Source of the DNA: Collimonas silvisoli
GTDB lineage: Bacteria; Pseudomonadota; Gammaproteobacteria; Burkholderiales; Burkholderiaceae_D
Length of the DNA: 64,000 bases
Direction: 5' to 3'
Assembly (NCBI RefSeq): GCF_018305005.1
Contig: NZ_JAGQEG010000005.1
Span: forward strand, 1-64,000
Below the pieces are notes generated by a model. That model did no database searches. It was not told the origin of the DNA and saw only the letters and a program-made list of their open reading frames with translations. The position numbers and the translations under genes were made by a program. This document shows positions 1 to 64,000 of this stretch, one piece after another. Position 1 is the stretch's first letter. Each line of letters starts with the position of its first letter.

Positions 1-60
1 CAAAACACCCCAATTAATGACAGCACTATATTTTTAAGTATTTGATTTTAAATGAAATAT

Positions 61-260
61 TGGTGTGGGCGGCGGGAATCGAACCCGCGTCCGTTGCACG
101 GGGTGACGCCCGCAACAAGCGGCTTGAATCTTTTACTTCCCCCAGTACAGAGTCGCTGGCAGCAGTTCGGATTCAGAAATGCGAGAAGGGGGTAGACAGT
201 GTTTTCCGCTGTCCCTGACGTACAGATCCTGCTGTCGCAATCAGCTATCTAGTCGCCCCT
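61..260 (-). ncRNA. ssrA: tmRNA acceptor-like 3' part (5' limit uncertain)
   Basis: Read on the minus strand, the RNA ends in a T-arm (GCGGG TTCGATT CCCGC), an acceptor strand CGCCCAC and ACCA at 61. This closely matches the conserved 3' end of bacterial tmRNA. Upstream are paired segments, including GACAG/CTGTC and CCCCC/GGGGG. No tag-peptide reading frame and no matching 5' acceptor strand lie between here and the next gene. A complete one-piece tmRNA is therefore not present. The simplest explanation is the acceptor piece of a permuted two-piece tmRNA, whose coding piece would lie left of the window. A displaced 3' fragment left by an integrated element is the alternative. The 5' end at 260 is a guess. 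Confidence 0.55.
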
Positions 261-335
261 GAATAAATCAGAAAAGTGAGTGCCGGTGCAAGTTTGAAGA
301 GCAAAAAAGATTGCTGAATTTGCGAGGGTATCTAT

Positions 336-1265
336 CTACAGAGGGATCTGATCGGCTGCAGGACGCCGCGCGGCCCGTTCCTTGCGCAACAAGCGCACAC
401 TGTGCGCCGCAGTCAGCGCCACCGCGCACCAGATGGGAATATAGGTGGCCAGTTGTCCCGGCGCCATCGACTCGCCGAGGAAAATGATGGCGACGCCGAC
501 CAGCAATACCGGCTCGACGTAGCCGAGGATGCCGAACAAGGCCATCGGCAGCCGCCGGCTGGCGCCCAGGTAGGCGCCCAGCGCCACCGTGCTCAACAAA
601 CCCAGCCCCGGCAACAGGAACAGCCACATGTCCGGCCTATGGGCAATCACCGGCAAGGATGCGCGCGCATACAACATGATTGCCGCCACCGGGACCAGCA
701 AGGCAATCTCCAGCGCGAACGCCACCACCGGATCGGCATTGATCTTGCGGCGCAGGATAAAGTACGGCGGATAACCTAGCGCCACCACCAGGGTCGGCCA
801 GGCAAAGCTGCGCGTCAGCCACACCTCGTGCAATACGCCAAGCACGGCACAAGCCACCGCCAGCCATTGGAACAGATCCAGCCGTTCGTGATAATAGAAA
901 CGGCCGACCAGCACCATCGTCAACGGCAACAGAAAATAGCCGAGCGAAACTTCCAGCGCACGGCCGTGCAAAGGCGCCCACAAAAAAATCCAGGCCTGAA
1001 GCCCAAGCAGCGCCGCCACTACCATCATGGCGATACAAGTCAAGGGTTCGCGAGCGAGACGGCGCAGCAAGGCAAGCGCCTGCGGCAAGCGCTGACGCAG
1101 GACCAGCAAAGCCAGCGCGCCAGGCAGCGTCCACACCACGCGCCAGGCGAATATATCGAGGCCGTCGAGCGGCGCCAGCAATTTGGTGTAGCCGGACATC
1201 AGGGCGAACAGCATCGAAGCGCCGACCGACAAGCCAATGCCGCGCCCTATTTCATGTTGCCCCAT
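336..1265 (-). CDS. EamA/RarD-family permease
   Basis: The 309-residue, very hydrophobic protein has about ten predicted membrane helices in two halves, the usual layout of the EamA (DMT superfamily) transporters. The EamA feature of a conserved second half with a GY.EP motif is visible (GILGYVEPVLLVGVAIIFLGE, near residue 245-265). The spacing GYFLLPL in the first half resembles RarD proteins. It acts in the inner membrane as a small-molecule exporter or importer. The substrate cannot be read from sequence. It is the first protein gene after the tmRNA-like locus and ends 75 bp from it. It ends in a charged, Arg-rich cytoplasmic tail. The family call is firm; the function is not. Confidence 0.85.
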   Translation of the reverse strand: MGQHEIGRGIGLSVGASMLFALMSGYTKLLAPLDGLDIFAWRVVWTLPGALALLVLRQRLPQALALLRRLAREPLTCIAMMVVAALLGLQAWIFLWAPLHGRALEVSLGYFLLPLTMVLVGRFYYHERLDLFQWLAVACAVLGVLHEVWLTRSFAWPTLVVALGYPPYFILRRKINADPVVAFALEIALLVPVAAIMLYARASLPVIAHRPDMWLFLLPGLGLLSTVALGAYLGASRRLPMALFGILGYVEPVLLVGVAIIFLGESMAPGQLATYIPIWCAVALTAAHSVRLLRKERAARRPAADQIPL

Positions 1266-1294
1266 TTAGATCGACTGCAATTCGGCAAACATCT

Positions 1295-1498
1295 TCAATC
1301 GCTCAATGCCGCTTTGGCAGCTTGCTCCGGCGTCAGGCCGTCGTAGAACTGGTCGGTAAACCATTCCACCTGTTCTTCGATATGCTCTTGCGCCTGTTCC
1401 AAAGTCGCACCGCCAGCCACCAGAAAACCTTCGACTTCGATACACCAGTTGATCAAAGCCAGCGTTTCCGGGTCCAGCTCTTCATTCTTCTTTGCCAT
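1295..1498 (-). CDS. small acidic conserved protein of unknown function
   Basis: This 67-residue protein starts MAKKNEELDPETLAL and is rich in Glu and Asp, with no membrane segment. It reads as one compact helical domain (IEVEGFLVAGGATLEQAQEHIEEQVEWFTDQFYDG). It ends 29 bp upstream of the EamA gene on the same strand, so the two may be cotranscribed. The clean amino-acid composition and the start codon on a well-spaced purine stretch support a real gene. I do not recognise a named family and assign no function. Confidence 0.6.
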   Translation of the reverse strand: MAKKNEELDPETLALINWCIEVEGFLVAGGATLEQAQEHIEEQVEWFTDQFYDGLTPEQAAKAALSD

Positions 1499-1649
1499 TA
1501 TTTTTCCTGCTTATTTTTTCTGTTTAAACGCCGTATCGGCGCGATTTTGCCATACACCCGCTGGCCAACCCCGGCCCGCGCGGCCAGACTGCGCCGCCGG
1601 TATTCTACCCGTCTCCGCGCCGCTCAGGCTAATCATAGCCAGGCGGGGT

Positions 1650-2129
1650 TCATGAGGCGGCGTGGCTCCAGCTGCCCTGGATCCTGATTTCGCTCTTCAC
1701 CGAGCGCGCCAGAAAACACTCTTCATGCGCCTGGTGATGCAAATGCCGGAGCACGGCGTCGTCTGGAATCCTGGCGCCGGAGAAGGCCACCGCCGGCACC
1801 AGTTCAACCAGCGCTATCCAGCTTTTGCCATCCTCTCCGCGTTGCATGTGGCCTATGGCGTGGTCGACATAACGGTCGACCAGGTAGCCGGCGCTGCGCG
1901 CGATATCAAGAAACCACAACATATGGCAGCTGGATAAGGAGGCGACAAAAGCTTCTTCCGGATCGACATTGGCCGGATTCGACAAAGGCACCCTGACTAC
2001 ATGCGGTGAACTCGACGCCGGCACTACCGCACCGCCGTCGAATTGCCATTGGTGGGCGCGGCTGTAACGGTTATCAACGAATACCGCATCCGCTCGTTCC
2101 CATTCGATAGTAGCAACATGGCTGGACAT
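1650..2129 (-). CDS. OsmC-like protein
   Basis: The 159-residue protein has the OsmC/Ohr fold signature: a central helix with the redox cysteine in SLSSCHMLWFLDIARSAGY (about residues 65-85) and a second cysteine near residue 137 in HEECFLARSV. In this family the paired cysteines reduce organic hydroperoxides. The N-terminal half (VDPEEAFVASLSSCHM) is typical of the OsmC rather than the Ohr branch. It probably acts in the cytoplasm in peroxide tolerance. It stands alone between the small acidic protein and the methyltransferase, with short gaps and the same orientation. Family is secure; substrate range is not visible. Confidence 0.85.
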   Translation of the reverse strand: MSSHVATIEWERADAVFVDNRYSRAHQWQFDGGAVVPASSSPHVVRVPLSNPANVDPEEAFVASLSSCHMLWFLDIARSAGYLVDRYVDHAIGHMQRGEDGKSWIALVELVPAVAFSGARIPDDAVLRHLHHQAHEECFLARSVKSEIRIQGSWSHAAS

Positions 2130-2201
2130 GAAATCTCCTTTGAAGTTTGCGCCAGTGATGATACAGAAAGTCGCGCTATCCCGTGAACTAGCGCGGATGC
2201 T

Positions 2202-2861
2202 TTAATAAACCCCAGGAATCAGCCGCGATGTGCGGGCGCAGTAAGCTTCATACTCAGCGCCGAACTGGCTGCGCAGCAGTGCCTCCTCGGCGCGCATGCG
2301 GGCCAGCAACGGCAGGATCATGAGCGCCGTCAGCAGCACGCCGACCCCGGAACGAAAGGCCAGGGACCAGCCCAGCGAATTGACCAGAAAACCCAGATAA
2401 CTTGGGTGACGAATAACGCCATACAGGCCATCGGTGACCAGCCGATGGCCCGGCTGGATCGCCACCAAGCCGCTGAAACGGCGGCCGAGTATGAAGACCG
2501 GCCACAGCCTCAGCGCGCCGCCGACGATGAAGAGGATAACGCCCACCCAACGAACCGCATCGGCGCCGAATGTCCAGAATCCGATACGGTCGGTATAGGC
2601 CGGCAGATAGGCTTGCAGCAGCCCGATCAGTCCGATGACGGGGATAACCCAGCGGTTGCCGCGGTCCTCGCGCTCGCCGGGACTCAGATTGCCGCTGCTG
2701 AAGAGTGCCGCGCCAGCCATGATGAGGAATGCCAGGGCAACCACCAGCAGCGCCGGCTGCGAGAAAAAGGCGGCAACGCCGCCGCGGCCGAGAACGGCGA
2801 GTCCAAGATAGGCAAGGCTCGTCACGACGGTAAAGATCGCTAATCTGGGCGTGAGCTGCAT
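2202..2861 (-). CDS. isoprenylcysteine carboxyl methyltransferase-like membrane protein
   Basis: The 219-residue protein has several membrane helices. Its C-terminal half matches the ICMT/PEMT phospholipid methyltransferase family: GHRLVTDGLYGVIRHPSYLGFLVNSLGWSL (about residues 140-170), then a conserved RxxxEExLLxxxFGxEYExYxxRxxRLIPG block. RHP and the EE pair are the usual SAM-binding landmarks. Bacterial members methylate unknown lipid or quinone-like substrates in the inner membrane. Its start codon lies about 30 bp from the palindromic element, which therefore sits in its promoter region. Confidence 0.8.
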   Translation of the reverse strand: MQLTPRLAIFTVVTSLAYLGLAVLGRGGVAAFFSQPALLVVALAFLIMAGAALFSSGNLSPGEREDRGNRWVIPVIGLIGLLQAYLPAYTDRIGFWTFGADAVRWVGVILFIVGGALRLWPVFILGRRFSGLVAIQPGHRLVTDGLYGVIRHPSYLGFLVNSLGWSLAFRSGVGVLLTALMILPLLARMRAEEALLRSQFGAEYEAYCARTSRLIPGVY

Positions 2862-2889
2862 GAGCGTCTCCCTGAGATGACGTTTCTAT

Positions 2890-3020
2890 TAGAACTCATT
2901 TTATCAATATCCGTGAGTGCGAACGCGGCGTGTGGGAGGTAGTGCAAGGCGCGTCGCGCGCCTTGCCAGCGCCTCTTCTGGCAAGAACGCATCTCACGGA
3001 TATTGATAAAATGAGTTCTA
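2890..3020. repeat. 131-bp palindromic MITE-like element
   Basis: A perfect 28-bp inverted repeat has arms at 2890-2917 and 2993-3020 (left arm starts TAGAACTCATTTTATC). The outermost bases on both sides are TA, as expected for a Tc1/IS630-type target duplication. Inside is a second perfect hairpin, GCAAGGCGCG/CGCGCCTTGC at 2944-2966. There is no coding capacity. It sits between the methyltransferase start and the end of the reductase gene, where it could also act as a bidirectional terminator. Confidence 0.7.
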
Positions 3021-3052
3021 TATCTGCCCGGCCCGTTTGCTTCCGCCATCAA

Positions 3053-3976
3053 TCAGTGCTCGAGTTTCTGCTCGATCATACGCACCAGATGATAAAGCGT
3101 CTCGGTAACCGGGACTTCTATGCCGGATTCAAGCGCAAGTTCAGCAATCGCGCCATTGATCGCCCCAATCTCGGTTTTCCGGCGATGAATCACGTCTTGC
3201 AGCATGGACGGTTTGTGGTCCGCGTGTTCGGCAAATGCTTTACCTACGGATTGCCAGACCGCATCCTCATCCATCGCAATGTTTTTGCTGCGTGCAACGA
3301 GACCTGTTTCGGCGACGATACGTTGCGCCAGCAGCGGACCTGAAGCACTCGCTCCGACCTCGCCGACGGTCATCCCGGTGACGGCTGTCAAGCTGTTCAG
3401 GGCCGCATTGAACGCCACCTTTTCCCAGATGGCGCGCTCGACATCCGGATCAAGAACGCAATTGAAGCCGGCTTTGCTGAAGGCCTCCGCGATCAACTGA
3501 TTCTCCCTCCGGAGCTGCCCATCAGCGCCGTAGATCTTGACATAACCACTGCCTTTCGACGACACGCGGCCCGGTCCTTGAAGGTCGCTGGGATAATTGG
3601 TTACGCCGTGCATTACACGTTCAATCGGAATGAACTCAGCGGCTGTATCGACATTTCCCAAACCATTTTGCAAGGTTAGCAAACAGGTTCTGTCGTCGAA
3701 TAAATGGCAGACCGAATCCAGAGCGGCGGCAGTATGCAAAGTCTTGGTAAACACGATCACCAGATCCGGCCGGAAATCGATGGCATCGGCGGTGCCTGCG
3801 TTGATTTTGACAGTTTGCTCGCCCTGCTCCGTTTCAATTTTCAAGCCAGCGCTGTTAATCGCATCGATATGCTCACGCCATACATCGACCAACATTAATT
3901 CGTAACCGGCCTGCGCCAGCCTGGCGCCAAACAGGCAACCCATTGCACCAGCCCCGACTATCATTATCTTGTTCAC
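3053..3976 (-). CDS. ketopantoate reductase family protein (PanE/ApbA-like)
   Basis: The 307-residue protein begins with a Rossmann NADP motif, IVGAGAMGCLFGARLAQAG (residues 5-23). It continues with the PanE-type KT/N region (VFTKTLHTAAAL, near residue 75), the catalytic lysine region ERAIWEKVAFNAALNSLTAV (about 180-200), and the family signature SMLQD...RKTEIGAINGAI (about 260-280). True PanE reduces ketopantoate to pantoate. Many paralogs in degradation operons act on other 2-oxo acids. The gene lies 47 bp behind the aldehyde dehydrogenase in the same orientation, so a role in the aromatic pathway is possible. This cannot be shown from sequence. Confidence 0.8.
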   Translation of the reverse strand: MNKIMIVGAGAMGCLFGARLAQAGYELMLVDVWREHIDAINSAGLKIETEQGEQTVKINAGTADAIDFRPDLVIVFTKTLHTAAALDSVCHLFDDRTCLLTLQNGLGNVDTAAEFIPIERVMHGVTNYPSDLQGPGRVSSKGSGYVKIYGADGQLRRENQLIAEAFSKAGFNCVLDPDVERAIWEKVAFNAALNSLTAVTGMTVGEVGASASGPLLAQRIVAETGLVARSKNIAMDEDAVWQSVGKAFAEHADHKPSMLQDVIHRRKTEIGAINGAIAELALESGIEVPVTETLYHLVRMIEQKLEH

Positions 3977-4023
3977 GATTCATCTCCCCGCTATCGAAAT
4001 ATGGCTGCCAGATTCAGTCACGC

Positions 4024-5475
4024 TCAGAACGGATAAGCGCGCGGCGTGGTTTGCAAGGTAATCCAGCGTAAGTCGGTAAACGCATCGATACCGGCCTTGC
4101 CGCCGAAATGGCCGATGCCGCTGCCCTTGACGCCGCCGAACGGCATTTGCGGTTCGTCATGGACGGTAGCGCCGTTGATATGGCAAATGCCTGATTCAAT
4201 CCGCCCCGCTACCAATAAGGCGCGTGCGGTATCGCGGCTGAATACGGCCGACGCCAAACCGTATTCGTTATCGTTAGCGCAGGCGATTGCCTCCTCATCG
4301 CCATTGACCCTGACGATGCCTTTGACCGGCGCGAACGATTCTTCGGCGTAAATCCGCATAGCGGGCGTCACGTGGTCCAGTAGCGTGGCGGCCATCAAGC
4401 TGCTGTCGGCCTTGCCTCCGCACAGCAGCTTGGCGCCTTTGCTTAAGGCGTCGTCGATCAACGCGTTGCAACGCTCTACCGTCTTGCTGTCAACCACGGA
4501 ACCCAGCACCACCGGGCCTAAGCGCGGATCGCCCAGCGGCAGGCTGTTGGCCTTGGCGACCAGGCGCCGGACGAAATCGTCGGCAATTTTGTGATCGACG
4601 ATGATGCGTTCGGTGGACATGCAAATCTGCCCCGAATTGGCGAAAGCGCCGAAGGCAACGCCATTCACTGCGGCATCAGGGTCAGCGTCGTCCAGCACCA
4701 GCACCGGCGCCTTGCCGCCAAGCTCCAGCACTGCCGGTTTCAAATATTTTGCGCAATGCATGGCAATGATCTTTCCGACTTGCGTCGAGCCGGTGAAATT
4801 CACGCGCCGCACCGCCCGGTGCGCGATCATCGCCTCGACCACGGCGGCGGCGTCGGCCGGCGCATTGGTGACGAAATTCACCACGCCCTTCGGCAAGCCT
4901 GCCTCTTGCAATGCGGCGATGATCAGGCCATGCGTTGCCGGACAAAGCTCCGAGCCTTTCAGAACGACTGTATTGCCGCAAGCCAGCGGCACGGCGATCG
5001 CCCGCACCCCGAGAATCACCGGTGCGTTCCATGGCGCCATGCCGAGCACTACGCCGGCGGCCTGGCGCACCCCCATTGCCAGATTGCCGGGCAGGTCGGA
5101 TGGGATTACCTCACCATTGATCTGAGTAGTCAGCGCTGCGGCTTCCAACAAGGTATTGGCAGCCAGATGAACGTTGAAGCCGGCCCAGATGCCCGAAGCG
5201 CCGGTTTCCGCCGCCATGGCCGCGGCGAAAGCTTCGCCCTTGGCCTCCAGCGCGCGGGCGGCTTTGATCAGCAACGCCCGGCGCTCGCCCGGCCCGGTTG
5301 CCGACCACGCCGGAAACGCAGCGGCGGCAGCGTCGACGGCGCGCAACGCATCGGCTACGCTGGCGGCCGGCGCTCTGGTCGCTACCTGGCCATCCAGGGG
5401 ATTGCTTCTCTCAAAAGTGGCGCCATTTTCCGCTTGCGATGGCTCGCCGTTGATCAACATCGATATCGTGTTCAC
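4024..5475 (-). CDS. NAD(P)-dependent aldehyde dehydrogenase, benzaldehyde/vanillin/salicylaldehyde type
   Basis: The 483-residue protein is a complete class-3-like aldehyde dehydrogenase. The oxyanion Asn150 (MAPWNAP), cofactor Lys173 (VVLKGSE), general base Glu251 (LELGGKAP) and nucleophile Cys285 (SGQICMS) are all present. The C-terminal MPFGGVKGSGIGHFGG block is typical of salicylaldehyde, vanillin and benzaldehyde dehydrogenases. It lies 26 bp behind the benzoylformate decarboxylase gene on the same strand. Benzaldehyde made by that enzyme is therefore the likeliest substrate, giving benzoate. The exact aldehyde is an inference from context. It is cytoplasmic and probably forms an operon with the decarboxylase. 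Confidence 0.88.
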   Translation of the reverse strand: MNTISMLINGEPSQAENGATFERSNPLDGQVATRAPAASVADALRAVDAAAAAFPAWSATGPGERRALLIKAARALEAKGEAFAAAMAAETGASGIWAGFNVHLAANTLLEAAALTTQINGEVIPSDLPGNLAMGVRQAAGVVLGMAPWNAPVILGVRAIAVPLACGNTVVLKGSELCPATHGLIIAALQEAGLPKGVVNFVTNAPADAAAVVEAMIAHRAVRRVNFTGSTQVGKIIAMHCAKYLKPAVLELGGKAPVLVLDDADPDAAVNGVAFGAFANSGQICMSTERIIVDHKIADDFVRRLVAKANSLPLGDPRLGPVVLGSVVDSKTVERCNALIDDALSKGAKLLCGGKADSSLMAATLLDHVTPAMRIYAEESFAPVKGIVRVNGDEEAIACANDNEYGLASAVFSRDTARALLVAGRIESGICHINGATVHDEPQMPFGGVKGSGIGHFGGKAGIDAFTDLRWITLQTTPRAYPF

Positions 5476-5501
5476 GATCTATCTCCTTTATTGCGATTGT
5501 T

Positions 5502-7109
5502 TTATGCGACCTCGACTTCGACCAGCACCGGTGTCGACGAATGCAACGCTTGCTGCAGAGCGTCGCGCAAAAGCGCTGCATCCGTCACGCGTACCGCCTG
5601 GCACCCGAGTCCCTTGCCAAGCGCCACGAAATCGATCGCCGGAAGCTCAGTCCCTTGCACCACGTCGCTATCGGTGAAGCCAAAAACCGGCGCAAAATCC
5701 TGCAATGCCGCGTAGCGCCGGTTATTCAGAATCAGGAACACGATCGGCAGTTTCAATTGCGCAGCGGTCCACAGCGACTGGATCGAATACATGCTGGAAC
5801 CATCGCCAAAAATGCCGACGACGCGCACGCCGGGTTTGCCCAGCGCCACGCCTACCGCCGCCGGCATGCCGTAGCCGAGGCCGCCGCTATCCATCGTGAA
5901 GAATCCCTCGCTGCGCGTGATGGGCAGATAAGTCTGCAGCACCGGGCGGGCGCTGGGTGCTTCTTCCACCACGATGTCAGCCGGATCGCGCAGCTCTGCC
6001 AAGGTCTGCATGACATACGCCACGGATATCCGCCCGGATGGCTCGGCGCGTACGCGCTCAGGCCGCGCGGCAGGCAAAGCGCGCGGCGGCGGTGCTGAAA
6101 CAGCCATCAAATCGAGCACGCTCAAGCGTATGCTGCCGACTGCCGAGGTACCGATTGGGGTCCAGGCGGCGGTAGCCGGATCGTCGGTGAGTTGGCATAG
6201 CGTGGCGCCTGGCGGAATGTACGGCCCGCTGCCTTCGACGTGATAAATAAAAGCCGGAGCGCCAAGGGCGAAAATGCAGTCATGCCCATCCAGCAAACCG
6301 ACTATCTTTTCGCGCATCGCCGGCAGGAAGCCGGCAAACAAACGATGGTTTTCAGGGAAACTGCAACGGCCCGACATGGGCGCCGCCCAGACCCTGGCGT
6401 TGTGCTTTTCCGCCAGTTGCACCACGGCGTCCCAGGCGTTGTCGCGATCGACCGCGGCGCCCACCACGAATGCCGGACGCTGGCTGGCGTCCAGCGCAGC
6501 AGCTATCTGATCCAGCATCAAAGGCTCCGCCCTTAATTCGGTGCTGACTATGCGCGCCGGCAGCAATTGCGCGGGCTGATCCCAATCGTCCACCGGAATC
6601 GACACCAATACCGGGCCACGCGGCGGCATCATCGCTATGTAGTAGGCACGCGCCATGGCCAAAGGCACATCTTCGGCGCGAGCCGGTTCAATGCTCCATT
6701 TGACGTAAGGCTTGGGCAATTCTGTTGCCTGTGCCGACGATAGGAAGGGATCGAGCGACAATATCGACCGGGCTTGTTGTCCGGCGGTGATCACCATAGG
6801 CGTGCGGTTCTTGTATGCGGTGAAAATATTGCCCATCGCGTTGCCGACGCCGGCGGCTGAATGCAAGTTCACCAATGAAGCATTGCGCGTGGCCTGGGCG
6901 TAACCGTCGGCCATGCCGACTACTACCGCCTCCTGCAGGCCAAGCACATAACGAAAATCCTCAGGGAAATTGCGGAACATCGGCAGTTCCGTCGAGCCTG
7001 GATTGCCGAACACGGAAGTCATGCCGAATTGACGCATCAGATCGATCACCGCGTCACGCACGGTAATCGATGCAACCGGCGATATATTTGTATTGGAAGT
7101 GCTGCTCAC
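5502..7109 (-). CDS. mdlC: benzoylformate decarboxylase (ThDP-dependent)
   Basis: This 535-residue ThDP enzyme keeps the active-site set known from Pseudomonas putida benzoylformate decarboxylase, shifted by about 13 residues: Ser39 (FGNPGSTE), Glu60 (LGLQEA), His83 (LHSAAGVGNAMG) and a late His290 (FIYHVEGSGPY). The ThDP/Mg motif runs from GDGS (435-438) to NN (462-463). The reaction is benzoylformate to benzaldehyde plus CO2, the third step of mandelate breakdown. The aldehyde dehydrogenase follows directly. The LysR gene is divergent across a 128-bp spacer, the usual place for inducer-dependent activation. No mandelate racemase or dehydrogenase is present, so the upstream substrate may differ. 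Confidence 0.88.
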   Translation of the reverse strand: MSSTSNTNISPVASITVRDAVIDLMRQFGMTSVFGNPGSTELPMFRNFPEDFRYVLGLQEAVVVGMADGYAQATRNASLVNLHSAAGVGNAMGNIFTAYKNRTPMVITAGQQARSILSLDPFLSSAQATELPKPYVKWSIEPARAEDVPLAMARAYYIAMMPPRGPVLVSIPVDDWDQPAQLLPARIVSTELRAEPLMLDQIAAALDASQRPAFVVGAAVDRDNAWDAVVQLAEKHNARVWAAPMSGRCSFPENHRLFAGFLPAMREKIVGLLDGHDCIFALGAPAFIYHVEGSGPYIPPGATLCQLTDDPATAAWTPIGTSAVGSIRLSVLDLMAVSAPPPRALPAARPERVRAEPSGRISVAYVMQTLAELRDPADIVVEEAPSARPVLQTYLPITRSEGFFTMDSGGLGYGMPAAVGVALGKPGVRVVGIFGDGSSMYSIQSLWTAAQLKLPIVFLILNNRRYAALQDFAPVFGFTDSDVVQGTELPAIDFVALGKGLGCQAVRVTDAALLRDALQQALHSSTPVLVEVEVA

Positions 7110-7245
7110 AAAATCTCCTATCGGGCTATCGGATTAGGTACGCGCCTCGAAAAAAAGCGCGGCTTCAAGGTGCCAGTATGAAAGCAAGCCTCATGTTTTG
7201 AAATTGCCTTTTATAAGAAAAGACATTACGATCAAGCATGACTTT
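7110..7245. promoter_or_regulatory. divergent mdlC/lysR control region
   Basis: This 128-bp spacer plus the first codons of lysR contains AT-rich stretches around 7195-7230 (GAAATTGCCTTTTATAAG...AAGACATTACG). A close copy occurs at 9727-9780 upstream of the permease gene. Conservation of a non-coding block at two promoters of one locus points to the LysR binding site. The exact T-N11-A box was not resolved. Confidence 0.5.
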
Positions 7246-8143
7246 CGATCTCCGCCAGTTAACCGCATTTACCACCATCGTAGCCACCGGCAGCTTGGGC
7301 CGCAGTGCCGATGCGCTGCACGTGACGCAGCCGGCCCTGAGCCGTACTATCAAGCGCCTTGAAGAACAGGTCGGCGCACCGTTATTCGAACGCCACTCAA
7401 AAGGCATGCAACTCACCGAGATCGGCCGCGCCCTGCTGCCGCACGCCACCTTGCTGCTGCGCGAAGCCGAACACGCAACCGAAGAAATCGACGCCATGCG
7501 CGGCTTGGTCAAAGGCACCATCAGGGTCGGTGCGGTAGGCAGCATCGCCAGCCAGGTATTGCCGCAGGCAATCGGAGAGGTGCTGAAAAAATGGCCAACC
7601 CTGCACGTCCATGTGATCGAAGGCGTATGGGATCGCCTGACCGACGCACTGGTCAAACACGAGGTCGATCTGGCGCTTGGCATGTCGGTTGCTGACACCG
7701 ACGAGATCTGCGCCATCGGCGATTGCCGCTGGGAAGACCGCAGCCATGTGGTTGCCGCAATCGGCCACCCGTTGCGCAACAATCCCACACTCAAACTGGC
7801 CGACACCTTAACTCAGCAGTGGGCCATGCCGCCACAGGGAACCGGCCCGTTTGAGCAAATGCGGCAAGTGTTCAGCGCGCACGGTTTGGCAATGCCAGAC
7901 ATCGCGGTCGAAACCCGGTCGATCACTGTCTTGAAAAGCCTGGTGACGCGTTCCGGCTTCCTGAGCTGGATGCCGGAACCCATGTATGATGCGGACCACC
8001 AGGCGCGGCTGATTGATGCACTCGCGATTTCCGGCGTCATGGCCAGCAGAACGCTGACCGCCTTTCGCCGGCGGCACGGCATTTTGCCGGACCCCGCGGT
8101 CAAGTTGCTGGAGCAACTGCGATTGCTTGCAGTTGCTCCTTGA
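7238..8143 (+). CDS. LysR-family transcriptional regulator of the aromatic locus
   Basis: The 301-residue protein starts with the LysR winged helix-turn-helix (FDLRQLTAFTTIVATGSLGRSADALHVTQPALSRTIKRLEEQVGAPLF, residues 3-51). The periplasmic-binding-protein-like effector domain begins near residue 93 (GTIRVGAVGSIASQVLPQAI). It is divergent from mdlC and convergent with the MFS permease, which ends 10 bp away. It probably senses an aromatic acid and activates mdlC-aldehyde dehydrogenase and the permease. The duplicated promoter block ahead of both units supports this. The effector is unknown. Confidence 0.88.
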   Translation: MTFDLRQLTAFTTIVATGSLGRSADALHVTQPALSRTIKRLEEQVGAPLFERHSKGMQLTEIGRALLPHATLLLREAEHATEEIDAMRGLVKGTIRVGAVGSIASQVLPQAIGEVLKKWPTLHVHVIEGVWDRLTDALVKHEVDLALGMSVADTDEICAIGDCRWEDRSHVVAAIGHPLRNNPTLKLADTLTQQWAMPPQGTGPFEQMRQVFSAHGLAMPDIAVETRSITVLKSLVTRSGFLSWMPEPMYDADHQARLIDALAISGVMASRTLTAFRRRHGILPDPAVKLLEQLRLLAVAP

Positions 8144-8152
8144 CACAATAAT

Positions 8153-9505
8153 TTAGGCCTGTACCTCAACTTTTGCTTCAGCCTTTGTCCGACGCAATCT
8201 GGGAATATGTCCTTTGACCATCGTCAGCGCGATCAAAACGAACAGCATCGCCACCCCCAACATGATCAGATAACCGAATGCGCCTGCAGCGGTAATCACG
8301 ACAGCGCCGGCGAAAGCGCTCAGGATCGCACCGACGCGGCCGAAAGCCAACGCTGAAGCGGTGCCGGTGGCCCGCACCGCAGTCGGATAAACGAACGCAC
8401 ATAGTGCATACATGGTCGACTGCACCGCATTGACAAACATGCCATGCACGCCGAGCCCGAAGATAAACCAGCCCGTACTATGAGAGGCGTCGACACCCAG
8501 CAACAGCAGCGCGCTGGCAGCACCGCCGGCGCAGCACGCAATCAACGGCCAGCGCGAGCCGAAACGGGTAATCGCCACGGCACACGCCAATGCGCCTATC
8601 ACGCCGCCGAGGTTGTACGCAGTCAAGCCAGAACCGGCAATCTGCGTACTCAAACCCTCTGCCGCCAGCATCGTCGGCAGCCAGCTGAAAGCACTGTAGA
8701 CCGCCAGCAAGCACATGAAGAATGCGCACCAGATGGCCAAGGTGTCGCGCACCCGGCCCTCGTCGAACAGCGCACTGAAACCCACACGCTGCTCTTTTTT
8801 CTGTTCGCCCAGATCGGTAAACACCGCGCCGGCCGCGGTCGGCCTGGACATGCGGCCGAGCAGTTGCGACAGCTCAGGCCAGCGATGCCGGCGACGCGCC
8901 AGATAACGGGGCGATTCCGGTAGCGTAAAGAACAGCAGCACCACCAGCCCCAACGGCAATGCGCCGCCGATGAAAAACAAGCCGCGCCAGCCGTAGAGCG
9001 GCAGCACCGCGCTCGAAAACAAACCGGCCAGCATGCCGCCCAAGGGCACGCAAACGATGGTTGCGGTGACGGCCAGGGTGCGCCGCCTGGCGGGTGTAAA
9101 TTCGGCGGTCATCGTGGTCGAGCTTGGCAACGCTCCGCCAATGCCGAAGCCGGCGATCAGGCGCAGTATCGCAATCGTCATCACATCTGGCGCCAAGCCG
9201 ATCGAGCAGGTAGCGGCGCCAAAAATAGACACGCTGCCAATCACCGCCCAGCGGCGTCCAAAACGATCCGCGAACAAACCGGCGCAGGCACTGCCGATAC
9301 CCATCCCGATCAGGCCGGCCGCCACCGCCGGTGCAAATGCGCTGCGGCTGATGCCCCACTCCTTGATCAGCATTGGAATCGCAAAGCCGATCAGTTGACC
9401 ATCGAAGCCATCCATCACAATCGACAGCGCCGCCAGGCACACAACGAATTTCTGCATCGTTGTGTACGGGCCATCATCGAGTGTCTTGCCGATATCGATA
9501 TTCAT
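8153..9505 (-). CDS. MFS permease, aromatic acid:H+ symporter (AAHS) type
   Basis: The 450-residue protein has twelve predicted membrane helices. Its MFS signatures are MDGFDGQLIGFAIPML in helix 1 (the DGxD motif of aromatic acid symporters), GLFADRFGRRWAVI in the loop between helices 2 and 3, and RLIAGFGIGGALPSS in helix 4. AAHS members import benzoate, 4-hydroxybenzoate, vanillate and similar acids with protons. I chose the ATG at 9505 over a TTG seven codons upstream because it follows a G-rich site and MNIDI fits the family start. It most likely imports the substrate of the neighbouring decarboxylase. Confidence 0.85.
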   Translation of the reverse strand: MNIDIGKTLDDGPYTTMQKFVVCLAALSIVMDGFDGQLIGFAIPMLIKEWGISRSAFAPAVAAGLIGMGIGSACAGLFADRFGRRWAVIGSVSIFGAATCSIGLAPDVMTIAILRLIAGFGIGGALPSSTTMTAEFTPARRRTLAVTATIVCVPLGGMLAGLFSSAVLPLYGWRGLFFIGGALPLGLVVLLFFTLPESPRYLARRRHRWPELSQLLGRMSRPTAAGAVFTDLGEQKKEQRVGFSALFDEGRVRDTLAIWCAFFMCLLAVYSAFSWLPTMLAAEGLSTQIAGSGLTAYNLGGVIGALACAVAITRFGSRWPLIACCAGGAASALLLLGVDASHSTGWFIFGLGVHGMFVNAVQSTMYALCAFVYPTAVRATGTASALAFGRVGAILSAFAGAVVITAAGAFGYLIMLGVAMLFVLIALTMVKGHIPRLRRTKAEAKVEVQA

Positions 9506-9726
9506 ACCGCATTCCCGTCGCAAAAGCGGTCATGGCATGCATCGAACTTGTTCTTCAATCGGCTGGCAGCGGCGATAACAGCGATGACTGAAACGGGTGC
9601 AAAGGGTAGAACGGCCGCGAAGTTTACAGGCAAAGGGCAGTTGCTCATTCAGATGTCTCCTATGGGTAGGCGCCTTATGAAAGTCAGCGCTATTTTGTGC
9701 AATCGAGTATGGGAGACTCTCGGGTA

Positions 9727-9810
9727 ATTTGGAATTACCTTTTTACGAAAAAGACATTACGTTTACGCATGACTTTCGAGCCACTTATGCTGACGACCAT
9801 CTTCAATTAG
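9727..9810 (+). pseudogene. duplicated lysR promoter plus start of a lost lysR copy
   Basis: About 44 of 52 bases from 9727 match 7197-7248: the block before lysR, its ATG and the first codons (MTF). At 9769 the frame reads MTFEPLML then stops after 13 codons (TAG 9808-9810). This is best read as the remnant of a second lysR, or as a copied operator kept to drive the divergent permease gene. The permease start is 264 bp away on the other strand. Confidence 0.6.
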
Positions 9811-9876
9811 CTGTCAATCGCTCCGCACAATGCAATTCTGCTACACATTCCGTTAAGGCGAGGACAAAGAACGCAC

Positions 9877-10125
9877 ATGATCGTGGGTTCCTTTGCTGAG
9901 TGTGTCGAAAACCATTTTCGCGATAGTGCCAGCCTTCTGGAAGATCCGGACGATTTGATTGAAGATTTAGCGCAGGCGTTTGCGGATTCTGACTAGTTTC
10001 TCGATCGCTGGCGATCAGTGAGCAACATCAGGAAAAACTGGCAGCATGAATCACACGTGCCAGCAGACGAAAAACCGAGGGAAGCTCTGATAGCCTATAT
10101 TTCCGGGCTGGCGTCGCCGGCATAA
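9877..10125 (+). pseudogene. small hypothetical gene interrupted by one in-frame stop
   Basis: An ATG at 9877 opens a frame of 39 codons (MIVGSFAECVENHF...) that meets TAG at 9994-9996. The same frame then stays open for another 42 codons (FLDRWRSVSNIRKNWQ...) and ends at TAA 10123-10125. Both halves have natural composition, so an 82-codon gene with a nonsense mutation is plausible. I do not recognise the product. Chance cannot be excluded at this length. Confidence 0.3.
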
Positions 10126-10155
10126 ACAAAAATGCCCCGCCGGCTAAGGCGAGGC
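10124..10155 (-). terminator. rho-independent terminator of the DUF2076 gene
   Basis: On the minus strand, GCCTCGCC-TTAGCC-GGCGGGGC forms a stem with one mismatch, followed by a T-run (the A-rich stretch 10124-10132 on the plus strand). It lies 37 bp past the DUF2076 stop codon. Confidence 0.7.
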
Positions 10156-10191
10156 GTTGAATCGCGATATTACGGTGGCGCGCACTGACAC

Positions 10192-10851
10192 CTAGATTAT
10201 CGAGTCGTCGTCGCCACTGGTGTCGTCGGCAACGACGTTGTCCGCGCTTGTGCTGTCATCATCCTTTGCCGTATCGGCGCTGTAATAATTGTTGACGGTG
10301 TTGTTCTCCGTCGATGTCGTTGATGGCGCCATGCCGGCTTGATTCATAAATCCGGCGCTGCTGCCGGGATGCATCAGGTGCTCGATTCCCTGGAACAGGA
10401 ACGCACCACCCGCCACGCCTGCGGCTGTAGCAGCAACGCTGCCTAGCACGCTCCCGACGCCGCCGCCAAAGAAGCCTGGCGACGCCACTGGCGCCGGACT
10501 TTGCATAAGAGGGGGTTGCATTGCCGCAGGCATGCTCGCCATCATCGGGGGCGCTGCCGGGCGTGATGCCGTAACCGACGTGTTACCCCATGCATTAGAG
10601 TCGAAGAAGCTGCGTGACGGGGCAGTTTGTGTTGCCTGAATCTGGCTCTGCAGCGAAGAAATTTGTGTTTTGGCGGTGTTAAGCGCCTGCTCCATCAATA
10701 GCGCGCGCTGGACCAGCAGGTACGCTGCGTCCGGTTGTTGTGCAACGGCACTTGCAATCAACGTATCGGCTTGTGGATCTTTGGCAATGCCTCGTACCTG
10801 GATTAGTTGATTCAAAAAATCTTGTAGTGATTGGGTTTCTTGCGGGCTCAT
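10192..10851 (-). CDS. DUF2076 domain protein
   Basis: The 219-residue protein matches the DUF2076 layout. It has an N-terminal helical domain (SPQETQSLQDFLNQLIQVRGIAKDPQADTLIASAVAQQPDAAYLLVQRALLMEQAL, to about 60) and a Pro/Ala-rich middle. A Gly-rich hydrophobic segment (GGVGSVLGSVAATAAGVAGGAFLFQGIEHL, about 130-160) and an acidic Asp/Ser tail ending in DDDSII follow. Function is unknown; the family is proposed to be envelope associated. I chose the ATG at 10851 rather than 10857 because GGAG is 8 bp from it and the family starts M-(S/T)-P-Q-E. A terminator follows. Confidence 0.8.
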   Translation of the reverse strand: MSPQETQSLQDFLNQLIQVRGIAKDPQADTLIASAVAQQPDAAYLLVQRALLMEQALNTAKTQISSLQSQIQATQTAPSRSFFDSNAWGNTSVTASRPAAPPMMASMPAAMQPPLMQSPAPVASPGFFGGGVGSVLGSVAATAAGVAGGAFLFQGIEHLMHPGSSAGFMNQAGMAPSTTSTENNTVNNYYSADTAKDDDSTSADNVVADDTSGDDDSII

Positions 10852-11153
10852 GACCATTACTCCTATAACAAGGAAAAAGAATTACTCAAGCGAATGTTAT
10901 GCATGCGGCCTGCATAACACTCCCCTTTGGTTCAGCATTCCAGTACATGGGGTCTAGGCGCAGATTTTCCGCAATTTATTTGTATCTGTTCGTAAATGAA
11001 AATTATCCAGCGGGCCAAGCTTGATCCTGAGTTGGTCAAGCTGGCGCACAGCCTGCTTGCCAACCACAAAAACCTGAAGACCTGATTTCTGCTTGCAGCA
11101 GTCTTGCAAGGATTTACTGGGTATGCGTCAATCATTGACTTCAACTGAATTAA

Positions 11154-11169
11154 GGTCTAAATTTAGACC
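11154..11169. promoter_or_regulatory. perfect 16-bp palindrome, likely antitoxin operator
   Basis: GGTCTAAATTTAGACC is fully self-complementary. It lies 22 bp before the antitoxin start and its ribosome site (AAGGAG). Phd-type antitoxins autorepress by binding such palindromes with their toxin. Confidence 0.6.
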
Positions 11170-11191
11170 CATTCGTGTAAAGGAGTTCGCC

Positions 11192-11470
11192 ATGCAATCC
11201 GTCGCCAACATCAAGTCAATTTCCTATCTAAAAAGCCATGCGGCGCAAATTTCCGAAGACCTGGAGTTGAATGGAAGCCCATTCGTCATCACCCAGAATG
11301 GCGAAGCCAGCATGGTGATCGAAAGCATCAAACAATTTCAGGAAAAGGAAGAGCTTATTGCGGCTCTGAAAATCATCGCCTTGGGCGAAAAAGATCGCCT
11401 GCAGGGTAAAGGGCTCACCGTTAACGAATCTCGCGCACAACTTCGTGCTGCCCGTCAGCGCCGCAAATAA
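11192..11470 (+). CDS. type II antitoxin, Phd/YefM family
   Basis: The 92-residue protein starts at the ATG behind AAGGAG. It has the Phd/YefM DNA-binding N-terminus (SVANIKSISYLKSHAAQISEDLELNGSPFVITQNGEASMVIES, residues 2-45) and a charged, flexible C-terminus that would wrap the toxin (residues 60-92, ending RQRRK). The frame extends upstream to 11093, but no better start exists there. Its stop overlaps the toxin start by one base (TAATG), so translation is coupled. Autorepression at the upstream palindrome is inferred. Confidence 0.85.
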   Translation: MQSVANIKSISYLKSHAAQISEDLELNGSPFVITQNGEASMVIESIKQFQEKEELIAALKIIALGEKDRLQGKGLTVNESRAQLRAARQRRK

Positions 11471-11790
11471 TGGCCGTCATCATTCTGCCCGATGCGCAAG
11501 AGGACTTGCTTTCGCTTCAGGAGTACATGCTTGACAAGTGGGGGGAAGCCGAGTGGCTGAAGGCCGAGGACGAGATTTTTGAAAAACTGGGAAAAGTCGA
11601 TGCCGAGAGCTTCCCAGGCACTGCTGTAAAAGAGTTGGCGTCGGTTGGTATCTTTGACTACCAGAACGTTTTTACCTCGCATCACAAGCTGATCTACCGA
11701 CGAATCGACGGCGACACCTATGTTTATGTCGTCGCAGGGCATAGGCAGGACTTCCCTACTCTTTTGATGAAGCGATTGTTGAAAAAGTGA
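11470..11790 (+). CDS. type II toxin, RelE/ParE family
   Basis: The 106-residue protein has the ParE/RelE fold pattern: VIILPDAQEDLLSLQEYMLDKWGEAEWLKAEDEIFEKL (helical hairpin, residues 3-40), then the strands SVGIFDYQNVF, YRRIDGDTYVYVVAGHRQDF and a final helix LLMKRLLKK. ParE members poison gyrase and RelE members cleave mRNA; the subgroup cannot be told from sequence here. It is translationally coupled to the antitoxin. The pair sits at the chromosomal edge of the integration site and may be a relic of an earlier element. Confidence 0.85.
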   Translation: MAVIILPDAQEDLLSLQEYMLDKWGEAEWLKAEDEIFEKLGKVDAESFPGTAVKELASVGIFDYQNVFTSHHKLIYRRIDGDTYVYVVAGHRQDFPTLLMKRLLKK

Positions 11791-11879
11791 CCAAGACTCC
11801 AGCTCGATTTAGTTTCTTCCTGAAACCTTAGGAAAATAGAGCTTATCAAACAGCCTGTTGATGGCTGGCAGGTATTTCT

Positions 11880-12128
11880 GTCCGATGGTAATCCCCCTGA
11901 AGCAATGATTTCTGCGGTGTTGAAGTCTTGCTCTGCCATCTCGTGCCTGCCCCTAGATTTGTTTTTCAGCATTATCGCCGAAAGGCAGGTGGCTTTGAAA
12001 CGGGCTTCCTGTGGATTCTTGGTGCGCAGGGAGAAGCGTTTTTCCTTGAGTGCGAAGCCAATGCGGTAGGTGAGGCGGAAGTAAAAAACACCGTGGCGAG
12101 ACAGAGCCAGGTAGGACGGCAGCTTCAT
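11880..12128 (-). pseudogene. remnant of a tyrosine integrase (DUF6538-type N-terminus)
   Basis: From the ATG at 12128 the minus strand reads MKLPSYLALSRHGVFYFRLTYR and then SLRTKNPQEARFKA. This is the N-terminal domain of phage/island integrases with DUF6538. The match fades after about 80 residues and no catalytic domain (R, HxxR, Y) follows, so the gene is truncated. The fragment points away from the tRNA-Ser-like core at 12210, as integrases next to their att site usually do. It suggests an older element used the same site. Confidence 0.65.
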
Positions 12129-12170
12129 GTCGATTTCCCAAGTGAACGGGACACCTGTGGCGTGAGCCAA

Positions 12171-12200
12171 ATAAAAAAGCCCTTGAATAATCAAGGGCTT
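12171..12200 (-). terminator. rho-independent terminator
   Basis: A perfect 10-bp stem, AAGCCCTTGA/TCAAGGGCTT (12177-12186 and 12191-12200), is followed on the minus strand by TTTTTTAT. It lies just past the tRNA-Ser-like core, where a tRNA terminator would be expected. Confidence 0.85.
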
Positions 12201-12209
12201 AGTAAATCT

Positions 12210-12223
12210 TGGCGGAGAGGGTG
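12210..12223 (-). other. probable ICE attachment core (tRNA-Ser 3' end)
   Basis: The minus strand reads CACCCTCTCCGCCA, the typical last 14 bases of a bacterial tRNA-Ser gene including CCA. The rest of the tRNA is missing: the next bases toward the element are GTCCCAGTTTGGGA, a short hairpin. This is the pattern left at one end of an element inserted into the 3' end of a tRNA gene. The intact tRNA-Ser should stand at the far end, outside the window. The left boundary of the ICE is placed here. Confidence 0.6.
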
Positions 12224-12385
12224 TCCCAAACTGGGACATCCATGCAGCTCCATTGAGTTCCAAAAAGCCTTTGGATTCATTGAGTTGAGAATCTATGCGG
12301 TTGTGGTCTGTTCCGCATTCTTCCAACTGAATCCAACGGATTCCAGGAACCATTTGATAGCGATTTTGCTAGTCAGGAGCTTTGT

Positions 12386-13597
12386 ATGCGAACCCTCAAT
12401 CGACTCACCGTGCTGCAAGTGGCACGCTTCAAAAAACATGGCCTGTACAGCGACGGCGGCGGCCTTTACCTGCAGGTCACCAAGACGCTTTCTAAGTCGT
12501 GGCTGTTCCGGTTCATGCGCCGCGGGCGTGCTAGGGGCATGGGGCTTGGCCCAATCCATGCAATTTCCCTCGCGGAGGCTCGCATCAAGGCCATGGAATG
12601 CCGCCGCCATCTCGCGGAGAACATCGATCCGCTAGATCACCGCCGCGCCCAGCAAAAGACGGCTCAGTTGGCACAAACGAAATCTCTAGCATTCCGGGAC
12701 TGCGCCAGCCAGTATATTGAAGCCCATCGCCGCTCATGGAAGAACGAGAAGCACGCCGCACAGTGGGAAAGCACCATTGAAACCTATGCCAATCCGATAA
12801 TCGGCGACCACGACGTATCGCACATCGATACCGACGAAATCGTGAAGGTGCTGGAACCCATCTGGGACAGCAAGACGGAAACCGCTACACGGCTGCGCGG
12901 CCGCATCGAGTCGATCCTTGCGTGGGCGACCGTGAAGCGCTATCGCTCCGGCCTGAATCCTGCGCGCTGGAAAGGGCACCTCGACCATTTGCTGGCCAAG
13001 CCTTCGCGCATCCGCAAGCCCAAACACCATGCCGCTCTACCCTATGGGGAAGCCGCCGACTTCATGGCCTGCGTGCAACGTGAAGTCGGGAGCGCAGCTC
13101 TCGCTTTGCAGCTCACCATCCTGACGGCGAGCCGCACCATCGAAGTGGCTGGTGCACGGAAAGAAGAATTTGACCTGGCAGCGAAGATCTGGACTATTCC
13201 GCCCGAGCGCATGAAAGCTATGCGTGAGCACCGTGTTCCGTTGTCCACGTCGGCGATCCAGATCGTCAAACCACTCCTTGAGGCTGGGACAGGTCTGTTC
13301 CTCCTTCCGGGCGGCAAAGACGGCAACAAGCACCTGTCGAACATGGCGATGCTTCAACTCCTCAAACGCATGGGTCGCAGCGACCTGACGGTTCACGGCT
13401 TCCGTTCAACGTTCAAGGATTGGGCACGCGAAACCACCGACTACGCACGGGAGGTCTCCGAGGCGGCCCTGGCTCACGTGATCGGCAATCAAACGGAAGC
13501 CGCCTACGCGCGCGGCGATCTGTTTGCCAAACGCGCCGGTCTCATGCAGACCTGGGCTGAATATCTCGCCAGCGCCAAGCATTCCAAAGAAGACTGA
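12386..13597 (+). CDS. P4-type tyrosine recombinase/integrase (ICE integrase)
   Basis: The 403-residue protein carries the DUF4102 arm-binding domain (LYSDGGGLYLQV...SWLFRFMRRGRARGMGLGPIHAISLAEAR, residues 20-66), a SAM-like core-binding domain (about 100-200) and a complete catalytic domain. The active-site residues are Arg250 (TASRTIEV), His337 and Arg340 (VHGFRSTF), His364 (ALAHVIGN) and Tyr374 (AAYARGD). It integrates and excises the element by strand exchange at att. It starts 163 bp inside the tRNA-Ser-like core and points into the ICE. The protein looks intact and functional. Confidence 0.9.
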   Translation: MRTLNRLTVLQVARFKKHGLYSDGGGLYLQVTKTLSKSWLFRFMRRGRARGMGLGPIHAISLAEARIKAMECRRHLAENIDPLDHRRAQQKTAQLAQTKSLAFRDCASQYIEAHRRSWKNEKHAAQWESTIETYANPIIGDHDVSHIDTDEIVKVLEPIWDSKTETATRLRGRIESILAWATVKRYRSGLNPARWKGHLDHLLAKPSRIRKPKHHAALPYGEAADFMACVQREVGSAALALQLTILTASRTIEVAGARKEEFDLAAKIWTIPPERMKAMREHRVPLSTSAIQIVKPLLEAGTGLFLLPGGKDGNKHLSNMAMLQLLKRMGRSDLTVHGFRSTFKDWARETTDYAREVSEAALAHVIGNQTEAAYARGDLFAKRAGLMQTWAEYLASAKHSKED

Positions 13598-13994
13598 TCC
13601 CCTTGAAGGCCGATCTCGGGACTGAGAGCGGCCCCAACCACTTAAGCCGTGGGGCCAGTCGGCTGAAACCAGCCTCACTCAGGCCGTGCTGCCACCGCTC
13701 ACGCAAGGCCGCCTGGATCCGTGCATCGTCGCTGAAGTCCGGATGATCGGTGATCATCACTTGGAACTTGCCTTTTTCGTTCACGCGCTTTCCGTGTGTC
13801 GCCGGCAACATACGCTCTTCCGCCTCTTTGTGAAGCAAAATGCTTATCGCATGCTTGTAAAGAGCACCTTGTGTTGTTCCGCTCGCATGCTGGGTTCTGA
13901 TGTCCGGGCGCTTCTTGAAGCACTCCGGTTTCAGACGCAGAGGAAAATCTCCGTGCGAAGGAACAACCTGACGGGAGCCTTTGGCAGGCGCCCG
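13542..13994 (-). pseudogene. minus-strand coding remnant of unknown protein
   Basis: The frame is open for about 150 codons from a TGA at 13995-13997. It reads like a genuine protein (KPECFKKRPDIRTQHASGT..., then KGKFQVMITDHPDFSDDAR). No ATG lies near its beginning; the first usable starts (TTG at 13838, then ATG) fall inside the conserved-looking part. The end overlaps the 3' end of the integrase gene by 56 bp. Probably a 5'-truncated accessory gene. I do not recognise the family. Confidence 0.35.
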
Positions 13995-14277
13995 TCACGC
14001 CAGATAAAAATGGGGCGATCGAAGCAGCCGTCGAGCAGGTCAATCAGCTACTGACCTTCGCAGGACGGTGGTGGCTGCGATCCGACAGCCACAGCGAGCG
14101 CCCTATTCGTCCAACGACGTCGCCACTGGAAGTTTCTTCACTTCAATTCCGAATGCTTCGTGTTGCGGAGCGCCGCCTCGTCAAACACGGGGCAGCCAAT
14201 GTTCCTTCGCATCCTGGCTTTTCCTCTGTCCATATGAACTTGGAGAATTTTTCCAAAAAAACAGAAGGAGCTACACG
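13995..14277. other. non-coding or decayed stretch before LysR
   Basis: Together with the remnant above this makes about 680 bp without an intact gene. Short plus-strand frames (for example AIEAAVEQVNQLLTFAGRWW near 14015) look protein-like but lack starts and continuity. This is consistent with insertion and decay. Confidence 0.4.
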
Positions 14278-15177
14278 ATGCGCATACGTCATCTTCAGTA
14301 TTTCTTGGTCGTTGCGGAAGAGCAGAGCTTTGCACGCGCTGCCGAGCGAGTACACATCCAGCCGTCACCGCTGTCTCGCGCGATCAAAGACCTCGAGTTA
14401 GAACTCGGTGTCGCACTCTTCCATCGAAGTAAAGGCCGCATTCGGCTGACCTGGCCTGGCGAGGTATTTCTCGAAGAAGCACGCCGCATACTCTCCTTCA
14501 TGAACAGTGTTCGTGCGCGCGTAACGTCTGCCGACACGGGATATCGCGGTCATTTACGGATTGCCTTGAGCGACGGCTTAGCTCAGCCACGCATGACTGA
14601 GTTGCTGGCGCGCTGTCGGGCGGAGGAACCTCTTACTGAAATCCGCGTACTGGAAATGACCGTCGCCGAAATGATCCGGGCGCTCAAGTTTGATCAGATC
14701 GACGCGGGTTTCACCGTTCATACCGGCTTTGCACACGAACGCCGCATCAAAGAAACGGTATGGACCGATCGATTAGTCTTTGCCATGCAGGCGCGTCATC
14801 CGCTGCTGGTGCGGGACAAGCTGTCATTGAGCGAAGTCATTCAATACCCCATGATCGCCTGCCATCCGGAACGATGCGCCGGAGGAAACGACGTCATCAA
14901 CCGCTGGTTCCGCGACGCCGGCCTGCCCGAACCTACGATCGCCGAATACGTGTCGGGACATGAACTCATGATGATGCTCGTCGCTGCCGGTTACGGTATT
15001 GGATTGGCGCTGGAATCCCAAGTCGCGCTCTACTGCCATCCAGGCGTCGTCATAAGACAAATCCTAGATGACAATGCCGTAGCTGCTACATTCCTGGTTA
15101 GGCCAAACCGAATCCCGTCGCCCGAACTCGAGCGATTTTTCCTACGCGCGAAGCGAGTCGGCGAGACAATGATGTGA
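14278..15177 (+). CDS. LysR-family transcriptional regulator (ICE)
   Basis: The 299-residue protein starts at the ATG 8 bp behind GAAGGAG. The longer frame upstream has no ribosome site. It has a standard LysR helix-turn-helix (MRIRHLQYFLVVAEEQSFARAAERVHIQPSPLSRAIKDLELELGVALF, residues 1-48) and an effector domain (residues 88-295). It lies between the integrase and the AlpA/ParA module. Regulators at this position in related ICEs can control excision or transfer, but no target is visible here. Perfect palindromes follow its stop codon. Its role as an ICE switch is inference. Confidence 0.85.
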   Translation: MRIRHLQYFLVVAEEQSFARAAERVHIQPSPLSRAIKDLELELGVALFHRSKGRIRLTWPGEVFLEEARRILSFMNSVRARVTSADTGYRGHLRIALSDGLAQPRMTELLARCRAEEPLTEIRVLEMTVAEMIRALKFDQIDAGFTVHTGFAHERRIKETVWTDRLVFAMQARHPLLVRDKLSLSEVIQYPMIACHPERCAGGNDVINRWFRDAGLPEPTIAEYVSGHELMMMLVAAGYGIGLALESQVALYCHPGVVIRQILDDNAVAATFLVRPNRIPSPELERFFLRAKRVGETMM

Positions 15178-15203
15178 ACGCACTGCAGCAATGCGGTTTC
15201 TAC

Positions 15204-15253
15204 GCATGACCTTCGGACCGAAGGTCATGCAAAATATGTCTGCCATCAGACAT
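15204..15253. promoter_or_regulatory. two tandem palindromes after LysR
   Basis: GCATGACCTTCGG-A-CCGAAGGTCATGC (15204-15230) is a 13-bp perfect inverted repeat with a one-base centre. TGTCTG-CCAT-CAGACA follows at about 15238-15253. They may terminate lysR transcription or bind a regulator. There is no clear T-run. Confidence 0.45.
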
Positions 15254-15636
15254 GAATCATGCTCTGCTCGCTCAGCGAGATCCGTGCCAACCGCTTGGCG
15301 ACAAGATGCCGGTCCATCGAACTTCGCCTATCGAAGCACTCGCCCGCTTCCCGTAGCGACTCCCCTCATGATTTGACATTTTTCGTCGCCGTTCCTGCGG
15401 GAATTGTCTCGAATACACCGGAGTGTGTCCGAACGGCGCCGCCGTATGCACAAATCACTCTTTATGCACCGCACGATCCGGCTAAGACTGGCGCAACTAA
15501 AGTGATCCAGGTCTGAAAGAGCATCCGAGAATAGGGTTGATAGCCATCCCTCATTGTTTGAGGTCGGCTACGGGGAAGTTCTATCAAATACGAGTCACGA
15601 CCAGAGAATGCCACTGAGCATTAAGGAGTGACCGAC
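15254..15636. other. leader/promoter region of the alpA-parA module
   Basis: No gene is visible. At 15541-15570 a stem TAGCC/GGCTA encloses CCTCA/TGAGG and is followed by CGG. This resembles, weakly, the GTAGCC/GGCTACGG hairpin of the repeated leaders at 29158, 30619, 33622 and 59859. The ribosome site TAAGGAG lies at 15622. Confidence 0.35.
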
Positions 15637-15855
15637 ATGCTTCAGAACCACGCCGCCGCATCCCCCGCAACGGAGCGCCGCATCCTGCGTCGCGCCGAAG
15701 TAGAGGCGAAGACCGGCTTCAAACGTGCTCACATCTACAACCTGATGAGCCTGGGAAAATTCCCAAAGCCAGTGCGCCTAGGAATCCGCGCCGTAGGCTG
15801 GGATTCGGTTGAAATCGATCAATGGATCGCCGACCGCCTCAAAGAGCGAGTCTGA
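15637..15855 (+). CDS. AlpA-family DNA-binding protein
   Basis: The 72-residue AlpA-type winged helix protein carries the family core ILRRAEVEAKTGFKRAHIYNLMSLGKFPKPVRLG...VGWDSVEIDQWIADRLKER. I chose the ATG at 15637, 8 bp behind AAGGAG. An in-frame GTG at 15628 overlaps the ribosome site. AlpA proteins act as excisionase-like or transcription activators in phages and islands. Two bases separate it from parA, so it heads the maintenance operon. It may work with the integrase as directionality factor, but this is unproven. Confidence 0.85.
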   Translation: MLQNHAAASPATERRILRRAEVEAKTGFKRAHIYNLMSLGKFPKPVRLGIRAVGWDSVEIDQWIADRLKERV

Positions 15856-15857
15856 CC

Positions 15858-16715
15858 ATGCAGGTCATCTCCGTGATCTCAACCAAAGGGGGCGTCGGCA
15901 AGACAACCGTTGCTGCGAATCTCGGTGGCCTGATCGCCGACGCGGGCCTCAAAGTGCTGCTCCTCGACCTGGACATGCAGCCAACCCTGTCGTCCTACTA
16001 TCAGTTGGCCTATCGCGCTCCCGCCGGCATCTATGAGCTGCTGGCGTTCAATGAGCGCGAGGTCGCCAAACTGGCATCGCGCACCGTTGTTGAACGACTC
16101 GACGTCATCCTGTCGAACGACGAGCACCGGCAACTGAATACATTGCTGTTGCACGCGCCGGACGGCCGGTTAAGACTCCGGAATCTGCTGCCTGCCTTTC
16201 AGCCTCACTACGATCTGGTGCTCATCGATACCCAGGGTGCCCGTAGTGTGATGCTGGAAATGGCGGTTCTAGCATCTGATCTAGGGGTATCCCCCGTCAC
16301 ACCGGAAATACTCGCGGCCCGCGAAATGCGCCGCGGTACGCTGCAACTTATCGACGACATCGCGCCGTATCGCCATCTGGGTATCCCATCGACGCCCCTG
16401 CATCTGCTGATCAATCGGGTGCCCACCGTCTCGACCAACGCCAAGCTGATTCAGCGGACATTGCGTCAGCTTTTCCAAGAACAGCCCGGCATTCAAGTCC
16501 TGCATAGCGAAATTCCTTCAAACGAAGCCATCCATCGCGCCGCGGTGCAGGGTCTGCCAGTGCATCGCGTCGAGCACCGCCGCCCAACGGGCCGAGCCGC
16601 TCCCGCCGCCCTTGAGGTTATGCAGAGACTGGCCACCGAGTTGTTCCCGCAATGGCATGAACAGGTCGCGCGGGTGACTGGAAAAGACCGGAGAGCTCAT
16701 GTCGAACGCTCGTAG
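15858..16715 (+). CDS. parA: ParA/Soj-type partition ATPase
   Basis: The 285-residue protein has the deviant Walker A motif KGGVGKTT (residues 10-17), Walker A' LLLDLDMQPTLSSYYQ (about 34-50) and Walker B LVLIDTQGA (about 115-124). It lacks an N-terminal helix-turn-helix, as in ICE Soj proteins. With ParB encoded downstream it should position or maintain the excised circular form. In related elements Soj is needed to keep the circle. It overlaps the next small gene by 17 bp. Confidence 0.9.
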   Translation: MQVISVISTKGGVGKTTVAANLGGLIADAGLKVLLLDLDMQPTLSSYYQLAYRAPAGIYELLAFNEREVAKLASRTVVERLDVILSNDEHRQLNTLLLHAPDGRLRLRNLLPAFQPHYDLVLIDTQGARSVMLEMAVLASDLGVSPVTPEILAAREMRRGTLQLIDDIAPYRHLGIPSTPLHLLINRVPTVSTNAKLIQRTLRQLFQEQPGIQVLHSEIPSNEAIHRAAVQGLPVHRVEHRRPTGRAAPAALEVMQRLATELFPQWHEQVARVTGKDRRAHVERS

Positions 16716-16956
16716 TTTGGCCCGGGGACACAAGCGGTTGTTGCCGCTCATCGAGTACGCATTGCGTGAGGGTTGGGACGTCTCGCGAACGTCCGGAGGA
16801 CACCTACGCTTTCTCAAACCAGGATTGCCGCCCATCTACACCAGCTCAACCGCAAGCGATTACCGGGCTGTACGCAACGCGCGAGCCATGTTGCAACGAG
16901 CACAGCAACGCGCTGCAGCCGAAACATCAGGAGAGGGAGGCGATCGCCATGGCTGA
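16699..16956 (+). CDS. HicA-like small protein (ICE conserved)
   Basis: The 85-residue protein has the dsRBD-like HicA pattern (LIEYALREGWDVSRTSGGHLRFLKPGLPPIYTSSTASDYRAVRNARAMLQRA). The SGGHLRF segment (about residues 31-37) takes the place of the catalytic GSH motif. No HicB partner lies beside it. It overlaps both parA and parB, and genes of this kind occur between those two in other ICEs. A toxin role is therefore doubtful; a nucleic-acid-binding accessory protein is more likely. Confidence 0.7.
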   Translation: MSNARSLARGHKRLLPLIEYALREGWDVSRTSGGHLRFLKPGLPPIYTSSTASDYRAVRNARAMLQRAQQRAAAETSGEGGDRHG

Positions 16957-18679
16957 CATCTCCGCACAGGACATGGCCGCAAAGCTGCTGAGCGGCGGGT
17001 ACGAACGCAGCGGACCTGTTGCCGAAGCGCTGTCCGACCCTATCGTCGACACCCACATGATCGTGACGTTGGACGAGTTGCACCCGTACGAGTTCGATCC
17101 GCGGCTCACTCGGAACCCGCGGTTCGACGAGATTAAGGCGTCGATCCGGGAACGTGGACTTGATGCGCCTCCCCCCATTACGCGCCGGCCCGGCGCCGCG
17201 CACTACATCATTCGAAACGGAGGCAATACGCGCCTCGCGATACTCCGCGAGCTATGGGCCGAAACCAAGGATGAGCGATTCCTTCGCATCGGCTGCCTGT
17301 TCCGTCCCTGGCCCGATCGAGGCGAAATCGTTGCGCTGACAGGGCACCTCGCTGAGAACGAACTACATGGCGGTCTTTCCTTCATTGAACGCGCGCTCGG
17401 CGTCGAGAAGGCTCGCGAGCTTTACGAGCAGGAGCTTGGTAAGCCGCTGTCGCAATCAGAGCTTTCTCGTCGTCTGAAACAGGATGGCTACCCCGTGCCG
17501 CAGCCTCACATCAGTCGCATGCAGGAGGCCATTCAGTACCTGCTACCCGCCATTCCCAGCGTGCTGTACGGCGGTCTCGGTCGACCGCAGATCGAACAGC
17601 TGACCGGCCTGCGCCGAGCAAGCGCGCGCGTCTGGGAAGCCCGCTCCACCGCCGGCCGGGCCGGCATCGATTTCCCGACGTTGTTCCAAGAGGTGTTGGC
17701 CCTTTTCGATACCCGCCCGGGCACCTTCTCCGTGCAGCGTGTACAGGATGAGTTGGTGGGTCAAATGGCAGAGCTGTTAGGAGAAAAGTACGACACGCTG
17801 ACGATTGAGCTCACCGAAGCGGAGAGCCGTTGGCAACTGCTGAACAGCGGTTCCGGGCCACCGCAGCCTCCCGAATCGCCTCCTCCACCGATGCCGACTC
17901 TCCCCTCGACAACCGCGGCTCCACCAGCGCCCAGCGAAGCCGGCTCCGGCACACGCAAGACGGTATACGGCCCTTCCAACGCGAGCGGAAGCCCCCTCGC
18001 CGATACGCCGCCTCCCCATGAAGGCAACGAGCCTGCGGGGCAGGCGCATGCGGCCGCTGTGCATCAGCATATTGTCTCGCCGGTCGAAACGTCGGAGCGT
18101 TTGCAGGCCATTCATCGGCTTGTTGCCGATCACCTTGGAGAATCGCTGCCTGACTTCGACTGCAATGTACTGCAGGCGATTCCGGTGCAGGTCGGCGGCC
18201 TTTATCCCATCTCTGACGTCTGGTACATCGAACCCGGGCTGGACGATCCCAATCGCCTTCGTCTGCACATCGCCCAGTTTGCTCGCGAAATCGCCGAGGA
18301 GGCGGGCCAGGCCGATGCCGTGGTGTCGTGCGACGATGGTCTGGGGTTCTTTTGCGACTGTCGCGTTGGCCGTGACGACACAAAAATGGCGGCGTCGTTT
18401 TCCCGTGCGGTGCTGCAGCTCCTCAGCGTTTTGAGCGCACCCTATCAACCTGCTGCGACCACACCACGCAGGGCTGATGCAACCCAACTGGCCGACGACC
18501 TGGCTCCTTTGCTGCAAGGTGGTGAACCTCCACATGGGTCGACGCAAGAGCCGATGGCGCGGATCAGCGACAGCGGCCTGGTCAAGCTATTCCGGTTGCT
18601 ACGGCTCGCTCGCCGGCTGTTCGATCTCGAAGCGGGCGTGAAGACCACGGGTGGCGATAACGCCATACCAGAACTGTGA
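16949..18679 (+). CDS. parB: ParB family protein, PFGI-1 class
   Basis: The 576-residue protein has an N-terminal ParB/Srx domain (VTLDELHPYEFDPRLTRNPRFDEIKASIRERGL, about 31-63; then YIIRNGGNTRLAILREL, about 88-104). A helix-turn-helix follows (LSQSELSRRLKQDGYPVPQPHISRM, about 168-192), then a long Pro/Ser linker (about 300-370) and a C-terminal domain seen in the ICE-type ParB proteins (TIGR03764). I took the ATG at 16949, behind GAGAGGGAGG; the frame is open further upstream but overlaps the previous gene. It is the centromere-binding or CTPase partner of ParA. The length is normal for this class, much longer than chromosomal ParB. Confidence 0.88.
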   Translation: MADISAQDMAAKLLSGGYERSGPVAEALSDPIVDTHMIVTLDELHPYEFDPRLTRNPRFDEIKASIRERGLDAPPPITRRPGAAHYIIRNGGNTRLAILRELWAETKDERFLRIGCLFRPWPDRGEIVALTGHLAENELHGGLSFIERALGVEKARELYEQELGKPLSQSELSRRLKQDGYPVPQPHISRMQEAIQYLLPAIPSVLYGGLGRPQIEQLTGLRRASARVWEARSTAGRAGIDFPTLFQEVLALFDTRPGTFSVQRVQDELVGQMAELLGEKYDTLTIELTEAESRWQLLNSGSGPPQPPESPPPPMPTLPSTTAAPPAPSEAGSGTRKTVYGPSNASGSPLADTPPPHEGNEPAGQAHAAAVHQHIVSPVETSERLQAIHRLVADHLGESLPDFDCNVLQAIPVQVGGLYPISDVWYIEPGLDDPNRLRLHIAQFAREIAEEAGQADAVVSCDDGLGFFCDCRVGRDDTKMAASFSRAVLQLLSVLSAPYQPAATTPRRADATQLADDLAPLLQGGEPPHGSTQEPMARISDSGLVKLFRLLRLARRLFDLEAGVKTTGGDNAIPEL

Positions 18680-18686
18680 GGGTGCG

Positions 18687-19247
18687 ATGTCCGGCCCGCA
18701 TCCCCTCAACCAGGCAGTGATTGCCCAAGCGCTCCACGACTTGCGCAGCGGTCAACTACGCAAGGCGAAGTCCATGGGATTCGACGATGACGACCTGGAT
18801 GCACTCAAGCATCCAGCCATGGCCAGTCTGTTGGCGAATGCGAACGTTTCCTGGTGCTCGGTCACCGTCAACCGTGACGTACTCCGCCGCTTGTTGCGAC
18901 AGGTCAATGAGTTTGCCAAGGAGATCCAGGAAGTCGATCGCCTGTTGCGCCTTGGTGCCAGCACCGATCTTGTCGGCCGCTTCTTTGGGTTGACTCATCA
19001 AGAGATCGCATTGCGGCGAAGCGTTCTCGGCCTCCCCAAACGCAAGGGGCGGCATCCCGTGCTGAAAGAAGACCAGGATGGCAACTTGTGGAAACGCTGG
19101 TCGACAGCGGTCAAAGAGCGCGGCATCGCTCCGGACGATGAAACGGCGATGCTCGCGATTGCAGCAGATCTCGCCGAAGTGACGGAGCTGCCGTTGTCGG
19201 TCGTTTGGAACGCGATCCGCGGTTGGTTAGATCAAGGACTTCTCTGA
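18687..19247 (+). CDS. DUF2857 protein
   Basis: The 186-residue protein is typical of DUF2857: LNQAVIAQALHDLRSGQLRKAKSMGFDDDDLDALK near the start, VSWCSVTVNRDVLRRLLRQV in the middle, and a putative helix-turn-helix (ASTDLVGRFFGLTHQEIALRRSVLGLPKRKGRH, about 94-126). The last part suggests DNA binding, perhaps of the FlhC-like regulator fold noted for the family. It starts 8 bp after parB and ends 1 bp before the STY4528 gene, firmly inside the maintenance/replication operon. Function is not established. Confidence 0.85.
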   Translation: MSGPHPLNQAVIAQALHDLRSGQLRKAKSMGFDDDDLDALKHPAMASLLANANVSWCSVTVNRDVLRRLLRQVNEFAKEIQEVDRLLRLGASTDLVGRFFGLTHQEIALRRSVLGLPKRKGRHPVLKEDQDGNLWKRWSTAVKERGIAPDDETAMLAIAADLAEVTELPLSVVWNAIRGWLDQGLL

Positions 19248-19248
19248 A

Positions 19249-20415
19249 ATGACCGATGTACGTCGCGGCAACAGACCGGTCTCGCTGGGCGATCTGTTCG
19301 ACGAGGCGCTCGCACATATTCCGGCCCCCTCGCCCATCTTGCCGCAAGCCGATGGGTTCATCTTCAGCGGCAATCGCCATGACAGCGTGCCGCGCGCGCT
19401 TCTGCTCGACAAGCGCCTGACGCCACTCGATCGCAACGCATGGCAGGTGTTCCGCCTCCTCCTCAATGACGACGGCATCACGGCCTTTCCCACATACGAG
19501 CAACTAGCCCCTTGGCTAACTTCCATGCCGTGCACCGCTCGTGCGTCACACGAAACCGTCGCGCGCACACTGACATTGCTTCGCCTCACACGCTGGATCA
19601 GCCTGGTGCGACGCCGGCGCGATCCAGTGACTGGCCGAATCCAAGGCAATCTCTACGTGCTGCACGATGAGCCGCTGACCCTCTATGAGGCCATCCAACT
19701 CGACCAGGACTATCTGGGTCTCGTGAGCCACGCGTTGGCGCATGCGAGCAAGTCCATCCAGCGCGTCGGCGTGCATACGCTTAAGGAGATGTCCGAGGAT
19801 CGGCAACTGAGTGGCAAGGCGCTCCCAAGTCGACTCCAAATTCTGACTCACCACCTCAGCAGTCAGGGCTGGCCACGCAATGAGAGTTATCCACAGACGA
19901 ACGCCGAGCACGTTTCCGAAGAAGGACAAAACGCCTCTCTTCGGAAACGTGGTCAGCCAGCTTCGGAATCCGAAGCGAGCGAAAAACCCCGGAAAACCGA
20001 CGCTCTTCGGAATCCGAAGACCGATAGTACTGTACGTAATAGAACCGATCTAAAAGAAATACGTACAGTACCGCAGGTGCGCGAGAGCCTGAGTCTGCCC
20101 GCGCGATTCATCGGGCTCAAGGCTGAGCAGCAAGCGGGAGCCCTGACCGCGTTGCAACCGGTGGACCCGACGTTGCACCAAGCCATCCTTGACGAATGGA
20201 ACGCTCGATGCCACGAGAACGTCGTGCGCAATCCTGCCGGCTATCTGTTCGGCATCATCCAGAAGGCACTGCGCGGCGAATTCCAACCGTGGGCGGGACG
20301 GAGGACCAGCAGTCCGTCCGACGCACAGACGTCCGAACAAGAACCACGTCGCCCAACCTCGCCCGAAGTGGCGCAGGCGCATATCGCGCGCCTACGCTCG
20401 CTGCTGCGCCTGTAG
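19249..20415 (+). CDS. STY4528-family ICE replication protein
   Basis: The 388-residue protein belongs to the STY4528 pathogenicity-island replication family. The N-terminal winged-helix-like domain (SVPRALLLDKRLTPLDRNAWQVFRLLLNDDGITAFPTYEQLAPWL...ASHETVARTLTLLRLTRWISLV, about 45-120) resembles plasmid initiators. The C-terminal part has LHQAILDEWNARCHENVVRNPAGYLFGIIQKALRGEF (about 305-345). Between them, residues about 215-275 are a low-complexity linker whose DNA carries a DnaA box and repeated palindromes (separate entry). It probably starts replication of the excised element. It begins one base after DUF2857. Confidence 0.85.
   Translation: MTDVRRGNRPVSLGDLFDEALAHIPAPSPILPQADGFIFSGNRHDSVPRALLLDKRLTPLDRNAWQVFRLLLNDDGITAFPTYEQLAPWLTSMPCTARASHETVARTLTLLRLTRWISLVRRRRDPVTGRIQGNLYVLHDEPLTLYEAIQLDQDYLGLVSHALAHASKSIQRVGVHTLKEMSEDRQLSGKALPSRLQILTHHLSSQGWPRNESYPQTNAEHVSEEGQNASLRKRGQPASESEASEKPRKTDALRNPKTDSTVRNRTDLKEIRTVPQVRESLSLPARFIGLKAEQQAGALTALQPVDPTLHQAILDEWNARCHENVVRNPAGYLFGIIQKALRGEFQPWAGRRTSSPSDAQTSEQEPRRPTSPEVAQAHIARLRSLLRL
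19887..20071 (+). other. origin-like repeat array inside the STY4528 gene (candidate oriV)
   Basis: Within 185 bp lie several ordered elements. A consensus DnaA box TTATCCACA is at 19887-19895. An inverted repeat ACGTTTCCGAAGA (19910-19922) pairs with TCTTCGGAAACGT (19938-19950). GCTTCGGA-A-TCCGAAGC is at 19960-19976 and TCTTCGGA-A-TCCGAAGA at 20004-20020. A perfect 12-bp repeat GTACTGTACGTA (20027-20038)/TACGTACAGTAC (20060-20071) has an AT-rich spacer. That makes six TTCGGA half-sites in register. Initiator genes of plasmids often carry or adjoin their origin. The function is inferred. Confidence 0.5.
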
Positions 20416-20658
20416 GCATCCCACGCGACTGGGGTAATGCGCGCCACGTCCAACACGGTCCACCACAGGCTATACCACTGGTATAGAGGAACACACTGCC
20501 TTCCCACCGAATATGGTCACACTCGCGGTGATAACTGCCCCTTGGCCGGCGTGTAGGCATCGGAAGCCGGCAAACTTCGCAAATAAGGCCAGACGCTAGT
20601 GCGGTTTGATGACTGACGGCCTTCCGGCTGACGCCGATGCTGGCGACTCTGTATTTCA

Positions 20659-21477
20659 ATGCGAGTCGTCAACATGGCTAACGAAACGGAATCCTTGCAG
20701 CTGAACCTGGGGTCGCTGCGTAGCGCCATGGCGCTGACACTGCACACCCATCATGCCTCGCGCATCTGGCACGGACGAGCGCCATCGGAGGGGCGGGCCG
20801 GCATTATCGGCCTCAATGGGTACATCTCGATCATGAACAAGATGAAGCGCGGGTCGGAGCAGGACGACCCTTACTCCGACTGGTGGATGCTGCGCATCGA
20901 GGAAAAGCTGGAGCAGACCCGGGCTACCTTGCAGACGCTGCGCGAGCAAGTGGACCAGGCGTTGGCAGACGTGCCTCCGGCCTTGTCTCTTGGCGAGAAC
21001 CTCAACGTCCAGCCGGTCAAGTTGCCGTTGTTCGTCAACGCTCAGCTCGGCTTCATGGCCGTCTACCTGCTCGCCGACTACGACGAGATCGCCCGCAAAC
21101 TCATTCTGGCCCATCACACCGCGTTGATCGACCGCAGCACCCTCGAGCGCTGGCTCAATGAGGGGGCACATGCCCTGCGCAGTCTGTTTTCCCTGGCCCA
21201 GCAATACCGCTACTCCGGTACCCAACGCGACGACTTCGCCGCGAACAACGCTGCGGCTCGCCTTGCGCTTGAGAAGTTCGGCCCTCTGCCGCAGGACGTG
21301 CTCGAAGGCGTCCGCCGTTCGCGATTTGCACCGCCGCTACCTCGGCGCGACAGCCTGCGCACCGAGGCGACTACCCGCAACACCGAACCGGATAGCAGCA
21401 ACGACGCAGCCAACGCGACAGCTGGCGCTCAGGATGCCGTGCCCTCAGCCGGTGACGACGAGGATGAGCCCGCATGA
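20659..21477 (+). CDS. PFL_4669-family ICE protein (TIGR03761)
   Basis: The 272-residue protein matches the PFL_4669 integrating-conjugative-element family. It opens with LNLGSLRSAMALTLHTHHASRIWHGR and has IIGLNGYISIMNKMKRGSEQDDPYSDWWMLRIEEKL (about 52-85). A helical region with VKLPLFVNAQLGFMAVYLLADYDEIARKLILAHHTALI follows. The tail after residue 220 is disordered and acidic. An alternative start is the ATG at 20674. The family always sits between the replication protein and SSB/TopB, suggesting a part in DNA processing. Biochemistry is unknown. A 243-bp gap before it suggests its own promoter. Confidence 0.85.
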   Translation: MRVVNMANETESLQLNLGSLRSAMALTLHTHHASRIWHGRAPSEGRAGIIGLNGYISIMNKMKRGSEQDDPYSDWWMLRIEEKLEQTRATLQTLREQVDQALADVPPALSLGENLNVQPVKLPLFVNAQLGFMAVYLLADYDEIARKLILAHHTALIDRSTLERWLNEGAHALRSLFSLAQQYRYSGTQRDDFAANNAAARLALEKFGPLPQDVLEGVRRSRFAPPLPRRDSLRTEATTRNTEPDSSNDAANATAGAQDAVPSAGDDEDEPA

Positions 21478-22013
21478 ACCGGCCTTCCGCTTCCCAGCTC
21501 CGCGTCACCGCACTGGAACAAGCAGACTTCCAGCGCCTGGAACAGGCTGCCTACCTAAAAGGCCTTTTACAACCTTTTAAAGGTAAGGGAGCGCTCGCGA
21601 CCTGGGCCAGTCAGTGCGCGGCGCTCAGAGGCGACTTGATCGGCCTGGCGCAGCGTCGGGTGCTGGCGCAAGCGCGGGCGCATCCCTTCAACCTGCTGCC
21701 TGTTCAACTGGCCCAGCAGACGACTGGTGCAGGGACGGTCTTCCTGCGCTGGCGCAATCTCGATCGATCGAAGATGGGCGTGGCGTTATGGGAGACCTTG
21801 ATCGTCAATCCGGCCACCCCCGCGTCGCTGATCGCCGACTTGTACACGTTGGAGCAGCAGCGCGCCCTGCTAAACATGCAGATCAGCCTGATTCACAGCC
21901 TGGCCCGGCAAGCACAGGAATGCGCCAGCAAGTTCGCACATGCCGAGTCAGTGTACCTGCGTCGGATCGAGCAAGACGCCCAACGCCATGCGCCAGCCAG
22001 GTCGTCGCCATGA
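21474..22013 (+). CDS. DUF3158 protein
   Basis: The 179-residue protein has the DUF3158 hallmark LEQADFQRLEQAAYLKGLLQPFKGKGALATWASQCAALRGDLIGLAQRRVLAQA (about 10-62), then FLRWRNLDRSKMGVALWETLI (about 90-110). It is helical and basic. Its start overlaps the previous gene's end by 4 bp (ATGA), so it is translationally coupled. In related ICEs it precedes ssb and topB. Role unknown, probably with single-stranded DNA handling. Confidence 0.82.
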   Translation: MNRPSASQLRVTALEQADFQRLEQAAYLKGLLQPFKGKGALATWASQCAALRGDLIGLAQRRVLAQARAHPFNLLPVQLAQQTTGAGTVFLRWRNLDRSKMGVALWETLIVNPATPASLIADLYTLEQQRALLNMQISLIHSLARQAQECASKFAHAESVYLRRIEQDAQRHAPARSSP

Positions 22014-22121
22014 CTGCACCAGTCTCGACGTCCTATGCACTGAATCGGGCGCATCTCGGCCTGTACCTCCTGCATCGCTGATTCGCAGCGGCGGGATTTT
22101 CCATCCACCAAGGAGTCCACA

Positions 22122-22511
22122 ATGAGCACGCATTTTTTTGGTGAAGGCAACATTGGTTCGCCTCCCGAGTATCGGGAGTTTCCCAACGGCAATGAAGAGC
22201 CGCGCCGCTTGCTGCGCCTGAACGTCTACTTCGACAATCCAGTGCCGAACAAGGATGGCACCTTTGAAGACCGTGGTGGCTTCTGGGCTCCGGTCGAGGT
22301 CTGGCACACGGACGCCGAACATTGGAGCACGCTCTATCAGCAGAGGATGCGCGTTTTCGTGTACGGACGCGAAGAGCGCGATGACTGGCAAGACAGCGAC
22401 GACAAGCCGCGCCACACGTACAAGATCAATGCTCGCAGCGTCGGCATCCTGCCGTATCGGCTCGACGCAGTCACGATGAAGCCCAAATCGGACTCCGCGC
22501 CGGCCGACTAA
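22122..22511 (+). CDS. ssb: ICE single-stranded DNA-binding protein
   Basis: The 129-residue OB-fold protein of the ICE SSB type begins MSTHFFGEGNIGSPPEYREFPNGNEEPRRLLRLNVYFDNPVPNKDG. Its strands continue through GGFWAPVEVWH and RVFVYGREERDDWQD. A basic TYKINARSVGILPYRL strand and a short acidic tail follow. The tail lacks the usual DDIPF end. It has its own AAGGAG ribosome site after a 108-bp gap. It should coat single-stranded transfer or replication intermediates together with the topoisomerase encoded next. Confidence 0.8.
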   Translation: MSTHFFGEGNIGSPPEYREFPNGNEEPRRLLRLNVYFDNPVPNKDGTFEDRGGFWAPVEVWHTDAEHWSTLYQQRMRVFVYGREERDDWQDSDDKPRHTYKINARSVGILPYRLDAVTMKPKSDSAPAD

Positions 22512-22891
22512 GGCGGACGAGTAACCTGCATGCGCGGTAGCAGCTGCATTGGTGCAGCCGCTACCACACACCACTATAGCTATACCTGGATATAGCCCAC
22601 GATGAAGTTGGGTGGGATCGCTTCGCTGCTTTCGATCCTTCCCTCCGAAGCGGATCGCGATGCGCCAAGACTCCAACGAGTTCCATCGCGTTCCACTGGC
22701 CCGCTGCACATCCAGATCTGCGGGTGTCCTTGCCGCTGCCACGGCCATTGGCTCCTCAGCATCCCCAAGCCGATGGCCGTTGAACTTTCGCCTGCCGCAA
22801 ACTGGTGAAGCGGCATGCCGCGTTGTTTGCGGTGCTCACCTGTCGCCGGCCGCAGGCTTCTGCCTATCGAAGGCTGATAAGCGGAGGCGGT
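22512..22891. other. structured leader of topB; no gene
   Basis: A strong imperfect hairpin, GGTAGC..CTGCA-TTGG-TGCAG..GCTACC, lies at about 22537-22566. It is followed by TATA-rich bases, CTATAGCTATACC. Small frames here lack ribosome sites and sensible composition. GGAGGCGG precedes the topB start. Confidence 0.45.
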
Positions 22892-24904
22892 ATGCAGTTG
22901 TACTTGTGCGAGAAGCCCTCCCAGGGGAAGGACATCGCCCGCATCCTCGGTGCTTCGCAACGCGGTAGTGGTTGCTACAACGGTCCGGGCGTCACCGTCA
23001 CCTGGTGCATCGGTCACCTGATCGAAGCAGCACCACCCGAAAGCTATGGCGAGCAGTACAAGCGCTGGTCCCTGGAGCAGCTTCCAATCATCCCCGAGCG
23101 CTGGCGCGTCGACATCAAGCCGACGACCGCCACGCAATACAAAGTCGTCAAGGCACTGCTGACCAAGGCCAGCGAGCTGGTGATCGCGACCGACGCCGAT
23201 CGCGAAGGCGAAATGATCGCTCGCGAACTCATTGAGCTGTGCGACTACCGCGGCCCAATCAAGCGGCTGTGGTTGTCCGCGCTCAACGATGCGTCGATCC
23301 GCAAGGCGCTGGGCGCCCTGAAGAGCTCGGACGAAACGGTCCTGATGTATCACTCGGCGCTAGCGCGTTCGCGAGCGGACTGGCTGATCGGCATGAACCT
23401 CAGCCGGCTGTTCACCGTCCTCGGTCGCCAAGCCGGTTACGACGGCGTGCTATCCGTAGGCCGGGTGCAGACGCCCACACTGCGGCTGGTGGTTGATCGC
23501 GACCGCGAGATCGCCAGTTTCGTCTCCGTGCCGTTCTGGGTCGTCGACGTGGGCCTGTCCCAAGCCGTGCAAGCTTTCGCCGCCAGTTGGTTGCCGCCCG
23601 AGGGGCAGACAGACGCCGAAGGGCGCTGCCTGAACCAGACCGCCGCCCAGGTGGCGGCCGATCGCATCCGGACCGGCGGCATGGCGCAGGTCACCTCGGT
23701 GACTACCGAGCGCGTGCGCGAAGTGGCGCCGCTGCTGTTCGATCTCGGCACCCTGCAGGAAGTCTGCTCCCGTCGCTTCGGCCTCGACGTGCAGGAAACC
23801 CTGGACATCGCCCAAGCGCTGTACGAAACGCATAAAGCGACCACCTATCCCCGCTCCGATTGCGGCTACCTGCCCGAGAGCATGCTGGCTGAAGTGCCGA
23901 CCGTCCTCGCCGCCCTGGTGGCCACCGAGCCGAGCTTGCGCCCGATCATCGACGCACTCGACCCCAGCCAGCGCTCGCGCGCCTGGAACGACGCCAAGGT
24001 CACCGCCCACCACGGCATCATCCCCACGCTGGAGCCGGCCGACCTGTCGACCATGAGCGAGAAGGAACGGGCCGTCTACCGGCTGATCCGCGCGCACTTC
24101 CTGGCGCAATTCCTACCCCATCACGAGTACGACCGCACCATCGTGCTGCTTACCTGCGCGGGCGAATCGCTGCGTGCCATCGGCAAGCAGATCGTCGCGC
24201 AGGGCTGGCGCCAGGTCCTGGTCGAGGAAGCTCCGGACGAAGCCGAAGCGGACAACCCTCAGCGCAGCCAAGTGCTGCCGCAGCTATCAGAAGGCATGCA
24301 GTGCCGCGTCGAACAAGTAGCCCTCAAGGCAATGACGACTCAGCCGCCGCGCCCCTACACCCAGGGCGAACTGGTGAAGGCCATGAAGGGCGTGGCCAAG
24401 CTGGTCAGCGACCCGCGCCTGAAGCAGAAGCTCAAGGACACCACAGGCATCGGCACCGAAGCCACTCGCGCCAGCATCATCAAAGGCCTGCTCGGGCGTG
24501 GCTACCTGCTCACCAAGGGACGTACAGTGCGTGCATCCGATGCCGCATTCACCCTCATCGACACCGTGCCGGCGGCCATTGCCGATCCAGGCACCACCGC
24601 GATCTGGGAACAGGCGCTGGACATGATCGAAGCAGGCTCCCTGACCCTGGATGCGTTCGTGATGAAGCAGTCGGCCTGGGTGACCCAACTGGTCCAGCAG
24701 TACCGCGGCATCCAGTTAGCGATCAAGATTCCCCAAGGGCCAATCTGCCCGATCTGTGGCGCGGCCACCCGGCAACGCAGCGGCAAGACCGGCCCGTTCT
24801 GGTCCTGCAGCCGCTACCCCGAGTGCAAGGGCACCATCGCCATCGAGGCCAAACGCAGCGCGCCTCGCAAGTCGAAGCGTTCCACGCCTAGGAAGCCCGG
24901 CTAA
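22892..24904 (+). CDS. topB: type III (IA) DNA topoisomerase
   Basis: The 670-residue protein is a complete TopB-type enzyme. The Toprim domain has LYLCEKPSQGKDIARIL (3-19) and ATDADREGEMIARELIEL (about 91-108). The active-site Tyr319 lies in TTYPRSDCGYLPESM, and TGIGTEATRASIIKGL is the type IA signature near residue 510. A C-terminal zinc ribbon, CPICGAATRQRSGKTGPFWSCSRYPECKGT (about 615-645), and a basic tail follow. The start at 22892 (ATG after GGAGGCGG) gives the family's normal N-terminus; the upstream extension is not coding. It decatenates replicating or transferring DNA. ICEs of this type regularly carry it. Confidence 0.93.
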   Translation: MQLYLCEKPSQGKDIARILGASQRGSGCYNGPGVTVTWCIGHLIEAAPPESYGEQYKRWSLEQLPIIPERWRVDIKPTTATQYKVVKALLTKASELVIATDADREGEMIARELIELCDYRGPIKRLWLSALNDASIRKALGALKSSDETVLMYHSALARSRADWLIGMNLSRLFTVLGRQAGYDGVLSVGRVQTPTLRLVVDRDREIASFVSVPFWVVDVGLSQAVQAFAASWLPPEGQTDAEGRCLNQTAAQVAADRIRTGGMAQVTSVTTERVREVAPLLFDLGTLQEVCSRRFGLDVQETLDIAQALYETHKATTYPRSDCGYLPESMLAEVPTVLAALVATEPSLRPIIDALDPSQRSRAWNDAKVTAHHGIIPTLEPADLSTMSEKERAVYRLIRAHFLAQFLPHHEYDRTIVLLTCAGESLRAIGKQIVAQGWRQVLVEEAPDEAEADNPQRSQVLPQLSEGMQCRVEQVALKAMTTQPPRPYTQGELVKAMKGVAKLVSDPRLKQKLKDTTGIGTEATRASIIKGLLGRGYLLTKGRTVRASDAAFTLIDTVPAAIADPGTTAIWEQALDMIEAGSLTLDAFVMKQSAWVTQLVQQYRGIQLAIKIPQGPICPICGAATRQRSGKTGPFWSCSRYPECKGTIAIEAKRSAPRKSKRSTPRKPG

Positions 24905-25367
24905 GCGGTTCCAACTCCTTCTTGCCCAAGCCTCGCCGTGCGAGGCCGCCCAAGCGCGCCGACCCGCTTCTGAAATGGCGCGCGCGGCCAGTGCCCATGC
25001 ACGGTCGTGAAGACGGCCTGTCACCAGCTGCAACCTGCGGCACCTCTCATCGCTTGCAGTTCCGCCGTCCACGGAGGGCCTCCTGACCGCTTGCCCTGCG
25101 AGTCGTCAGGAGGCCCTCCGGGTCGACGGTAATCGGTGCCGGTGCCCGCCGGTGAAACAACGGGCTCCTTTTGTGCGCGGATGTGCGCCAGCAAGTACCG
25201 ACCCCAGCCACGAAACGGGTCGGGTGTGAATGCTGATGCGGCGGCAGGCCATGACGACGGCCACGCTCCTGCGCCAGCCCATGGGTGGCTTCTCTCTCTC
25301 CCACCGAAGGCACGCGCCTTCGGTGCGCTTTTCACGCCCATTGCCCCCCCAACCTGGCGAGAAGACG
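24905..25367. other. leader of the C5 methyltransferase gene with large stem-loops
   Basis: No gene is visible. A perfect 15-bp stem GGAGGGCCTCCTGAC/GTCAGGAGGCCCTCC (25073-25087 and 25105-25119) sits inside a further CCGTC/GACGG pairing. A second perfect hairpin CACCGAAGGC-ACGC-GCCTTCGGTG lies at 25302-25325, followed by CGCTTTTC. These fit a structured 5' leader with a possible attenuator. Confidence 0.5.
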
Positions 25368-26861
25368 ATGACCCAACTATCCCCCCATCACGTAGCACCC
25401 CCATTGCACTACGGCAGCGTGTGCAGCGGCATCGAAGCCGTGAGCCTCGCCTGGCAGCCCTTGGGCATGCAGCCGGTCTGGTTCTCCGAGATCGACCCCT
25501 TTCCCAGCGCCGTGCTAGCCCACCATCACCCCGCCGTCCCCAACCTGGGCGACATGACCGGCATCGCCGGCCAGGTCCGCCGCGGCACCGTGGAAGCCCC
25601 CGACATTCTGGTCGGCGGTACGCCGTGCCAAAGCTTCAGCATCGCCGGCGCTCGCCAGGGCATGGCCGATCCCCGCGGTGCACTCACCCTCAGCTACGTG
25701 GAGCTCGCCAATGCTATCGACCAAGCCCGCCTCGAAACCCGTCGCCCGTCCTCGGTCCTCGTCTGGGAAAACGTCCCCGGCGTCCTCTCAGACCGTGCCA
25801 ATGCCTTTGGCTGCCTGCTTGGCGCGCTGGCTGGGGAAAAGCACCCATTGCAGCCTGCAGGGGCGCGCTGGACGCACGCTGGTGCTGTGTATGGCCCCCA
25901 GCGGGTCATCGCCTGGCGGGTCCTGGATGCTCAATACTTCGGCATCGCCCAGCGCCGCAAGCGTGTGTTTCTTGTCGCAAGTGCTCGTGACGACCTCGAT
26001 CCCGCCGCGGTACTTTTTGAGTCGGCTGGCCTGCGCGGGGATCTTGCGCAGGGCTACGCGCCGTGGCAAATCCCTGCCGACGCTGCTGCTCCAGGCGCTC
26101 TCCGCCCAGGCAGCTGCACAGGAGGACTGAACCCAGCCTACGGCAAGGTCTCCCTGTCGTTCGGCGGCGGCAACACCAGCGGCCCGCTGGAGCGCGCCGC
26201 CTGCCTGACCGCTCGTGGCCATAAGTGCGATTTCGAGGTCGAGACCTTCGTCGCGCAATCCGTCACCGGCCATATCACCCATACCCTCGGGACCGCGAAC
26301 AACGGTAAAGGCTGCAGCGAAGACGGCACCGGCCGGGGCGTACCCATCATCAGCGCCGCCTACGCTGGCAACACCTCGGTCGCCTGGGCGCAGAACACCC
26401 GTGGCGAGCTGCGGCTCGAATCCGGCCACGGCCAGCTCACCGGCACGCTGATGTCCTCCGGCAAGGCCGGCTACGGCATTCCCGCAGTCGCCAGTGTGGC
26501 CATCCGCGGGCGTAACCACGGCACCATCGCCGAGTTGGGCGGAGACCTCTCGCCCACCCTGCGTGCCAGCAGCGGCGGCGGCGACAAGGGCCACGTCCTC
26601 ATGCCGAGTATGGAAGCGCATTTCCAGTACAGCCCCGCGCCACCACGCGAAGACGGTCAGCCCGACTGCTCAACCTGGCGCGTGCGCCGGCTCATGCCGG
26701 TGGAATGCGAGCGTCTGCAAGGCATGCCTGACAACTGGACCCTGGTGCCATACCGCGGCAAGCCCGCGGCGGACGCACCGCGCTACAAGGCCATCGGTAA
26801 TTCCATGGCTGTGCCCTGCGTGGCATGGCTGGGCAAGCGCCTGCTGCAAGCGCTGGCATGA
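25368..26861 (+). CDS. DNA (cytosine-5)-methyltransferase
   Basis: The 497-residue protein has the ordered C5 methyltransferase motifs: I (GSVCSGIEAVSLAW, about 16-29), IV (GGTPCQSFS, nucleophile Cys87), VI (WENVPGVLS), VIII (QRRKRVFLVAS) and, after a long variable recognition region, IX/X (LMPVECERLQGMPDNWTL...RYKAIGNSMAVPCVAWLG). I took the ATG at 25368 after GGCGAGAAGACG because the conserved protein begins there. No cognate endonuclease is next to it. It is therefore probably an orphan, protective enzyme that shields the incoming element from host restriction. Target sequence unknown. Confidence 0.9.
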   Translation: MTQLSPHHVAPPLHYGSVCSGIEAVSLAWQPLGMQPVWFSEIDPFPSAVLAHHHPAVPNLGDMTGIAGQVRRGTVEAPDILVGGTPCQSFSIAGARQGMADPRGALTLSYVELANAIDQARLETRRPSSVLVWENVPGVLSDRANAFGCLLGALAGEKHPLQPAGARWTHAGAVYGPQRVIAWRVLDAQYFGIAQRRKRVFLVASARDDLDPAAVLFESAGLRGDLAQGYAPWQIPADAAAPGALRPGSCTGGLNPAYGKVSLSFGGGNTSGPLERAACLTARGHKCDFEVETFVAQSVTGHITHTLGTANNGKGCSEDGTGRGVPIISAAYAGNTSVAWAQNTRGELRLESGHGQLTGTLMSSGKAGYGIPAVASVAIRGRNHGTIAELGGDLSPTLRASSGGGDKGHVLMPSMEAHFQYSPAPPREDGQPDCSTWRVRRLMPVECERLQGMPDNWTLVPYRGKPAADAPRYKAIGNSMAVPCVAWLGKRLLQALA

Positions 26862-27275
26862 CCCTGGCGGTAGGCCGAAACCTCCCAATAAGCGCCCTCG
26901 TACCGAGCACATCACGCACGCCCCGAACTCAACCGGTACGAGCACCGCGAACATCGAGCAATACCCCGCCTAAACCCTGCTGCCGCGGTGCGTGTCCTAT
27001 CGCGTAACGGAACGTCAATCCGGGGACCACCCGCATCCGATTGTTGCAGGACGCTCGGTCCGCGCGGGTTGATCCTCGCGCGGTGTGTAGCCGGCTTTGT
27101 CGGCGCCATGCCAGCAGCCAGGGTTTCCAGGCTGCCGCGGGTACTCCCGCGCGACCCGCCAGTCCGCACCGCATCGCCAGCGGACGAGCGTCTTCACGAC
27201 GCCGATGCGTTTGTCTTCCACCTGGGCATGTCCACGTCCTTCGAAACATATCCCTTCCTTCAACCGGAGAAATCC
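26862..27275. other. 414-bp leader/intergenic region
   Basis: No convincing gene is present. The stretch is GC-rich with many short complementary blocks, for example CAGCAGCCAGGG/CCAGGCTGC near 27112-27142. It ends in a ribosome site CCGGAG ahead of the small gene at 27276. It resembles the other long leaders of this module, but I could not derive one structure. Confidence 0.3.
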
Positions 27276-27527
27276 ATGACACATGCGACTCCATCACTCC
27301 CGTCTCGCGATCAACAGGTCCGGGGCGAGTCCATTGGCTATCTGGCCTTGAACTACATGGACAAGCGCTTACCCCTACAGATTTGTAGGAGTTCTGCCGG
27401 CTATTACATCGGCACCGCCGATGAGGATGGACCGGTGTCGCGCGAATCCATCGAGTACTTCCCGACGCGGCGCACCGCCGGCCTCGCCCTGGACACAGGG
27501 TGCTGGCAGCAGCGTCCCCATCCTTGA
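27276..27527 (+). CDS. small hypothetical ICE protein
   Basis: The 83-residue protein starts MTHATPSLPSRDQQVRGESIGYLALNYMDKRLPLQICRSSAGYYIGTADEDGPVSRES. I chose the ATG at 27276 behind CCGGAGAAATCC. The longer upstream frame is Arg/Ala-rich and not protein-like. The YYIGT..EDGPVSRES..YF pattern suggests a small beta-rich domain. Similar small proteins are common in accessory modules of these ICEs. Family and function are not recognised. Confidence 0.6.
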   Translation: MTHATPSLPSRDQQVRGESIGYLALNYMDKRLPLQICRSSAGYYIGTADEDGPVSRESIEYFPTRRTAGLALDTGCWQQRPHP

Positions 27528-27552
27528 TATCTCACCCATCTGGAGAAATGTC

Positions 27553-27948
27553 ATGACGCATTCTTTGCCGCAAGAAATCATCGACGAGATCGACGCAGAA
27601 CTCCGCCACGCAGAGCAAGCACCGGACGCCTTCTTCGAGGCATGGAAACGCGGCGTGATGATCGCCGGAGCCCAATGGTTCGGTGACGGCACTCGCGAGG
27701 GGCTGCAGCGCGCCGCCGACAAATGGGATCTGCGCCCCAACATGCCGATGTTCCAAAAATCCCTCGGCGTACTCAGTGGCGGCGAGCGGATTTTCCTCGC
27801 TGCAATGGCGAGTTTCTACAACGCCCACGACGGCGATGCCTTACTCCGGCGCTACGGCTTCGAAGGACTATCCGACTTAGGAAACGGCCTCGATCTGGGG
27901 CGTCGCCAGGTCATCGCCGACCTGATCCTGCATTACCACGGCTGGTAA
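27553..27948 (+). CDS. hypothetical ICE protein
   Basis: The 131-residue soluble protein starts MTHSLPQEIIDEIDAELRHAEQAPDAFFEAWKRGVMIAGAQWFGDG. The ATG is 7 bp after TGGAGA. Helical segments and a C-terminal ALLRRYGFEGLSDLGNGLDLGRRQVIADLILHYHGW are visible. It has no motif of a known enzyme. It follows the previous small gene by 25 bp and the two may be cotranscribed. It probably belongs to the ICE backbone's conserved hypotheticals. Confidence 0.65.
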   Translation: MTHSLPQEIIDEIDAELRHAEQAPDAFFEAWKRGVMIAGAQWFGDGTREGLQRAADKWDLRPNMPMFQKSLGVLSGGERIFLAAMASFYNAHDGDALLRRYGFEGLSDLGNGLDLGRRQVIADLILHYHGW

Positions 27949-28064
27949 CAGTCGATCCTTCTCGCAACCCGATGCGGTCGCTCCCAGCAGGGTCCTCATC
28001 TTCGACCGGATGCACCGTTGCTGGAAAGTCTCCCGCTGCTTGCGGAATGGCGCCTTGTCTCTTG

Positions 28065-28085
28065 AGCCCCTACGGGGGCTTCTTT
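28065..28085 (+). terminator. short GC hairpin with T-rich tail
   Basis: AGCCCC-TACG-GGGGCT is followed by TCTTT. It lies about 120 bp past the 27553 gene and 80 bp before the methyltransferase, so it may end the former or sit in the leader of the latter. Confidence 0.5.
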
Positions 28086-28164
28086 GGCTTGGCTAAACAA
28101 CAATCCGGTGATCGGGCAATCCCCCTTTCTACCGGACTTGGCGCAGGCCTTGCGGAGGTGGGCA

Positions 28165-28920
28165 ATGACTGAGCTAGCCCTCATGCATGGCGACTGCATG
28201 ACGCTCCTAAAATCCGTGCCCGATGCTTCGGTGCAGCTAATTCTGGCCGATCTTCCGTATGGCACCACGCGCAATAAGTGGGACAGCGTTTTGCCTCTTC
28301 CTGAGTTGTGGCCGCACTACTTGCGCATCTGCACGGGGGCCATTGTTCTCACCGCTCAGACACCCTTTGACAAGGTTCTTGGGTGCTCAAATCTAAAAAT
28401 GCTCCGCTATGAGTGGATTTGGGAGAAGACCAGCGCCACGGGTCATATGAACGCGCGGCGAGCACCAATGAAGGCACATGAAAACGTATTGGTCTTTTAT
28501 CGATCGATGCCGACCTATAACCCGATCAAGACATTCGGACATACAAGGAAGTCCGCCACTGCTGATCGCACGAGGCATCAGAGCAGCAACTACGGTCGCC
28601 AGGCCGGAACCAGCTCCTACGACTCAACTGAGCGCTTCCCACGCAGCGTCCTTCGCTTTGCAAGTGATAAGCAACGTGAATCAATCCACCCCACGCAGAA
28701 GCCGGTGGCGTTGATGGAGTACTTCGTAAAGACCTATTCAAATCCCGGTGACACTGTATTGGACAACTGCATGGGAAGCGGATCGACAGGCGTTGCCTGC
28801 GTACGCACTGAACGTTCCTTCGTCGGCATTGAACGTGATTGCGAAATGTTCACCAGGGCGAGGGAGCGAATCCTGCGCGTCCAGGCAGAGACCATCGCCA
28901 AAACCATGGAGCCCACCTAA
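28165..28920 (+). CDS. site-specific DNA-methyltransferase (N4/N6, DLPY type)
   Basis: The 251-residue protein is a class-beta amino-methyltransferase. The catalytic motif DLPYGTT is at residues 29-35 and the SAM-binding motif (DTVLDNCMGSGSTGVACVRTERSFVGIERD, about 193-222) follows it. HPTQKPVALMEYFVKT comes just before. It is short, as in phage and mobile-element enzymes. The start at 28165 follows GGAGGTGGGCA; the frame is open upstream without a ribosome site. No restriction partner is present. With the C5 enzyme it probably modifies the ICE against host restriction. Confidence 0.9.
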   Translation: MTELALMHGDCMTLLKSVPDASVQLILADLPYGTTRNKWDSVLPLPELWPHYLRICTGAIVLTAQTPFDKVLGCSNLKMLRYEWIWEKTSATGHMNARRAPMKAHENVLVFYRSMPTYNPIKTFGHTRKSATADRTRHQSSNYGRQAGTSSYDSTERFPRSVLRFASDKQRESIHPTQKPVALMEYFVKTYSNPGDTVLDNCMGSGSTGVACVRTERSFVGIERDCEMFTRARERILRVQAETIAKTMEPT

Positions 28921-29029
28921 TGGCCCGCGACTTCAGAACCAACCTATCCGCCAAGCGCGGGGAGGTGGGCGAGTAATGGATGTCGAGCTGACGGCCGCCT
29001 GGTATCAACAACGCAATAACGCCACCTTA

Positions 29030-29058
29030 GACGCTCCTTCGGGAGCGTCATTTATTTC
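29030..29058 (+). terminator. rho-independent terminator
   Basis: GACGCTCC-TTCG-GGAGCGTC (29030-29049) is followed by ATTTATTT. It separates the methyltransferase from the next leader. Confidence 0.85.
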
Positions 29059-29140
29059 CGCATCGGAATTCGGACGTTCATCGATACGCATTTCAACCGG
29101 AAAGCGCGGTCGACATACGTCACGCTGCGGTTATGTCTTG

Positions 29141-29303
29141 CTGGCGTAGCCAGCTGCATGCCCAGGTAGCCGAGACCTTCGAGGCTACGGCGCGATGTAT
29201 CGCGCTGGTTTTCTCTTCTTGGTGCCATTCGCACCGCTCACCCACAAGGGACGTCCTCCCTTGTGGGCCGGGACTCCCTTGGTACTTTTCAGGAGTTTCC
29301 CCG
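29141..29303 (+). ncRNA. repeated structured 5' leader, copy A (radC-motif-like)
   Basis: Ordered hairpins are GCTGGC/GCCAGC (29141-29155), then ATGCCCAGGTAGCC..GGCTACGG (29158-29190), then GCGCGA-TGTA-TCGCGC (29190-29205). A long CCCACAAGGGA/TCCCTTGTGGG hairpin (about 29240-29267) comes before the ribosome site AGGAG. Copies at 30619, 33622 and 59859 keep the middle hairpin and swap bases in the others while keeping pairing. The position, just before an ICE gene, suggests cis regulation. Confidence 0.65.
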
Positions 29304-30104
29304 ATGAATCATCAAGCCATCCGCGACCAACTGCCCCAGTTGGTGGCAGGTCATGTCCCGAGCAACACCCGTCGTTTCAAGTTTCGCATCTTCGACGGCA
29401 AACGGCAGGAGTCCCAACTGGGCTTCCACGTTGATCCCCAAGCGTTCTCGGGACGTGTAATCGCCAAGACCGACGAAGCCATCGTCGTCAAGACCGGACG
29501 CACCGAGTTCGCGGTTCTGGATCGCCACCTGACGACACCGGAGCCCGACGAAGGTGCCAACGTGCATGTCCAACCTTATGTGCGGCGCCGTTTCGACGGC
29601 CAGCGCGCCGATACACCTGAAGAACAAACCGAGTACACCGCCAACGGCACCCCGTATGTCGTCAAGCGGATGATTCTCGGCTCCGCGCCTGCGAAGCTGC
29701 CGGTTCCCGAACCACGCTGCCCGGAACTGCAGGACCTCATCCGTCAACTGGAGACGCTGCCGGCCCCCGACGGCATCCGGTGTATCACCCACCTGCTCGT
29801 AGACGCAGGCGCCCGGGACTTCGCCCTGGTCGATCCCCTGTCGAAAGACATCATCGCGACGCCACCGACGATCAGTTTCACCGTCGCCACCGCCAAGTTC
29901 ACCGGAAGAGTGAGCGTGCTCTACGAGCGCGCCGGCGATTCCTATGTCCTAGCGCTACACCAGGGCGACGTGCTGATCGAGCGGGTCGATTCGGTGTTCT
30001 TCGACTCACTCGGCGACACCCTCGCGCGTCTGATCGACGATGGCGAGTGGCGCCGCATCCACATCGACGTACTGCCGCGTGGACGCAAGCCGACCCGGCA
30101 CTGA
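29304..30104 (+). CDS. conserved ICE hypothetical protein
   Basis: The 266-residue soluble protein starts MNHQAIRDQLPQLVAGHVPSNTRRFKFRIFDGKRQESQLGFHVD behind CAGGAG. It has a beta-rich N-terminal half (SGRVIAKTDEAIVVKTGRTEFAVLDRHL) and a C-terminal half with CITHLLVDAGARDFALVDPLSKDIIATPPTISFTVATAKFTGRVSVLYER. No catalytic motif is evident. It follows leader copy A and its own terminator closes it, so it is a monocistronic unit. I recall similar proteins in other ICEs of this type, without a known role. Confidence 0.7.
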   Translation: MNHQAIRDQLPQLVAGHVPSNTRRFKFRIFDGKRQESQLGFHVDPQAFSGRVIAKTDEAIVVKTGRTEFAVLDRHLTTPEPDEGANVHVQPYVRRRFDGQRADTPEEQTEYTANGTPYVVKRMILGSAPAKLPVPEPRCPELQDLIRQLETLPAPDGIRCITHLLVDAGARDFALVDPLSKDIIATPPTISFTVATAKFTGRVSVLYERAGDSYVLALHQGDVLIERVDSVFFDSLGDTLARLIDDGEWRRIHIDVLPRGRKPTRH

Positions 30105-30130
30105 GCATCGGACTCCGCACTAACCCCACC

Positions 30131-30164
30131 CGCTTCTCGCCACTTCGGCGAGAAGCGCTTTTTT
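30131..30164 (+). terminator. rho-independent terminator
   Basis: GCTTCTCGCC-ACTTC-GGCGAGAAGC is a perfect 10-bp stem followed by GCTTTTTT. It lies 27 bp past the stop codon of the preceding gene. Confidence 0.9.
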
Positions 30165-30180
30165 CCCCAGGAGACATTCC

Positions 30181-30531
30181 ATGTTGATCTTCAAAGGCGC
30201 GGATCTGCGCCCGGTACTGCAAGAGGCCGTCGCCGGCCATGGCCGCGTCATTCTCGTCAAGGACCAGGGTGTCTACTTCCTGGCCGAGTTGGGCGAGCGC
30301 ACCGACGAGGGCCGCCAGAAACGACTGGCCTATGCGGTTGGTTGCGACCCGGACGTCGATCCCTTCGACGATTGGTGGGCACGGGCTCGCGCGGAACTTG
30401 GTGGCGACGACTTTGCCGAGTTCATCAACCCACAGGAGGATGTATTAGCACGCATCCTCGATAGCGAGGACGATCTCCAGCTCTCCGCCACCGCGACCCA
30501 CCTCTCGTTCGAAGCGGTGCCATCCAAATAG
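30181..30531 (+). CDS. DUF3085 protein
   Basis: The 116-residue protein has the DUF3085 pattern: LIFKGADLRPVLQEAVAGHGRVILVKDQGVYFLAELGE, then LAYAVGCDPDVDPFDDWWARARAELGGDDFAEFI (about 57-90). The start follows CAGGAG. It is small, acidic and cytoplasmic. DUF3085 genes occur on plasmids and ICEs among antirestriction and DNA-processing genes; no activity is known. It lies right behind a terminator. Confidence 0.8.
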   Translation: MLIFKGADLRPVLQEAVAGHGRVILVKDQGVYFLAELGERTDEGRQKRLAYAVGCDPDVDPFDDWWARARAELGGDDFAEFINPQEDVLARILDSEDDLQLSATATHLSFEAVPSK

Positions 30532-30618
30532 CGCAGGACCCAGCAGACTCGCCTAATACGGGGGCACGCCGCGTCCGATTTCTTGCTGCTCCCTTGCTCT
30601 GCCACGCTAGGCTGAAAT

Positions 30619-30838
30619 CATGTCCCGTCGACGAAGGTCGGCGACATGCCCAGGTAGCCCGGGTCATCAAGGCTACGGCACGGTTCCATCGTGCTGACCC
30701 AACCAGTTCGCTTCGGCATCCAGCGCGAACGACCGTCTAGTTATCGACGGCGATGCCTGTTCCTCAACCCACGCGGGGGTTCCACACCTCCCGTCCGGGT
30801 CGGGTGTGTCTCCGCCTTATCACCTAAGGAGATTCACC
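30619..30838 (+). ncRNA. repeated structured 5' leader, copy B (radC-motif-like)
   Basis: Hairpins in order are CATGTC/GACATG (30619-30647), GTAGCC (30654-30659)/GGCTAC (30671-30676), GCACG/CGTGC (about 30677-30693), and GGCATC/GATGCC enclosing CCGTC/GACGG (about 30714-30757). A last CACACC/GGTGTG hairpin precedes the ribosome site AAGGAG. The GCTGACCCA after the third hairpin also occurs in copy D. Confidence 0.65.
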
Positions 30839-31783
30839 ATGACCACCTCATCGAACGCCCAACCCAACGTCAAGGCCTTCTTCAACATCCATACCACAGG
30901 CATCGGCTTCCTCAAGCGCATCCGCGAGGTCAAGCCCAAAGGCAAAAAAAGCGATGCCTTCCTCGCGTGTTCAATCAGTGCGTTGAGTGGACCGGCCGAT
31001 CAACCAGTCTATCGTTACTTCGACGTGCGCGTGTCCGGTGCGAAAGCGCAGGATCTCGTCCGCAGCTACATGCGGGATGTCGAGGCGGGCCGTACCGTGC
31101 TGATCGATTTCCGACTGGGTGACCTCTGGCCGGACCTCTTCGTACGCACGACGGGCGAACATGCCGGTGAGACCGCTGTCAACTTGAAGGGTCGATTGTT
31201 GAAAGCCAGCGTGCTCGATGTGTCGGTGCTTCAGCAAATGGTCCACCACCGACTCATCACCCACGGCATCGGCTATATCAAGCGCATCTTCCCGGGGCGT
31301 GGCAATACCTCTCTGCGCCGCTGCTCCATCGCCGCCCTCAACGGCCCGACCGACGAAGCGGAGTACCGGTACTTCGATGTCAACGTCACCGATCCCTTGG
31401 TGGCCGCGCTACTCGACCAGTATGCCGACGACATCCGGGCCAAGCGCAAGGTGTTGATCAGCTTTCAGCTGGAGGACATGCAAACCGACTTCTTCACCCG
31501 TACCAAGGGCGAGGACGTAGGCGAACGGGTTCCCTTCATGAAGTCCACGCTGAGCAACATCGCTATGGTCAAGGTTGACGGCAACGAAGTCTATCGAGCG
31601 AAGCCGAAAGCGATCACCGAAGCAGTGGTTCAAGCTGCGCCGGTAACGGCATCGGAGCTGTCCGCTCCGGAGTCATCTGCTAGGCCCGACTCCTCCGCGA
31701 CCTCACCCGAGGCTGAGGTGGATGAACGCTTAGCCGAAAACGACGTCCTTGCAGATGAGCCCGTCATGGCAATGGCTGGCTAG
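30839..31783 (+). CDS. DUF3577/STY4534-family ICE protein with two repeats
   Basis: The 314-residue protein contains two copies of the DUF3577 domain. Repeat 1 (about 16-128) has HTTGIGFLKRIREV, ISALSGPADQPVYRYFDVRV and VLIDFRLGDLWPDLFVRTTGEHAGE. Repeat 2 (about 138-246) has ITHGIGYIKRIFPG, IAALNGPTDEAEYRYFDVNV and VLISFQLEDMQTDFFTRTKGEDVGE. The tail is acidic and disordered. Usual family members have one domain, so this is an internal duplication or fusion. The role is unknown; it has been annotated as a replication-associated ICE protein. It starts behind AAGGAG after leader copy B. Confidence 0.85.
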   Translation: MTTSSNAQPNVKAFFNIHTTGIGFLKRIREVKPKGKKSDAFLACSISALSGPADQPVYRYFDVRVSGAKAQDLVRSYMRDVEAGRTVLIDFRLGDLWPDLFVRTTGEHAGETAVNLKGRLLKASVLDVSVLQQMVHHRLITHGIGYIKRIFPGRGNTSLRRCSIAALNGPTDEAEYRYFDVNVTDPLVAALLDQYADDIRAKRKVLISFQLEDMQTDFFTRTKGEDVGERVPFMKSTLSNIAMVKVDGNEVYRAKPKAITEAVVQAAPVTASELSAPESSARPDSSATSPEAEVDERLAENDVLADEPVMAMAG

Positions 31784-31794
31784 TTCTGCCCTCC

Positions 31795-31822
31795 GGCCCC
31801 GTCTCGCGCGGGGCCTTTTTTT
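31795..31822 (+). terminator. rho-independent terminator
   Basis: GGCCCC-GTCTCGCGC-GGGGCC followed by seven T residues, 12 bp past the DUF3577 stop codon. Confidence 0.9.
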
Positions 31823-31890
31823 CTGCGATCGCTCGCCGCTTGGCTTTGTCGCCAGCCGCGAGTGTGCGCGTTCATCTTCAGGAGATTTCC

Positions 31891-32478
31891 ATGATCACCC
31901 TTTCTGGTCAATTAGCGATCAAGACTATCCACGGCCGCAACGGCGCCTTCAACGTCGGTCGCCTGGCAACATCCATCGGTGAGTTCGTCATCAAGAATGC
32001 CGAACTGGAGCAGTATCGCGAGGGGAAGTACGACGGCGATTTCGCCGTCGAGCGCATCTATCCGTACTCATACGCCACTGCGGGGCGCATGGTGATCGAA
32101 GTCCGGGCTCACTTGGCCGGTATGACGCTCTCGGGCGTCGATGGTCTGAGCAACGACGACGCTTCGAAATTGGCGACGCAGGAGCCCGATCCCATCGATG
32201 AAGAGACGGTCCCGAACGAGAGGCCGCAGCCCGCTGTAACGACGGCAGCGAAATCCTCGTCGACCACGCCCGATACCCCAGCGGCGTCGCCTGGCATCGA
32301 CACGGTACACAGCGCCGATGCCGAACTCTTCGGTCCGCTGTGGCCTCTTGGTGCCGTCGTCAAGCTCGACTCGACCGTCGATCGACTGACGCTGCGCCAG
32401 CAGTGCGTTCGCCTCAACGGCTTGGGGTACGAGTTTAAGCCGCTGACGCAAGAGTGGCTCCTGATCGCCACCCACTGA
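31891..32478 (+). CDS. DUF3275 protein
   Basis: The 195-residue protein matches DUF3275: MITLSGQLAIKTIHGRNGAFNVGRLATSIGEFVIKNAELEQYREGKYDGDFAVERIYPYSYATAGRMVIEVRAHL (1-76). A disordered Thr/Pro/Glu linker follows, then a C-terminal domain (GPLWPLGAVVKLDSTVDRLTLRQQCVRLNGLGYEFKPLTQEWLLI). The start follows CAGGAG. The N-terminal half looks like an OB-type or beta-barrel domain. The family is confined to ICEs and plasmids and has no known activity. Confidence 0.83.
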   Translation: MITLSGQLAIKTIHGRNGAFNVGRLATSIGEFVIKNAELEQYREGKYDGDFAVERIYPYSYATAGRMVIEVRAHLAGMTLSGVDGLSNDDASKLATQEPDPIDEETVPNERPQPAVTTAAKSSSTTPDTPAASPGIDTVHSADAELFGPLWPLGAVVKLDSTVDRLTLRQQCVRLNGLGYEFKPLTQEWLLIATH

Positions 32479-32600
32479 TCCCATCGCCGTACGCGCGGCG
32501 CTCCGACACCCGTCGTTTTCATCCTAGGCCTCCGCTCGCATACGGTTCCGAACCACCGTATGCGCGATGCCATCTCTTTCAAAGAGAACGTTAACCACAG

Positions 32601-32637
32601 CGGACCTCGCCCATCACGGGCTGGGTCCGTTTTTTTT
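32601..32637 (+). terminator. rho-independent terminator
   Basis: CGGACC/GGTCCG encloses GCCC/GGGC and is followed by eight T residues. It closes the DUF3275 unit. Confidence 0.92.
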
Positions 32638-32784
32638 GCTCGTCACCCATCTGCGGGGCAAGCGAAGATTGCGTTTCTGTCCATGTTCCGGACATTTGGC
32701 GCGGCGGCTACCGAGCGGCGCGTATGATTGCAGTGTTGTGGGTCAATTTTGTCAACTTACGGCTACTCCGCCAGCGGGTACATC

Positions 32785-33447
32785 ATGGCTGCACATAACG
32801 TCATCGAATTCGACTTGCTCAACAACGCCAAGGATTCTCTTCGCCAGGCGGTCGAATTGCTTGCGACCGAATCTATCGGCTCCAAACACGCTCGCCTAAA
32901 GCATTCCATCACGGCTTCGGCGCACTGCATTGAGTTACTCCTCAAGGAGCGACTTCGCAGAATCCATCCCGCATTCGTCTGGGAAAACGTCGACAAGTAT
33001 CCAAGCCTCGAAGCGCGAACGGTGACGGTCGACACCGCAATCGTCCGCCTCAAGTCGATCGGTAACATGGCATTTACCCAAGACGATGAGCGCACGCTCA
33101 AGTCTCTGCGGAACACGCGGAATGCGATCGAGCACTACGAATGGCGGGCATCCGAAAAAGAAGCAAAGATCATCGTCGGCAAGGCACTGAGCTTCGCATT
33201 CGCCTTCGCACATGACGAACTGCAAAGTGACCTCGCTGAAGACTTCAAAGCCGACGACATTTGGCAAATGCTTCTGGACGAGCTCTACCAGTTCGCTCAG
33301 GCCCATGGGGCAAGACTGGAAGCTCGCATGCGCGCAAAGGGCGAGTACCCCCAATGCTGCGACGAATGTAGCGAACTTACGGTTCCCATGTGGGGCGGAA
33401 GTTGCCAACTCTGCGGCCATTGGCAGTCGGTTGATGACGGCACCTAA
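32785..33447 (+). CDS. HEPN-type protein with C-terminal zinc ribbon
   Basis: The 220-residue, mostly helical protein keeps a HEPN RNase-type motif: Arg112-Asn113 to His117 in LRNTRNAIEHYEW (R-N-x3-H). It is preceded by helices such as KHSITASAHCIELLLKERLRRI. The C-terminus has four or five cysteines (191/192, 195, 207, 210) in CCDECS...CQLCGHW, a likely zinc ribbon. HEPN proteins with intact RxxxxH cut RNA in toxin-antitoxin and anti-phage systems. No MNT partner lies beside it. No clear ribosome site precedes the chosen ATG. A defence or RNA-cleaving role is inference. Confidence 0.65.
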   Translation: MAAHNVIEFDLLNNAKDSLRQAVELLATESIGSKHARLKHSITASAHCIELLLKERLRRIHPAFVWENVDKYPSLEARTVTVDTAIVRLKSIGNMAFTQDDERTLKSLRNTRNAIEHYEWRASEKEAKIIVGKALSFAFAFAHDELQSDLAEDFKADDIWQMLLDELYQFAQAHGARLEARMRAKGEYPQCCDECSELTVPMWGGSCQLCGHWQSVDDGT

Positions 33448-33621
33448 CCCGTTCTTCGAGGCGATCCGTCTATAGCGATCCGCTTACGTTTCGAACGCGG
33501 GCTGCCAGCCTTCCCGAAAGTAGTCACGCCACTGACTTGGTTCACCGCAAACAGGGGCAAGCAACGGTGCGGTTTTCCGCTCACCTGCCAGCGCCCGTGC
33601 GCGCATGCTGCGCCCATGTCT

Positions 33622-33862
33622 GCCGGCGTTGCCGGCTACATGCCCAAGTAGCCGAGACCTTCGAGGCTACGGTGCCTACGCACTGGTCGCGCTCTTCCCT
33701 CAACGTTTATCACCTACTGCGCAAGGCTCCGTCACGCGCCTGTCTCCGCAAGACTCAGGAAGACGGAGGCATTGCTCCGTATCAATCATCACATCAACCC
33801 ACAGGGGACGCTCCTTGCCCCTTGGGGCAGTGCGTCCCCGCGCTTTCATCTAGGACAACACC
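33622..33862 (+). ncRNA. repeated structured 5' leader, copy C (radC-motif-like)
   Basis: Hairpins are GCCGGC-GTT-GCCGGC (33622-33636), AAGTAGCCGAGACC..GGCTACGG (33647-33672) and GTGC-CTAC-GCAC (33672-33683). Farther on there is a two-tier hairpin, GGGGACGC/GCGTCCCC around GCCCC/GGGGC, at 33805-33840, just before the start codon at 33863. The middle hairpin is identical to copy A over 23 bases. Confidence 0.65.
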
Positions 33863-34516
33863 ATGCCCCTCTCATCCACCACCACCACCACGCTATATCG
33901 CATCGACGAGTGCCCGGACCTCATGGCCGACGCTTACATCGGCGACGAGCAAGGCAACCTGGTCTTTCTCTCCGCCTGGGCGCGCGACACCGCAGTCCAG
34001 GAATTCCTCGCCCGCTTGACCCTGGGTCGGAACGAACAGGGACTGGACCAGCTCCATCTGATCAGCGAACAAGGCGGCTCGATTCCGGTGTTCGTCGGCC
34101 ACGCCGATCAACTGGAAAAGAAGTCGACCCGCGCCTTCCGGCGCACCCTGTTCGGCTCCATCGTCCATCTCTGGCTCTACGACCAACGCTGCGTGCGGCC
34201 CGACAAGGCCAACGCCAGCGCGCTTGCCTTGCTTCCCCGGGATTCGTCGCACCGCATCGACCGATTGTGGCGGCTCACCCGGGACACCTGTCCGCTCCCG
34301 CTGCTCGATCACTGGCGGGACGTGGTGCTGGAACTGCTGCAGTCCCGGGCCATGCTCAACCGGCTACCCGTGGCCCTCGGTCCCCTCGAAGGTCACCGTC
34401 TGGCGCTCGACGTGCCGGCACTGTCCCAAGCCCTGGGCGAGTTGATCCGCAGCGGCAGGCTTAGCACCACACCGTGCGAGCCCGTCATCCCCGCACCACA
34501 ACTGCAAGTGGCCTGA
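33863..34516 (+). CDS. conserved ICE hypothetical protein
   Basis: The 217-residue soluble protein includes YRIDECPDLMADAYIGDEQGNLVFLSAWARDTAVQEFLARLTLG and FRRTLFGSIVHLWLYDQRCVRPDKANASALAL. A C-terminal helical part (LLDHWRDVVLELLQSRAMLNRLPVALGPLEGHRLALDVPALSQALGELI) follows. No catalytic motif is visible. It starts behind leader copy C with a weak ribosome site (AGGACAAC). I do not recognise a named family. Its place among DNA-processing genes is the only clue. Confidence 0.65.
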   Translation: MPLSSTTTTTLYRIDECPDLMADAYIGDEQGNLVFLSAWARDTAVQEFLARLTLGRNEQGLDQLHLISEQGGSIPVFVGHADQLEKKSTRAFRRTLFGSIVHLWLYDQRCVRPDKANASALALLPRDSSHRIDRLWRLTRDTCPLPLLDHWRDVVLELLQSRAMLNRLPVALGPLEGHRLALDVPALSQALGELIRSGRLSTTPCEPVIPAPQLQVA

Positions 34517-34578
34517 GCCACGCCCCGTCGGGACGCACGTCGCACACCGGCACCTTCATCCTCGACCTGGAGAATTTC

Positions 34579-35688
34579 ATGGCTCTCATGTTCCCTCGTA
34601 TCGCACGCAACTTCGCCAAGGCCGGCTACTACCCGACCGACGAAGCAACGCTCGAACGCACACTCCATGCGCTGGCGCCTGCCGCTGGGCCGCTGAGCAT
34701 CATCGACCCCTGTGCCGGCGAAGGCGTTGCCATCGCCGAAGCCGCTCACGCCCTCGGGCGCGAGCAGGTACGGGCTTACGCCGTGGAGTACGACGCCTCG
34801 CGCGCCGAGCATGCCCGGCATCTGGTGGACCGCTGTATTCATGGCGACCTGATGGACACCATCATCAGTCGCCAGGTCTTCGGTCTGATGTGGCTCAACC
34901 CGCCCTACGGCGACCTCGCCAAGGATGCCAATGGCAATCTCGGCTACCAGGGTCAAGGCAGGGCCAGGCTCGAAAAGCTGTTCTATCAACGCTGCTTGCC
35001 GTTGCTGCAGTACGACGGCCTGCTGGTATTCATCGTGCCGTATTCGGTGCTCGATGCCGAGCTCGTCGGCTGGCTGACCCGTCACTTTACCGACCTGCGC
35101 ATCTACCGAGCGGTGGAGACGCAGTTCAAGCAAGTGGTGATCTACGGCCGGCGCACGCGCCAGCGCGACCAGTCCACGGACGCATCCAGAGCCGTACGCG
35201 AGCGGCTGCTGCAGATTGGCCAAGGCGTGATCGAAGCTGAGGAACTGCCCATCGAGTGGCCGTTCCAGCCGTACGTTGTCCCCGTGAGCCCGTCGGAACC
35301 GGAGCACTTCTATCGAGTGACCATGGAACCCGGGCAGTTCGCCGACGAAGTTCAGCGACTGCAAGGCCTTTGGCCCTCGATGGACACCTATCTGGGCGCA
35401 TCACAGCAGTCGCTGCGACCGCCGGCGCGTGCCTTGTCCCACTGGCATCTGGCTTTGGCGCTGGCCGCGGGGGCGATCTCCGGAGTGGTTCAGTCCAAGA
35501 CCGGACGTGTACTCGTGGTCAAGGGCGACACCCACAAGGAAAAGTCGCTCACCCGCGAATACACCGAACGCGACGACGGCTCCATCGCCGAAACACGCAT
35601 CCTCACCGACCGCTTCGTCCCCGTGATCCGGGCCTGGGATATGACTCCCGGTTCCGTGACCCATGGGCAGGTGCTGACGATCCGGTAA
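34579..35688 (+). CDS. DUF6094-type SAM-dependent methyltransferase
   Basis: The 369-residue protein has a SAM-binding motif I (LSIIDPCAGEGVAIAEAAHAL, about 38-58), an acidic motif II (YAVEYDAS) and the N6-adenine catalytic motif NPPY (residues 107-110). A C-terminal domain seen in ICE DUF6094 proteins (about 245-369) follows. It begins MALMFPRIARNFAKAGYYPTDEATLER, typical of this family. The start follows TGGAGA. It could methylate DNA, giving the ICE a third modification enzyme, or another substrate. The family has not been characterised to my knowledge. Confidence 0.82.
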   Translation: MALMFPRIARNFAKAGYYPTDEATLERTLHALAPAAGPLSIIDPCAGEGVAIAEAAHALGREQVRAYAVEYDASRAEHARHLVDRCIHGDLMDTIISRQVFGLMWLNPPYGDLAKDANGNLGYQGQGRARLEKLFYQRCLPLLQYDGLLVFIVPYSVLDAELVGWLTRHFTDLRIYRAVETQFKQVVIYGRRTRQRDQSTDASRAVRERLLQIGQGVIEAEELPIEWPFQPYVVPVSPSEPEHFYRVTMEPGQFADEVQRLQGLWPSMDTYLGASQQSLRPPARALSHWHLALALAAGAISGVVQSKTGRVLVVKGDTHKEKSLTREYTERDDGSIAETRILTDRFVPVIRAWDMTPGSVTHGQVLTIR

Positions 35689-35777
35689 CCGGATGTCCTC
35701 CCCCCCGTTTTCAACCGCAACACACTGCCGCCCAACCCGGTGGCACACCCATTAATCGACACCCTCAGGAGGTCACC

Positions 35778-36098
35778 ATGTTCATCCGCTTTCATTCCGC
35801 TTCACGGAAAGTAACGTCGCTCCCACTCTTCTGCTTCAGCACGCTTCATGTGAGTGAGAAAGTCCGCTGGCTTGGCAACAATGGCCTGATCGATCCTATC
35901 GAATTTCTTCGCCGTCATATGCGTGGCGACTGGGGTGACGTCGATAGCGACACGCGTCTGAGCAACGACGCTTCGCTTGCGATTGATGGACCACTCACCT
36001 CGCGCTATGCGGTGAATCGCCAGCTCCACTTACTAATCGAAACCAGCGAGGAAGGCATCACCAACATCTTTTTGGAGGGAGAAACCGCCAAACCGTGA
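35778..36098 (+). CDS. GDWGD-motif small protein, paralog 1
   Basis: The 106-residue protein has the core IDPIEFLRRHMRGDWGDVDSDTRLSNDASLAID (about 39-71). A short beta-rich end follows (YAVNRQLHLLIETSEEGITNIFLEG). The same core occurs in the next two genes, so this is the first of three tandem paralogs. It starts behind AGGAGG. Relatives on plasmids end IITEADRS.TT.LLP; this copy has diverged most there. The function is unknown, though the family is often found near antirestriction genes. Confidence 0.75.
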   Translation: MFIRFHSASRKVTSLPLFCFSTLHVSEKVRWLGNNGLIDPIEFLRRHMRGDWGDVDSDTRLSNDASLAIDGPLTSRYAVNRQLHLLIETSEEGITNIFLEGETAKP

Positions 36099-36176
36099 TG
36101 TCCCGATAGGGCATCCCTACCCCAGCGGGCCCAGCGCCCTTGGGGCGACGGCCCCTTCTCTATCCAGGAGACATCC

Positions 36177-36479
36177 ATGGCAAGTCCAACCACGTTGTTC
36201 CCGATCGGTGCATTGATCTTCAGTCCTGACGTTGAGCGTCTCATGCGTGAAGGGCGGCTCGACCCGATGCCGTTTTTCCACCGCCACGTTCGTGGCGATT
36301 GGGGTGACGTCGACGACGTCCTCTGGCAGGCGAACAATGCGGCCCAGAAGACCGGGGAGCAGCTTGAGTCCCTGTACATCGTCACTCGCGATATCTGCCT
36401 GAGCGTGTTCACGCTGGCCGACCGCAGCGCGACGCACATCACGTTGGCGTTCGAGGCCCGAACGCGAGTACCACGATAG
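36177..36479 (+). CDS. GDWGD-motif small protein, paralog 2
   Basis: The 100-residue protein has the shared core LDPMPFFHRHVRGDWGDVDDVLWQANNAAQKTGEQLESLYIVTRDICLSVFTLADRSATHITLAFEA. The start follows CAGGAG and a two-tier GC hairpin in its leader (36127-36155). The RSATHITL end corresponds to the RSVTTLLL end of paralog 3. Function unknown. Tandem divergence without pseudogenisation suggests each copy is kept for a different partner or phase. Confidence 0.75.
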   Translation: MASPTTLFPIGALIFSPDVERLMREGRLDPMPFFHRHVRGDWGDVDDVLWQANNAAQKTGEQLESLYIVTRDICLSVFTLADRSATHITLAFEARTRVPR

Positions 36480-36580
36480 TCCCATCGACGGGCCCAACGT
36501 GCCTGTCATCGCTTTTCACCCACCGGGGTCCAGTCGCCCCGATGGGGTGCCGTGGCCCCTCTTTTCTATGAGGCATCTCC

Positions 36581-36892
36581 ATGGCACACCAAGCACTGTT
36601 CATCAGCACAATACCCAACGTGCGTTTTTCACCCGGTCAAATCGTAGTGACTCAAGGTGTCGATTCGCTGATTCAACAAGGTCGCTTCAATCCCAATGAC
36701 CTCCTGCGTCGCCACCTTGATGGCGACTGGGGAGACTTGGACGACAACGACCGCCAGCAGAACGACGCCGCGCTGTTGTCTGGCGACGATCGGCTGTTTT
36801 CCTCCTACCAAGTCGCACCTGACCTGAAGATCTGGATCATCACGGAATGGGACCGCAGCGTGACCACGCTGCTGCTGCCGTCCGAATACTGA
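36581..36892 (+). CDS. GDWGD-motif small protein, paralog 3
   Basis: The 103-residue protein is closest to the plasmid family consensus: FNPNDLLRRHLDGDWGDLDDNDRQQNDAALLSGDDRLFSSYQVAPDLKIWIITEWDRSVTTLLLPSEY. Such proteins are sometimes mislabelled as restriction enzyme subunits, but they have no methyltransferase or nuclease motif. It has its own leader hairpin (about 36522-36558). It is the last of the three paralogs before the helicase gene. Confidence 0.78.
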   Translation: MAHQALFISTIPNVRFSPGQIVVTQGVDSLIQQGRFNPNDLLRRHLDGDWGDLDDNDRQQNDAALLSGDDRLFSSYQVAPDLKIWIITEWDRSVTTLLLPSEY

Positions 36893-36916
36893 TCCTTCGC
36901 CGTCATCCCAACCCCA

Positions 36917-36955
36917 GGGGCATCTCACTGCCCCTCGGGGGCTGGTGTATGCCCC
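36917..36955 (+). promoter_or_regulatory. two-tier GC hairpin in the helicase leader
   Basis: The outer stem is GGGGCAT (36917-36923)/ATGCCCC (36949-36955) and the inner stem is GCCCC-TCG-GGGGC (36930-36942). It ends 20 bp before the start codon. The same design occurs at 33805, 36127 and 36522. Confidence 0.55.
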
Positions 36956-36975
36956 ACTTCATCTGGAGCATCACT

Positions 36976-39261
36976 ATGACCCTCGATCTCACAACCTTGC
37001 CCGCTGAACTCGACGAGGCATCGCAACAAGGCGATCTGCTCGAAGCCGAAGCTTCCCCTTTGAACATCAGCCTCAACGACTTCGTCGGTGAGTTCGGCGA
37101 CGACCTGCTCGAATCTCTCAATCGAGCCAATCCACCGGTCTACACCGGCCAAGCGAAAGCCCACCGGCAAGTCATACTCGCTGGCCTCAAGCGCCAACTG
37201 TTCCCCGCCCAGGCCGACGTCGTCCACGCGGTAACCGAGCTGCTGCTCGATCGCAACGAGCGTGCTGCCGTCATCAACGCCGAGATGGGCACGGGCAAGA
37301 CGATCATGGCCATCGCCACCGCGGTGGTCATGCGAGCCGAAGGCTATCGCCGTTCCCTGGTCCTGTCGCCGCCGCACCTGGTCTATAAGTGGCGCCGAGA
37401 AATCCTCTCGACCGTCCCCGGCGCCAAGGTATGGGTCTTGAACGGTCCCGATACGCTGGTGAAGCTGCTCAAGCTGCGCGAGCAACTGGGCGTGCAAGCC
37501 GATGGCCAGGAGTTTTTCGTGATGGGGCGCGTGCGCATGCGCATGGGTTTCCACTGGCGTCCTGCATTTGTGCGTCTTCGATCGCGCAGCGGTTACTTTG
37601 GCGGTTGTCCGCACTGCGGCCAGGTGATCCTCGATACGGACGGTGAGCCGATTTCAGCGGTTGAACTCGAGGCCGAGGAAACCCGTCGCAAGTGTAGCCA
37701 GTGCAACAGCGCCCTGTGGACGTTGATGCGTCCCAGAAGCCTGTCGGGTACAGATCGATCGTCCGCAGTGCTCAAAGCGTTGAAGCGTATTCCCACCATC
37801 GGCGAAGCTACCGCGCAGAAGCTGATGAAGAAGTTCGGCGACGGCTTCCTAGCCTCGATGCTCGGCGACAACCTGTTCGAGTTCATCAACCTGATGGATG
37901 CAAACGGCGAGCTGGTCTTCTCCGATCGTCAGGCCCAGCGCATGGAACGGGCTATGGCGAACATGGAGTTCGGCTTCGGCGAAGGCGGCTATCAACCGAC
38001 GGAGTTCGTCAAACGCTATCTGCCACAGGGCTTCTTCGATCTGCTCATCGTCGACGAGGGGCACGAGTACAAAAGCCCCGGCTCGGCGCAGGGACAGGCC
38101 ATGGGCGTGCTTGCCGCCAAGGTTCGCAAATCCCTGGTGCTCACCGGCACGCTGATGGGCGGCTACGCGGATGATCTGTTTGCGTTGCTGTTCCGTACCC
38201 TGCCCGGCCGCATGATCGAAGATGGCTACCGGCCGTCCAAGAGCGGCAGCCTAGCCTCGGCAGGGATGGCTTTCATGCGCGATCACGGCGTCCTGAAGGA
38301 TATCTACAGCGAAAGCACGGGCAACGCTCACAAGACCGCCAAAGGCAACAAGATCACCGTGCGCACCGTCAAGGCGCCGGGTTTTGGTCCCAAGGGCATC
38401 ATGCGTTGCGTGTTGCCGTTCACTGTGTTCCTCAAGCTGCGCGATATCGGCGGCAATGTGTTGCCCTCGTATGACGAGGAGTTCCGCGAAGTCGCCATGG
38501 AGACCGAGCAAGCCGCAGCCTATCGCGCCTTGTCCGGCACCCTGACCACGGCGCTCAAGGAGGCTCTGAGAAAGCGGGATACGACGCTACTGGGTGTGGT
38601 CCTCAACGTGCTGCTGGCCTGGGCCGATTGCTGCTTCCGGGCGGAGTCGGTAAGCCATCCACGCACGCGCCAACTCCTGGCGTTCACGCCAGCTCAGTTC
38701 CACGAGCGTGCCGTGATGCCCAAGGAGCGCGAACTGATCGACATCTGCCGTGAAGAAAAGGCAGCCGGCCGCAAGACCCTCGTCTACAGCGTCTACACCG
38801 GAACGCGCGATACCACCTCGCGGTTGAAGGTGCTGCTCGAGCAGGAAGGCTTCAAGGTAGCGGTGCTGCGCGCAAGCGTGGATCCGTCTCGCCGTGAAGA
38901 CTGGGTAGCCGAGCAGGTGGATCGCGGCGTGGATGTGGTGATCACCAACCCTGAGCTGGTCAAAACCGGCCTGGATCTGTTGGAGTTCCCCACCATCGTG
39001 TTCATGCAGTCAGGCTACAACGTCTACACCCTTCAGCAAGCTGCCCGCCGTTCGTGGCGCATCGGCCAAACGCAGCCGGTGCGTGTGATCTTCCTCGGCT
39101 ACACGGCAACATCGCAGATGGACTGTCTGAAGCTGATGGCCAAGAAAATCATGGTGTCGCAGAGCACGTCGGGGGACATTCCCGATTCCGGGCTCGACGT
39201 GCTGAATCAGGGCGGCGATTCAGTTGAAGTGGCTCTGGCCAGGCAACTGGTCGCAGCGTGA
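36976..39261 (+). CDS. SNF2-type helicase of the ICE
   Basis: The 761-residue superfamily 2 protein has Walker A GTGKT (105-109), motif Ia (LVLSPPHLVYKWRREIL), a zinc-binding pair (CPHCG and CSQC, about 213-250), DEGH box (360-363) and motif III (LVLTGTLMGGY). The C-terminal helicase lobe ends with QQAARRSWRIGQTQPVRVIFL (about 690-711), the SNF2 Q/R motif. A helix-hairpin-helix-like segment (LKRIPTIGEATAQKLMKKFGDGF) lies between. The start at 36976 follows CTGGAG. It probably remodels protein-DNA complexes or assists replication of the element. A terminator closes the unit. Confidence 0.85.
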   Translation: MTLDLTTLPAELDEASQQGDLLEAEASPLNISLNDFVGEFGDDLLESLNRANPPVYTGQAKAHRQVILAGLKRQLFPAQADVVHAVTELLLDRNERAAVINAEMGTGKTIMAIATAVVMRAEGYRRSLVLSPPHLVYKWRREILSTVPGAKVWVLNGPDTLVKLLKLREQLGVQADGQEFFVMGRVRMRMGFHWRPAFVRLRSRSGYFGGCPHCGQVILDTDGEPISAVELEAEETRRKCSQCNSALWTLMRPRSLSGTDRSSAVLKALKRIPTIGEATAQKLMKKFGDGFLASMLGDNLFEFINLMDANGELVFSDRQAQRMERAMANMEFGFGEGGYQPTEFVKRYLPQGFFDLLIVDEGHEYKSPGSAQGQAMGVLAAKVRKSLVLTGTLMGGYADDLFALLFRTLPGRMIEDGYRPSKSGSLASAGMAFMRDHGVLKDIYSESTGNAHKTAKGNKITVRTVKAPGFGPKGIMRCVLPFTVFLKLRDIGGNVLPSYDEEFREVAMETEQAAAYRALSGTLTTALKEALRKRDTTLLGVVLNVLLAWADCCFRAESVSHPRTRQLLAFTPAQFHERAVMPKERELIDICREEKAAGRKTLVYSVYTGTRDTTSRLKVLLEQEGFKVAVLRASVDPSRREDWVAEQVDRGVDVVITNPELVKTGLDLLEFPTIVFMQSGYNVYTLQQAARRSWRIGQTQPVRVIFLGYTATSQMDCLKLMAKKIMVSQSTSGDIPDSGLDVLNQGGDSVEVALARQLVAA

Positions 39262-39297
39262 TCCTCACGCGTGTTCTCCCTCTAGCGAGGGTTTCAT

Positions 39298-39319
39298 AGG
39301 CCCTTCGGGGCCTTTTTTT
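39298..39319 (+). terminator. rho-independent terminator
   Basis: AGGCCC-TTCG-GGGCCT followed by TTTTTTA. It ends the helicase unit. The 264 bp after it up to the convergent HNH gene hold nothing recognisable. Confidence 0.9.
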
Positions 39320-39583
39320 ATTCTTCTTGAATTTTCGGGGAACGCGGGGCGAAGTGTCGGCGTTCGGCCAGAAGCAGTCGACTAGGCATTCTTCTTGATG
39401 GACTGCTTATGGCTTTCTGAGGCACTCGCGACAGATGATCCTGGCGGCCGCTGCGTTCGTTAACCGGCATTCGATGGGTGGCATCTCAAATGACCGCTGC
39501 ACACCCAAGACCTAATGCTCGATAGAGTGCCAAGTCTCTTATAGCCAATTTGCGCTACCGACGCCGCCGCACAGAGATGGCGC

Positions 39584-41029
39584 TCAATCTGCTTTGGGCG
39601 GCGTGGTGTCTATGGCCTCCGCAAAGGTGAAGTGCAAGGGATACGGCTCATTGCGTCTGAAGTCCGGCGACGACAGGTTTTCCTCAACGGGCCGCGCCGG
39701 TCCATACGCCTCAATGTGATCCCCGGTTTCCCACGGGTGCGGGAAGTAGACAAGGGACGTCTGCACCGGCTCCTGGCCCATGCCATCTTCCTTGGGCATC
39801 GGTAGCGCGATCTGATGAACGTGATTGCCGTACTGAACCATGAACATCAGGTAGGGACACCCCGAGACCGATGCTTTCCTGCGAACCAACATGAAGCTGA
39901 TCTTGTCGTTGGGTACCGGTCCAGCGATGAACTGGCTGTATAGCATCAGCGGATGAAAAGGGAGGCTCTCAAAGGTATGCTTCTTCTCCAAGATCCAGTC
40001 CTTGAGGTGCTGGCACTTGCTGACCTCGGGTTCAGGCATCACCGCAAGCGCCATCTTCACGAAACTTTTGAAGACGCCCATCGGGATGTATGGCGGACGT
40101 TCAAGCCGCATTTCGATCCGCTTGGCCTTGTCATCGAACTTGAGACGCGGGTCGCCGTTGCGCACGGTCAGCTTCAGGTTGCCGTTCTTGACGTCGATCC
40201 GAAGATCACTGTCCGAGGTCACGAACGTCGGTACCTTCTTTTTGCCCCGGATGCGGCCTGTCGAGCGAGCCAGCAACGACCAGTCTCCAAAAGGGGCGTC
40301 GACGGCTGAGGCGAAATGAGTGTTGCAGATATCGCACTCGCGACTATCGATCAGCCACTTGTTGCCGATCTGCTCGGGGAAGGCGTGCGAGATGTTGTCA
40401 AAGGCCACATCCGGGGCGGACTTGCCGCAGTACCTGCAGACCTGCGGTTCGCCAGCGCCAAGAACGACCTCGGCCGACTTCCGGTCAAAGTTGTCAGCGG
40501 CAAGAAGGTCGTAGCGCTGCTCCAGCCACTGGAGTTTGGAAGCGTGCGACTGTGTCATCTCGGGTAACGGGCCAGCCTCGGGCTCAGGCCTGAAGTCAAG
40601 ACGCCCAGCGTCCGGAAAAGCATCCAGGATCGCTGCGCGCTCTTCGTTGGTCTGCGGCACTGCGATGACCATGGATACGCGGTGAGCCTTCAGCAGCGCG
40701 AGCCGGGCCGCGTCTACGCCAACGAACAGGACCAACCCGACGAAGTTCCCCACCGCTTGGTCGTCGATTAAATCCAAAGATGGGCCGGAGCCGATGTTCA
40801 CCGTCTCGCCGGCGGTGAGGCTTTCTACGGTGGCCGGCGTCAGCAGCGCCAAGAGCTGCGACCTGTGGGACTGCGCTGCGTTCAGGGCCAGCGGCGCCCC
40901 TCCTTGCTGGGCGAACCCAATGGCGAAGGCGATGGTTGCTGCGAGCTGCTCTGACTGGTCGTCCAGCGAGCCGGTCACTATGGTGTTTTGAATCGCGGGC
41001 TCCCGCGGATCTTCAGTCGTTTGCATCAT
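39584..41029 (-). CDS. HNH-nuclease-like protein, putative defence gene
   Basis: The 481-residue protein has a central HNH-type zinc module: CRYCGK (Cys198, Cys201), ISHAFPEQIGNK (His215, Asn223) and ECDICNTHF (Cys232, Cys235, Asn236, His238). The N-terminal 190 residues and C-terminal 240 residues are of unknown type. The module would cut or nick DNA with one metal ion. It is on the strand opposite to the ICE backbone, next to the AbiE pair, in a typical cargo slot. An anti-phage or anti-plasmid role is plausible. The ATG at 41029 follows GGGG; a second ATG is the next codon. Confidence 0.65.
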   Translation of the reverse strand: MMQTTEDPREPAIQNTIVTGSLDDQSEQLAATIAFAIGFAQQGGAPLALNAAQSHRSQLLALLTPATVESLTAGETVNIGSGPSLDLIDDQAVGNFVGLVLFVGVDAARLALLKAHRVSMVIAVPQTNEERAAILDAFPDAGRLDFRPEPEAGPLPEMTQSHASKLQWLEQRYDLLAADNFDRKSAEVVLGAGEPQVCRYCGKSAPDVAFDNISHAFPEQIGNKWLIDSRECDICNTHFASAVDAPFGDWSLLARSTGRIRGKKKVPTFVTSDSDLRIDVKNGNLKLTVRNGDPRLKFDDKAKRIEMRLERPPYIPMGVFKSFVKMALAVMPEPEVSKCQHLKDWILEKKHTFESLPFHPLMLYSQFIAGPVPNDKISFMLVRRKASVSGCPYLMFMVQYGNHVHQIALPMPKEDGMGQEPVQTSLVYFPHPWETGDHIEAYGPARPVEENLSSPDFRRNEPYPLHFTFAEAIDTTPPKAD

Positions 41030-41177
41030 GTGATTTACCCCTATAGATTAATTCTGCTATCAAACTCTGCAGCTGCCAGGACTGAGATTCATAGACCGCC
41101 TGACGGCGTGTCGCGTATCCAATAGTCATGGCACATGTTTCGCGTATATCGCTCGATGCTATGAGCAGCTTCGTTGA

Positions 41178-41771
41178 TCAAGCGCTCTTGCGCGTGAGCT
41201 TGTCGAACTCGCGCTTCATCGCCGCCCACTTCCAGCGCTCGTCGTCAACGTGGTAAGACAGCAAGGGAATGAGATCTCGCCGCGCCTCTGGCCAGAGCAG
41301 ACGACCGTCTTCCAGGCGATCCATATCGCTCTTCCGAATCACCCAGCCGACGATCTTGGCGTCCTTCGCACGGAGAATTTTGATGACGCCTTCCATATTT
41401 TGATACCCGCCGCCGGTCCCCTCCAGCGCGAGCCTTCCCCGGCTAAATACAAACCACTCGCCCGTTGTCTTGGACTCCAGCACATAGCCGGGCAAGTTGT
41501 ACGCCGTACTGGGCTGGTCCTCCACCAACAGGTGCACCACCGGCTGTTCGACGTAGGTCAGCAAACGCTCGATGTCGTAACGGGCATCAAAGCTCTCGAA
41601 GCGGCGCGGCATAGCAGGTGAGTCGACCTCATCATCCGCCTCCGACGCCCTCTCATCCCGATCCACATTCGGCGGCTCGGCAGCATTCTTCGCACCGAAA
41701 AGGTAGGCATCCACGCGGTTGCCAAGGACGTTCTGGAATACATTCCAGAACAAGCTGCTGATCGGGTCCAC
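41178..41771 (-). CDS. hypothetical protein in the defence block
   Basis: The 197-residue protein starts MDPISSLFWNVFQNVLGNRVDAYLFGAK with a GTG codon behind GGGGGGATGA. An acidic linker follows (about 33-55), then a compact domain (YDIERLLTYVEQPVVHLLVEDQPS through GWVIRKSDMDRLEDGRLLWPEARRDLIPLL). The amphipathic first 25 residues could touch a membrane or partner. It lies between AbiEii (40 bp) and the HNH gene (148 bp), all on one strand. It may act with either. No family recognised. Confidence 0.5.
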   Translation of the reverse strand: MDPISSLFWNVFQNVLGNRVDAYLFGAKNAAEPPNVDRDERASEADDEVDSPAMPRRFESFDARYDIERLLTYVEQPVVHLLVEDQPSTAYNLPGYVLESKTTGEWFVFSRGRLALEGTGGGYQNMEGVIKILRAKDAKIVGWVIRKSDMDRLEDGRLLWPEARRDLIPLLSYHVDDERWKWAAMKREFDKLTRKSA

Positions 41772-41811
41772 TCATCCCCCCACAAGTGATATTGAATCCT
41801 TCGTTGATGCC

Positions 41812-42669
41812 TCAGGGCGCCAGATGCGTGAAGTAAGCCTCCTGCACGACAGCGGCGGCCCGATCAACGTCAAACTTGGGCAAGCCGGGCCGGAGCAAGG
41901 TGTCCATGTCCTTACGAAACGATGCTTTGCGCAGGCGCGCAGCCAGGTGATCATTGGCTTCGTTCGCACTGAATTGTGTGCCCTCGTTGTCCAGATACCA
42001 GGTGAACGCTTCCATCGCCTTGCGTCCGTCGACCCGGTATGGCGTGCTGCCGGCCTCGCTGAGTTGCCATGCATGGGCGAGGTCAAAGAGATCGCGGCCC
42101 TGCTCGCGCTGCATGAGCGCACGCGTCTTGGTCCCCATCATCTCGTTGATATCGTACGAACGCGCAACGACCTCCACTCGCTCGCCGTCATCGTCCAGCG
42201 TCGCCATGGTGACGTCGACCAGCGGAAACAGCGAAGCGTTCTCGTTGAGATTGACCTCCACCTTGATGGTCTCCTCGCGCTGCAGACCCAGCGGGACGAA
42301 CTTGTAGGAGACGCGCAGAATCCGCGAGGGCCGGACGGCGTTGCGCAACGCCAGCCAGGCATTGGCGATCAGCGGCTCCGTCGGACGCCCAAGAATGGGC
42401 GACAGGATGCGGCGCAGATGCTGCTCAAGCTGGTTCCCGTCCATGGGCTTGATCAGCACCAGGTCGATGTCTTCGGAGTAACGCGCGGCGGGGGCCAAGT
42501 GGGCTTTGTGTAATACCGTGCCACCGCGCATGGCCAGATGCTCGCGCAACAGATCGTCGTTGAAGATGGCAGCGACGCCACGAGACAAGCGCAGATCCTG
42601 CTCGACCTGGCTGCGCCGCGGCCACGGCGCGTCCATCTGCCAGGCTGTCAAATGGTGCTGCTGCATCAT
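41812..42669 (-). CDS. abiEii: AbiEii/AbiGii-family nucleotidyltransferase toxin
   Basis: The 285-residue protein has the AbiEii nucleotidyltransferase signature: MRGGTVLHKAHLAPAARYSEDIDLVLI (about 47-72), with Gly49-Gly50, Ser65 and the Asp67/Asp69 pair. The later EVNLNENA and GTKTRALMQREQGRDLFDLAHAW segments are also typical. Known members transfer nucleotides to tRNA or bind GTP and arrest growth until phage infection fails. It overlaps the antitoxin stop by 4 bp, so it is translationally coupled. It lies in the cargo block of the ICE and could serve defence or element stability. Confidence 0.88.
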   Translation of the reverse strand: MMQQHHLTAWQMDAPWPRRSQVEQDLRLSRGVAAIFNDDLLREHLAMRGGTVLHKAHLAPAARYSEDIDLVLIKPMDGNQLEQHLRRILSPILGRPTEPLIANAWLALRNAVRPSRILRVSYKFVPLGLQREETIKVEVNLNENASLFPLVDVTMATLDDDGERVEVVARSYDINEMMGTKTRALMQREQGRDLFDLAHAWQLSEAGSTPYRVDGRKAMEAFTWYLDNEGTQFSANEANDHLAARLRKASFRKDMDTLLRPGLPKFDVDRAAAVVQEAYFTHLAP

Positions 42670-43481
42670 GTGTTTGCTCCTTGAATATTGGCCGGTAACC
42701 AGACCTTGAAGTCCTTATTGATGTCGTCGGGAGACGTCCCGTCCCTCGGCAACTCGCCCTCAAGAGGCACAAGACGAAGTGTCTTGCCCCGCAGCCACGA
42801 GGATACCGGTTTGACCAAGCCGGCCTGCTGATCAAGCACGAGGAGTGCACCCAGGCGTTGGGCCACGGGAAGGCTATTCACCGCATCGAGCGCCTCGGTG
42901 AAGCCTTCGGGCGCACAGCGCGGCCATAGCCCCGCCAGCACCTCGCGAACCCGAGCGATTCCGCCCAACATGGTCTCGCGTTGGATGAGGTCCAGCACCG
43001 TCAGCTCGGGCGTGCTGACCCGAAACCGACCTGTCGGTGTTTCCTGCCATCGGACGGGCATCTCCTCGAGGCGCGTCCGAGTATGGAACACCACTTCGTG
43101 CCGTCCGACGACGATCGGACGCCGGGGCTTCTCCACCATCACCTGAGTCACCATGACGGCGTAGGGTGAGGCGCCATAGTTCTCCGCCGCGCTGAGCAGG
43201 CCGACGTAGTAAGGCAGCCTCAAGGTCTTCCGGCAGTAGAAATCCAGCCACATTTCCAACGGTGGCGCACCGACCTGCGCATAGTGCAGCGGCACGATCA
43301 GCCAGTGATCGGAGCCACGGGACAGCCGCACCAGGCGGCCGCGTTGCTGCTGGCGGTGCAGCGCCTTGCGCAATCCCTCGGGACTCACGCCCGGCAGTGC
43401 TGCCTGCAGCTCCGCCGCCAGCACATTGAGCTTGCCTGAGCGTTCACAGGCATCCAGAGCATCAGAGAGGTGATGAGCCAT
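42666..43481 (-). CDS. abiEi: AbiEi-family antitoxin
   Basis: The 271-residue protein has an N-terminal winged helix (ALPGVSPEGLRKALHRQQQRGRLVRLSRGSDHWLIVP, about 29-65) and the AbiEi C-terminal domain (YYVGLLSAAENYGASPYAVMVTQVMV, then RVSTPELTVLDLIQRETMLGGIARVREVL). In known type IV systems it represses its own promoter at inverted repeats and does not bind the toxin directly. An inverted repeat lies 33-82 bp upstream of its start (43514-43563). Confidence 0.88.
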   Translation of the reverse strand: MAHHLSDALDACERSGKLNVLAAELQAALPGVSPEGLRKALHRQQQRGRLVRLSRGSDHWLIVPLHYAQVGAPPLEMWLDFYCRKTLRLPYYVGLLSAAENYGASPYAVMVTQVMVEKPRRPIVVGRHEVVFHTRTRLEEMPVRWQETPTGRFRVSTPELTVLDLIQRETMLGGIARVREVLAGLWPRCAPEGFTEALDAVNSLPVAQRLGALLVLDQQAGLVKPVSSWLRGKTLRLVPLEGELPRDGTSPDDINKDFKVWLPANIQGANT

Positions 43482-43513
43482 AAGCCGGGCAATAGCCTTT
43501 CAGGAGATTTTGA

Positions 43514-43563
43514 ATATTCTTTGCGTAACGTACCATTTTTTGTCCCATATAGCAAAGAAATAT
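43514..43563. promoter_or_regulatory. inverted repeat upstream of abiEi, likely operator
   Basis: ATATTCTTTGC (43514-43524) faces GCAAAGAAATAT (43552-43563), differing by one inserted base. The region is AT-rich against GC-rich surroundings and also lies ahead of the transfer operon start at 43688. AbiEi autorepression at such repeats is known from studied systems. Confidence 0.55.
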
Positions 43564-43687
43564 CATTTCCGCATGGGTTCGCCCCAGCATCCGGCACAAA
43601 TCGGGTCATCCACCCTTGCGCTTTGTTTGCAGCTGCTGCGGCGCGCAGCAGCGAAGGTGACGGTTCGACACGTCAGCGACCCGTTCC

Positions 43688-44269
43688 ATGCGCGCACTTC
43701 AACCCTTCCGTTATCCCTTCACACTATGCAGCCTGCTGGTTCTCAGCCTGCTGGGAACAGGCTGCGCCACTGCCCCGCATTCGGTACCGGCCACGTCGAG
43801 CGGGACGCCACCGCTTGCTTCGACGCCCGCGCAACCGTCGGACGTCATTCCCGTTGTTCGCTACGGCCGCTACACCCTCGCCGAACTCGTCCCGACCACC
43901 GCACAGCGCGACCTGATGCAGCAGACGGTCGACGTTCGCATTCCGGAAACCGACCAAGCCAGCGTCGCCGACGCCCTGCGCTACGTGTTGCTCCGCTCGG
44001 GCTATCGCCTCTGCGACAACAGCACAACGGCGTTGCTGCAAGACCTGCCGTTGCCGGCCGCGCATCACCGCATCGGACCGCTGCTCCTGCGAGACGCACT
44101 GCAAACCTTGGCCGGCCCCGCGTGGGCACTGGTTGTCGATGCCAGCACCCGCCAAGTCTGCTTCCGCCCGACCACCGGCACATTCCCTGAGGCAGTGGCT
44201 ACGCCCTCCGCCTCCATCGACGGTATGGACGACGTTTCCGATGTACTGGCTCAGGAGGTAACGCCATGA
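43688..44269 (+). CDS. PilL-like ICE lipoprotein (TIGR03748)
   Basis: The 193-residue protein has a lipoprotein signal ending in LLGTGC (Cys about 26). It carries the PilL N-terminal domain: VVRYGRYTLAELVPTTAQRDLMQQTVDVRIPETDQASVADALRYVLLRSGYRLC, then LPLPAAHHRIGPLLLRDALQTLAGPAWALVVD. It is outer-membrane or periplasm anchored and belongs to the start of the genomic-island type IV secretion operon. The next gene overlaps its stop by 4 bp. It is the first gene of the operon; the promoter must lie in the 200 bp shared with abiEi. Confidence 0.85.
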   Translation: MRALQPFRYPFTLCSLLVLSLLGTGCATAPHSVPATSSGTPPLASTPAQPSDVIPVVRYGRYTLAELVPTTAQRDLMQQTVDVRIPETDQASVADALRYVLLRSGYRLCDNSTTALLQDLPLPAAHHRIGPLLLRDALQTLAGPAWALVVDASTRQVCFRPTTGTFPEAVATPSASIDGMDDVSDVLAQEVTP

Positions 44270-44919
44270 CCATACTCCAGGATACCGGGCGTCCCAGGCG
44301 CACCACGTGGCTGCGCGCCGTCATCGTGGCATGGGCTGTACTGGTCAGCACCGGCGTCGTACTCGGGCACATCGCCCTGACGCATCTACGGCAGCAGGCC
44401 TCATCCACCCAACCGACGACACGCATCGCCGCATTGGAATCCCGCCTGGCCGAGCTTACCCGTCAGATCGATCAGGAACGCCAATCGCCCACCGCCCTGC
44501 CGCTGGCACGCTACGAGACCGAGCAGCAGCCACTCCACCAGCGCCTGACCACGGTCGAACACGCGCTTGGGGAACGCCTCGGCACCGACAGCCTCGCGCC
44601 CCTCCAGGAACGCCTCGAACGGTTGGAAGCACGACTCGCGGCCAAGCCGGTACCCGCCGTCGCACCGCGGCAACGGGCTCCCGCTTCGCCCACCCCGCCG
44701 ACGCCACCACCGCTCCCGTTCCAGGTATCGGGCGTCGAGTGGCGCGCGGGCGAGCCATTCCTGTCCGTTCGGCCCAACGATCGCCCTACGCTGGCGGAGA
44801 CTCGTCTGCTGGGTCTCGGTGAACACGCGTACGGCTGGCAGCTCGATGCCATCGAAGCCAACACCGCCGTCGTGCACCTCGGCAGCGACGTTCGACGGCT
44901 GACCTGGCCGACGCGGTAG
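44266..44919 (+). CDS. ICE membrane-anchored coiled-coil protein
   Basis: The 217-residue protein has one N-terminal membrane helix (AVIVAWAVLVSTGVVLGHIALTHL, about 17-40). A heptad-rich coiled coil (about 55-125), a Pro/Thr linker and a small C-terminal beta domain (FQVSGVEWRAGEPFLSVRPND...GWQLDAIEANTAVVHLGSD) follow. The layout resembles PilP/PilO-like inner-membrane parts of pilus systems. It overlaps the preceding gene by 4 bp and is followed after 9 bp by TIGR03759. Probably part of the envelope-spanning transfer machine; no exact family named. Confidence 0.7.
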   Translation: MTILQDTGRPRRTTWLRAVIVAWAVLVSTGVVLGHIALTHLRQQASSTQPTTRIAALESRLAELTRQIDQERQSPTALPLARYETEQQPLHQRLTTVEHALGERLGTDSLAPLQERLERLEARLAAKPVPAVAPRQRAPASPTPPTPPPLPFQVSGVEWRAGEPFLSVRPNDRPTLAETRLLGLGEHAYGWQLDAIEANTAVVHLGSDVRRLTWPTR

Positions 44920-44928
44920 GAGACGCAC

Positions 44929-45672
44929 ATGCACTACCGCGCCTTGGCATTCGCACTCCTTGCCATGCTCCTGACGACGGAGATCGCTCTCGCGGCCTCG
45001 CCGCAGCGGGCCGAGACAGCCAACACGCCGTCCTCCGCCAGCCGCGAGCAGCCGATGGCGGTGGCGCGCGCGGACGAGCAGAAGGCCCGCGACTGGGGCC
45101 TGCGCGCCGACGAATGGATGCGCTACCGGGAACTGATGCAAGGCCCCCTGGGCATCTATTCGCCTCACCTCGACCCGCTCACCGCACTGGGCATCGAAGC
45201 GCGCAGCGACGAAGAACGCCGCCGTTACGCCGAGCTGCAAGCCAAGGCCGAGGCGCGGCGTGTCGAACGACTGCTGACCTACCAGCGCGCCTACGACGAC
45301 GCCTGGCAGCGCCTCTACCCCGGCATGCCGCGTGTCTCCCTGTCTGGCGGCGAACCGCCGCAAGCGGCAGCAGCGGCCGCGGGCATCGACCGCATGGCGG
45401 TATTCGTCAAGAGCGATTGCGCCGCCTGCGACCAACGCGTGCTGCAGTTGCAGTCCGCTGGTACCGGGTTCGATATCTATGTCGTCGGCAGCCGCGCCGA
45501 CGACGCGCACATTCGAGCATGGGCCAAGCACGCCAACCTCGATCCGACCAAGGTGCGCGCACGCACGATCACACTCAACCACGATGGCGGACGCTGGCTA
45601 TCACTCGGATTGCCGGGCGAACTCCCCGCGGTCGTGCACAAAGTGAACGGTCAATGGCAGCGGCAACCGTAG
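44929..45672 (+). CDS. TIGR03759-family ICE protein
   Basis: The 247-residue secreted protein has a signal peptide (ALAFALLAMLLTTEIALA, cleaved near residue 21) and the TIGR03759 core: DEQKARDWGLRADEWMRYRELMQGPLGIYSPHLDPLTALGIEARSDEERRRYAEL (about 44-100). The C-terminal part is thioredoxin-like with a CxxC pair (FVKSDCAACDQRVLQL, about 160-175). The CAAC motif suggests disulfide handling in the periplasm, perhaps for cysteine-rich TraU/TraN-like partners. It is a standard member of this operon. Confidence 0.85.
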   Translation: MHYRALAFALLAMLLTTEIALAASPQRAETANTPSSASREQPMAVARADEQKARDWGLRADEWMRYRELMQGPLGIYSPHLDPLTALGIEARSDEERRRYAELQAKAEARRVERLLTYQRAYDDAWQRLYPGMPRVSLSGGEPPQAAAAAAGIDRMAVFVKSDCAACDQRVLQLQSAGTGFDIYVVGSRADDAHIRAWAKHANLDPTKVRARTITLNHDGGRWLSLGLPGELPAVVHKVNGQWQRQP

Positions 45673-45679
45673 CGATGCG

Positions 45680-46243
45680 ATGCGCCGCGCCACGCTGCCG
45701 CTGTTGCTGGCCAGTGTCCTGCCCGTCTGCGCCCATGCGTGGGACCTCCCGCCCCCGGCCTATCAAATCGCGGCACATCAGGCCGGCGTGCCGTCGCCCG
45801 TGCTTTACGCCGTCGCCCTGCAGGAAAGCGGCACGCTGCTGCGCGGGCACGTTCGGCCCTGGCCCTGGACGCTGAACGTTGCCGGCGAGCCGAAACGATT
45901 CAACACCCGTCAGGCCGCCTGCACGGGGCTGATGCAGGCCTTGCGCCAGACATCCGCAACGCGCGTGGATGTCGGCCTGGGCCAGATCAACGTCGGTCAC
46001 CAGGCGCACCGCGGCGTCCCGCCCTGCGGCCTGCTGGACCCCTACCGCAACCTGACGATCGCCGCCGCCATCCTGCGCGAACAGCACACACCCGGCGAAG
46101 ACTGGTTGCTTGCCATTGGCCGCTATCACCGACCGGCGGGCGGCACGCCCGCCGCACGCTACCGACGCCAGGTGCAGCGGCACCTGATCCGCGTGCTGGC
46201 ACCTGAGCCGACACTCGCCTCGCTGAAGGGATACCGCCCATGA
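45680..46243 (+). CDS. lytic transglycosylase, conjugation-associated
   Basis: The 187-residue protein has a signal peptide (LPLLLASVLPVCAHA) and an SLT-like fold: the catalytic glutamate in YAVALQESGTLL (about residue 51), GLGQINVGHQ (about 100-109), and a late AIGRYHRP. It cuts peptidoglycan to make room for the secretion channel, like VirB1. It sits 8 bp after TIGR03759 and overlaps the following gene by 4 bp. Confidence 0.85.
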   Translation: MRRATLPLLLASVLPVCAHAWDLPPPAYQIAAHQAGVPSPVLYAVALQESGTLLRGHVRPWPWTLNVAGEPKRFNTRQAACTGLMQALRQTSATRVDVGLGQINVGHQAHRGVPPCGLLDPYRNLTIAAAILREQHTPGEDWLLAIGRYHRPAGGTPAARYRRQVQRHLIRVLAPEPTLASLKGYRP

Positions 46244-46764
46244 AACCCATCCATGCTTTCGTCGCCATCAGCCTGGCCGCAGGGCTGCCCCCTGTCACCG
46301 CGCAAACCGCAACGCCACTGATCGTCGTTGAGGACCGTGGCGGCACCTCGGCCTTGCCCTACTACGAAGCCTTGGCCCCTCAACCCGAGGCGACACCAAC
46401 GCCATCGGGCAGCGTGACGATGCCGCAACGCGCCAGCGACGCGGACATGCTGCCGGTGCGCTCTACGCGGCTGACACCGGGCCTAGAACCCCGTCGAACG
46501 ATCGAGGCACCCGGCCTGCGGCCGCTATTCCTGATCGGCGACGATGCGCGTTCGCGCGCCTGGCTCAAGCAAAGATTGCCTGCGCTGCAGAAGCTCAACG
46601 CCGTGGGCCTGGTCGTCAACGTCGAGCACGCGACAGCCTTGCAGGCCTTACGTGGCCTCGCACCGGGTCTGCAACTGTCGCCGGTATCGGGCAATGACCT
46701 GGCCCAGCGACTCGGCCTGCGCCACTACCCGGTGCTGATTACCTCGACCGGCGTCGAGCCGTGA
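46240..46764 (+). CDS. PFL_4695-family ICE protein (TIGR03765)
   Basis: The 174-residue protein has a signal peptide (FVAISLAAGLPPVTAQ) and the PFL_4695 features: PLIVVEDRGGTSALPYYEAL (about 26-45), then a C-terminal domain with PLFLIGDDARSRAWLKQRLPALQKLNAVGLVVNVEHATALQALR and LGLRHYPVLIT. The latter recalls the TrbC/TraW-like thioredoxin-related domain of pilus assembly proteins. Periplasmic. Overlaps the transglycosylase gene by 4 bp and precedes traD by one base. Confidence 0.85.
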   Translation: MKPIHAFVAISLAAGLPPVTAQTATPLIVVEDRGGTSALPYYEALAPQPEATPTPSGSVTMPQRASDADMLPVRSTRLTPGLEPRRTIEAPGLRPLFLIGDDARSRAWLKQRLPALQKLNAVGLVVNVEHATALQALRGLAPGLQLSPVSGNDLAQRLGLRHYPVLITSTGVEP

Positions 46765-46765
46765 G

Positions 46766-48931
46766 ATGGCCCAGGCTTATGCGGTCGAGGTGCTGCTGCG
46801 CCCCGCGGTCGAGCTCTACACCGTCACGGTCTGTGCGGTCGCGGCATCTCTTTGCCTGTTTGCGCCCTGGTCGTTCGCGCTGAGCCCAACGCTCGGCATC
46901 GGCAGCGCCGCGGTTTTCGCCACCTTCGGCGCCGTCCGCATGCATCAGGCGTGGAGCATCCTGCGCTACCGCCGCCACATTCGCCGGCTGCCACGCTACA
47001 CCATGACCAGCCGGCAGGTGCCCGTCAGCCAGCAGCGCCTCTTCCTGGGCAAGGGGTTTCGCTGGGAGCAACGGCACACGCACCGGCTGATGCAGACCTA
47101 TCGGCCGGAGTTCCGCCGCTACGTCGAGCCCACGACGACATACCGCCTGGCCCGCCGGCTGGAACAGCGGTTGGAGTTCGCACCGTTTCCGCTATCGCAG
47201 TTGGCTCGCGTCACGGCGTGGGACAGCGTGCTCAACCCCTTACGCCCCCTGCCACCGGTCGGCGGCTTGCCGCGGCTGCACGGCATCGAGCCCAACGAGG
47301 CCGACGTGACCTTGCCGCTGGGCGAGCGGGTCGGCCATACCCTCGTGCTCGGAACCACACGCGTCGGCAAAACGCGCCTCGCTGAGCTGCTGATCACCCA
47401 GGATATCCGGCGCAGGGTCGACGGCCAGCATGAGGTGGTCATCGTCTTCGATCCGAAGGGCGACGCCGATCTGCTCAAGCGCATGTACGTCGAAGCCAAG
47501 CGCGCGGGACGCGAAGGCGAATTCTATGTATTCCATCTCGGCTGGCCCGACATTTCTGCGCGCTACAACGCGGTGGGTCGATTCGGCCGCATTTCCGAGG
47601 TCGCCACGCGCATCGCCGGCCAGCTCTCCAGCGAAGGAAACAGTGCGGCGTTCAAGGAGTTCGCCTGGCGCTTCGTCAACATCATCGCGCGCGCCCTGGT
47701 CGCCTTGGGGCAGCGCCCCGACTACCTGCTGATCCAGCGCCACGTCGTCAACATCGATGCCCTGTTCATCGAGTACGCCCAGCATTTCTTTGCAGCGCAT
47801 GAGCCGAAGGCGTGGGAGATCATCGTCCAGCTCGAAGGCCGGCTCAACGACAAGAACATCCCGCGCCACATGGTGGGCCGAGAAAAGCGCGTGGTGGCGC
47901 TCGAACAGTATTTGACGCAAGTGCGGGTGTACGACCCGGTGCTCGACGGTCTGCGTAGCGCGGTGCGCTATGACCGGACCTACTTCGATAAAATCGTCGC
48001 CAGTCTCCTGCCGCTCCTGGAAAAGCTCACCACGGGGAAAACGGCGCAGCTCCTGGCACCCAACTACGCCGACCTCGACGATCCCCGGCCGATCTTCGAC
48101 TGGATGCAGGTCATCCGTAAGCGCGCCATCGTCTATGTCGGGCTGGATGCTCTGTCCGACGCCGAGGTCGCGGCGGCAGTGGGCAATTCGATGTTCTCCG
48201 ACCTGGTGTCCGTGGCCGGCCACCTCTACAAATTCGGCGTGGACGACGGCCTGCCCGGCACCGCCGACGGCATCAAGGTGCCGATCAACCTGCACGCGGA
48301 CGAATTCAACGAACTGATGGGTGACGAGTTCATCCCACTGGTCAACAAGGGCGGCGGCGCTGGTGTGCAGGTCACGGCCTATACACAGACCTTGAGCGAC
48401 ATCGAGGCGCGCATCGGCAACCGCGCCAAGGCCGGCCAGGTCGTCGGCAACTTCAACAACCTGCTGATGTTGCGCGTCAGAGAGACCGCCACCGCCGAAC
48501 TGCTAACCAAACAGCTGCCGAAAGTGGAGGTGCACGCCACCTCGATCATGAGCGGCACCACCGACAGTTCGGACCCGCGCGGCCACACCGCTTTCACCAG
48601 CAATACCCAAGACCGGATCACCAGCGCCAGCGTGCCGCTGATCGAGCCCGCCCATATCGTGGCGCTGCCCAAGGGCCAGTGCTTTGCGCTGATTGAGGGC
48701 GGCAATCTGTGGAAGATCCGCATGCCATTGCCGACCCCGGATCTCGATGAGGTCATGCCGAAGGACCTGCAGGCCATGGCGGCGGACATGCGCCGGCGCT
48801 ACACCGAAGCCGGTGATTGGTGGTCCAACAACGCACCGGCCGAGCCGCATGACGACCTGCTGCCCGCCGACCTGCTTGTGGATGTCGCACGCCCGGCAAG
48901 CGCCGCCGATAACGACGAAGCGCGGCCATGA
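46766..48931 (+). CDS. traD: type IV coupling protein TraD
   Basis: The 721-residue protein has two N-terminal membrane helices (about 10-60) and Walker A GTTRVGKTR (196-204). A VIVFDPKGDADLLKRMYVEAKRAG segment follows and Walker B lies in the VYVGLDAL/LHADEFNELMGDEF region. The AYTQTLSDIEARIGN block typical of ICE TraD proteins is present (TIGR03743). It is a hexameric ATPase that hands the relaxase-DNA complex to the secretion channel at the inner membrane. No relaxase gene is in this window; it should lie to the right. It is followed with a 4-bp overlap by TIGR03747. Confidence 0.92.
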   Translation: MAQAYAVEVLLRPAVELYTVTVCAVAASLCLFAPWSFALSPTLGIGSAAVFATFGAVRMHQAWSILRYRRHIRRLPRYTMTSRQVPVSQQRLFLGKGFRWEQRHTHRLMQTYRPEFRRYVEPTTTYRLARRLEQRLEFAPFPLSQLARVTAWDSVLNPLRPLPPVGGLPRLHGIEPNEADVTLPLGERVGHTLVLGTTRVGKTRLAELLITQDIRRRVDGQHEVVIVFDPKGDADLLKRMYVEAKRAGREGEFYVFHLGWPDISARYNAVGRFGRISEVATRIAGQLSSEGNSAAFKEFAWRFVNIIARALVALGQRPDYLLIQRHVVNIDALFIEYAQHFFAAHEPKAWEIIVQLEGRLNDKNIPRHMVGREKRVVALEQYLTQVRVYDPVLDGLRSAVRYDRTYFDKIVASLLPLLEKLTTGKTAQLLAPNYADLDDPRPIFDWMQVIRKRAIVYVGLDALSDAEVAAAVGNSMFSDLVSVAGHLYKFGVDDGLPGTADGIKVPINLHADEFNELMGDEFIPLVNKGGGAGVQVTAYTQTLSDIEARIGNRAKAGQVVGNFNNLLMLRVRETATAELLTKQLPKVEVHATSIMSGTTDSSDPRGHTAFTSNTQDRITSASVPLIEPAHIVALPKGQCFALIEGGNLWKIRMPLPTPDLDEVMPKDLQAMAADMRRRYTEAGDWWSNNAPAEPHDDLLPADLLVDVARPASAADNDEARP

Positions 48932-49677
48932 GCGATCCCGCGGCTACCGCCCGAAAACAGCAGGTCGAGCAACAGAGTCTGCTGGCGAGCGTGGTCACGC
49001 TGCCGTTTCGATTCGCCGGTGTCCTGATCGGCTCATTGCTCCTGAGCATCGTGATCGAGTGCGTGTGCATGGCCCTGTTCTGGCCGGAGCTGGGCTGGCA
49101 TCACGCGCGAGGCATGCTGAACCACGAGCTGGCGCAGCTATCGGACCACTTCATCCTCAGCGACCTCGTCGAACAACCGGGGCGCACCGCCCACGAACTG
49201 GTTTCCCTGGCGTATCGGTGGGTGTTCGTCGAAACCGGGCTGGCCGACAGTATCCGCGACGCCTCCGCCCAAGCGCGCGCAGGCGGCACCCGATCGACCC
49301 ATGACTTTCGCTACTACATGGGCCGCGTCTACGTGCACCTGGAAAGCTACCTGATCGCATCGGCCTACACCGTCCTGGTGTTCCTCGTTCGCCTGCTGGT
49401 GCTTTGCCTGAGCCTGCCGCTGTTCCTCCTGGCCGCCTTCGTCGGCCTGGTCGATGGCCTCGTCAGGCGCGACCTGCGGCGTTTCAGCGCCGGGCGGGAA
49501 TCGGGCTTTATCTACCACCGCGCCCGCGCCAGTCTGATACCACTCGCGGTGTTGCCCTGGGTCATCTACCTGGCGCTTCCGGTCAGCGTGCACCCCTTGC
49601 TCGTGCTGCTACCTTGCGCGGTCGTGCTCGGCCTCGCAGTCGACATTGCGGCGGGAAGCTTCAAGAAATACCTGTGA
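48928..49677 (+). CDS. TIGR03747-family ICE membrane protein
   Basis: The 249-residue protein has about four membrane helices: LPFRFAGVLIGSLLLSIVIECVCMALF (about 27-53), two in ASAYTVLVFLVRLLVLCLSLPLFLLAAFVGLVDGLV (about 147-182), and one in LIPLAVLPWVIYLALPVSVHPLLVLLPCAVVL. RDLRRFSAGRESGFIYHRA between them is a family hallmark. Always next to traD, it probably helps the coupling protein sit in the inner membrane. It is the last gene before the antisense csrA-like insertion. Confidence 0.87.
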   Translation: MSDPAATARKQQVEQQSLLASVVTLPFRFAGVLIGSLLLSIVIECVCMALFWPELGWHHARGMLNHELAQLSDHFILSDLVEQPGRTAHELVSLAYRWVFVETGLADSIRDASAQARAGGTRSTHDFRYYMGRVYVHLESYLIASAYTVLVFLVRLLVLCLSLPLFLLAAFVGLVDGLVRRDLRRFSAGRESGFIYHRARASLIPLAVLPWVIYLALPVSVHPLLVLLPCAVVLGLAVDIAAGSFKKYL

Positions 49678-49715
49678 CCCTTCGAGCGCTGCGAGCGCCC
49701 TGTCGGGAACCGCTG

Positions 49716-49931
49716 TCAGTCGCCGTCGTCGTTCAGTTCGGCGCGCAGGATGGTCACGCACCGCGGCGCCCGAATGCAGAGCTTCACCTGTCCGCCCCTC
49801 ACAGTGACCACTTCGAGCAGGATGCCTCGCGTTCGCAACTGGTGCATCAACTCATCGGCATCAACGTCCGAACGAGCCCATAGCCAGATCTTCTCTCCTG
49901 CCGTACGCGTCAATAGCAAGCCAGCTGTCAT
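49716..49931 (-). CDS. CsrA/RsmA-family RNA-binding protein, RsmN-like
   Basis: The 71-residue protein has the CsrA pattern with a helical insertion: LLLTRTAGEKIWL (beta 1-2), then an insert DADELMHQLRTRG, then ILLEVVTVRGGQVKLCIRAPRCVTILRAEL. The RNA-contact regions (LLLTR at the N-terminus; Arg before AEL at the C-terminus) are kept. An inserted helix between strands is what distinguishes RsmN/RsmF of Pseudomonas from ordinary CsrA. The ATG at 49931 follows GGAG. It lies antisense in the transfer operon, between TIGR03747 and RAQPRD. It probably binds GGA-bearing leaders to control translation. Confidence 0.75.
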   Translation of the reverse strand: MTAGLLLTRTAGEKIWLWARSDVDADELMHQLRTRGILLEVVTVRGGQVKLCIRAPRCVTILRAELNDDGD

Positions 49932-50250
49932 TGCTTCGTCTCCATGCCGTTGTGCGAACCAGAACGTTCGCCTGCCGTAGTACTCCTCTTCTCGATCCAC
50001 CTTGCCGTCGCGACGCCAAGGCGCCCTCACCATGCACGGAATCGACCGCAGGCGACATAGCGCCGCTGCATTTTCGGATAAGTCTTGCCTGCGCTGGTGG
50101 CGTGGAACGTCCATTCCGCCACCACACGCTTCGCTTTGGCGCAGCGCGCCGATGACATAAACCGGGTGGCTCGGCGTGCCCATTGTTTGCGGCGCCGCGC
50201 GCCGTTGCGCCTGAATCTTTCGCTATTCCCATCGACCCAGAATCGCGAAC
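49932..50250. other. divergent spacer between csrA-like and RAQPRD genes
   Basis: No gene is visible. It should hold promoters for both directions, implying that the second half of the transfer operon can be transcribed independently of the first. Long frames here are Arg-rich and lack starts. Confidence 0.4.
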
Positions 50251-50595
50251 ATGCCACTTTCCCGCCACCACCTTTGGCTACCTGCACTGGTGCTGGCCTG
50301 CATCTCGCCGCTGGCGAATGCCGGCGAGGCCGAGCTGCGCGCCGAGCTGGCGGTGATGACGCGCCAGCTTGAGAGGCTGGAGCACCAGGCCGAACGCGGT
50401 GCTGCGCTTGCCACGGCCAGTTTCGCCTCGAACCACAGCCGCTACCACTTCGATTTCATACGCCTGCGCGAAGACGTGCGGCGCATTCGCGGCGGGGTTG
50501 AGGACTACCTGACCCCGGTGCGCGCTCAGCCGCGCGACCCGATCGAGCTGCACGGAGATTACCGCCAAGACACCGCCAGCAAGGTGGTGCCATGA
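50251..50595 (+). CDS. RAQPRD-family ICE protein
   Basis: The 114-residue secreted protein has a signal peptide (LWLPALVLACISPLANA) and a helical, coiled-coil-like body (EAELRAELAVMTRQLERLEHQAERGAA). It carries the defining sextet RAQPRD near residue 90 (TPVRAQPRDPIELHGDYR). The family is known only from ICEs and is encoded at this position in the secretion operon. Periplasmic, function unknown. Overlaps the next gene by 4 bp. Confidence 0.9.
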   Translation: MPLSRHHLWLPALVLACISPLANAGEAELRAELAVMTRQLERLEHQAERGAALATASFASNHSRYHFDFIRLREDVRRIRGGVEDYLTPVRAQPRDPIELHGDYRQDTASKVVP

Positions 50596-50825
50596 CTGCC
50601 GCCCAAATCGCTGCTTTCAAGGCCAATGGCGGGATCAATCCAGGCGATCTCTCAACTTTGCTGCTCAGCCTTCTGTTTGCCGTGCTTCTGCTCTGGGGCG
50701 TGTGGGCGATGCGTACCGCCTACGTCGGCTGGAGCGAGCAGCAGCTCAATCAGCGTCAATTCCTCGCGGTGGTCGTGCGCTTTGTCGTGATCTACCTCGT
50801 GCTGACGTATTTCCTTCTGTCGTAG
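50592..50825 (+). CDS. TIGR03758-family ICE protein (small membrane protein)
   Basis: The 77-residue protein has two membrane helices (STLLLSLLFAVLLLWGVWAM and FLAVVVRFVVIYLVLTYFLLS) around a short loop with YVGWSEQQLNQRQ. Size and layout match TIGR03758. It probably forms part of the inner-membrane platform, comparable to TraE/L-type small proteins. Coupled to the RAQPRD gene. Confidence 0.87.
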   Translation: MTAAQIAAFKANGGINPGDLSTLLLSLLFAVLLLWGVWAMRTAYVGWSEQQLNQRQFLAVVVRFVVIYLVLTYFLLS

Positions 50826-50843
50826 TTCAACAAGGGCGCGGTT

Positions 50844-51200
50844 ATGAAATTCAAACACTCAATCTTCATCTCTCAGGCAGCGGTCGCACTCGCCCTGGTG
50901 GGCATGCCGCTTCCCGCGTTTTCTGGACCGGGCTTGCCGAAGATGGAAGACCCGACGCGCGGCCAAGGCAACGGCATCCTGCAGACCCTGCAGAACTATG
51001 GCTATGACATTGTGATGCTGGTCGCCCTGATCGTGATCGCGGCGATGTTTCTCGGTGTCTGCTACCACGCCTACACCCGGTACTCGGAAATCCATACCGG
51101 CCGCGCCACCTGGGGGCAATTCGGCCTGTCGGTGGCAGTGGGCGCCATGCTGCTGGTGATCGGTATCTGGCTGCTGACCAAGGCCACGGGCGTACTCTGA
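50844..51200 (+). CDS. TIGR03745-family ICE membrane protein (pilin-like)
   Basis: The 118-residue protein has a signal peptide (SQAAVALALVGMPLPAFS), then PGLPKMEDPTRGQGNGILQTLQNYGYD and two membrane helices (IVMLVALIVIAAMFLGVCYHAY; LSVAVGAMLLVIGIWLLTKATGVL). The short, two-helix layout after signal cleavage resembles TraA/VirB2-type pilin subunits. It may therefore be the pilin of this system. Its stop overlaps the next start by one base. Confidence 0.87.
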   Translation: MKFKHSIFISQAAVALALVGMPLPAFSGPGLPKMEDPTRGQGNGILQTLQNYGYDIVMLVALIVIAAMFLGVCYHAYTRYSEIHTGRATWGQFGLSVAVGAMLLVIGIWLLTKATGVL

Positions 51201-51592
51201 TGAGTATCGCTAACGATCAGGACGGCACGGTGGTGTTTCTCCCGCACCGTCTGAATCGCCAGCCGGTGGTCGTGCGCGGCCTCACGGCGGACGAGTTGTG
51301 GATCTGCGCCGGCCTGTCCGCTGGCGCGGGTTTCCTGCTCGGGATACCGCTGGCCTGGCTGGCTTCCAGCATCGCCTTGGTGCCGACACTGATCGTCGCA
51401 GGGATCGCCGCCGGTGTGTTCATTGGCGGCGGCCTTCTGCGGCGGCTGAAGCGCGGCCGCCCCGAGACCTGGCTGCATCGACAGTTGCAGTGGCGCCTTG
51501 CCTTGCGTTTCCCAGCCGTGGCGGCACGGCTGGGAGGACGACTACTGATCACCCGCTCGGGCTACTGGACTACGCATCGAGGTCAACGATGA
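51200..51592 (+). CDS. TIGR03750-family conjugal transfer protein (TraL-like)
   Basis: The 130-residue protein begins VVFLPHRLNRQPVVVRGLTADELWICAGLSAGAGFLLGIPLAWL. It has two membrane helices (about 33-75) and a basic tail (GGLLRRLKRGRPETWLHRQLQWRLA). The layout corresponds to TraL/VirB3 inner-membrane proteins that work with the VirB4-class ATPase. Overlaps TIGR03746 by 4 bp. Confidence 0.85.
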   Translation: MSIANDQDGTVVFLPHRLNRQPVVVRGLTADELWICAGLSAGAGFLLGIPLAWLASSIALVPTLIVAGIAAGVFIGGGLLRRLKRGRPETWLHRQLQWRLALRFPAVAARLGGRLLITRSGYWTTHRGQR

Positions 51593-52269
51593 GCCGCTTC
51601 AAGAATGAAGTCGCGCATCTAAGCGCACACGTGAAGACACTGCGCATCGGTGCCTGCTTGCTGTTCGTCCTGCTGCTTGTGCTGAGCGCGGGCTGGTGGC
51701 GCGCCCCGCGCGACCTGACCATCCACGTACCGCCTGACCTGCGCTCCGGCAGCACGCGAAAATGGTGGGACGTGCCGCCGGAGAGCGTCTACGCCTTCAC
51801 CTACTACATCTTCCAGCAGATGCACCGCTGGCCGACCGACGGCGAGCAAGACTACGCCCGCAATCTCCATGCGCTTTCCGCCTACCTGACACCCGCGTGT
51901 CGCGCCTACCTGCAGCAGGACTTCGAATCGCGCCGCACGGCAGGCGAGCTGCGCCAGCGGGTACGCGGCGTTTATGAAATCCCGGGCCGCGGCTACGGCG
52001 ACGACCCGAGCGCGCGCGTCAAGGTGATGTCGGACCGTGACTGGATCGTCACGCTGGACCTCAACGCCGACGAGTACTACGGCGCGGAGCCGGTCAAGCG
52101 CGCGCAGGTGCGCTACTCGCTGAAAGTCGTGCGCTACGACCAGGACCCGGAGCGCAACCCGTTCGGCCTGGCACTCGACTGCTACAGCCAGCCGCCGCAG
52201 CGCATTTCGACGCCGGTCACCGACGAGACCTCCGTCAAGACGACGCCCCTTGAAGGAGCCACGCCATGA
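51589..52269 (+). CDS. PFL_4703-family ICE protein (TIGR03746, TraE/VirB8-like)
   Basis: The 226-residue protein has one membrane helix (IGACLLFVLLLVLSAGWW, about 20-37) and a periplasmic domain with DLTIHVPPDLRSGSTRKWWDVPPESVYAFTYYIFQQMHRWPTDG, then YLTPACRAYLQQDF and a C-terminal VRYSLKVVRYD. This is the TraE/VirB8 arrangement, which nucleates the channel. The ATG at 51589 was preferred to a frame open much further upstream inside the previous gene. Confidence 0.86.
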   Translation: MSRFKNEVAHLSAHVKTLRIGACLLFVLLLVLSAGWWRAPRDLTIHVPPDLRSGSTRKWWDVPPESVYAFTYYIFQQMHRWPTDGEQDYARNLHALSAYLTPACRAYLQQDFESRRTAGELRQRVRGVYEIPGRGYGDDPSARVKVMSDRDWIVTLDLNADEYYGAEPVKRAQVRYSLKVVRYDQDPERNPFGLALDCYSQPPQRISTPVTDETSVKTTPLEGATP

Positions 52270-53147
52270 AGCGCCTGCTCGTCCTCCTCGCGATCAGCCT
52301 GCCGCTCACCGCGCAAGCCGTCGAGATCTTGCGCTGGGAGCGCATGCCACTGGCAGTGCCGCTGCGGGTGAACCAGGAGCGCGTCGTGTTTATCGATCGC
52401 AACGTGCGCGTCGGCGTGCCGGCAGAACTGGACGGCAAACTGCGTGTGCAGAGCGCAGGCGGCGCCATTTATCTGCGCGCCAACGACGTCATCGAACCGT
52501 CGCGGCTGCAGTTGCAGGACGCCGACACCGGCGCACTGATCCTGCTCGACATTGCAGCCACACCAGCGCGCAAGGATCAGCCGGCCCTGGAGCCGGTGCG
52601 AATCGTCGAGGGCGACAGCACGCCCAAGCGCTATGGCGCTACCGGTAAATCGCCCGGCGGCGAAGAGGCGGACACCGCAGAAGCGACCGAGCGCCGCGCG
52701 CGAGAATCTCCCGTGCCGGTGGTGCTGACTCGCTATGCCGCGCAAAACCTGTTTGCCCCGCTGCGTACCGTCGAATCGGTGGAAGGCATCGGTCGCGCCC
52801 ATGTACGGCGTGACTTGCCGTTGAGTTCGCTGCTGCCGTCGTTGCCCGTGCAGCCACACGCACTCGCGGCCTGGCAACTGGACGGTTTCTGGGTCACCGC
52901 CGTGCGTCTGCGCAATGCCTCGGGAACCACACTGCCGCTGGACCCGCGTGCACTGCAAGGCGACTTCGTCGCGGCGACTTTCCAGCACCCCGACCTAGGC
53001 CCCGCCGGGCACGCCAGCGACACCACGGTGGTGTACTTGGTGACCCGCGGCCACGGCCTGGCCGAATCGCTACTGCCTGCGATCAGCCCATTCGATACGG
53101 CACTCAACCTGCCGGCGCCTACGACGGGAGGCCACGATGAAAAGTAA
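52266..53147 (+). CDS. TIGR03749-family ICE protein (TraK/VirB9-like)
   Basis: The 293-residue secreted protein has a signal peptide (LVLLAISLPLTAQA) and the family opening VEILRWERMPLAVPLRVNQERVVFIDRNVRVGVPAELDGKLRVQSAGGAIYLRA. The beta-rich C-terminal domain (HALAAWQLDGFWVTAVRLRNASGTTLPLDPRALQGDFVAATFQ) matches TraK-type outer-membrane core subunits. Overlaps both neighbours, as expected in this operon. Confidence 0.87.
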   Translation: MKRLLVLLAISLPLTAQAVEILRWERMPLAVPLRVNQERVVFIDRNVRVGVPAELDGKLRVQSAGGAIYLRANDVIEPSRLQLQDADTGALILLDIAATPARKDQPALEPVRIVEGDSTPKRYGATGKSPGGEEADTAEATERRARESPVPVVLTRYAAQNLFAPLRTVESVEGIGRAHVRRDLPLSSLLPSLPVQPHALAAWQLDGFWVTAVRLRNASGTTLPLDPRALQGDFVAATFQHPDLGPAGHASDTTVVYLVTRGHGLAESLLPAISPFDTALNLPAPTTGGHDEK

Positions 53148-54588
53148 CCGCCTCTTGAAGTGGCTGGTCGTGCCCGTGGTACTGCTGGTGCTGATCGTCG
53201 GCGTCAAGCTGTTCGGCGGTCGCGACCGCAGCGGTAACGCGATCGACAACGGCCCGCGCCTGACCCCCGACGAAATGAAGACCCTGGGTATTGAAGGCGA
53301 CACCCCGCGCGACACCGTCGCCACCCTGGTGGGTCAGGTCAAGCAACTACGCACGGAACTACAGAGTGCCGCGGGCAACACCAAGCAGCAGCAAGAAGAA
53401 AACGAGCGCCTGCGGCAACGCGAGGCGTCGATCGACCAACGCATCCAGGGCGCGCTCAGCGACGAACGCCAGCGCCTACAGGACGAGCGCTCGGCGCTCG
53501 ACAGCGACAAGAACCAGACGGCAGGCGCGCTGCAGGAGATGCAACAACGGCTCGAAAACCTCTCCAGGCAAAGCGGTGGACAGGCGGATCTGCCGGTTGG
53601 CCTGGGCCTGGAAAGCGGCGACGGCAAAACCTTCAGCAGCGGCATGCGCTGGGTCGAACCCAACGATGCGCGTCCCGCTGAAGGCTCGGCCGGACATAGT
53701 TCGAGCAGCAAGGCGTCGACCTTCCCAACCAGTTTCGCACCGGCGCAAACGGCGCTGGAGCAACCCGGCGAAACCGTTCGCCACCGCGACCGCGATCTGG
53801 ACAAAGAGCGCCGGCTCAAGCCGATCTATACCGTGCCTTCGAACTCGACACTCATGGGTTCGATCGCCATGACCGCATTGATTGGCCGGGTCCCCGTGGA
53901 CGGAACGGTCAACGACCCGTTCCCGTTCAAAGTGTTGATCGGCCCGGACAACCTCACCGCGAATGGCATCGACCTGCCCGATGTGGCAGGCGCCGTTCTC
54001 AGCGGCACGGCCTCGGGCGACTGGACGCTGTCGTGCGTGCGCGGAAACGTCCGTTCGATGACCTTCGTCTTCAAGGACGGTACGGTACGCACCGTCCCTG
54101 GCGCCAACAGGAACGACCGTGACGAGGACGACAGCGGAAACACTCAGAGCGCCAGCGGCGTCGCCACCGACAGCAGTCTGGGCTGGATCAGCGATCCGCA
54201 TGGCATTCCCTGCGTCAGCGGAGAACGGCGCAGCAACGCCCAGCAATACCTCGGCACCCAGGCACTGATCACCGCGGCGGGTGCGGCCGCCGCATCGCTG
54301 ATCAAGTCGGATAACGGCAGCGTTGCCGTTGTCTCCGGCAACAACGGGCAGCTCGGCACCGTGGGCATCTCCGGCAACGAAGCCATGGGCCGCATTCTCG
54401 CCGGTGGCGTGCAAGACATGTCGCAGTGGGTGAACAAGCTCTACGGGCAGGCATTCGCCGCCGTCTATGTCCAGCCCGGTGCGAAGGTCGCCGTGCACCT
54501 CGAACGTCCCATCAACATCGACTACGACCCGAAGGGACGGCGCGTCGACTACCGCACCGGAGGCACGCATGCGCCCGATCTGGACTAA
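53137..54588 (+). CDS. TIGR03752-family ICE protein (TraB/VirB10-like)
   Basis: The 483-residue protein has an N-terminal membrane helix (LLKWLVVPVVLLVLIVGVKLF, about 5-25) and a long coiled coil (about 60-150). A C-terminal VirB10-like beta domain (IYTVPSNSTLMGSIAMTALIGRVPVDGTVNDPFPFKVLIGPDNLTANGIDLPDVAGAVLSG, about 230-295) contains a cysteine pair (SCVRGN; GIPCVSGER). The end VYVQPGAKVAVHLERPINIDYDP is typical. It spans the envelope and links the inner-membrane motors to the outer core. Confidence 0.9.
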   Translation: MKSNRLLKWLVVPVVLLVLIVGVKLFGGRDRSGNAIDNGPRLTPDEMKTLGIEGDTPRDTVATLVGQVKQLRTELQSAAGNTKQQQEENERLRQREASIDQRIQGALSDERQRLQDERSALDSDKNQTAGALQEMQQRLENLSRQSGGQADLPVGLGLESGDGKTFSSGMRWVEPNDARPAEGSAGHSSSSKASTFPTSFAPAQTALEQPGETVRHRDRDLDKERRLKPIYTVPSNSTLMGSIAMTALIGRVPVDGTVNDPFPFKVLIGPDNLTANGIDLPDVAGAVLSGTASGDWTLSCVRGNVRSMTFVFKDGTVRTVPGANRNDRDEDDSGNTQSASGVATDSSLGWISDPHGIPCVSGERRSNAQQYLGTQALITAAGAAAASLIKSDNGSVAVVSGNNGQLGTVGISGNEAMGRILAGGVQDMSQWVNKLYGQAFAAVYVQPGAKVAVHLERPINIDYDPKGRRVDYRTGGTHAPDLD

Positions 54589-54994
54589 CCGCCTTGGCCT
54601 GCTGGTGTCAGTTGCGTTGCTTGCCGGCTGCGCCACCACCAAGGAGAAGCTGTTGCCGCACAACGGCAACAGCATGCTCGACGTGTGGAACCAGGAAAGC
54701 GGTGGCAGCGGCGCCGGCGGCCAGGCAGCGCGCCAGTTGTTTGACGCCCGGCAACAGTTGCGTCGCCCGCTTTCCGAATCGGGCGTGGCCATCGACGGCA
54801 GCGCTTACACCCGCACCGCACAGAACGAGATCTACCGGCAGTTCCACCGGCTGCCCAATCCCGATCTGGTGATGTACGTGTATCCCCACCTGGCCGGAAC
54901 GGACCCGGTGCCCGTGCCGGGCTACAGCACGGTATTCCCGCTCTATCAGCGCGTGCAGTATGCGCTGCCGGGCGAACGCGTCGAAGCGTACTAG
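54569..54994 (+). CDS. TIGR03751-family conjugal transfer lipoprotein (TraV/VirB7-like)
   Basis: The 141-residue lipoprotein has a signal ending LLAGC (Cys about 21), then TTKEKLLPHNGNSMLDVWNQ. A C-terminal YRQFHRLPNPDLVMYVYPHLAGTDPVPVPGYSTVFPLYQRVQYA is the family signature. The ATG at 54569 lies inside the end of the previous gene. It should anchor the outer-membrane core. Its last 4 bases overlap the convergent unknown membrane gene. Confidence 0.88.
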   Translation: MRPIWTNRLGLLVSVALLAGCATTKEKLLPHNGNSMLDVWNQESGGSGAGGQAARQLFDARQQLRRPLSESGVAIDGSAYTRTAQNEIYRQFHRLPNPDLVMYVYPHLAGTDPVPVPGYSTVFPLYQRVQYALPGERVEAY

Positions 54995-56022
54995 CGGCGC
55001 CGGCGCACGACTCGGTGACCATCAACGTGAATCGTGCGCGGACCCACAAAGCGCATCCAGCCGGGCCCCAACATGAGGCCCAGCCCACCACCCATAAGTA
55101 TCGCGCCGACCGTGCGAACAACGTCGTGCTTGAACGACAGCATCATCAACCCCAATACGCTCACGGCCGCGCCTGCGATCAGATAGCGCCACAGGTCCCA
55201 ACGGTACGGTTCGATGTCCATCACGCCCACACGGACCTGTTCAGTGTCTTCCTCGTACTGCTTGCGCACCTGCTCCAGGTCCAGCGTACGCTCCGACTCG
55301 CGTGTGGAACCCGAACGTTTATGCAAGCGCCGCGCGTCGATGTCACGGCGTATATGCCACTCACTCGGCAACCCCGGCACCTCCCGCCAGCGTTTGACCT
55401 TGACGCCATAGGCCGTCAGCAGTCGCGCCGAAACCTGTGGCCGACGCAGCACCTGCACGTAGCGCCCATCGAGGATCGCGAGCCACTCGTCGCGCTCGTC
55501 GTCGGGCTTGATCAGCACGAGGCGGTCGGCCGCGGGGTAATCTCGTTCGCAAATCTGCGCGGCAATCGCCGGTTGACCGTGCGCACGCATGAACGCGACG
55601 CGATGCTTGCCTTCATGTGCGGTCAGGATGCCCAACGGCCGATACCAGTCATACAGCGCACTGTTCGATTCCGAGGGCGTTGCGTACTGCTCGATGCGTC
55701 CGGCAACCTCTTTTGAATCGACGTGCTCCGGCAATCCATCAATGCTGGCTCCAAGCACATAGCGAGGGTCCACCAGCGCCTGGAATGGTCGTGCCTCGTC
55801 TGGGCACCAGTGCAAAAACGGCACTACCAGATACAACACGCTGTCGCCCCAGTAGGCCCCATAGATCGCGTTGTCCATCCAGTCGTCCAGGTACGCCTTT
55901 TTCATTCCTCCTCGAGCATGGCGATCCATCTCCACCTTCAGCGCCGTCAGCGCTTCCACTTCTCGCTGCAATGCACTGGAAACGCCCAGCGCAAGCACAT
56001 CCACACGTTGATCTATTTCCAT
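54991..56022 (-). CDS. unknown membrane protein with ParB-like motif, antisense in transfer operon
   Basis: The 343-residue protein is not a known secretion component. Residues about 134-156 (LTAHEGKHRVAFMRAHGQPAIAAQI) resemble the ParB/sulfiredoxin nucleotide-binding box (GHRR.A....G...I.A). The N-terminal part is helical. A charged stretch (about 235-270) leads to two C-terminal membrane helices (YLIAGAAVSVLGLMMLSF and TVGAILMGGGLGLMLGPG) and a basic end. I chose the ATG at 56022 behind GGGGTAACG; an upstream ATG at 56094 is less likely. It lies between the lipoprotein and ATPase genes on the opposite strand. Exclusion, regulation or defence are all possible. Confidence 0.6.
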   Translation of the reverse strand: MEIDQRVDVLALGVSSALQREVEALTALKVEMDRHARGGMKKAYLDDWMDNAIYGAYWGDSVLYLVVPFLHWCPDEARPFQALVDPRYVLGASIDGLPEHVDSKEVAGRIEQYATPSESNSALYDWYRPLGILTAHEGKHRVAFMRAHGQPAIAAQICERDYPAADRLVLIKPDDERDEWLAILDGRYVQVLRRPQVSARLLTAYGVKVKRWREVPGLPSEWHIRRDIDARRLHKRSGSTRESERTLDLEQVRKQYEEDTEQVRVGVMDIEPYRWDLWRYLIAGAAVSVLGLMMLSFKHDVVRTVGAILMGGGLGLMLGPGWMRFVGPRTIHVDGHRVVRRRR

Positions 56023-56262
56023 CGTTACCCCAGAACGGTTTGCCCACCCAGAAAAGAAGGCCGAACCGTCATGGTAACTGTCACTCGCATGCACATAGGT
56101 TGAGCCCAGCGACCGAAAGTGAATACGGGCACGGCGCGCATCGCATTTCCGATGGGAGCATAAACGCCGGCGACGGACACTCGCGGTTCATCGATTGAAC
56201 CGGAGCTGCCCTTTGACACCCGACCGCATTCCCACTCCCGGTGGGTGCCACGAGTCACGTTT

Positions 56263-59136
56263 ATGCGCCTGCGCATGAGAAACGCGCGCCGGCCGATCGA
56301 CGGCCTCCGGCAAGCGCCTGACAATGCCTGGCAACGTCATGTCGCCACACTGGCGGTACACCATATCGCCGAGCCGGGGCAGCGTTTTGCCGACCGCACG
56401 CGGCCGGCGACGCAGGCCGACGAACAAGCGCTCTACGATGTCGCCCCATCGTTCGTCGACATGTTGCCGTGGGTCGAGTATCTGCCGGACTCGAACAGTC
56501 TGCTGCTCGAGGATGGTGTATCAGTCGCCGCGTTCTTCGAACTCACCCCCGTGGGCACCGAGGGTCGTGAACTGCACTGGCTAGCCCGGGTACGCGACAG
56601 CCTGGAAAACGCCTTGCAAGACAGCTTCGACGAACTGGATGAGAACCCGTGGGTCGTCCAACTGTATGCCCAGGATGAAACCGATTGGGACAGTTATCTC
56701 GCCACGCTGCACGGCTACATCCAACCGCGCGCGCAAGGCACCGCCTTCAGCGACTTCTACGAACGCTTCTTCGCCCACCATCTGCACGCTATCTCCACGC
56801 CCGGCGGGCTGTTCGAAGACAGCACCGTCACTCGCCTGCCCTGGCGCGGCCAGCAACGCCGCGTGCGCATGGTGGTCTATCGCCGCGCGCCGGCTGTCGC
56901 GTCGCGGCGTGGGCAGTCGCCCGAACACACCCTGACCGTCATCTGCGACCGGCTGTTGGGTGGCCTGTCCAATACCGGTGTCCGCTGCCGGCGTCTGGCA
57001 GCGGCAGACGTGCACGACTGGTTGCTGCGCTGGTTCAACCCCCACCCCGCGGCGCTCGGCCCCTCGGCGGCCGACCGCGAGTGCTTCTATGCGTTGACAG
57101 CCTACCCGGAGGAAACCGAAGCCGGTGAGATCGAACTGGCCAGCGGCACGGAGTTCGCGCAGCGCCTGTTCTTCGGCCAGCCGCACTCCGACGTCGAGAA
57201 CGGCGTGTGGCGCTTCGACGGCATGCCGCACAGGGTCATGACAGTGGACCGGCTGCGCATGCCGCCTGGCATCGGACACCTGACCGGCGAGACGCGCAAA
57301 GGCGGTGATGCCGTCAATGCCCTGTTCGACCAGATGCCGGAAGACACGGTGATGTGCCTGACCCTGGTCGCCACGCCGCAGGACGTGCTCGAAGCCCATT
57401 TGAACCACCTAAGCAAGAAGGCCGTCGGCGACACCCTGGCCTCGGAACAGGCGCGCGAGGATGTGCAAGAGGCACGCAGCATCATCGGCAGCTCGCACAA
57501 GCTTTACCGCGGCGCGCTGGCGTTCTACCTGCGCGGGCGCGACCTGAGCGAGCTCGACGCGCGCGGCCTGCAACTGGCGAACGTGATGCTCAATGCCGGG
57601 CTGCAACCGGTGCGCGAAGAAGACGAGGTGGCGCCGCTGAATAGCTACCTGCGCTGGCTACCGTGCATGTTCGACCCGGCGAAAGACAAACGCCTGTGGT
57701 ACACGCAGTTGATGTTCGCCCAACACGCAGCGAACCTCGCTCCGGTCTGGGGACGCAGCCAAGGCACCGGGCATCCCGGCATCACGATGTTCAACCGCGG
57801 TGGTGGCGTCATCACGTTCGACCCGTTGAACCGGCTCGACCGGCAAATGAACGCGCACCTGTTCCTGTTCGGCCCAACCGGCTCAGGCAAGAGCGCCACA
57901 CTCAACAACATTCTCAACCAGGTCACTGCCGTGTACCGGCCGCGATTATTCATCGTCGAGGCCGGCAACTCGTTCGGCCTGTACGGCGATTTCGCGGCAC
58001 GCTTGAAGCTGACCGTACACCGGGTCAAGCTGTCGCCGGGCTCCGGCGTCAGCCTGGCGCCGTTCGCCGACGCCTGGCGTCTGGTCGACACGCCCGGCAA
58101 GGTACAGACGCTGGACGCCGACGCCTTGGACGAAGCAGCCGATGCAACGGCAGAAAACGCCGAAGGCGACGAACAACGCGATGTGCTGGGCGAACTGGAG
58201 ATCACCGCGCGCCTGATGATCACCGGCGGCGAAGAGCGTGAAGAAGCGCGCATGACACGCGCCGACCGCAGCCTGATTCGCCAGTGCATTCTCGACGCAG
58301 CCAAGCGCTGCGTGGCCGACAAGCGCACCGTACTGACGCGCGACGTGCGTGATGCGCTGCGCGAGCGAGGCCACGACGCTTCGCTACCCGAATCGCGGCG
58401 CACGCGGCTGCTGGAAATGGCCGACGCGATGGACATGTTCACCCAGGGCGTGGACGGCGAGATGTTTGACCGGCCCGGCACACCGTGGCCCGAGGTCGAC
58501 ATCACCATTGTCGACCTCGCCACCTTCGCGCGTGAAGGCTACGGCGCCCAGCTCTCGATCGCCTACATCAGCCTTATCAACACCGTGAACAACATCGCCG
58601 AGCGCGACCAGTTCCTCGGCCGGCCGATCATCAACGTCACCGACGAAGGGCACATCATCACCAAGAACCCGCTGCTGTCGCCCTACATCGTGAAAATCAC
58701 CAAGATGTGGCGCAAGCTCGGCGCGTGGTTCTGGCTGGCGACGCAAAACCTAGACGACCTGCCGAAGGCCGCCGAGCCCATGCTCAACATGATCGAGTGG
58801 TGGATCTGCCTGAGCATGCCGCCGGACGAAGTCGAGAAGATCGCCCGGTTCCGTGAGTTGAATGCGTCGCAGAAAGCCCTAATGCTGTCGGCGCGCAAGG
58901 AAGCCGGCAAGTTCACCGAGGGCGTCATCCTGTCGAAATCCATGGAAGTGTTGTTTCGCGCCGTACCGCCTAGCTTGTACCTGGCCATGGCGATGACGGA
59001 ACCGGAAGAGAAAGCCGAACGCTTCCGCCTGATGCAGCAGCACGGCATCAGCGAGCTCGACGCGGCGTTCATGGTGGCCGAGCGAATCGACCGCGCACGC
59101 GGCATCGAGCCACTGGCGCTCGATCTGCACAGCTGA
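56263..59136 (+). CDS. conjugative transfer ATPase, TraC/VirB4 class (TIGR03744)
   Basis: The 957-residue protein has an N-terminal domain with YDVAPSFVDMLPWVEYLPDSNSLLLEDGVSVAAFFELTPVGTEGR, Walker A GPTGSGKSAT (537-546) and a C-terminal motor domain. That domain has VDITIVDLATFAREGYGAQLSIAYISLINTV, the Walker B region PIINVTDEGHIITKNPLLSPYI and the FWLATQNLDDLP sensor. It powers pilus assembly and substrate transport at the inner membrane. The start is uncertain: ATG 56263 or an in-frame GTG at 56245; neither has a strong ribosome site. The gap before it is the antisense insertion, so it needs a local promoter. Confidence 0.9.
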   Translation: MRLRMRNARRPIDGLRQAPDNAWQRHVATLAVHHIAEPGQRFADRTRPATQADEQALYDVAPSFVDMLPWVEYLPDSNSLLLEDGVSVAAFFELTPVGTEGRELHWLARVRDSLENALQDSFDELDENPWVVQLYAQDETDWDSYLATLHGYIQPRAQGTAFSDFYERFFAHHLHAISTPGGLFEDSTVTRLPWRGQQRRVRMVVYRRAPAVASRRGQSPEHTLTVICDRLLGGLSNTGVRCRRLAAADVHDWLLRWFNPHPAALGPSAADRECFYALTAYPEETEAGEIELASGTEFAQRLFFGQPHSDVENGVWRFDGMPHRVMTVDRLRMPPGIGHLTGETRKGGDAVNALFDQMPEDTVMCLTLVATPQDVLEAHLNHLSKKAVGDTLASEQAREDVQEARSIIGSSHKLYRGALAFYLRGRDLSELDARGLQLANVMLNAGLQPVREEDEVAPLNSYLRWLPCMFDPAKDKRLWYTQLMFAQHAANLAPVWGRSQGTGHPGITMFNRGGGVITFDPLNRLDRQMNAHLFLFGPTGSGKSATLNNILNQVTAVYRPRLFIVEAGNSFGLYGDFAARLKLTVHRVKLSPGSGVSLAPFADAWRLVDTPGKVQTLDADALDEAADATAENAEGDEQRDVLGELEITARLMITGGEEREEARMTRADRSLIRQCILDAAKRCVADKRTVLTRDVRDALRERGHDASLPESRRTRLLEMADAMDMFTQGVDGEMFDRPGTPWPEVDITIVDLATFAREGYGAQLSIAYISLINTVNNIAERDQFLGRPIINVTDEGHIITKNPLLSPYIVKITKMWRKLGAWFWLATQNLDDLPKAAEPMLNMIEWWICLSMPPDEVEKIARFRELNASQKALMLSARKEAGKFTEGVILSKSMEVLFRAVPPSLYLAMAMTEPEEKAERFRLMQQHGISELDAAFMVAERIDRARGIEPLALDLHS

Positions 59137-59147
59137 TCGAGAACACC

Positions 59148-59885
59148 ATGAAGCACAACCCGCCGCTTTCCCGCCCCCTCCGGCTGCTGATCGTGTGGAC
59201 GCTCGTCGCCCTGATGGTGCTCGCCCTCTGGTGGCTGCGCCCGTCACGCGCGCCCGCGCCGCCGGGCGCGAACCCCTCGCCCCCCGCAACGGAGGCGACC
59301 TCCGGTCCGCCTTGGCATTACGGAAACGCCGAGGCGCGCTTCACACTGGTGCTGTTCGCCGACCTGGAGTGCGAGCACTGCCGCACCTACTTTCCCCGGC
59401 TCATGCAGTGGGTTGATGCGCATCCCGACGTCATGTTGCAGTGGCATCACCGCCCCTTGCCAATCCACGAACCGGCCGCGACGCAGGAGGCACGGCTCGC
59501 CGAATGCCTCGGCAAGGTCAAAGGTGCCGCGGCCTTCTGGAACGCCATCGCCTGGATCTACCAGCACACGCGCGGCAATGGCCAGGGCCTGCCGGACGAT
59601 GCGCCACCGCCAGGGATGACTCCGGCCGTGCGCCACTGCGTCAACGACGAGGCATCCGCCGCCGCGGTGCGCAGCCAGGCAGAGGACGCCGTGCACGCCG
59701 GCATCAACGCCACGCCAACGCTGCACTTGTCCGATCGCGAAACCGGTGGCTCGACCCTCCTGCAAGGCGCAGTCGAGGGCGACGTGCTGCTCTCCGCCTT
59801 GGACTGGCTTGCCGGCGCGTCGCCACATCCATTGAACACGCCACACACCGAGATGCCTGCTGACGATGTCAGCGTGCCTAGGTAG
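59148..59885 (+). CDS. DsbA/DsbG-like thiol:disulfide protein
   Basis: The 245-residue protein has an N-terminal membrane anchor (LLIVWTLVALMVLALWWL, about 13-30) and a periplasmic thioredoxin-fold domain. The redox motif is CEHC (Cys75, Cys78) in LVLFADLECEHCRTYFPRL, and the cis-Pro is in INATPTLHL. It probably forms or isomerises disulfides in the cysteine-rich TIGR03756/03755 and TraG-like partners encoded next. It starts 11 bp after the ATPase. Its final codons already belong to RNA leader copy D. Confidence 0.87.
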   Translation: MKHNPPLSRPLRLLIVWTLVALMVLALWWLRPSRAPAPPGANPSPPATEATSGPPWHYGNAEARFTLVLFADLECEHCRTYFPRLMQWVDAHPDVMLQWHHRPLPIHEPAATQEARLAECLGKVKGAAAFWNAIAWIYQHTRGNGQGLPDDAPPPGMTPAVRHCVNDEASAAAVRSQAEDAVHAGINATPTLHLSDRETGGSTLLQGAVEGDVLLSALDWLAGASPHPLNTPHTEMPADDVSVPR

Positions 59886-60048
59886 CCACGGTCTTCAAGG
59901 CTACGGCGTGACTCCGTCTCGCTGACCCACCCGTTCGCTTCGCATCCCCACGGCGAACAGCCGGATCAACAGAACCGGTGGATGCCGATCGTCCCCGCCA
60001 AAGGGTCTCGTCCCCCACGGGCGAGCCCTCCGCACCCAGGAGGAAGTC
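59859..60048 (+). ncRNA. repeated structured 5' leader, copy D, upstream of radC
   Basis: Hairpins are GCTGAC-GAT-GTCAGC (59859-59873), GTAGCC (59882-59887)/GGCTAC (59899-59904) and a GCG.GA/TC.CGC hairpin (about 59905-59921). Then come GCTGACCCA and a long-range GCATCC/GGATGC pairing (about 59942-59986) before AGGAGG. It begins inside the end of the DsbG-like gene. This gene context is what the published radC RNA motif was named for, as I recall it. Confidence 0.7.
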
Positions 60049-60543
60049 ATGGATCAGACCTATGCCGACTTGCCGGCAATCCCCATCGCATCACGCTTCA
60101 CCGTGAAAGAGCAGAACCTCATCCAACGGGCCATCAAGGTACTGGAGAGCCGGTTGTTTCAACGAGATGCCGTTCTCAACGGCGTCGACGAGGTGCGGCA
60201 GTACGTGCGCTTGAAGCTGGGAACAAACGTCAACGAAGCCTTCGCCATCCTCTGTCTCGATAACGCCCACCGGGTGATCTGCTTCGAAACGCTGTTCAAA
60301 GGCACCATCGACCAAGCGGCCGTCTACCCTCGCGTCATCCTTCAGCGCGCGCTGGCGAACAACGCCGCGGCCGTCATCCTGGTGCACAACCATCCGTCCG
60401 GCCGAACCAACCCCAGTGCGGCCGATCGCACCATCACCGCGCAGATCACGAGTGCCCTGAGCTCGATCGGCATCCCCGTGCTCGATCACTTCATCGTCGG
60501 CCAGGGCGAGCCGTATTCCTTTGCCCAGGCCGGCCTGCTGTAA
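60049..60543 (+). CDS. radC: RadC-family JAB-domain protein
   Basis: The 164-residue protein is the short ICE/plasmid type of RadC. The metal-binding JAMM motif is intact: LVHNHPSGRTNPSAADRTIT (His113, His115 within HNHPSG, then Asp near residue 126), with Glu in the upstream GTNVNEAFAILCLD segment. The helix-hairpin-helix domain of chromosomal RadC is absent. A DNA-repair role is disputed; a metalloprotease or nuclease role is possible. The start follows AGGAGG. It is the only gene of the transfer region with leader copy D. Confidence 0.9.
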   Translation: MDQTYADLPAIPIASRFTVKEQNLIQRAIKVLESRLFQRDAVLNGVDEVRQYVRLKLGTNVNEAFAILCLDNAHRVICFETLFKGTIDQAAVYPRVILQRALANNAAAVILVHNHPSGRTNPSAADRTITAQITSALSSIGIPVLDHFIVGQGEPYSFAQAGLL

Positions 60544-60548
60544 CCCCT

Positions 60549-60580
60549 CGGGCGCCTCTCACGGGCGCCTGTCTTTCTTC
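60549..60580 (+). terminator. weak rho-independent terminator after radC
   Basis: GGCGCC-TCTCACG-GGCGCC is followed by TGTCTTTCTT, 8 bp past the radC stop. Confidence 0.55.
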
Positions 60581-60784
60581 CATGCCCGTCGTGATCACAA
60601 GGAGCCTTCGGGCTCCGCTCTATGGCGTTGCCCGTGTTACTCGCGCACTGCGCCCTCGGAAACCTCCATGCGCACTTTCGTGACTGACAACACGGCTCGC
60701 CGCCTTTCCCTATTCTTTGTCGCATCCCGCGCTCGATTGCGTTCGACTACGACTCTGTCTTTGAACCTCGTTGGCGACCGCACC

Positions 60785-61210
60785 ATGGCTCACTCCCCTT
60801 CGCTTCACTTCGCCCATATGGGTGCGCTACTGCCGTTGCTGCTGGTCGCACAAGCGGCATGCGCCGCCGATGTGCTGGTCGTCACGGCCCGACCGCATGT
60901 CGTGCAGGTTCCGGCCGGCGTACGCGTGATTGATCTCGACGCTGCCGAGCGCATCGAAACCGAGATCACGGCCGGCCTGCCGAAAGAGCCTGAACGCGCC
61001 GAAGCGTTGATCCGGCAACGACTGACGCACGGTGGCGCCGCGCTGCAACAGCGCCTGGCCACCGCGCACCAAGGTGTCGTCGACGCATGGAGCCTGGGCG
61101 TGCAGAAGGTGCCTGCCGTCGTGGTCGACAAGCGCTATGTCGTCTACGGCGAGACGGACGTCGCGCGTGCCGTGGCGCGCATTGCCCAACACCGGGAGCG
61201 CCGGCCATGA
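60785..61210 (+). CDS. TIGR03757-family ICE protein
   Basis: From ATG 60785 the 141-residue protein has a signal peptide (GALLPLLLVAQAACA) and the TIGR03757 body: ADVLVVTARPHVVQVPAGVRVIDLDAAERIETEITAGLPKEPERAEALIRQRLTHGG and QKVPAVVVDKRYVVYGETDVARAVARI. The last part is thioredoxin-like, as in TrbC/TraW partners. An earlier ATG at 60668 would give a basic leader without a signal peptide, so it is rejected. The stop overlaps the next start. Confidence 0.85.
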   Translation: MAHSPSLHFAHMGALLPLLLVAQAACAADVLVVTARPHVVQVPAGVRVIDLDAAERIETEITAGLPKEPERAEALIRQRLTHGGAALQQRLATAHQGVVDAWSLGVQKVPAVVVDKRYVVYGETDVARAVARIAQHRERRP

Positions 61211-62139
61211 TTCTCTCTCGCCGCTGGCGGCGCGGCCTCGCCGCCGTCCTTCTCGCTGCCTCGGGCAGCGCCTATGCCCTGAACACGGCCACCATCGCCG
61301 CTTCGGTGCTGTCGCCGGATTGCCTGGCCTGGCGCGTGGTCGGCATCTGCTACTGGCTGTCCTGCGGCTTCAGCGGCTGCACGGTACGCACCTCGGTCAA
61401 GGTCCGCCACTACGTGCCGGACGCGGTCGTCTCCAGCTACAGCAACACCGGCCAGAGCCCGTGGGTGGAAGTGCGGCCGATGAGCCTGCCCAATCCCACG
61501 GCCATCAGCGGCGGCGACGGCACGACCAGCGAACGCAGCGAGAACAACCTCGCCAAATTCAAGAATGCGGATGTCATCGGGCATCCCGCCGGCGTGCTGT
61601 TCAGCAAGTTCGCCGGCCAATCCGGCTACACCTGCCCGGGAGCCGGCACCCCGCTGATGCCTTATCTGCTGAGCACGCTCGATACCCTCGCCTGGCGCTA
61701 CAACGTGCCCGAGCTGGTCTACCCGGAGTCGCTGATTCCGGGCATGCGCGAAGTCGGTGGCCGGCTCACGGCCAACCTGTGGGGCAACGTCTATCCACGC
61801 GGCGGACATCTACATCAGGTCGATGACCACCTGACCGCCGCGGTGATCGCGCAGCGTGCCGGGGACGTCGTTACACGCTATGGCCAACCGCACGTCTACC
61901 AGCCGCTGCTCGCCGCCCCCCATGAAGGCTACTGGCCTGCGGGTGCATTGCGCGAGAGTGATGCCTCCACCGGCAAGTGGCAGGAGCTGACGCCCAAGCT
62001 CTCCACCTCATGCGCCGTGTTTCCCAGCAGCGGATTCCACGCGCAGGCCCAACGTGGCGATTACGCCTGGGCCCTGTGGCGTCCGTACAGCTGCTGCAAG
62101 CGGCGCGGGCAGAAGTTTCTCGGCAGTATCGACTTCTAG
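61207..62139 (+). CDS. TIGR03756-family ICE protein (TraU-like)
   Basis: The 310-residue secreted protein has a signal peptide (GLAAVLLAASGSAYA) and the TraU-type opening LNTATIAASVLSPDCLAWRVVGICYWLSCGFSGCTVRTSVKVRHYVPDAVVSSY. Ten cysteines are spread through it, ending in YSCCKRRGQ. It depends on disulfide formation, which fits the nearby DsbG-like gene. In F-type systems TraU works in pilus assembly and mating-pair stabilisation. Confidence 0.88.
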   Translation: MILSRRWRRGLAAVLLAASGSAYALNTATIAASVLSPDCLAWRVVGICYWLSCGFSGCTVRTSVKVRHYVPDAVVSSYSNTGQSPWVEVRPMSLPNPTAISGGDGTTSERSENNLAKFKNADVIGHPAGVLFSKFAGQSGYTCPGAGTPLMPYLLSTLDTLAWRYNVPELVYPESLIPGMREVGGRLTANLWGNVYPRGGHLHQVDDHLTAAVIAQRAGDVVTRYGQPHVYQPLLAAPHEGYWPAGALRESDASTGKWQELTPKLSTSCAVFPSSGFHAQAQRGDYAWALWRPYSCCKRRGQKFLGSIDF

Positions 62140-62150
62140 GAGGCACGCGC

Positions 62151-63548
62151 ATGACGATCATCCTCACACTTCCACGCCGTGCCCTCCTGTCCGCCCTGCT
62201 TCTCAGCGGCACGCTGCTGACCATGACCGCCTCCGCCCAAGTGACACTCGGTAACGGCAGCGTCAACGCCACCGGCAGCGTCATCGGCGACGACGTGCTG
62301 TACAGCATCGGCGGTGGCCGCGCGGTCTCGATGACACCGGCTGGCAACATGCAGAGTCTCGGCGTCGGCATCGGCTGGAACAGCAACCTCATTTGCGGTG
62401 ACATGAGCATCACCACCACGCTGCAGAACCAGCTCAACGGCCTCACCAACGGCTTCCAGAGCATCATGTCGAGCGTGATCCAGAGCGCCACCAGCGCCGT
62501 GGCATCGCTGCCGGCGCTGATCATCCAGCGCGCCGATCCGGGGCTGTACAACCTGCTGACCAATGGCATCCTCCAGGCCCGCCTCGACTTCGACCGCTCC
62601 AAGACGACGTGCCGCGCCATCGCCGACCGCATGGCCGACATGGCCGGCAATCAGCTCGGATGGAGCCGCATGGCCGAAGGGATGGCGCTCAAGGATGTGG
62701 TGCGCTCGGGCAACAACGACGCCGTGAGCGCCGTCGAGAAAGCGGAGAAAAGCCGCGGCAATAGCGGCGTCCCCTGGGTTGGCGGCAGCAACGCCGGCGG
62801 CAGCGGACAGGCGCCGATCCGCGTGGTCGGCGATGTAACCCGCGCCGGCTACAACCTGCTCAACGGCCGCAACGCCACGGCCAGCAGCAACATCGACAGC
62901 AACAGTTGCGGTAGCCGGCTGACTTGCCAAACCTGGTCCTCGCCACAAGCTGCCGCCACGTGGGCCACCCGCGTGCTGGGCGAGCGCGAGCAGCGCACCT
63001 GCGAGACGTGCTCGAAGGTGCAGACGACGCCGGGCGTCGGGCTCACACCTCTGATCCAGGAAGAATTCGACACCAAGCTCAAGGCGCTTCGTGAGCTGGT
63101 AGCCGGCGGCAAACCCATGACCATCGCCAACCTGGTCGCTGCGGGCAGCGCCTCCCTTCCCGTCACCCGCGGCGTGATCGAAGCGCTGCGCGACGAGCCG
63201 GACCAGGATCTGCTGGGCCAGCGCCTCGCCTCCGAAGTCGCGCTCACCAGCGTGCTCGAGAAGGCCCTGCTGCTGCAGCGCACGCTGTTCGCCGGCAAGA
63301 AAGAACCCAACGTGGCCGCCAACGAGCTGGCGACGCAGGCCGTCGATCAGGAAAGCACCGCGCTGAACCAGGAGATCGTCAATCTGAAAACCGAACTGGA
63401 ACTGCGCCGCGAACTGGCGGGCAATTCGCCGATGATGATCATCCAGCGCCACGGCGCACGTGCCGCTGGCTCGCGCGGCGTGTTCGAGGGCGATACCTAT
63501 CGCGATCGGGTGCAGGAGATCCAGAAACCGAAAAGCGGTAAGCCATGA
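62151..63548 (+). CDS. TIGR03755-family ICE protein (TraH-like)
   Basis: The 465-residue secreted protein has a signal peptide ending ASAQ. It includes GNGSVNATGSVIGDDVLYSIGGGRAVSMTPAGNMQSLGVGIGWNSNLICGDMSITTTLQNQLNGLTNGFQSIMSSVIQSA (about 24-105), the family's hallmark. A cysteine cluster (NSCGSRLTCQTW; CETCSKV) and a C-terminal helical region follow. It corresponds to TraH of F-type systems and is probably periplasmic, required for pilus extension. The ATG at 62151 follows TAGGAGGCACGCGC. Overlaps the next gene by 4 bp. Confidence 0.88.
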   Translation: MTIILTLPRRALLSALLLSGTLLTMTASAQVTLGNGSVNATGSVIGDDVLYSIGGGRAVSMTPAGNMQSLGVGIGWNSNLICGDMSITTTLQNQLNGLTNGFQSIMSSVIQSATSAVASLPALIIQRADPGLYNLLTNGILQARLDFDRSKTTCRAIADRMADMAGNQLGWSRMAEGMALKDVVRSGNNDAVSAVEKAEKSRGNSGVPWVGGSNAGGSGQAPIRVVGDVTRAGYNLLNGRNATASSNIDSNSCGSRLTCQTWSSPQAAATWATRVLGEREQRTCETCSKVQTTPGVGLTPLIQEEFDTKLKALRELVAGGKPMTIANLVAAGSASLPVTRGVIEALRDEPDQDLLGQRLASEVALTSVLEKALLLQRTLFAGKKEPNVAANELATQAVDQESTALNQEIVNLKTELELRRELAGNSPMMIIQRHGARAAGSRGVFEGDTYRDRVQEIQKPKSGKP

Positions 63549-63889
63549 ACAGTTACCGGCCACCTCGCATCGGACTGCCACGACAGCTGCTGCGCCCGCT
63601 GCTGCGATGGGGAGCGCTGCTGCTCCTGCTGTCGCTGGCGATCAACCTGCTGGGGATCTACCTGACCGGCGGCATCCCCGCGTGGGAACAATGGATGGCC
63701 AATCACGCGGGCCACCTGTTCATGTGGCGCATCGGCGTGTACACCGCCACGGCCTGCGGTTGGATATGGGCGCGCCGGCGGCTGCTGGAACGGAGCCCGG
63801 AGAGCCGGCGACGCGTACGCCTGATGGAGTGCGCTGTCCTGCCCGTCGCGCTACTGCTCGAACTGAGCCAGTGGCCTTGGTCAACGTGA
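63545..63889 (+). CDS. small ICE membrane protein
   Basis: The 114-residue protein has two or three membrane helices (LLRWGALLLLLSLAINLLGIYLTGGI; LFMWRIGVYTATACGWIWARR; LMECAVLPVALLLEL) with Arg-rich loops. It is coupled to TIGR03755 by a 4-bp overlap and sits 12 bp before traG, a place occupied by similar unnamed genes in related ICEs. Function unknown, probably part of the inner-membrane complex. Confidence 0.7.
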   Translation: MNSYRPPRIGLPRQLLRPLLRWGALLLLLSLAINLLGIYLTGGIPAWEQWMANHAGHLFMWRIGVYTATACGWIWARRRLLERSPESRRRVRLMECAVLPVALLLELSQWPWST

Positions 63890-63901
63890 GCAAGGTGGAC
63901 C

Positions 63902-64000
63902 ATGACGCTCTATACCAACGATTACCTCGAGTACTACCTGACGCTGGTGGGCTGGATCATCCACAACGGCATCTGGAGCATCATCGTCGGCAGCGGCTTC
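63902..64000 (+). CDS. TraG-type conjugal transfer protein, N-terminal fragment (cut by window)
   Basis: The window ends 33 codons into this gene: MTLYTNDYLEYYLTLVGWIIHNGIWSII. That is the start of the large TraG N-terminal membrane domain found at this point of the operon. TraG-N proteins function in pilus assembly and mating-pair stabilisation. Only position and this opening support the call. Confidence 0.7.
   Translation, partial: MTLYTNDYLEYYLTLVGWIIHNGIWSIIVGSGF

Follow-up and report, generated by a model that had tools for sequence, protein, structure and literature searches.

The window, the whole stretch of 64,000 nucleotides analysed here, is part of an integrative conjugative element (ICE), as indicated by Pfam matches to an integrase, ParA, DUF2857, AcaB, DUF3158, a topoisomerase, TraD/TraG-like, TraC, DsbA-like and TraU proteins. 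Five leaders on its plus strand are radC RNA, all of them assigned by an Rfam scan to RF01754 above the gathering score of 40, which bears out the suspicion of an earlier, sequence-only reading that the leaders might belong to this motif. Copy 3 at 30609-30756 (113.2 bits) and copy 5 at 59843-59985 (96.2 bits) are of the full class, and copy 1 at 27072-27208 (76.1 bits) likewise carries the 3' domain with helix P4 and pseudoknot PK2. Copy 2 at 29122-29268 (88.8 bits) is of a short class, with P1 to P3, pseudoknot 1 and a divergent 3' half, and copy 4 at 33605-33743 (74.8 bits) retains the conserved core, the posterior in the 3' half being low in both. The sequence-only reading had described four copies; all four exist, with starts placed 10-20 nt inside the Rfam matches, and the letters of the hairpin arms quoted for the four blocks read as claimed, while copy 1 had been overlooked. 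No sixth copy was found in a search of the whole 5.66-Mb genome, which returned the five window copies only, nor did a more permissive scan add a radC match.

The genes that follow the copies, all likewise on the plus strand, are unrelated at the Pfam level, as had been proposed. Copy 1 is followed by the gene of a small protein (27276-27527, ATG at 27276) with no Pfam or NCBIfam match, copy 2 by a gene for a protein of 266 aa (29304-30104) with a sub-threshold match to KfrB only, copy 3 by the gene of a DUF3577/STY4534 family ICE replication protein (30839-31783) with two DUF3577 stretches, copy 4 by a gene for a protein of 217 aa (33863-34516), again with no Pfam or NCBIfam match, and copy 5 by the gene of a RadC-like JAB protein (60049-60543; PF04002, 144 bits). 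The AlphaFold model of the 29304 protein is middling (mean pLDDT 60), and a PDB search with it gave no match reaching E 0.001; that of the 33863 protein is poor (mean pLDDT 42.5). No solved relative of the DUF3577 protein was found, and among 10 regulon proteins PADLOC matched four, all of them weakly (the best at 0.0029).

A covarying fold on the mRNA strand

Covariation within the leaders, claimed from the four blocks, is confirmed in a set of 121 distinct copies, the alignment of which was fitted to nested helices, so that the counts lean towards those helices: 94.8% of the cells in the named helices pair, and 332 cells are doubly changed, compared with a mean of 106 in shuffles, none of 500 of which came as high. 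The copies are only about 62% alike and yet covary, and for this reason a DNA-level repeat without RNA function was rejected. The fold at the RNA level had been proposed correctly, though as three hairpins; it is bigger, comprising in addition P4, two pseudoknots and two classes of 3' half.

Pseudoknot 1 joins the loop of P2 (GAUC type) with bases 3' of P3 (GAUC type) and is absent from the model used. Among the 121 copies, 84.0% of its cells are paired, double changes occur in four of the five pairs, and the outermost pair is mostly unformed (76 of 121). In 15 plasmid-borne copies outside the model, where the core helices covary as well, 87.7% of the pseudoknot cells pair and again four of five pairs are doubly changed. 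Copies of the DUF3577, 27276 and RadC types have a 3' domain with a helix P4, paired in 443 of 444 cells (in copy 3, 30706-30711 with 30725-30730 of the plus strand), the loop of which pairs as PK2 with the far end of the domain (in copy 3, 30715-30720 with 30752-30757, same strand). Of 74 distinct domains, 72 have PK2 where it is expected; in an alignment-free search from which one P4-less domain of the 74 was dropped, it has at least six Watson-Crick pairs in 61 of 73 domains as against about 9% of shuffles; this count supersedes that from a MAFFT alignment (63.7% of cells), which was partly lowered by one misaligned family. P4 and PK2 are present together in 14 of 15 plasmid copies, with many compensatory types, among them GCATCC/GGATGC, GCTTCC/GGAAGC, GCACTC/GAGTGC and GCGCTC/GAGCGC. 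By eye, the 29304 and 33863 types are without this P4/PK2 domain.

The wobble pairs indicate the strand on which the RNA folds. With a fold on the opposite strand, A-C, as seen from the sense strand, would be the tolerated wobble. In the paired columns 226 G-U cells are found versus 62 A-C cells, and without two poorly formed edge pairs 154 versus 26, compared with 345 versus 219 in shuffles of the same columns. G-U being far above A-C, the functional fold is therefore on the mRNA-sense strand, the wobble counts referring to sequences and not to independent events.

Pseudoknots 1 and 2 as well as P4 are missing from the structure line of the Rfam model run here. The available part of the 2020 CaCoFold paper lists radC among the families whose Rfam/ZWD structures differ and miss covarying pairs (PMC7657543), so that the two covarying pseudoknots, absent as they are from the Rfam line, may already have been published.

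Distribution among genomes and related elements

Few genomes in general carry radC RNA, which goes with conjugative elements of this kind. RF01754 exceeds its gathering score in 2 of 369 genomes of a class sample (the window's own genome and G321), in 4 of 294 genomes of a family sample (its own, G430, G568 and G616) and in none of 14 control genomes; the four other positive genomes hold 4, 4, 3 and 5 copies. Two further hits, in G487 (34.8 bits) and G024 (32.8 bits), were rejected, as they are below the gathering score and their sequences are unlike the motif.

The related loci, the best 80 of 368 relatives, come from named genomes scanned with a DUF3577 alignment; an earlier contig scan with the window's own DUF3577 protein as query had given no match. 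Searched with a core model built from 21 copies of five elements, the window and the 80 loci hold 235 copies, at least one per locus and all 235 on the strand of DUF3577, and an independent nhmmer run also returned 235 copies, all plus; the sequences are related, so these are counts of sequences and not of independent events. In 79 of the 80 loci a copy lies about 242-245 nt upstream of the DUF3577 start (range with the window included, 230-245), and in the exception, L049, a copy is present elsewhere. Typed by the downstream ORF, which covers 234 of the 235 copies with one partial copy at the edge of L081 dropped, 80 copies precede DUF3577 (window included), 67 the 27276 type, 58 the 29304 type, 26 the 33863 type and three a singleton ORF, the window's RadC being one of these. 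Genes downstream of the RNA in plasmid-borne elements also include Rpn-family and HATPase-type genes and several unknowns.

Candidate activator sites upstream of the intergenic copies

The most conserved positions upstream of the intergenic copies form a dyad, AAnnnGG-N12-CCnnnTT, which is likely an activator site. A weight matrix of 40 dereplicated boxes, the window excluded, scores it at 9.4-21.3 for every one of the 16 intergenic copies that the five elements hold, 56-58 nt upstream of the RNA. Leaving the locus taken as G430's own out of the matrix brought no change for the window, G321, G568 and G616, close relatives of which may still be included in the training set. In the window, the activator-site-like dyads are located on the plus strand before copy 1 (27015-27046, score 15.3, 57 nt before the RNA), copy 2 (29065-29096, score 10.5, the weakest of the four, 57 nt), copy 3 (30553-30584, score 13.3, 56 nt) and copy 4 (33547-33578, score 17.2, 58 nt), a score of 9.4 being reached at 39 of 127,936 window positions. 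Since high-scoring dyads are also found without the RNA, at 50157 (18.5) and 43596 (15.7), the dyad promoter set is probably larger than the RNA set.

Before the five RadC-gene copies the dyad score is at most 2.1. The start of each lies within the ORF before it, which ends in a stop codon at RNA position 41 or 45; in the window, the 5' end of copy 5 lies within the 3' end of the DsbA-like ORF, the stop codon of which is at RNA position 41. With the RNA present and the dyad absent in all five RadC-gene copies, RNA and promoter are therefore separable, and the RNA has some function independent of the promoter.

RNA positions 1-6 resemble, we infer, a -10 element, and transcripts would accordingly start near P1. 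TTGAC is found 24-25 nt before the RNA in eight of nine Pseudomonas-type plasmid copies and in none of six other plasmid copies, a tally that leaves out three copies of L137. A sigma-70 scan of 26900-34600 gave no promoter-like site (0 compared with 1.7 expected), which fits, without proving, activator-dependent promoters. The dyad might be tied to AcaB/DUF2857, or else to BisDC, the ICEclc activator.

Hairpins predicted over ribosome-binding sites

Between the RNA and the AUG, most leaders are predicted to fold into a hairpin I and then a hairpin II, which holds the ribosome-binding site. In the DUF3577 leader, the predicted hairpin II (30803-30838, plus strand) pairs GGTG-TCTCC with GGAGA-CACC beside the AUG and would hide the ribosome-binding site, and in the leader of the 29304 gene the predicted hairpin I (29241-29267) is followed by a hairpin II (29270-29302) which would cover it, both on the plus strand. 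Near-identical leaders, of the L047 type and others, were dereplicated (24, 32, 22, 16 and 5 distinct ones became 9, 15, 9, 10 and 5; 47 were tested). The predicted cost of opening the ribosome-binding site has a median of 7.9 kcal/mol in these 47 leaders versus 4.6 kcal/mol in 111 control ORFs of the same loci (p 1e-8), the controls being mechanical ORFs of which some are perhaps not genes. By family the medians are 9.5 (DUF3577), 9.6 (RadC), 7.9 (27276 type), 7.0 (29304 type) and 6.2 kcal/mol (33863 type), so four of five families exceed the controls and the 33863 type does not do so significantly (p 0.15). Two results speak against such hiding as a special feature of these leaders. The window's own leaders cost 8.7 kcal/mol for DUF3577, 7.0 for 29304, 5.0 for 27276, 3.4 for RadC and 1.5 for 33863, and only two of the five exceed 5.0 kcal/mol, next to the control median of 4.6. 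In the predicted fold the ribosome-binding site is paired upstream in 77 of 111 controls too, versus 44 of 47 leaders.

When hairpin strands were swapped between families, pairing became worse in the leaders, whose own pairing ranked at a mean percentile of 0.70 (p 8e-5), but not in the controls (0.51). By family the percentiles are 0.92, 0.93, 0.83, 0.63 and 0.30, the last being that of the 33863 type, which fails the test; the 14 plasmid leaders alone (0.65, p 0.15) fall short of significance.

A general pseudoknot between the loop of hairpin I and the 5' strand of hairpin II was considered and rejected, with only 8 of 53 leaders at or below 0.05 and a mean fraction of 0.35; 8 of 61 leaders had no parsable hairpin pair and were left out of this scoring. 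Alternative pairing of the hairpin I loop with hairpin II is suggestive in the DUF3577 leaders only.

Discussion

A known RNA family is present here in five copies. Most likely they serve an ICE regulon driven by an activator, as a common switch that acts in cis on translation. Comparison among related elements establishes the identity of the family, its fold on the mRNA strand, the covariation of helices and pseudoknots, the linkage to the dyad and an excess, over control ORFs, of ribosome-binding sites predicted to be hidden. These sequence comparisons suggest that radC RNA switches translation in cis for a small ICE regulon, which we hold to be moderately probable.

In such a switch, each copy would be a compact 5' leader RNA with two pseudoknots, with a cis effect on the mRNA it belongs to. 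For four window copies, mRNAs made from ICE promoters dependent on an activator at the dyad would begin directly with the RNA, and the fifth lies inside an operon, where it bridges the end of the DsbA-like gene and radC. Downstream of the RNA, most leaders are predicted to have a hairpin that differs from gene to gene and contains the ribosome-binding site, often with the bases as far as the AUG. By default this hairpin would keep translation low; a putative effector might bind the radC RNA, or the RNA might fold otherwise during its synthesis, upon which the hairpin would open. One signal would in this way release several unrelated ICE genes. That one signal could switch scattered genes, as the sequence-only reading had supposed, is possible. 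We infer control to be translational rather than transcriptional and off by default, and likewise any coupling of RNA and hairpin.

The radC RNA could instead affect the stability or processing of the mRNA, as a 5' cap-like element or an RNase site, with the hairpins at the start codons being ordinary GC-rich structure. Its likely place at the mRNA 5' end, where the first conserved bases are -10-like and P1 follows, would suit such a role, as would the copy which, like processing sites, lies between two genes of an operon, and the two of five window copies that have no strongly hidden ribosome-binding site. The opening costs and the swap test, however, differ from control ORFs in most families, and two pseudoknots with a conserved core would exceed the needs of a protective stem, so that we regard a stability or processing element as rather unlikely.

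Transcription attenuation, with the RNA or the hairpins terminating and a signal allowing read-through, appears more doubtful still. P3 of copy 2 (29122) is followed by a T-rich tract and is listed as terminator-like at 29188-29207, but the other three RNA copies within the scanned 26900-34600 have no listed site of this kind. The region has 12 terminator-like sites listed versus 6.5 expected, and one of its four RNA copies holding such a site is within the scatter of shuffles.

Frpo-type promoters consist of folded single-stranded DNA and serve in the recipient, on the strand that was transferred. The location of several copies before small ICE genes would match leading-region promoters, but a fold of the template strand would favour A-C on the sense strand, where G-U dominates instead, and a separate dyad lies upstream of four window copies, which makes a single-stranded-DNA promoter highly improbable.

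Just as improbable is an ICE-encoded CsrA-like protein as the regulator that reads the leaders. The csrA-like gene, which had been brought up as a possible partner, is a genuine CsrA-domain ORF (49716-50183, minus strand; PF02599, 35.1 bits) and the sole CsrA match in its genome. The partnership found no support: of the four other genomes that hold radC RNA, three have no CsrA match, the fourth has its only one outside the stretch fetched around its RNA copies, and tblastn with the csrA-like ORF gave no significant match in the stretches fetched from these genomes. Across these genomes, the csrA-like gene is not a conserved partner of radC RNA.

Other candidate readers are offered by the plasmids, where 13 records out of 62 with a DUF3577 match were compared over about 10-17 kb around DUF3577. 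Six of them carry the RNA (18 copies) and seven do not, even with filters off. All six RNA-bearing records contain relatives of the window's DUF3275, 217-aa protein, DUF6094 methylase and helicase; among the seven RNA-free records, five lack all four module genes and L128 and L129 have distant ones (34-40% identity), a helicase relative of 57% identity being found in L128 only. The module of DUF3275, 217-aa protein, DUF6094 and helicase appears to track radC RNA in plasmids, a lead subject to strong phylogenetic confounding.

Going beyond the cis-acting switch itself, we tentatively consider that radC RNA could be the shared receiver of a second, post-transcriptional layer of control in a large group of ICEs. 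Promoters with the dyad would be driven by the activator throughout the element, and unrelated hairpins would keep some of the mRNAs, for DNA-processing and unknown genes, from being translated until the common RNA reads a single signal, either borne by the element or given by the transfer state; the signal or its reader may be sought in the module of DUF3275, 217-aa protein, DUF6094 methylase and helicase. This extended proposal is possible, if doubtful.

Since its description in 2010, radC RNA has stood as a candidate for cis regulation without an explanation, and in the literature searched no function for it was found. If the translational switch is real, conjugative elements control their own genes post-transcriptionally via one RNA repeated before unrelated genes, and the search for the signal gains a definite starting point. 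The arrangement in the window, with promoter-linked copies, a promoter-free copy within an operon and gene-specific hairpins over ribosome-binding sites, makes the switch reading testable.

The available part of the 2010 description places the radC RNA motif before ICE genes including radC, and its table gives the motif as likely cis-regulatory and queries its riboswitch status (Weinberg et al., PMC2864571). The window copies are like the published motif in sequence, core structure and placement before ICE genes, although copies 2 and 4 (29122 and 33605) diverge in the 3' half. For ICEclc, the available part of the work on transfer-competence promoters describes scattered promoters with a common 27-bp motif and one activator; no RNA element is described there, and its main text makes no mention of radC, leader, untranslated region or UTR (PMC9286271). 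The window similarly has a 26-bp dyad at several scattered, probable ICE promoters, a likeness in arrangement.

Translational riboswitches combine a 5' position and a conserved core with a gene-specific downstream hairpin at the ribosome-binding site, and radC RNA is alike in position and core and, in the predicted folds of most leaders, in the hairpin. Unlike for translational riboswitches, we know of no ligand for radC RNA, and it precedes genes of a mobile element rather than those of a metabolic pathway, with one copy lying within an operon.

Strong matches to the dyad AAnnnGG-N12-CCnnnTT, which resembles an activator site, also occur in the window without a radC RNA, namely at 50157-50188, 94 nt before the ORF at 50251 encoding an RAQPRD protein, and at 43596-43627, 92 nt before the ORF at 43688. 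Both are probably further promoters under the control of the same activator. An ORF with a C-terminal CsrA domain (49716-50183, minus strand), the sole CsrA match in the genome, is placed antisense with transfer genes on either side.

In the radC-gene copies of the RNA in the five elements (59843-59885 in the window), the upstream ORF terminates either at the TAG that the RNA's conserved CCCAGGTAG or CCTAGGTAG contains or adjacent to it, and the ribosomes translating that gene therefore finish inside the radC RNA. In the copy preceding an Rpn-family gene of a plasmid element (L126:5127-5444), the hairpins immediately precede a very short ORF, and the annotated start lies downstream; possibly, this is an upstream ORF, or the annotated start is wrong.

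At the window edge (1-113, minus strand), tmRNA and permuted tmRNA both gave sub-threshold matches, possibly representing a cut tmRNA gene. DUF3577 is tandemly duplicated at 30839-31783, as in two of the other genomes with radC RNA, G568 and G616, and is single in G321 and G430.
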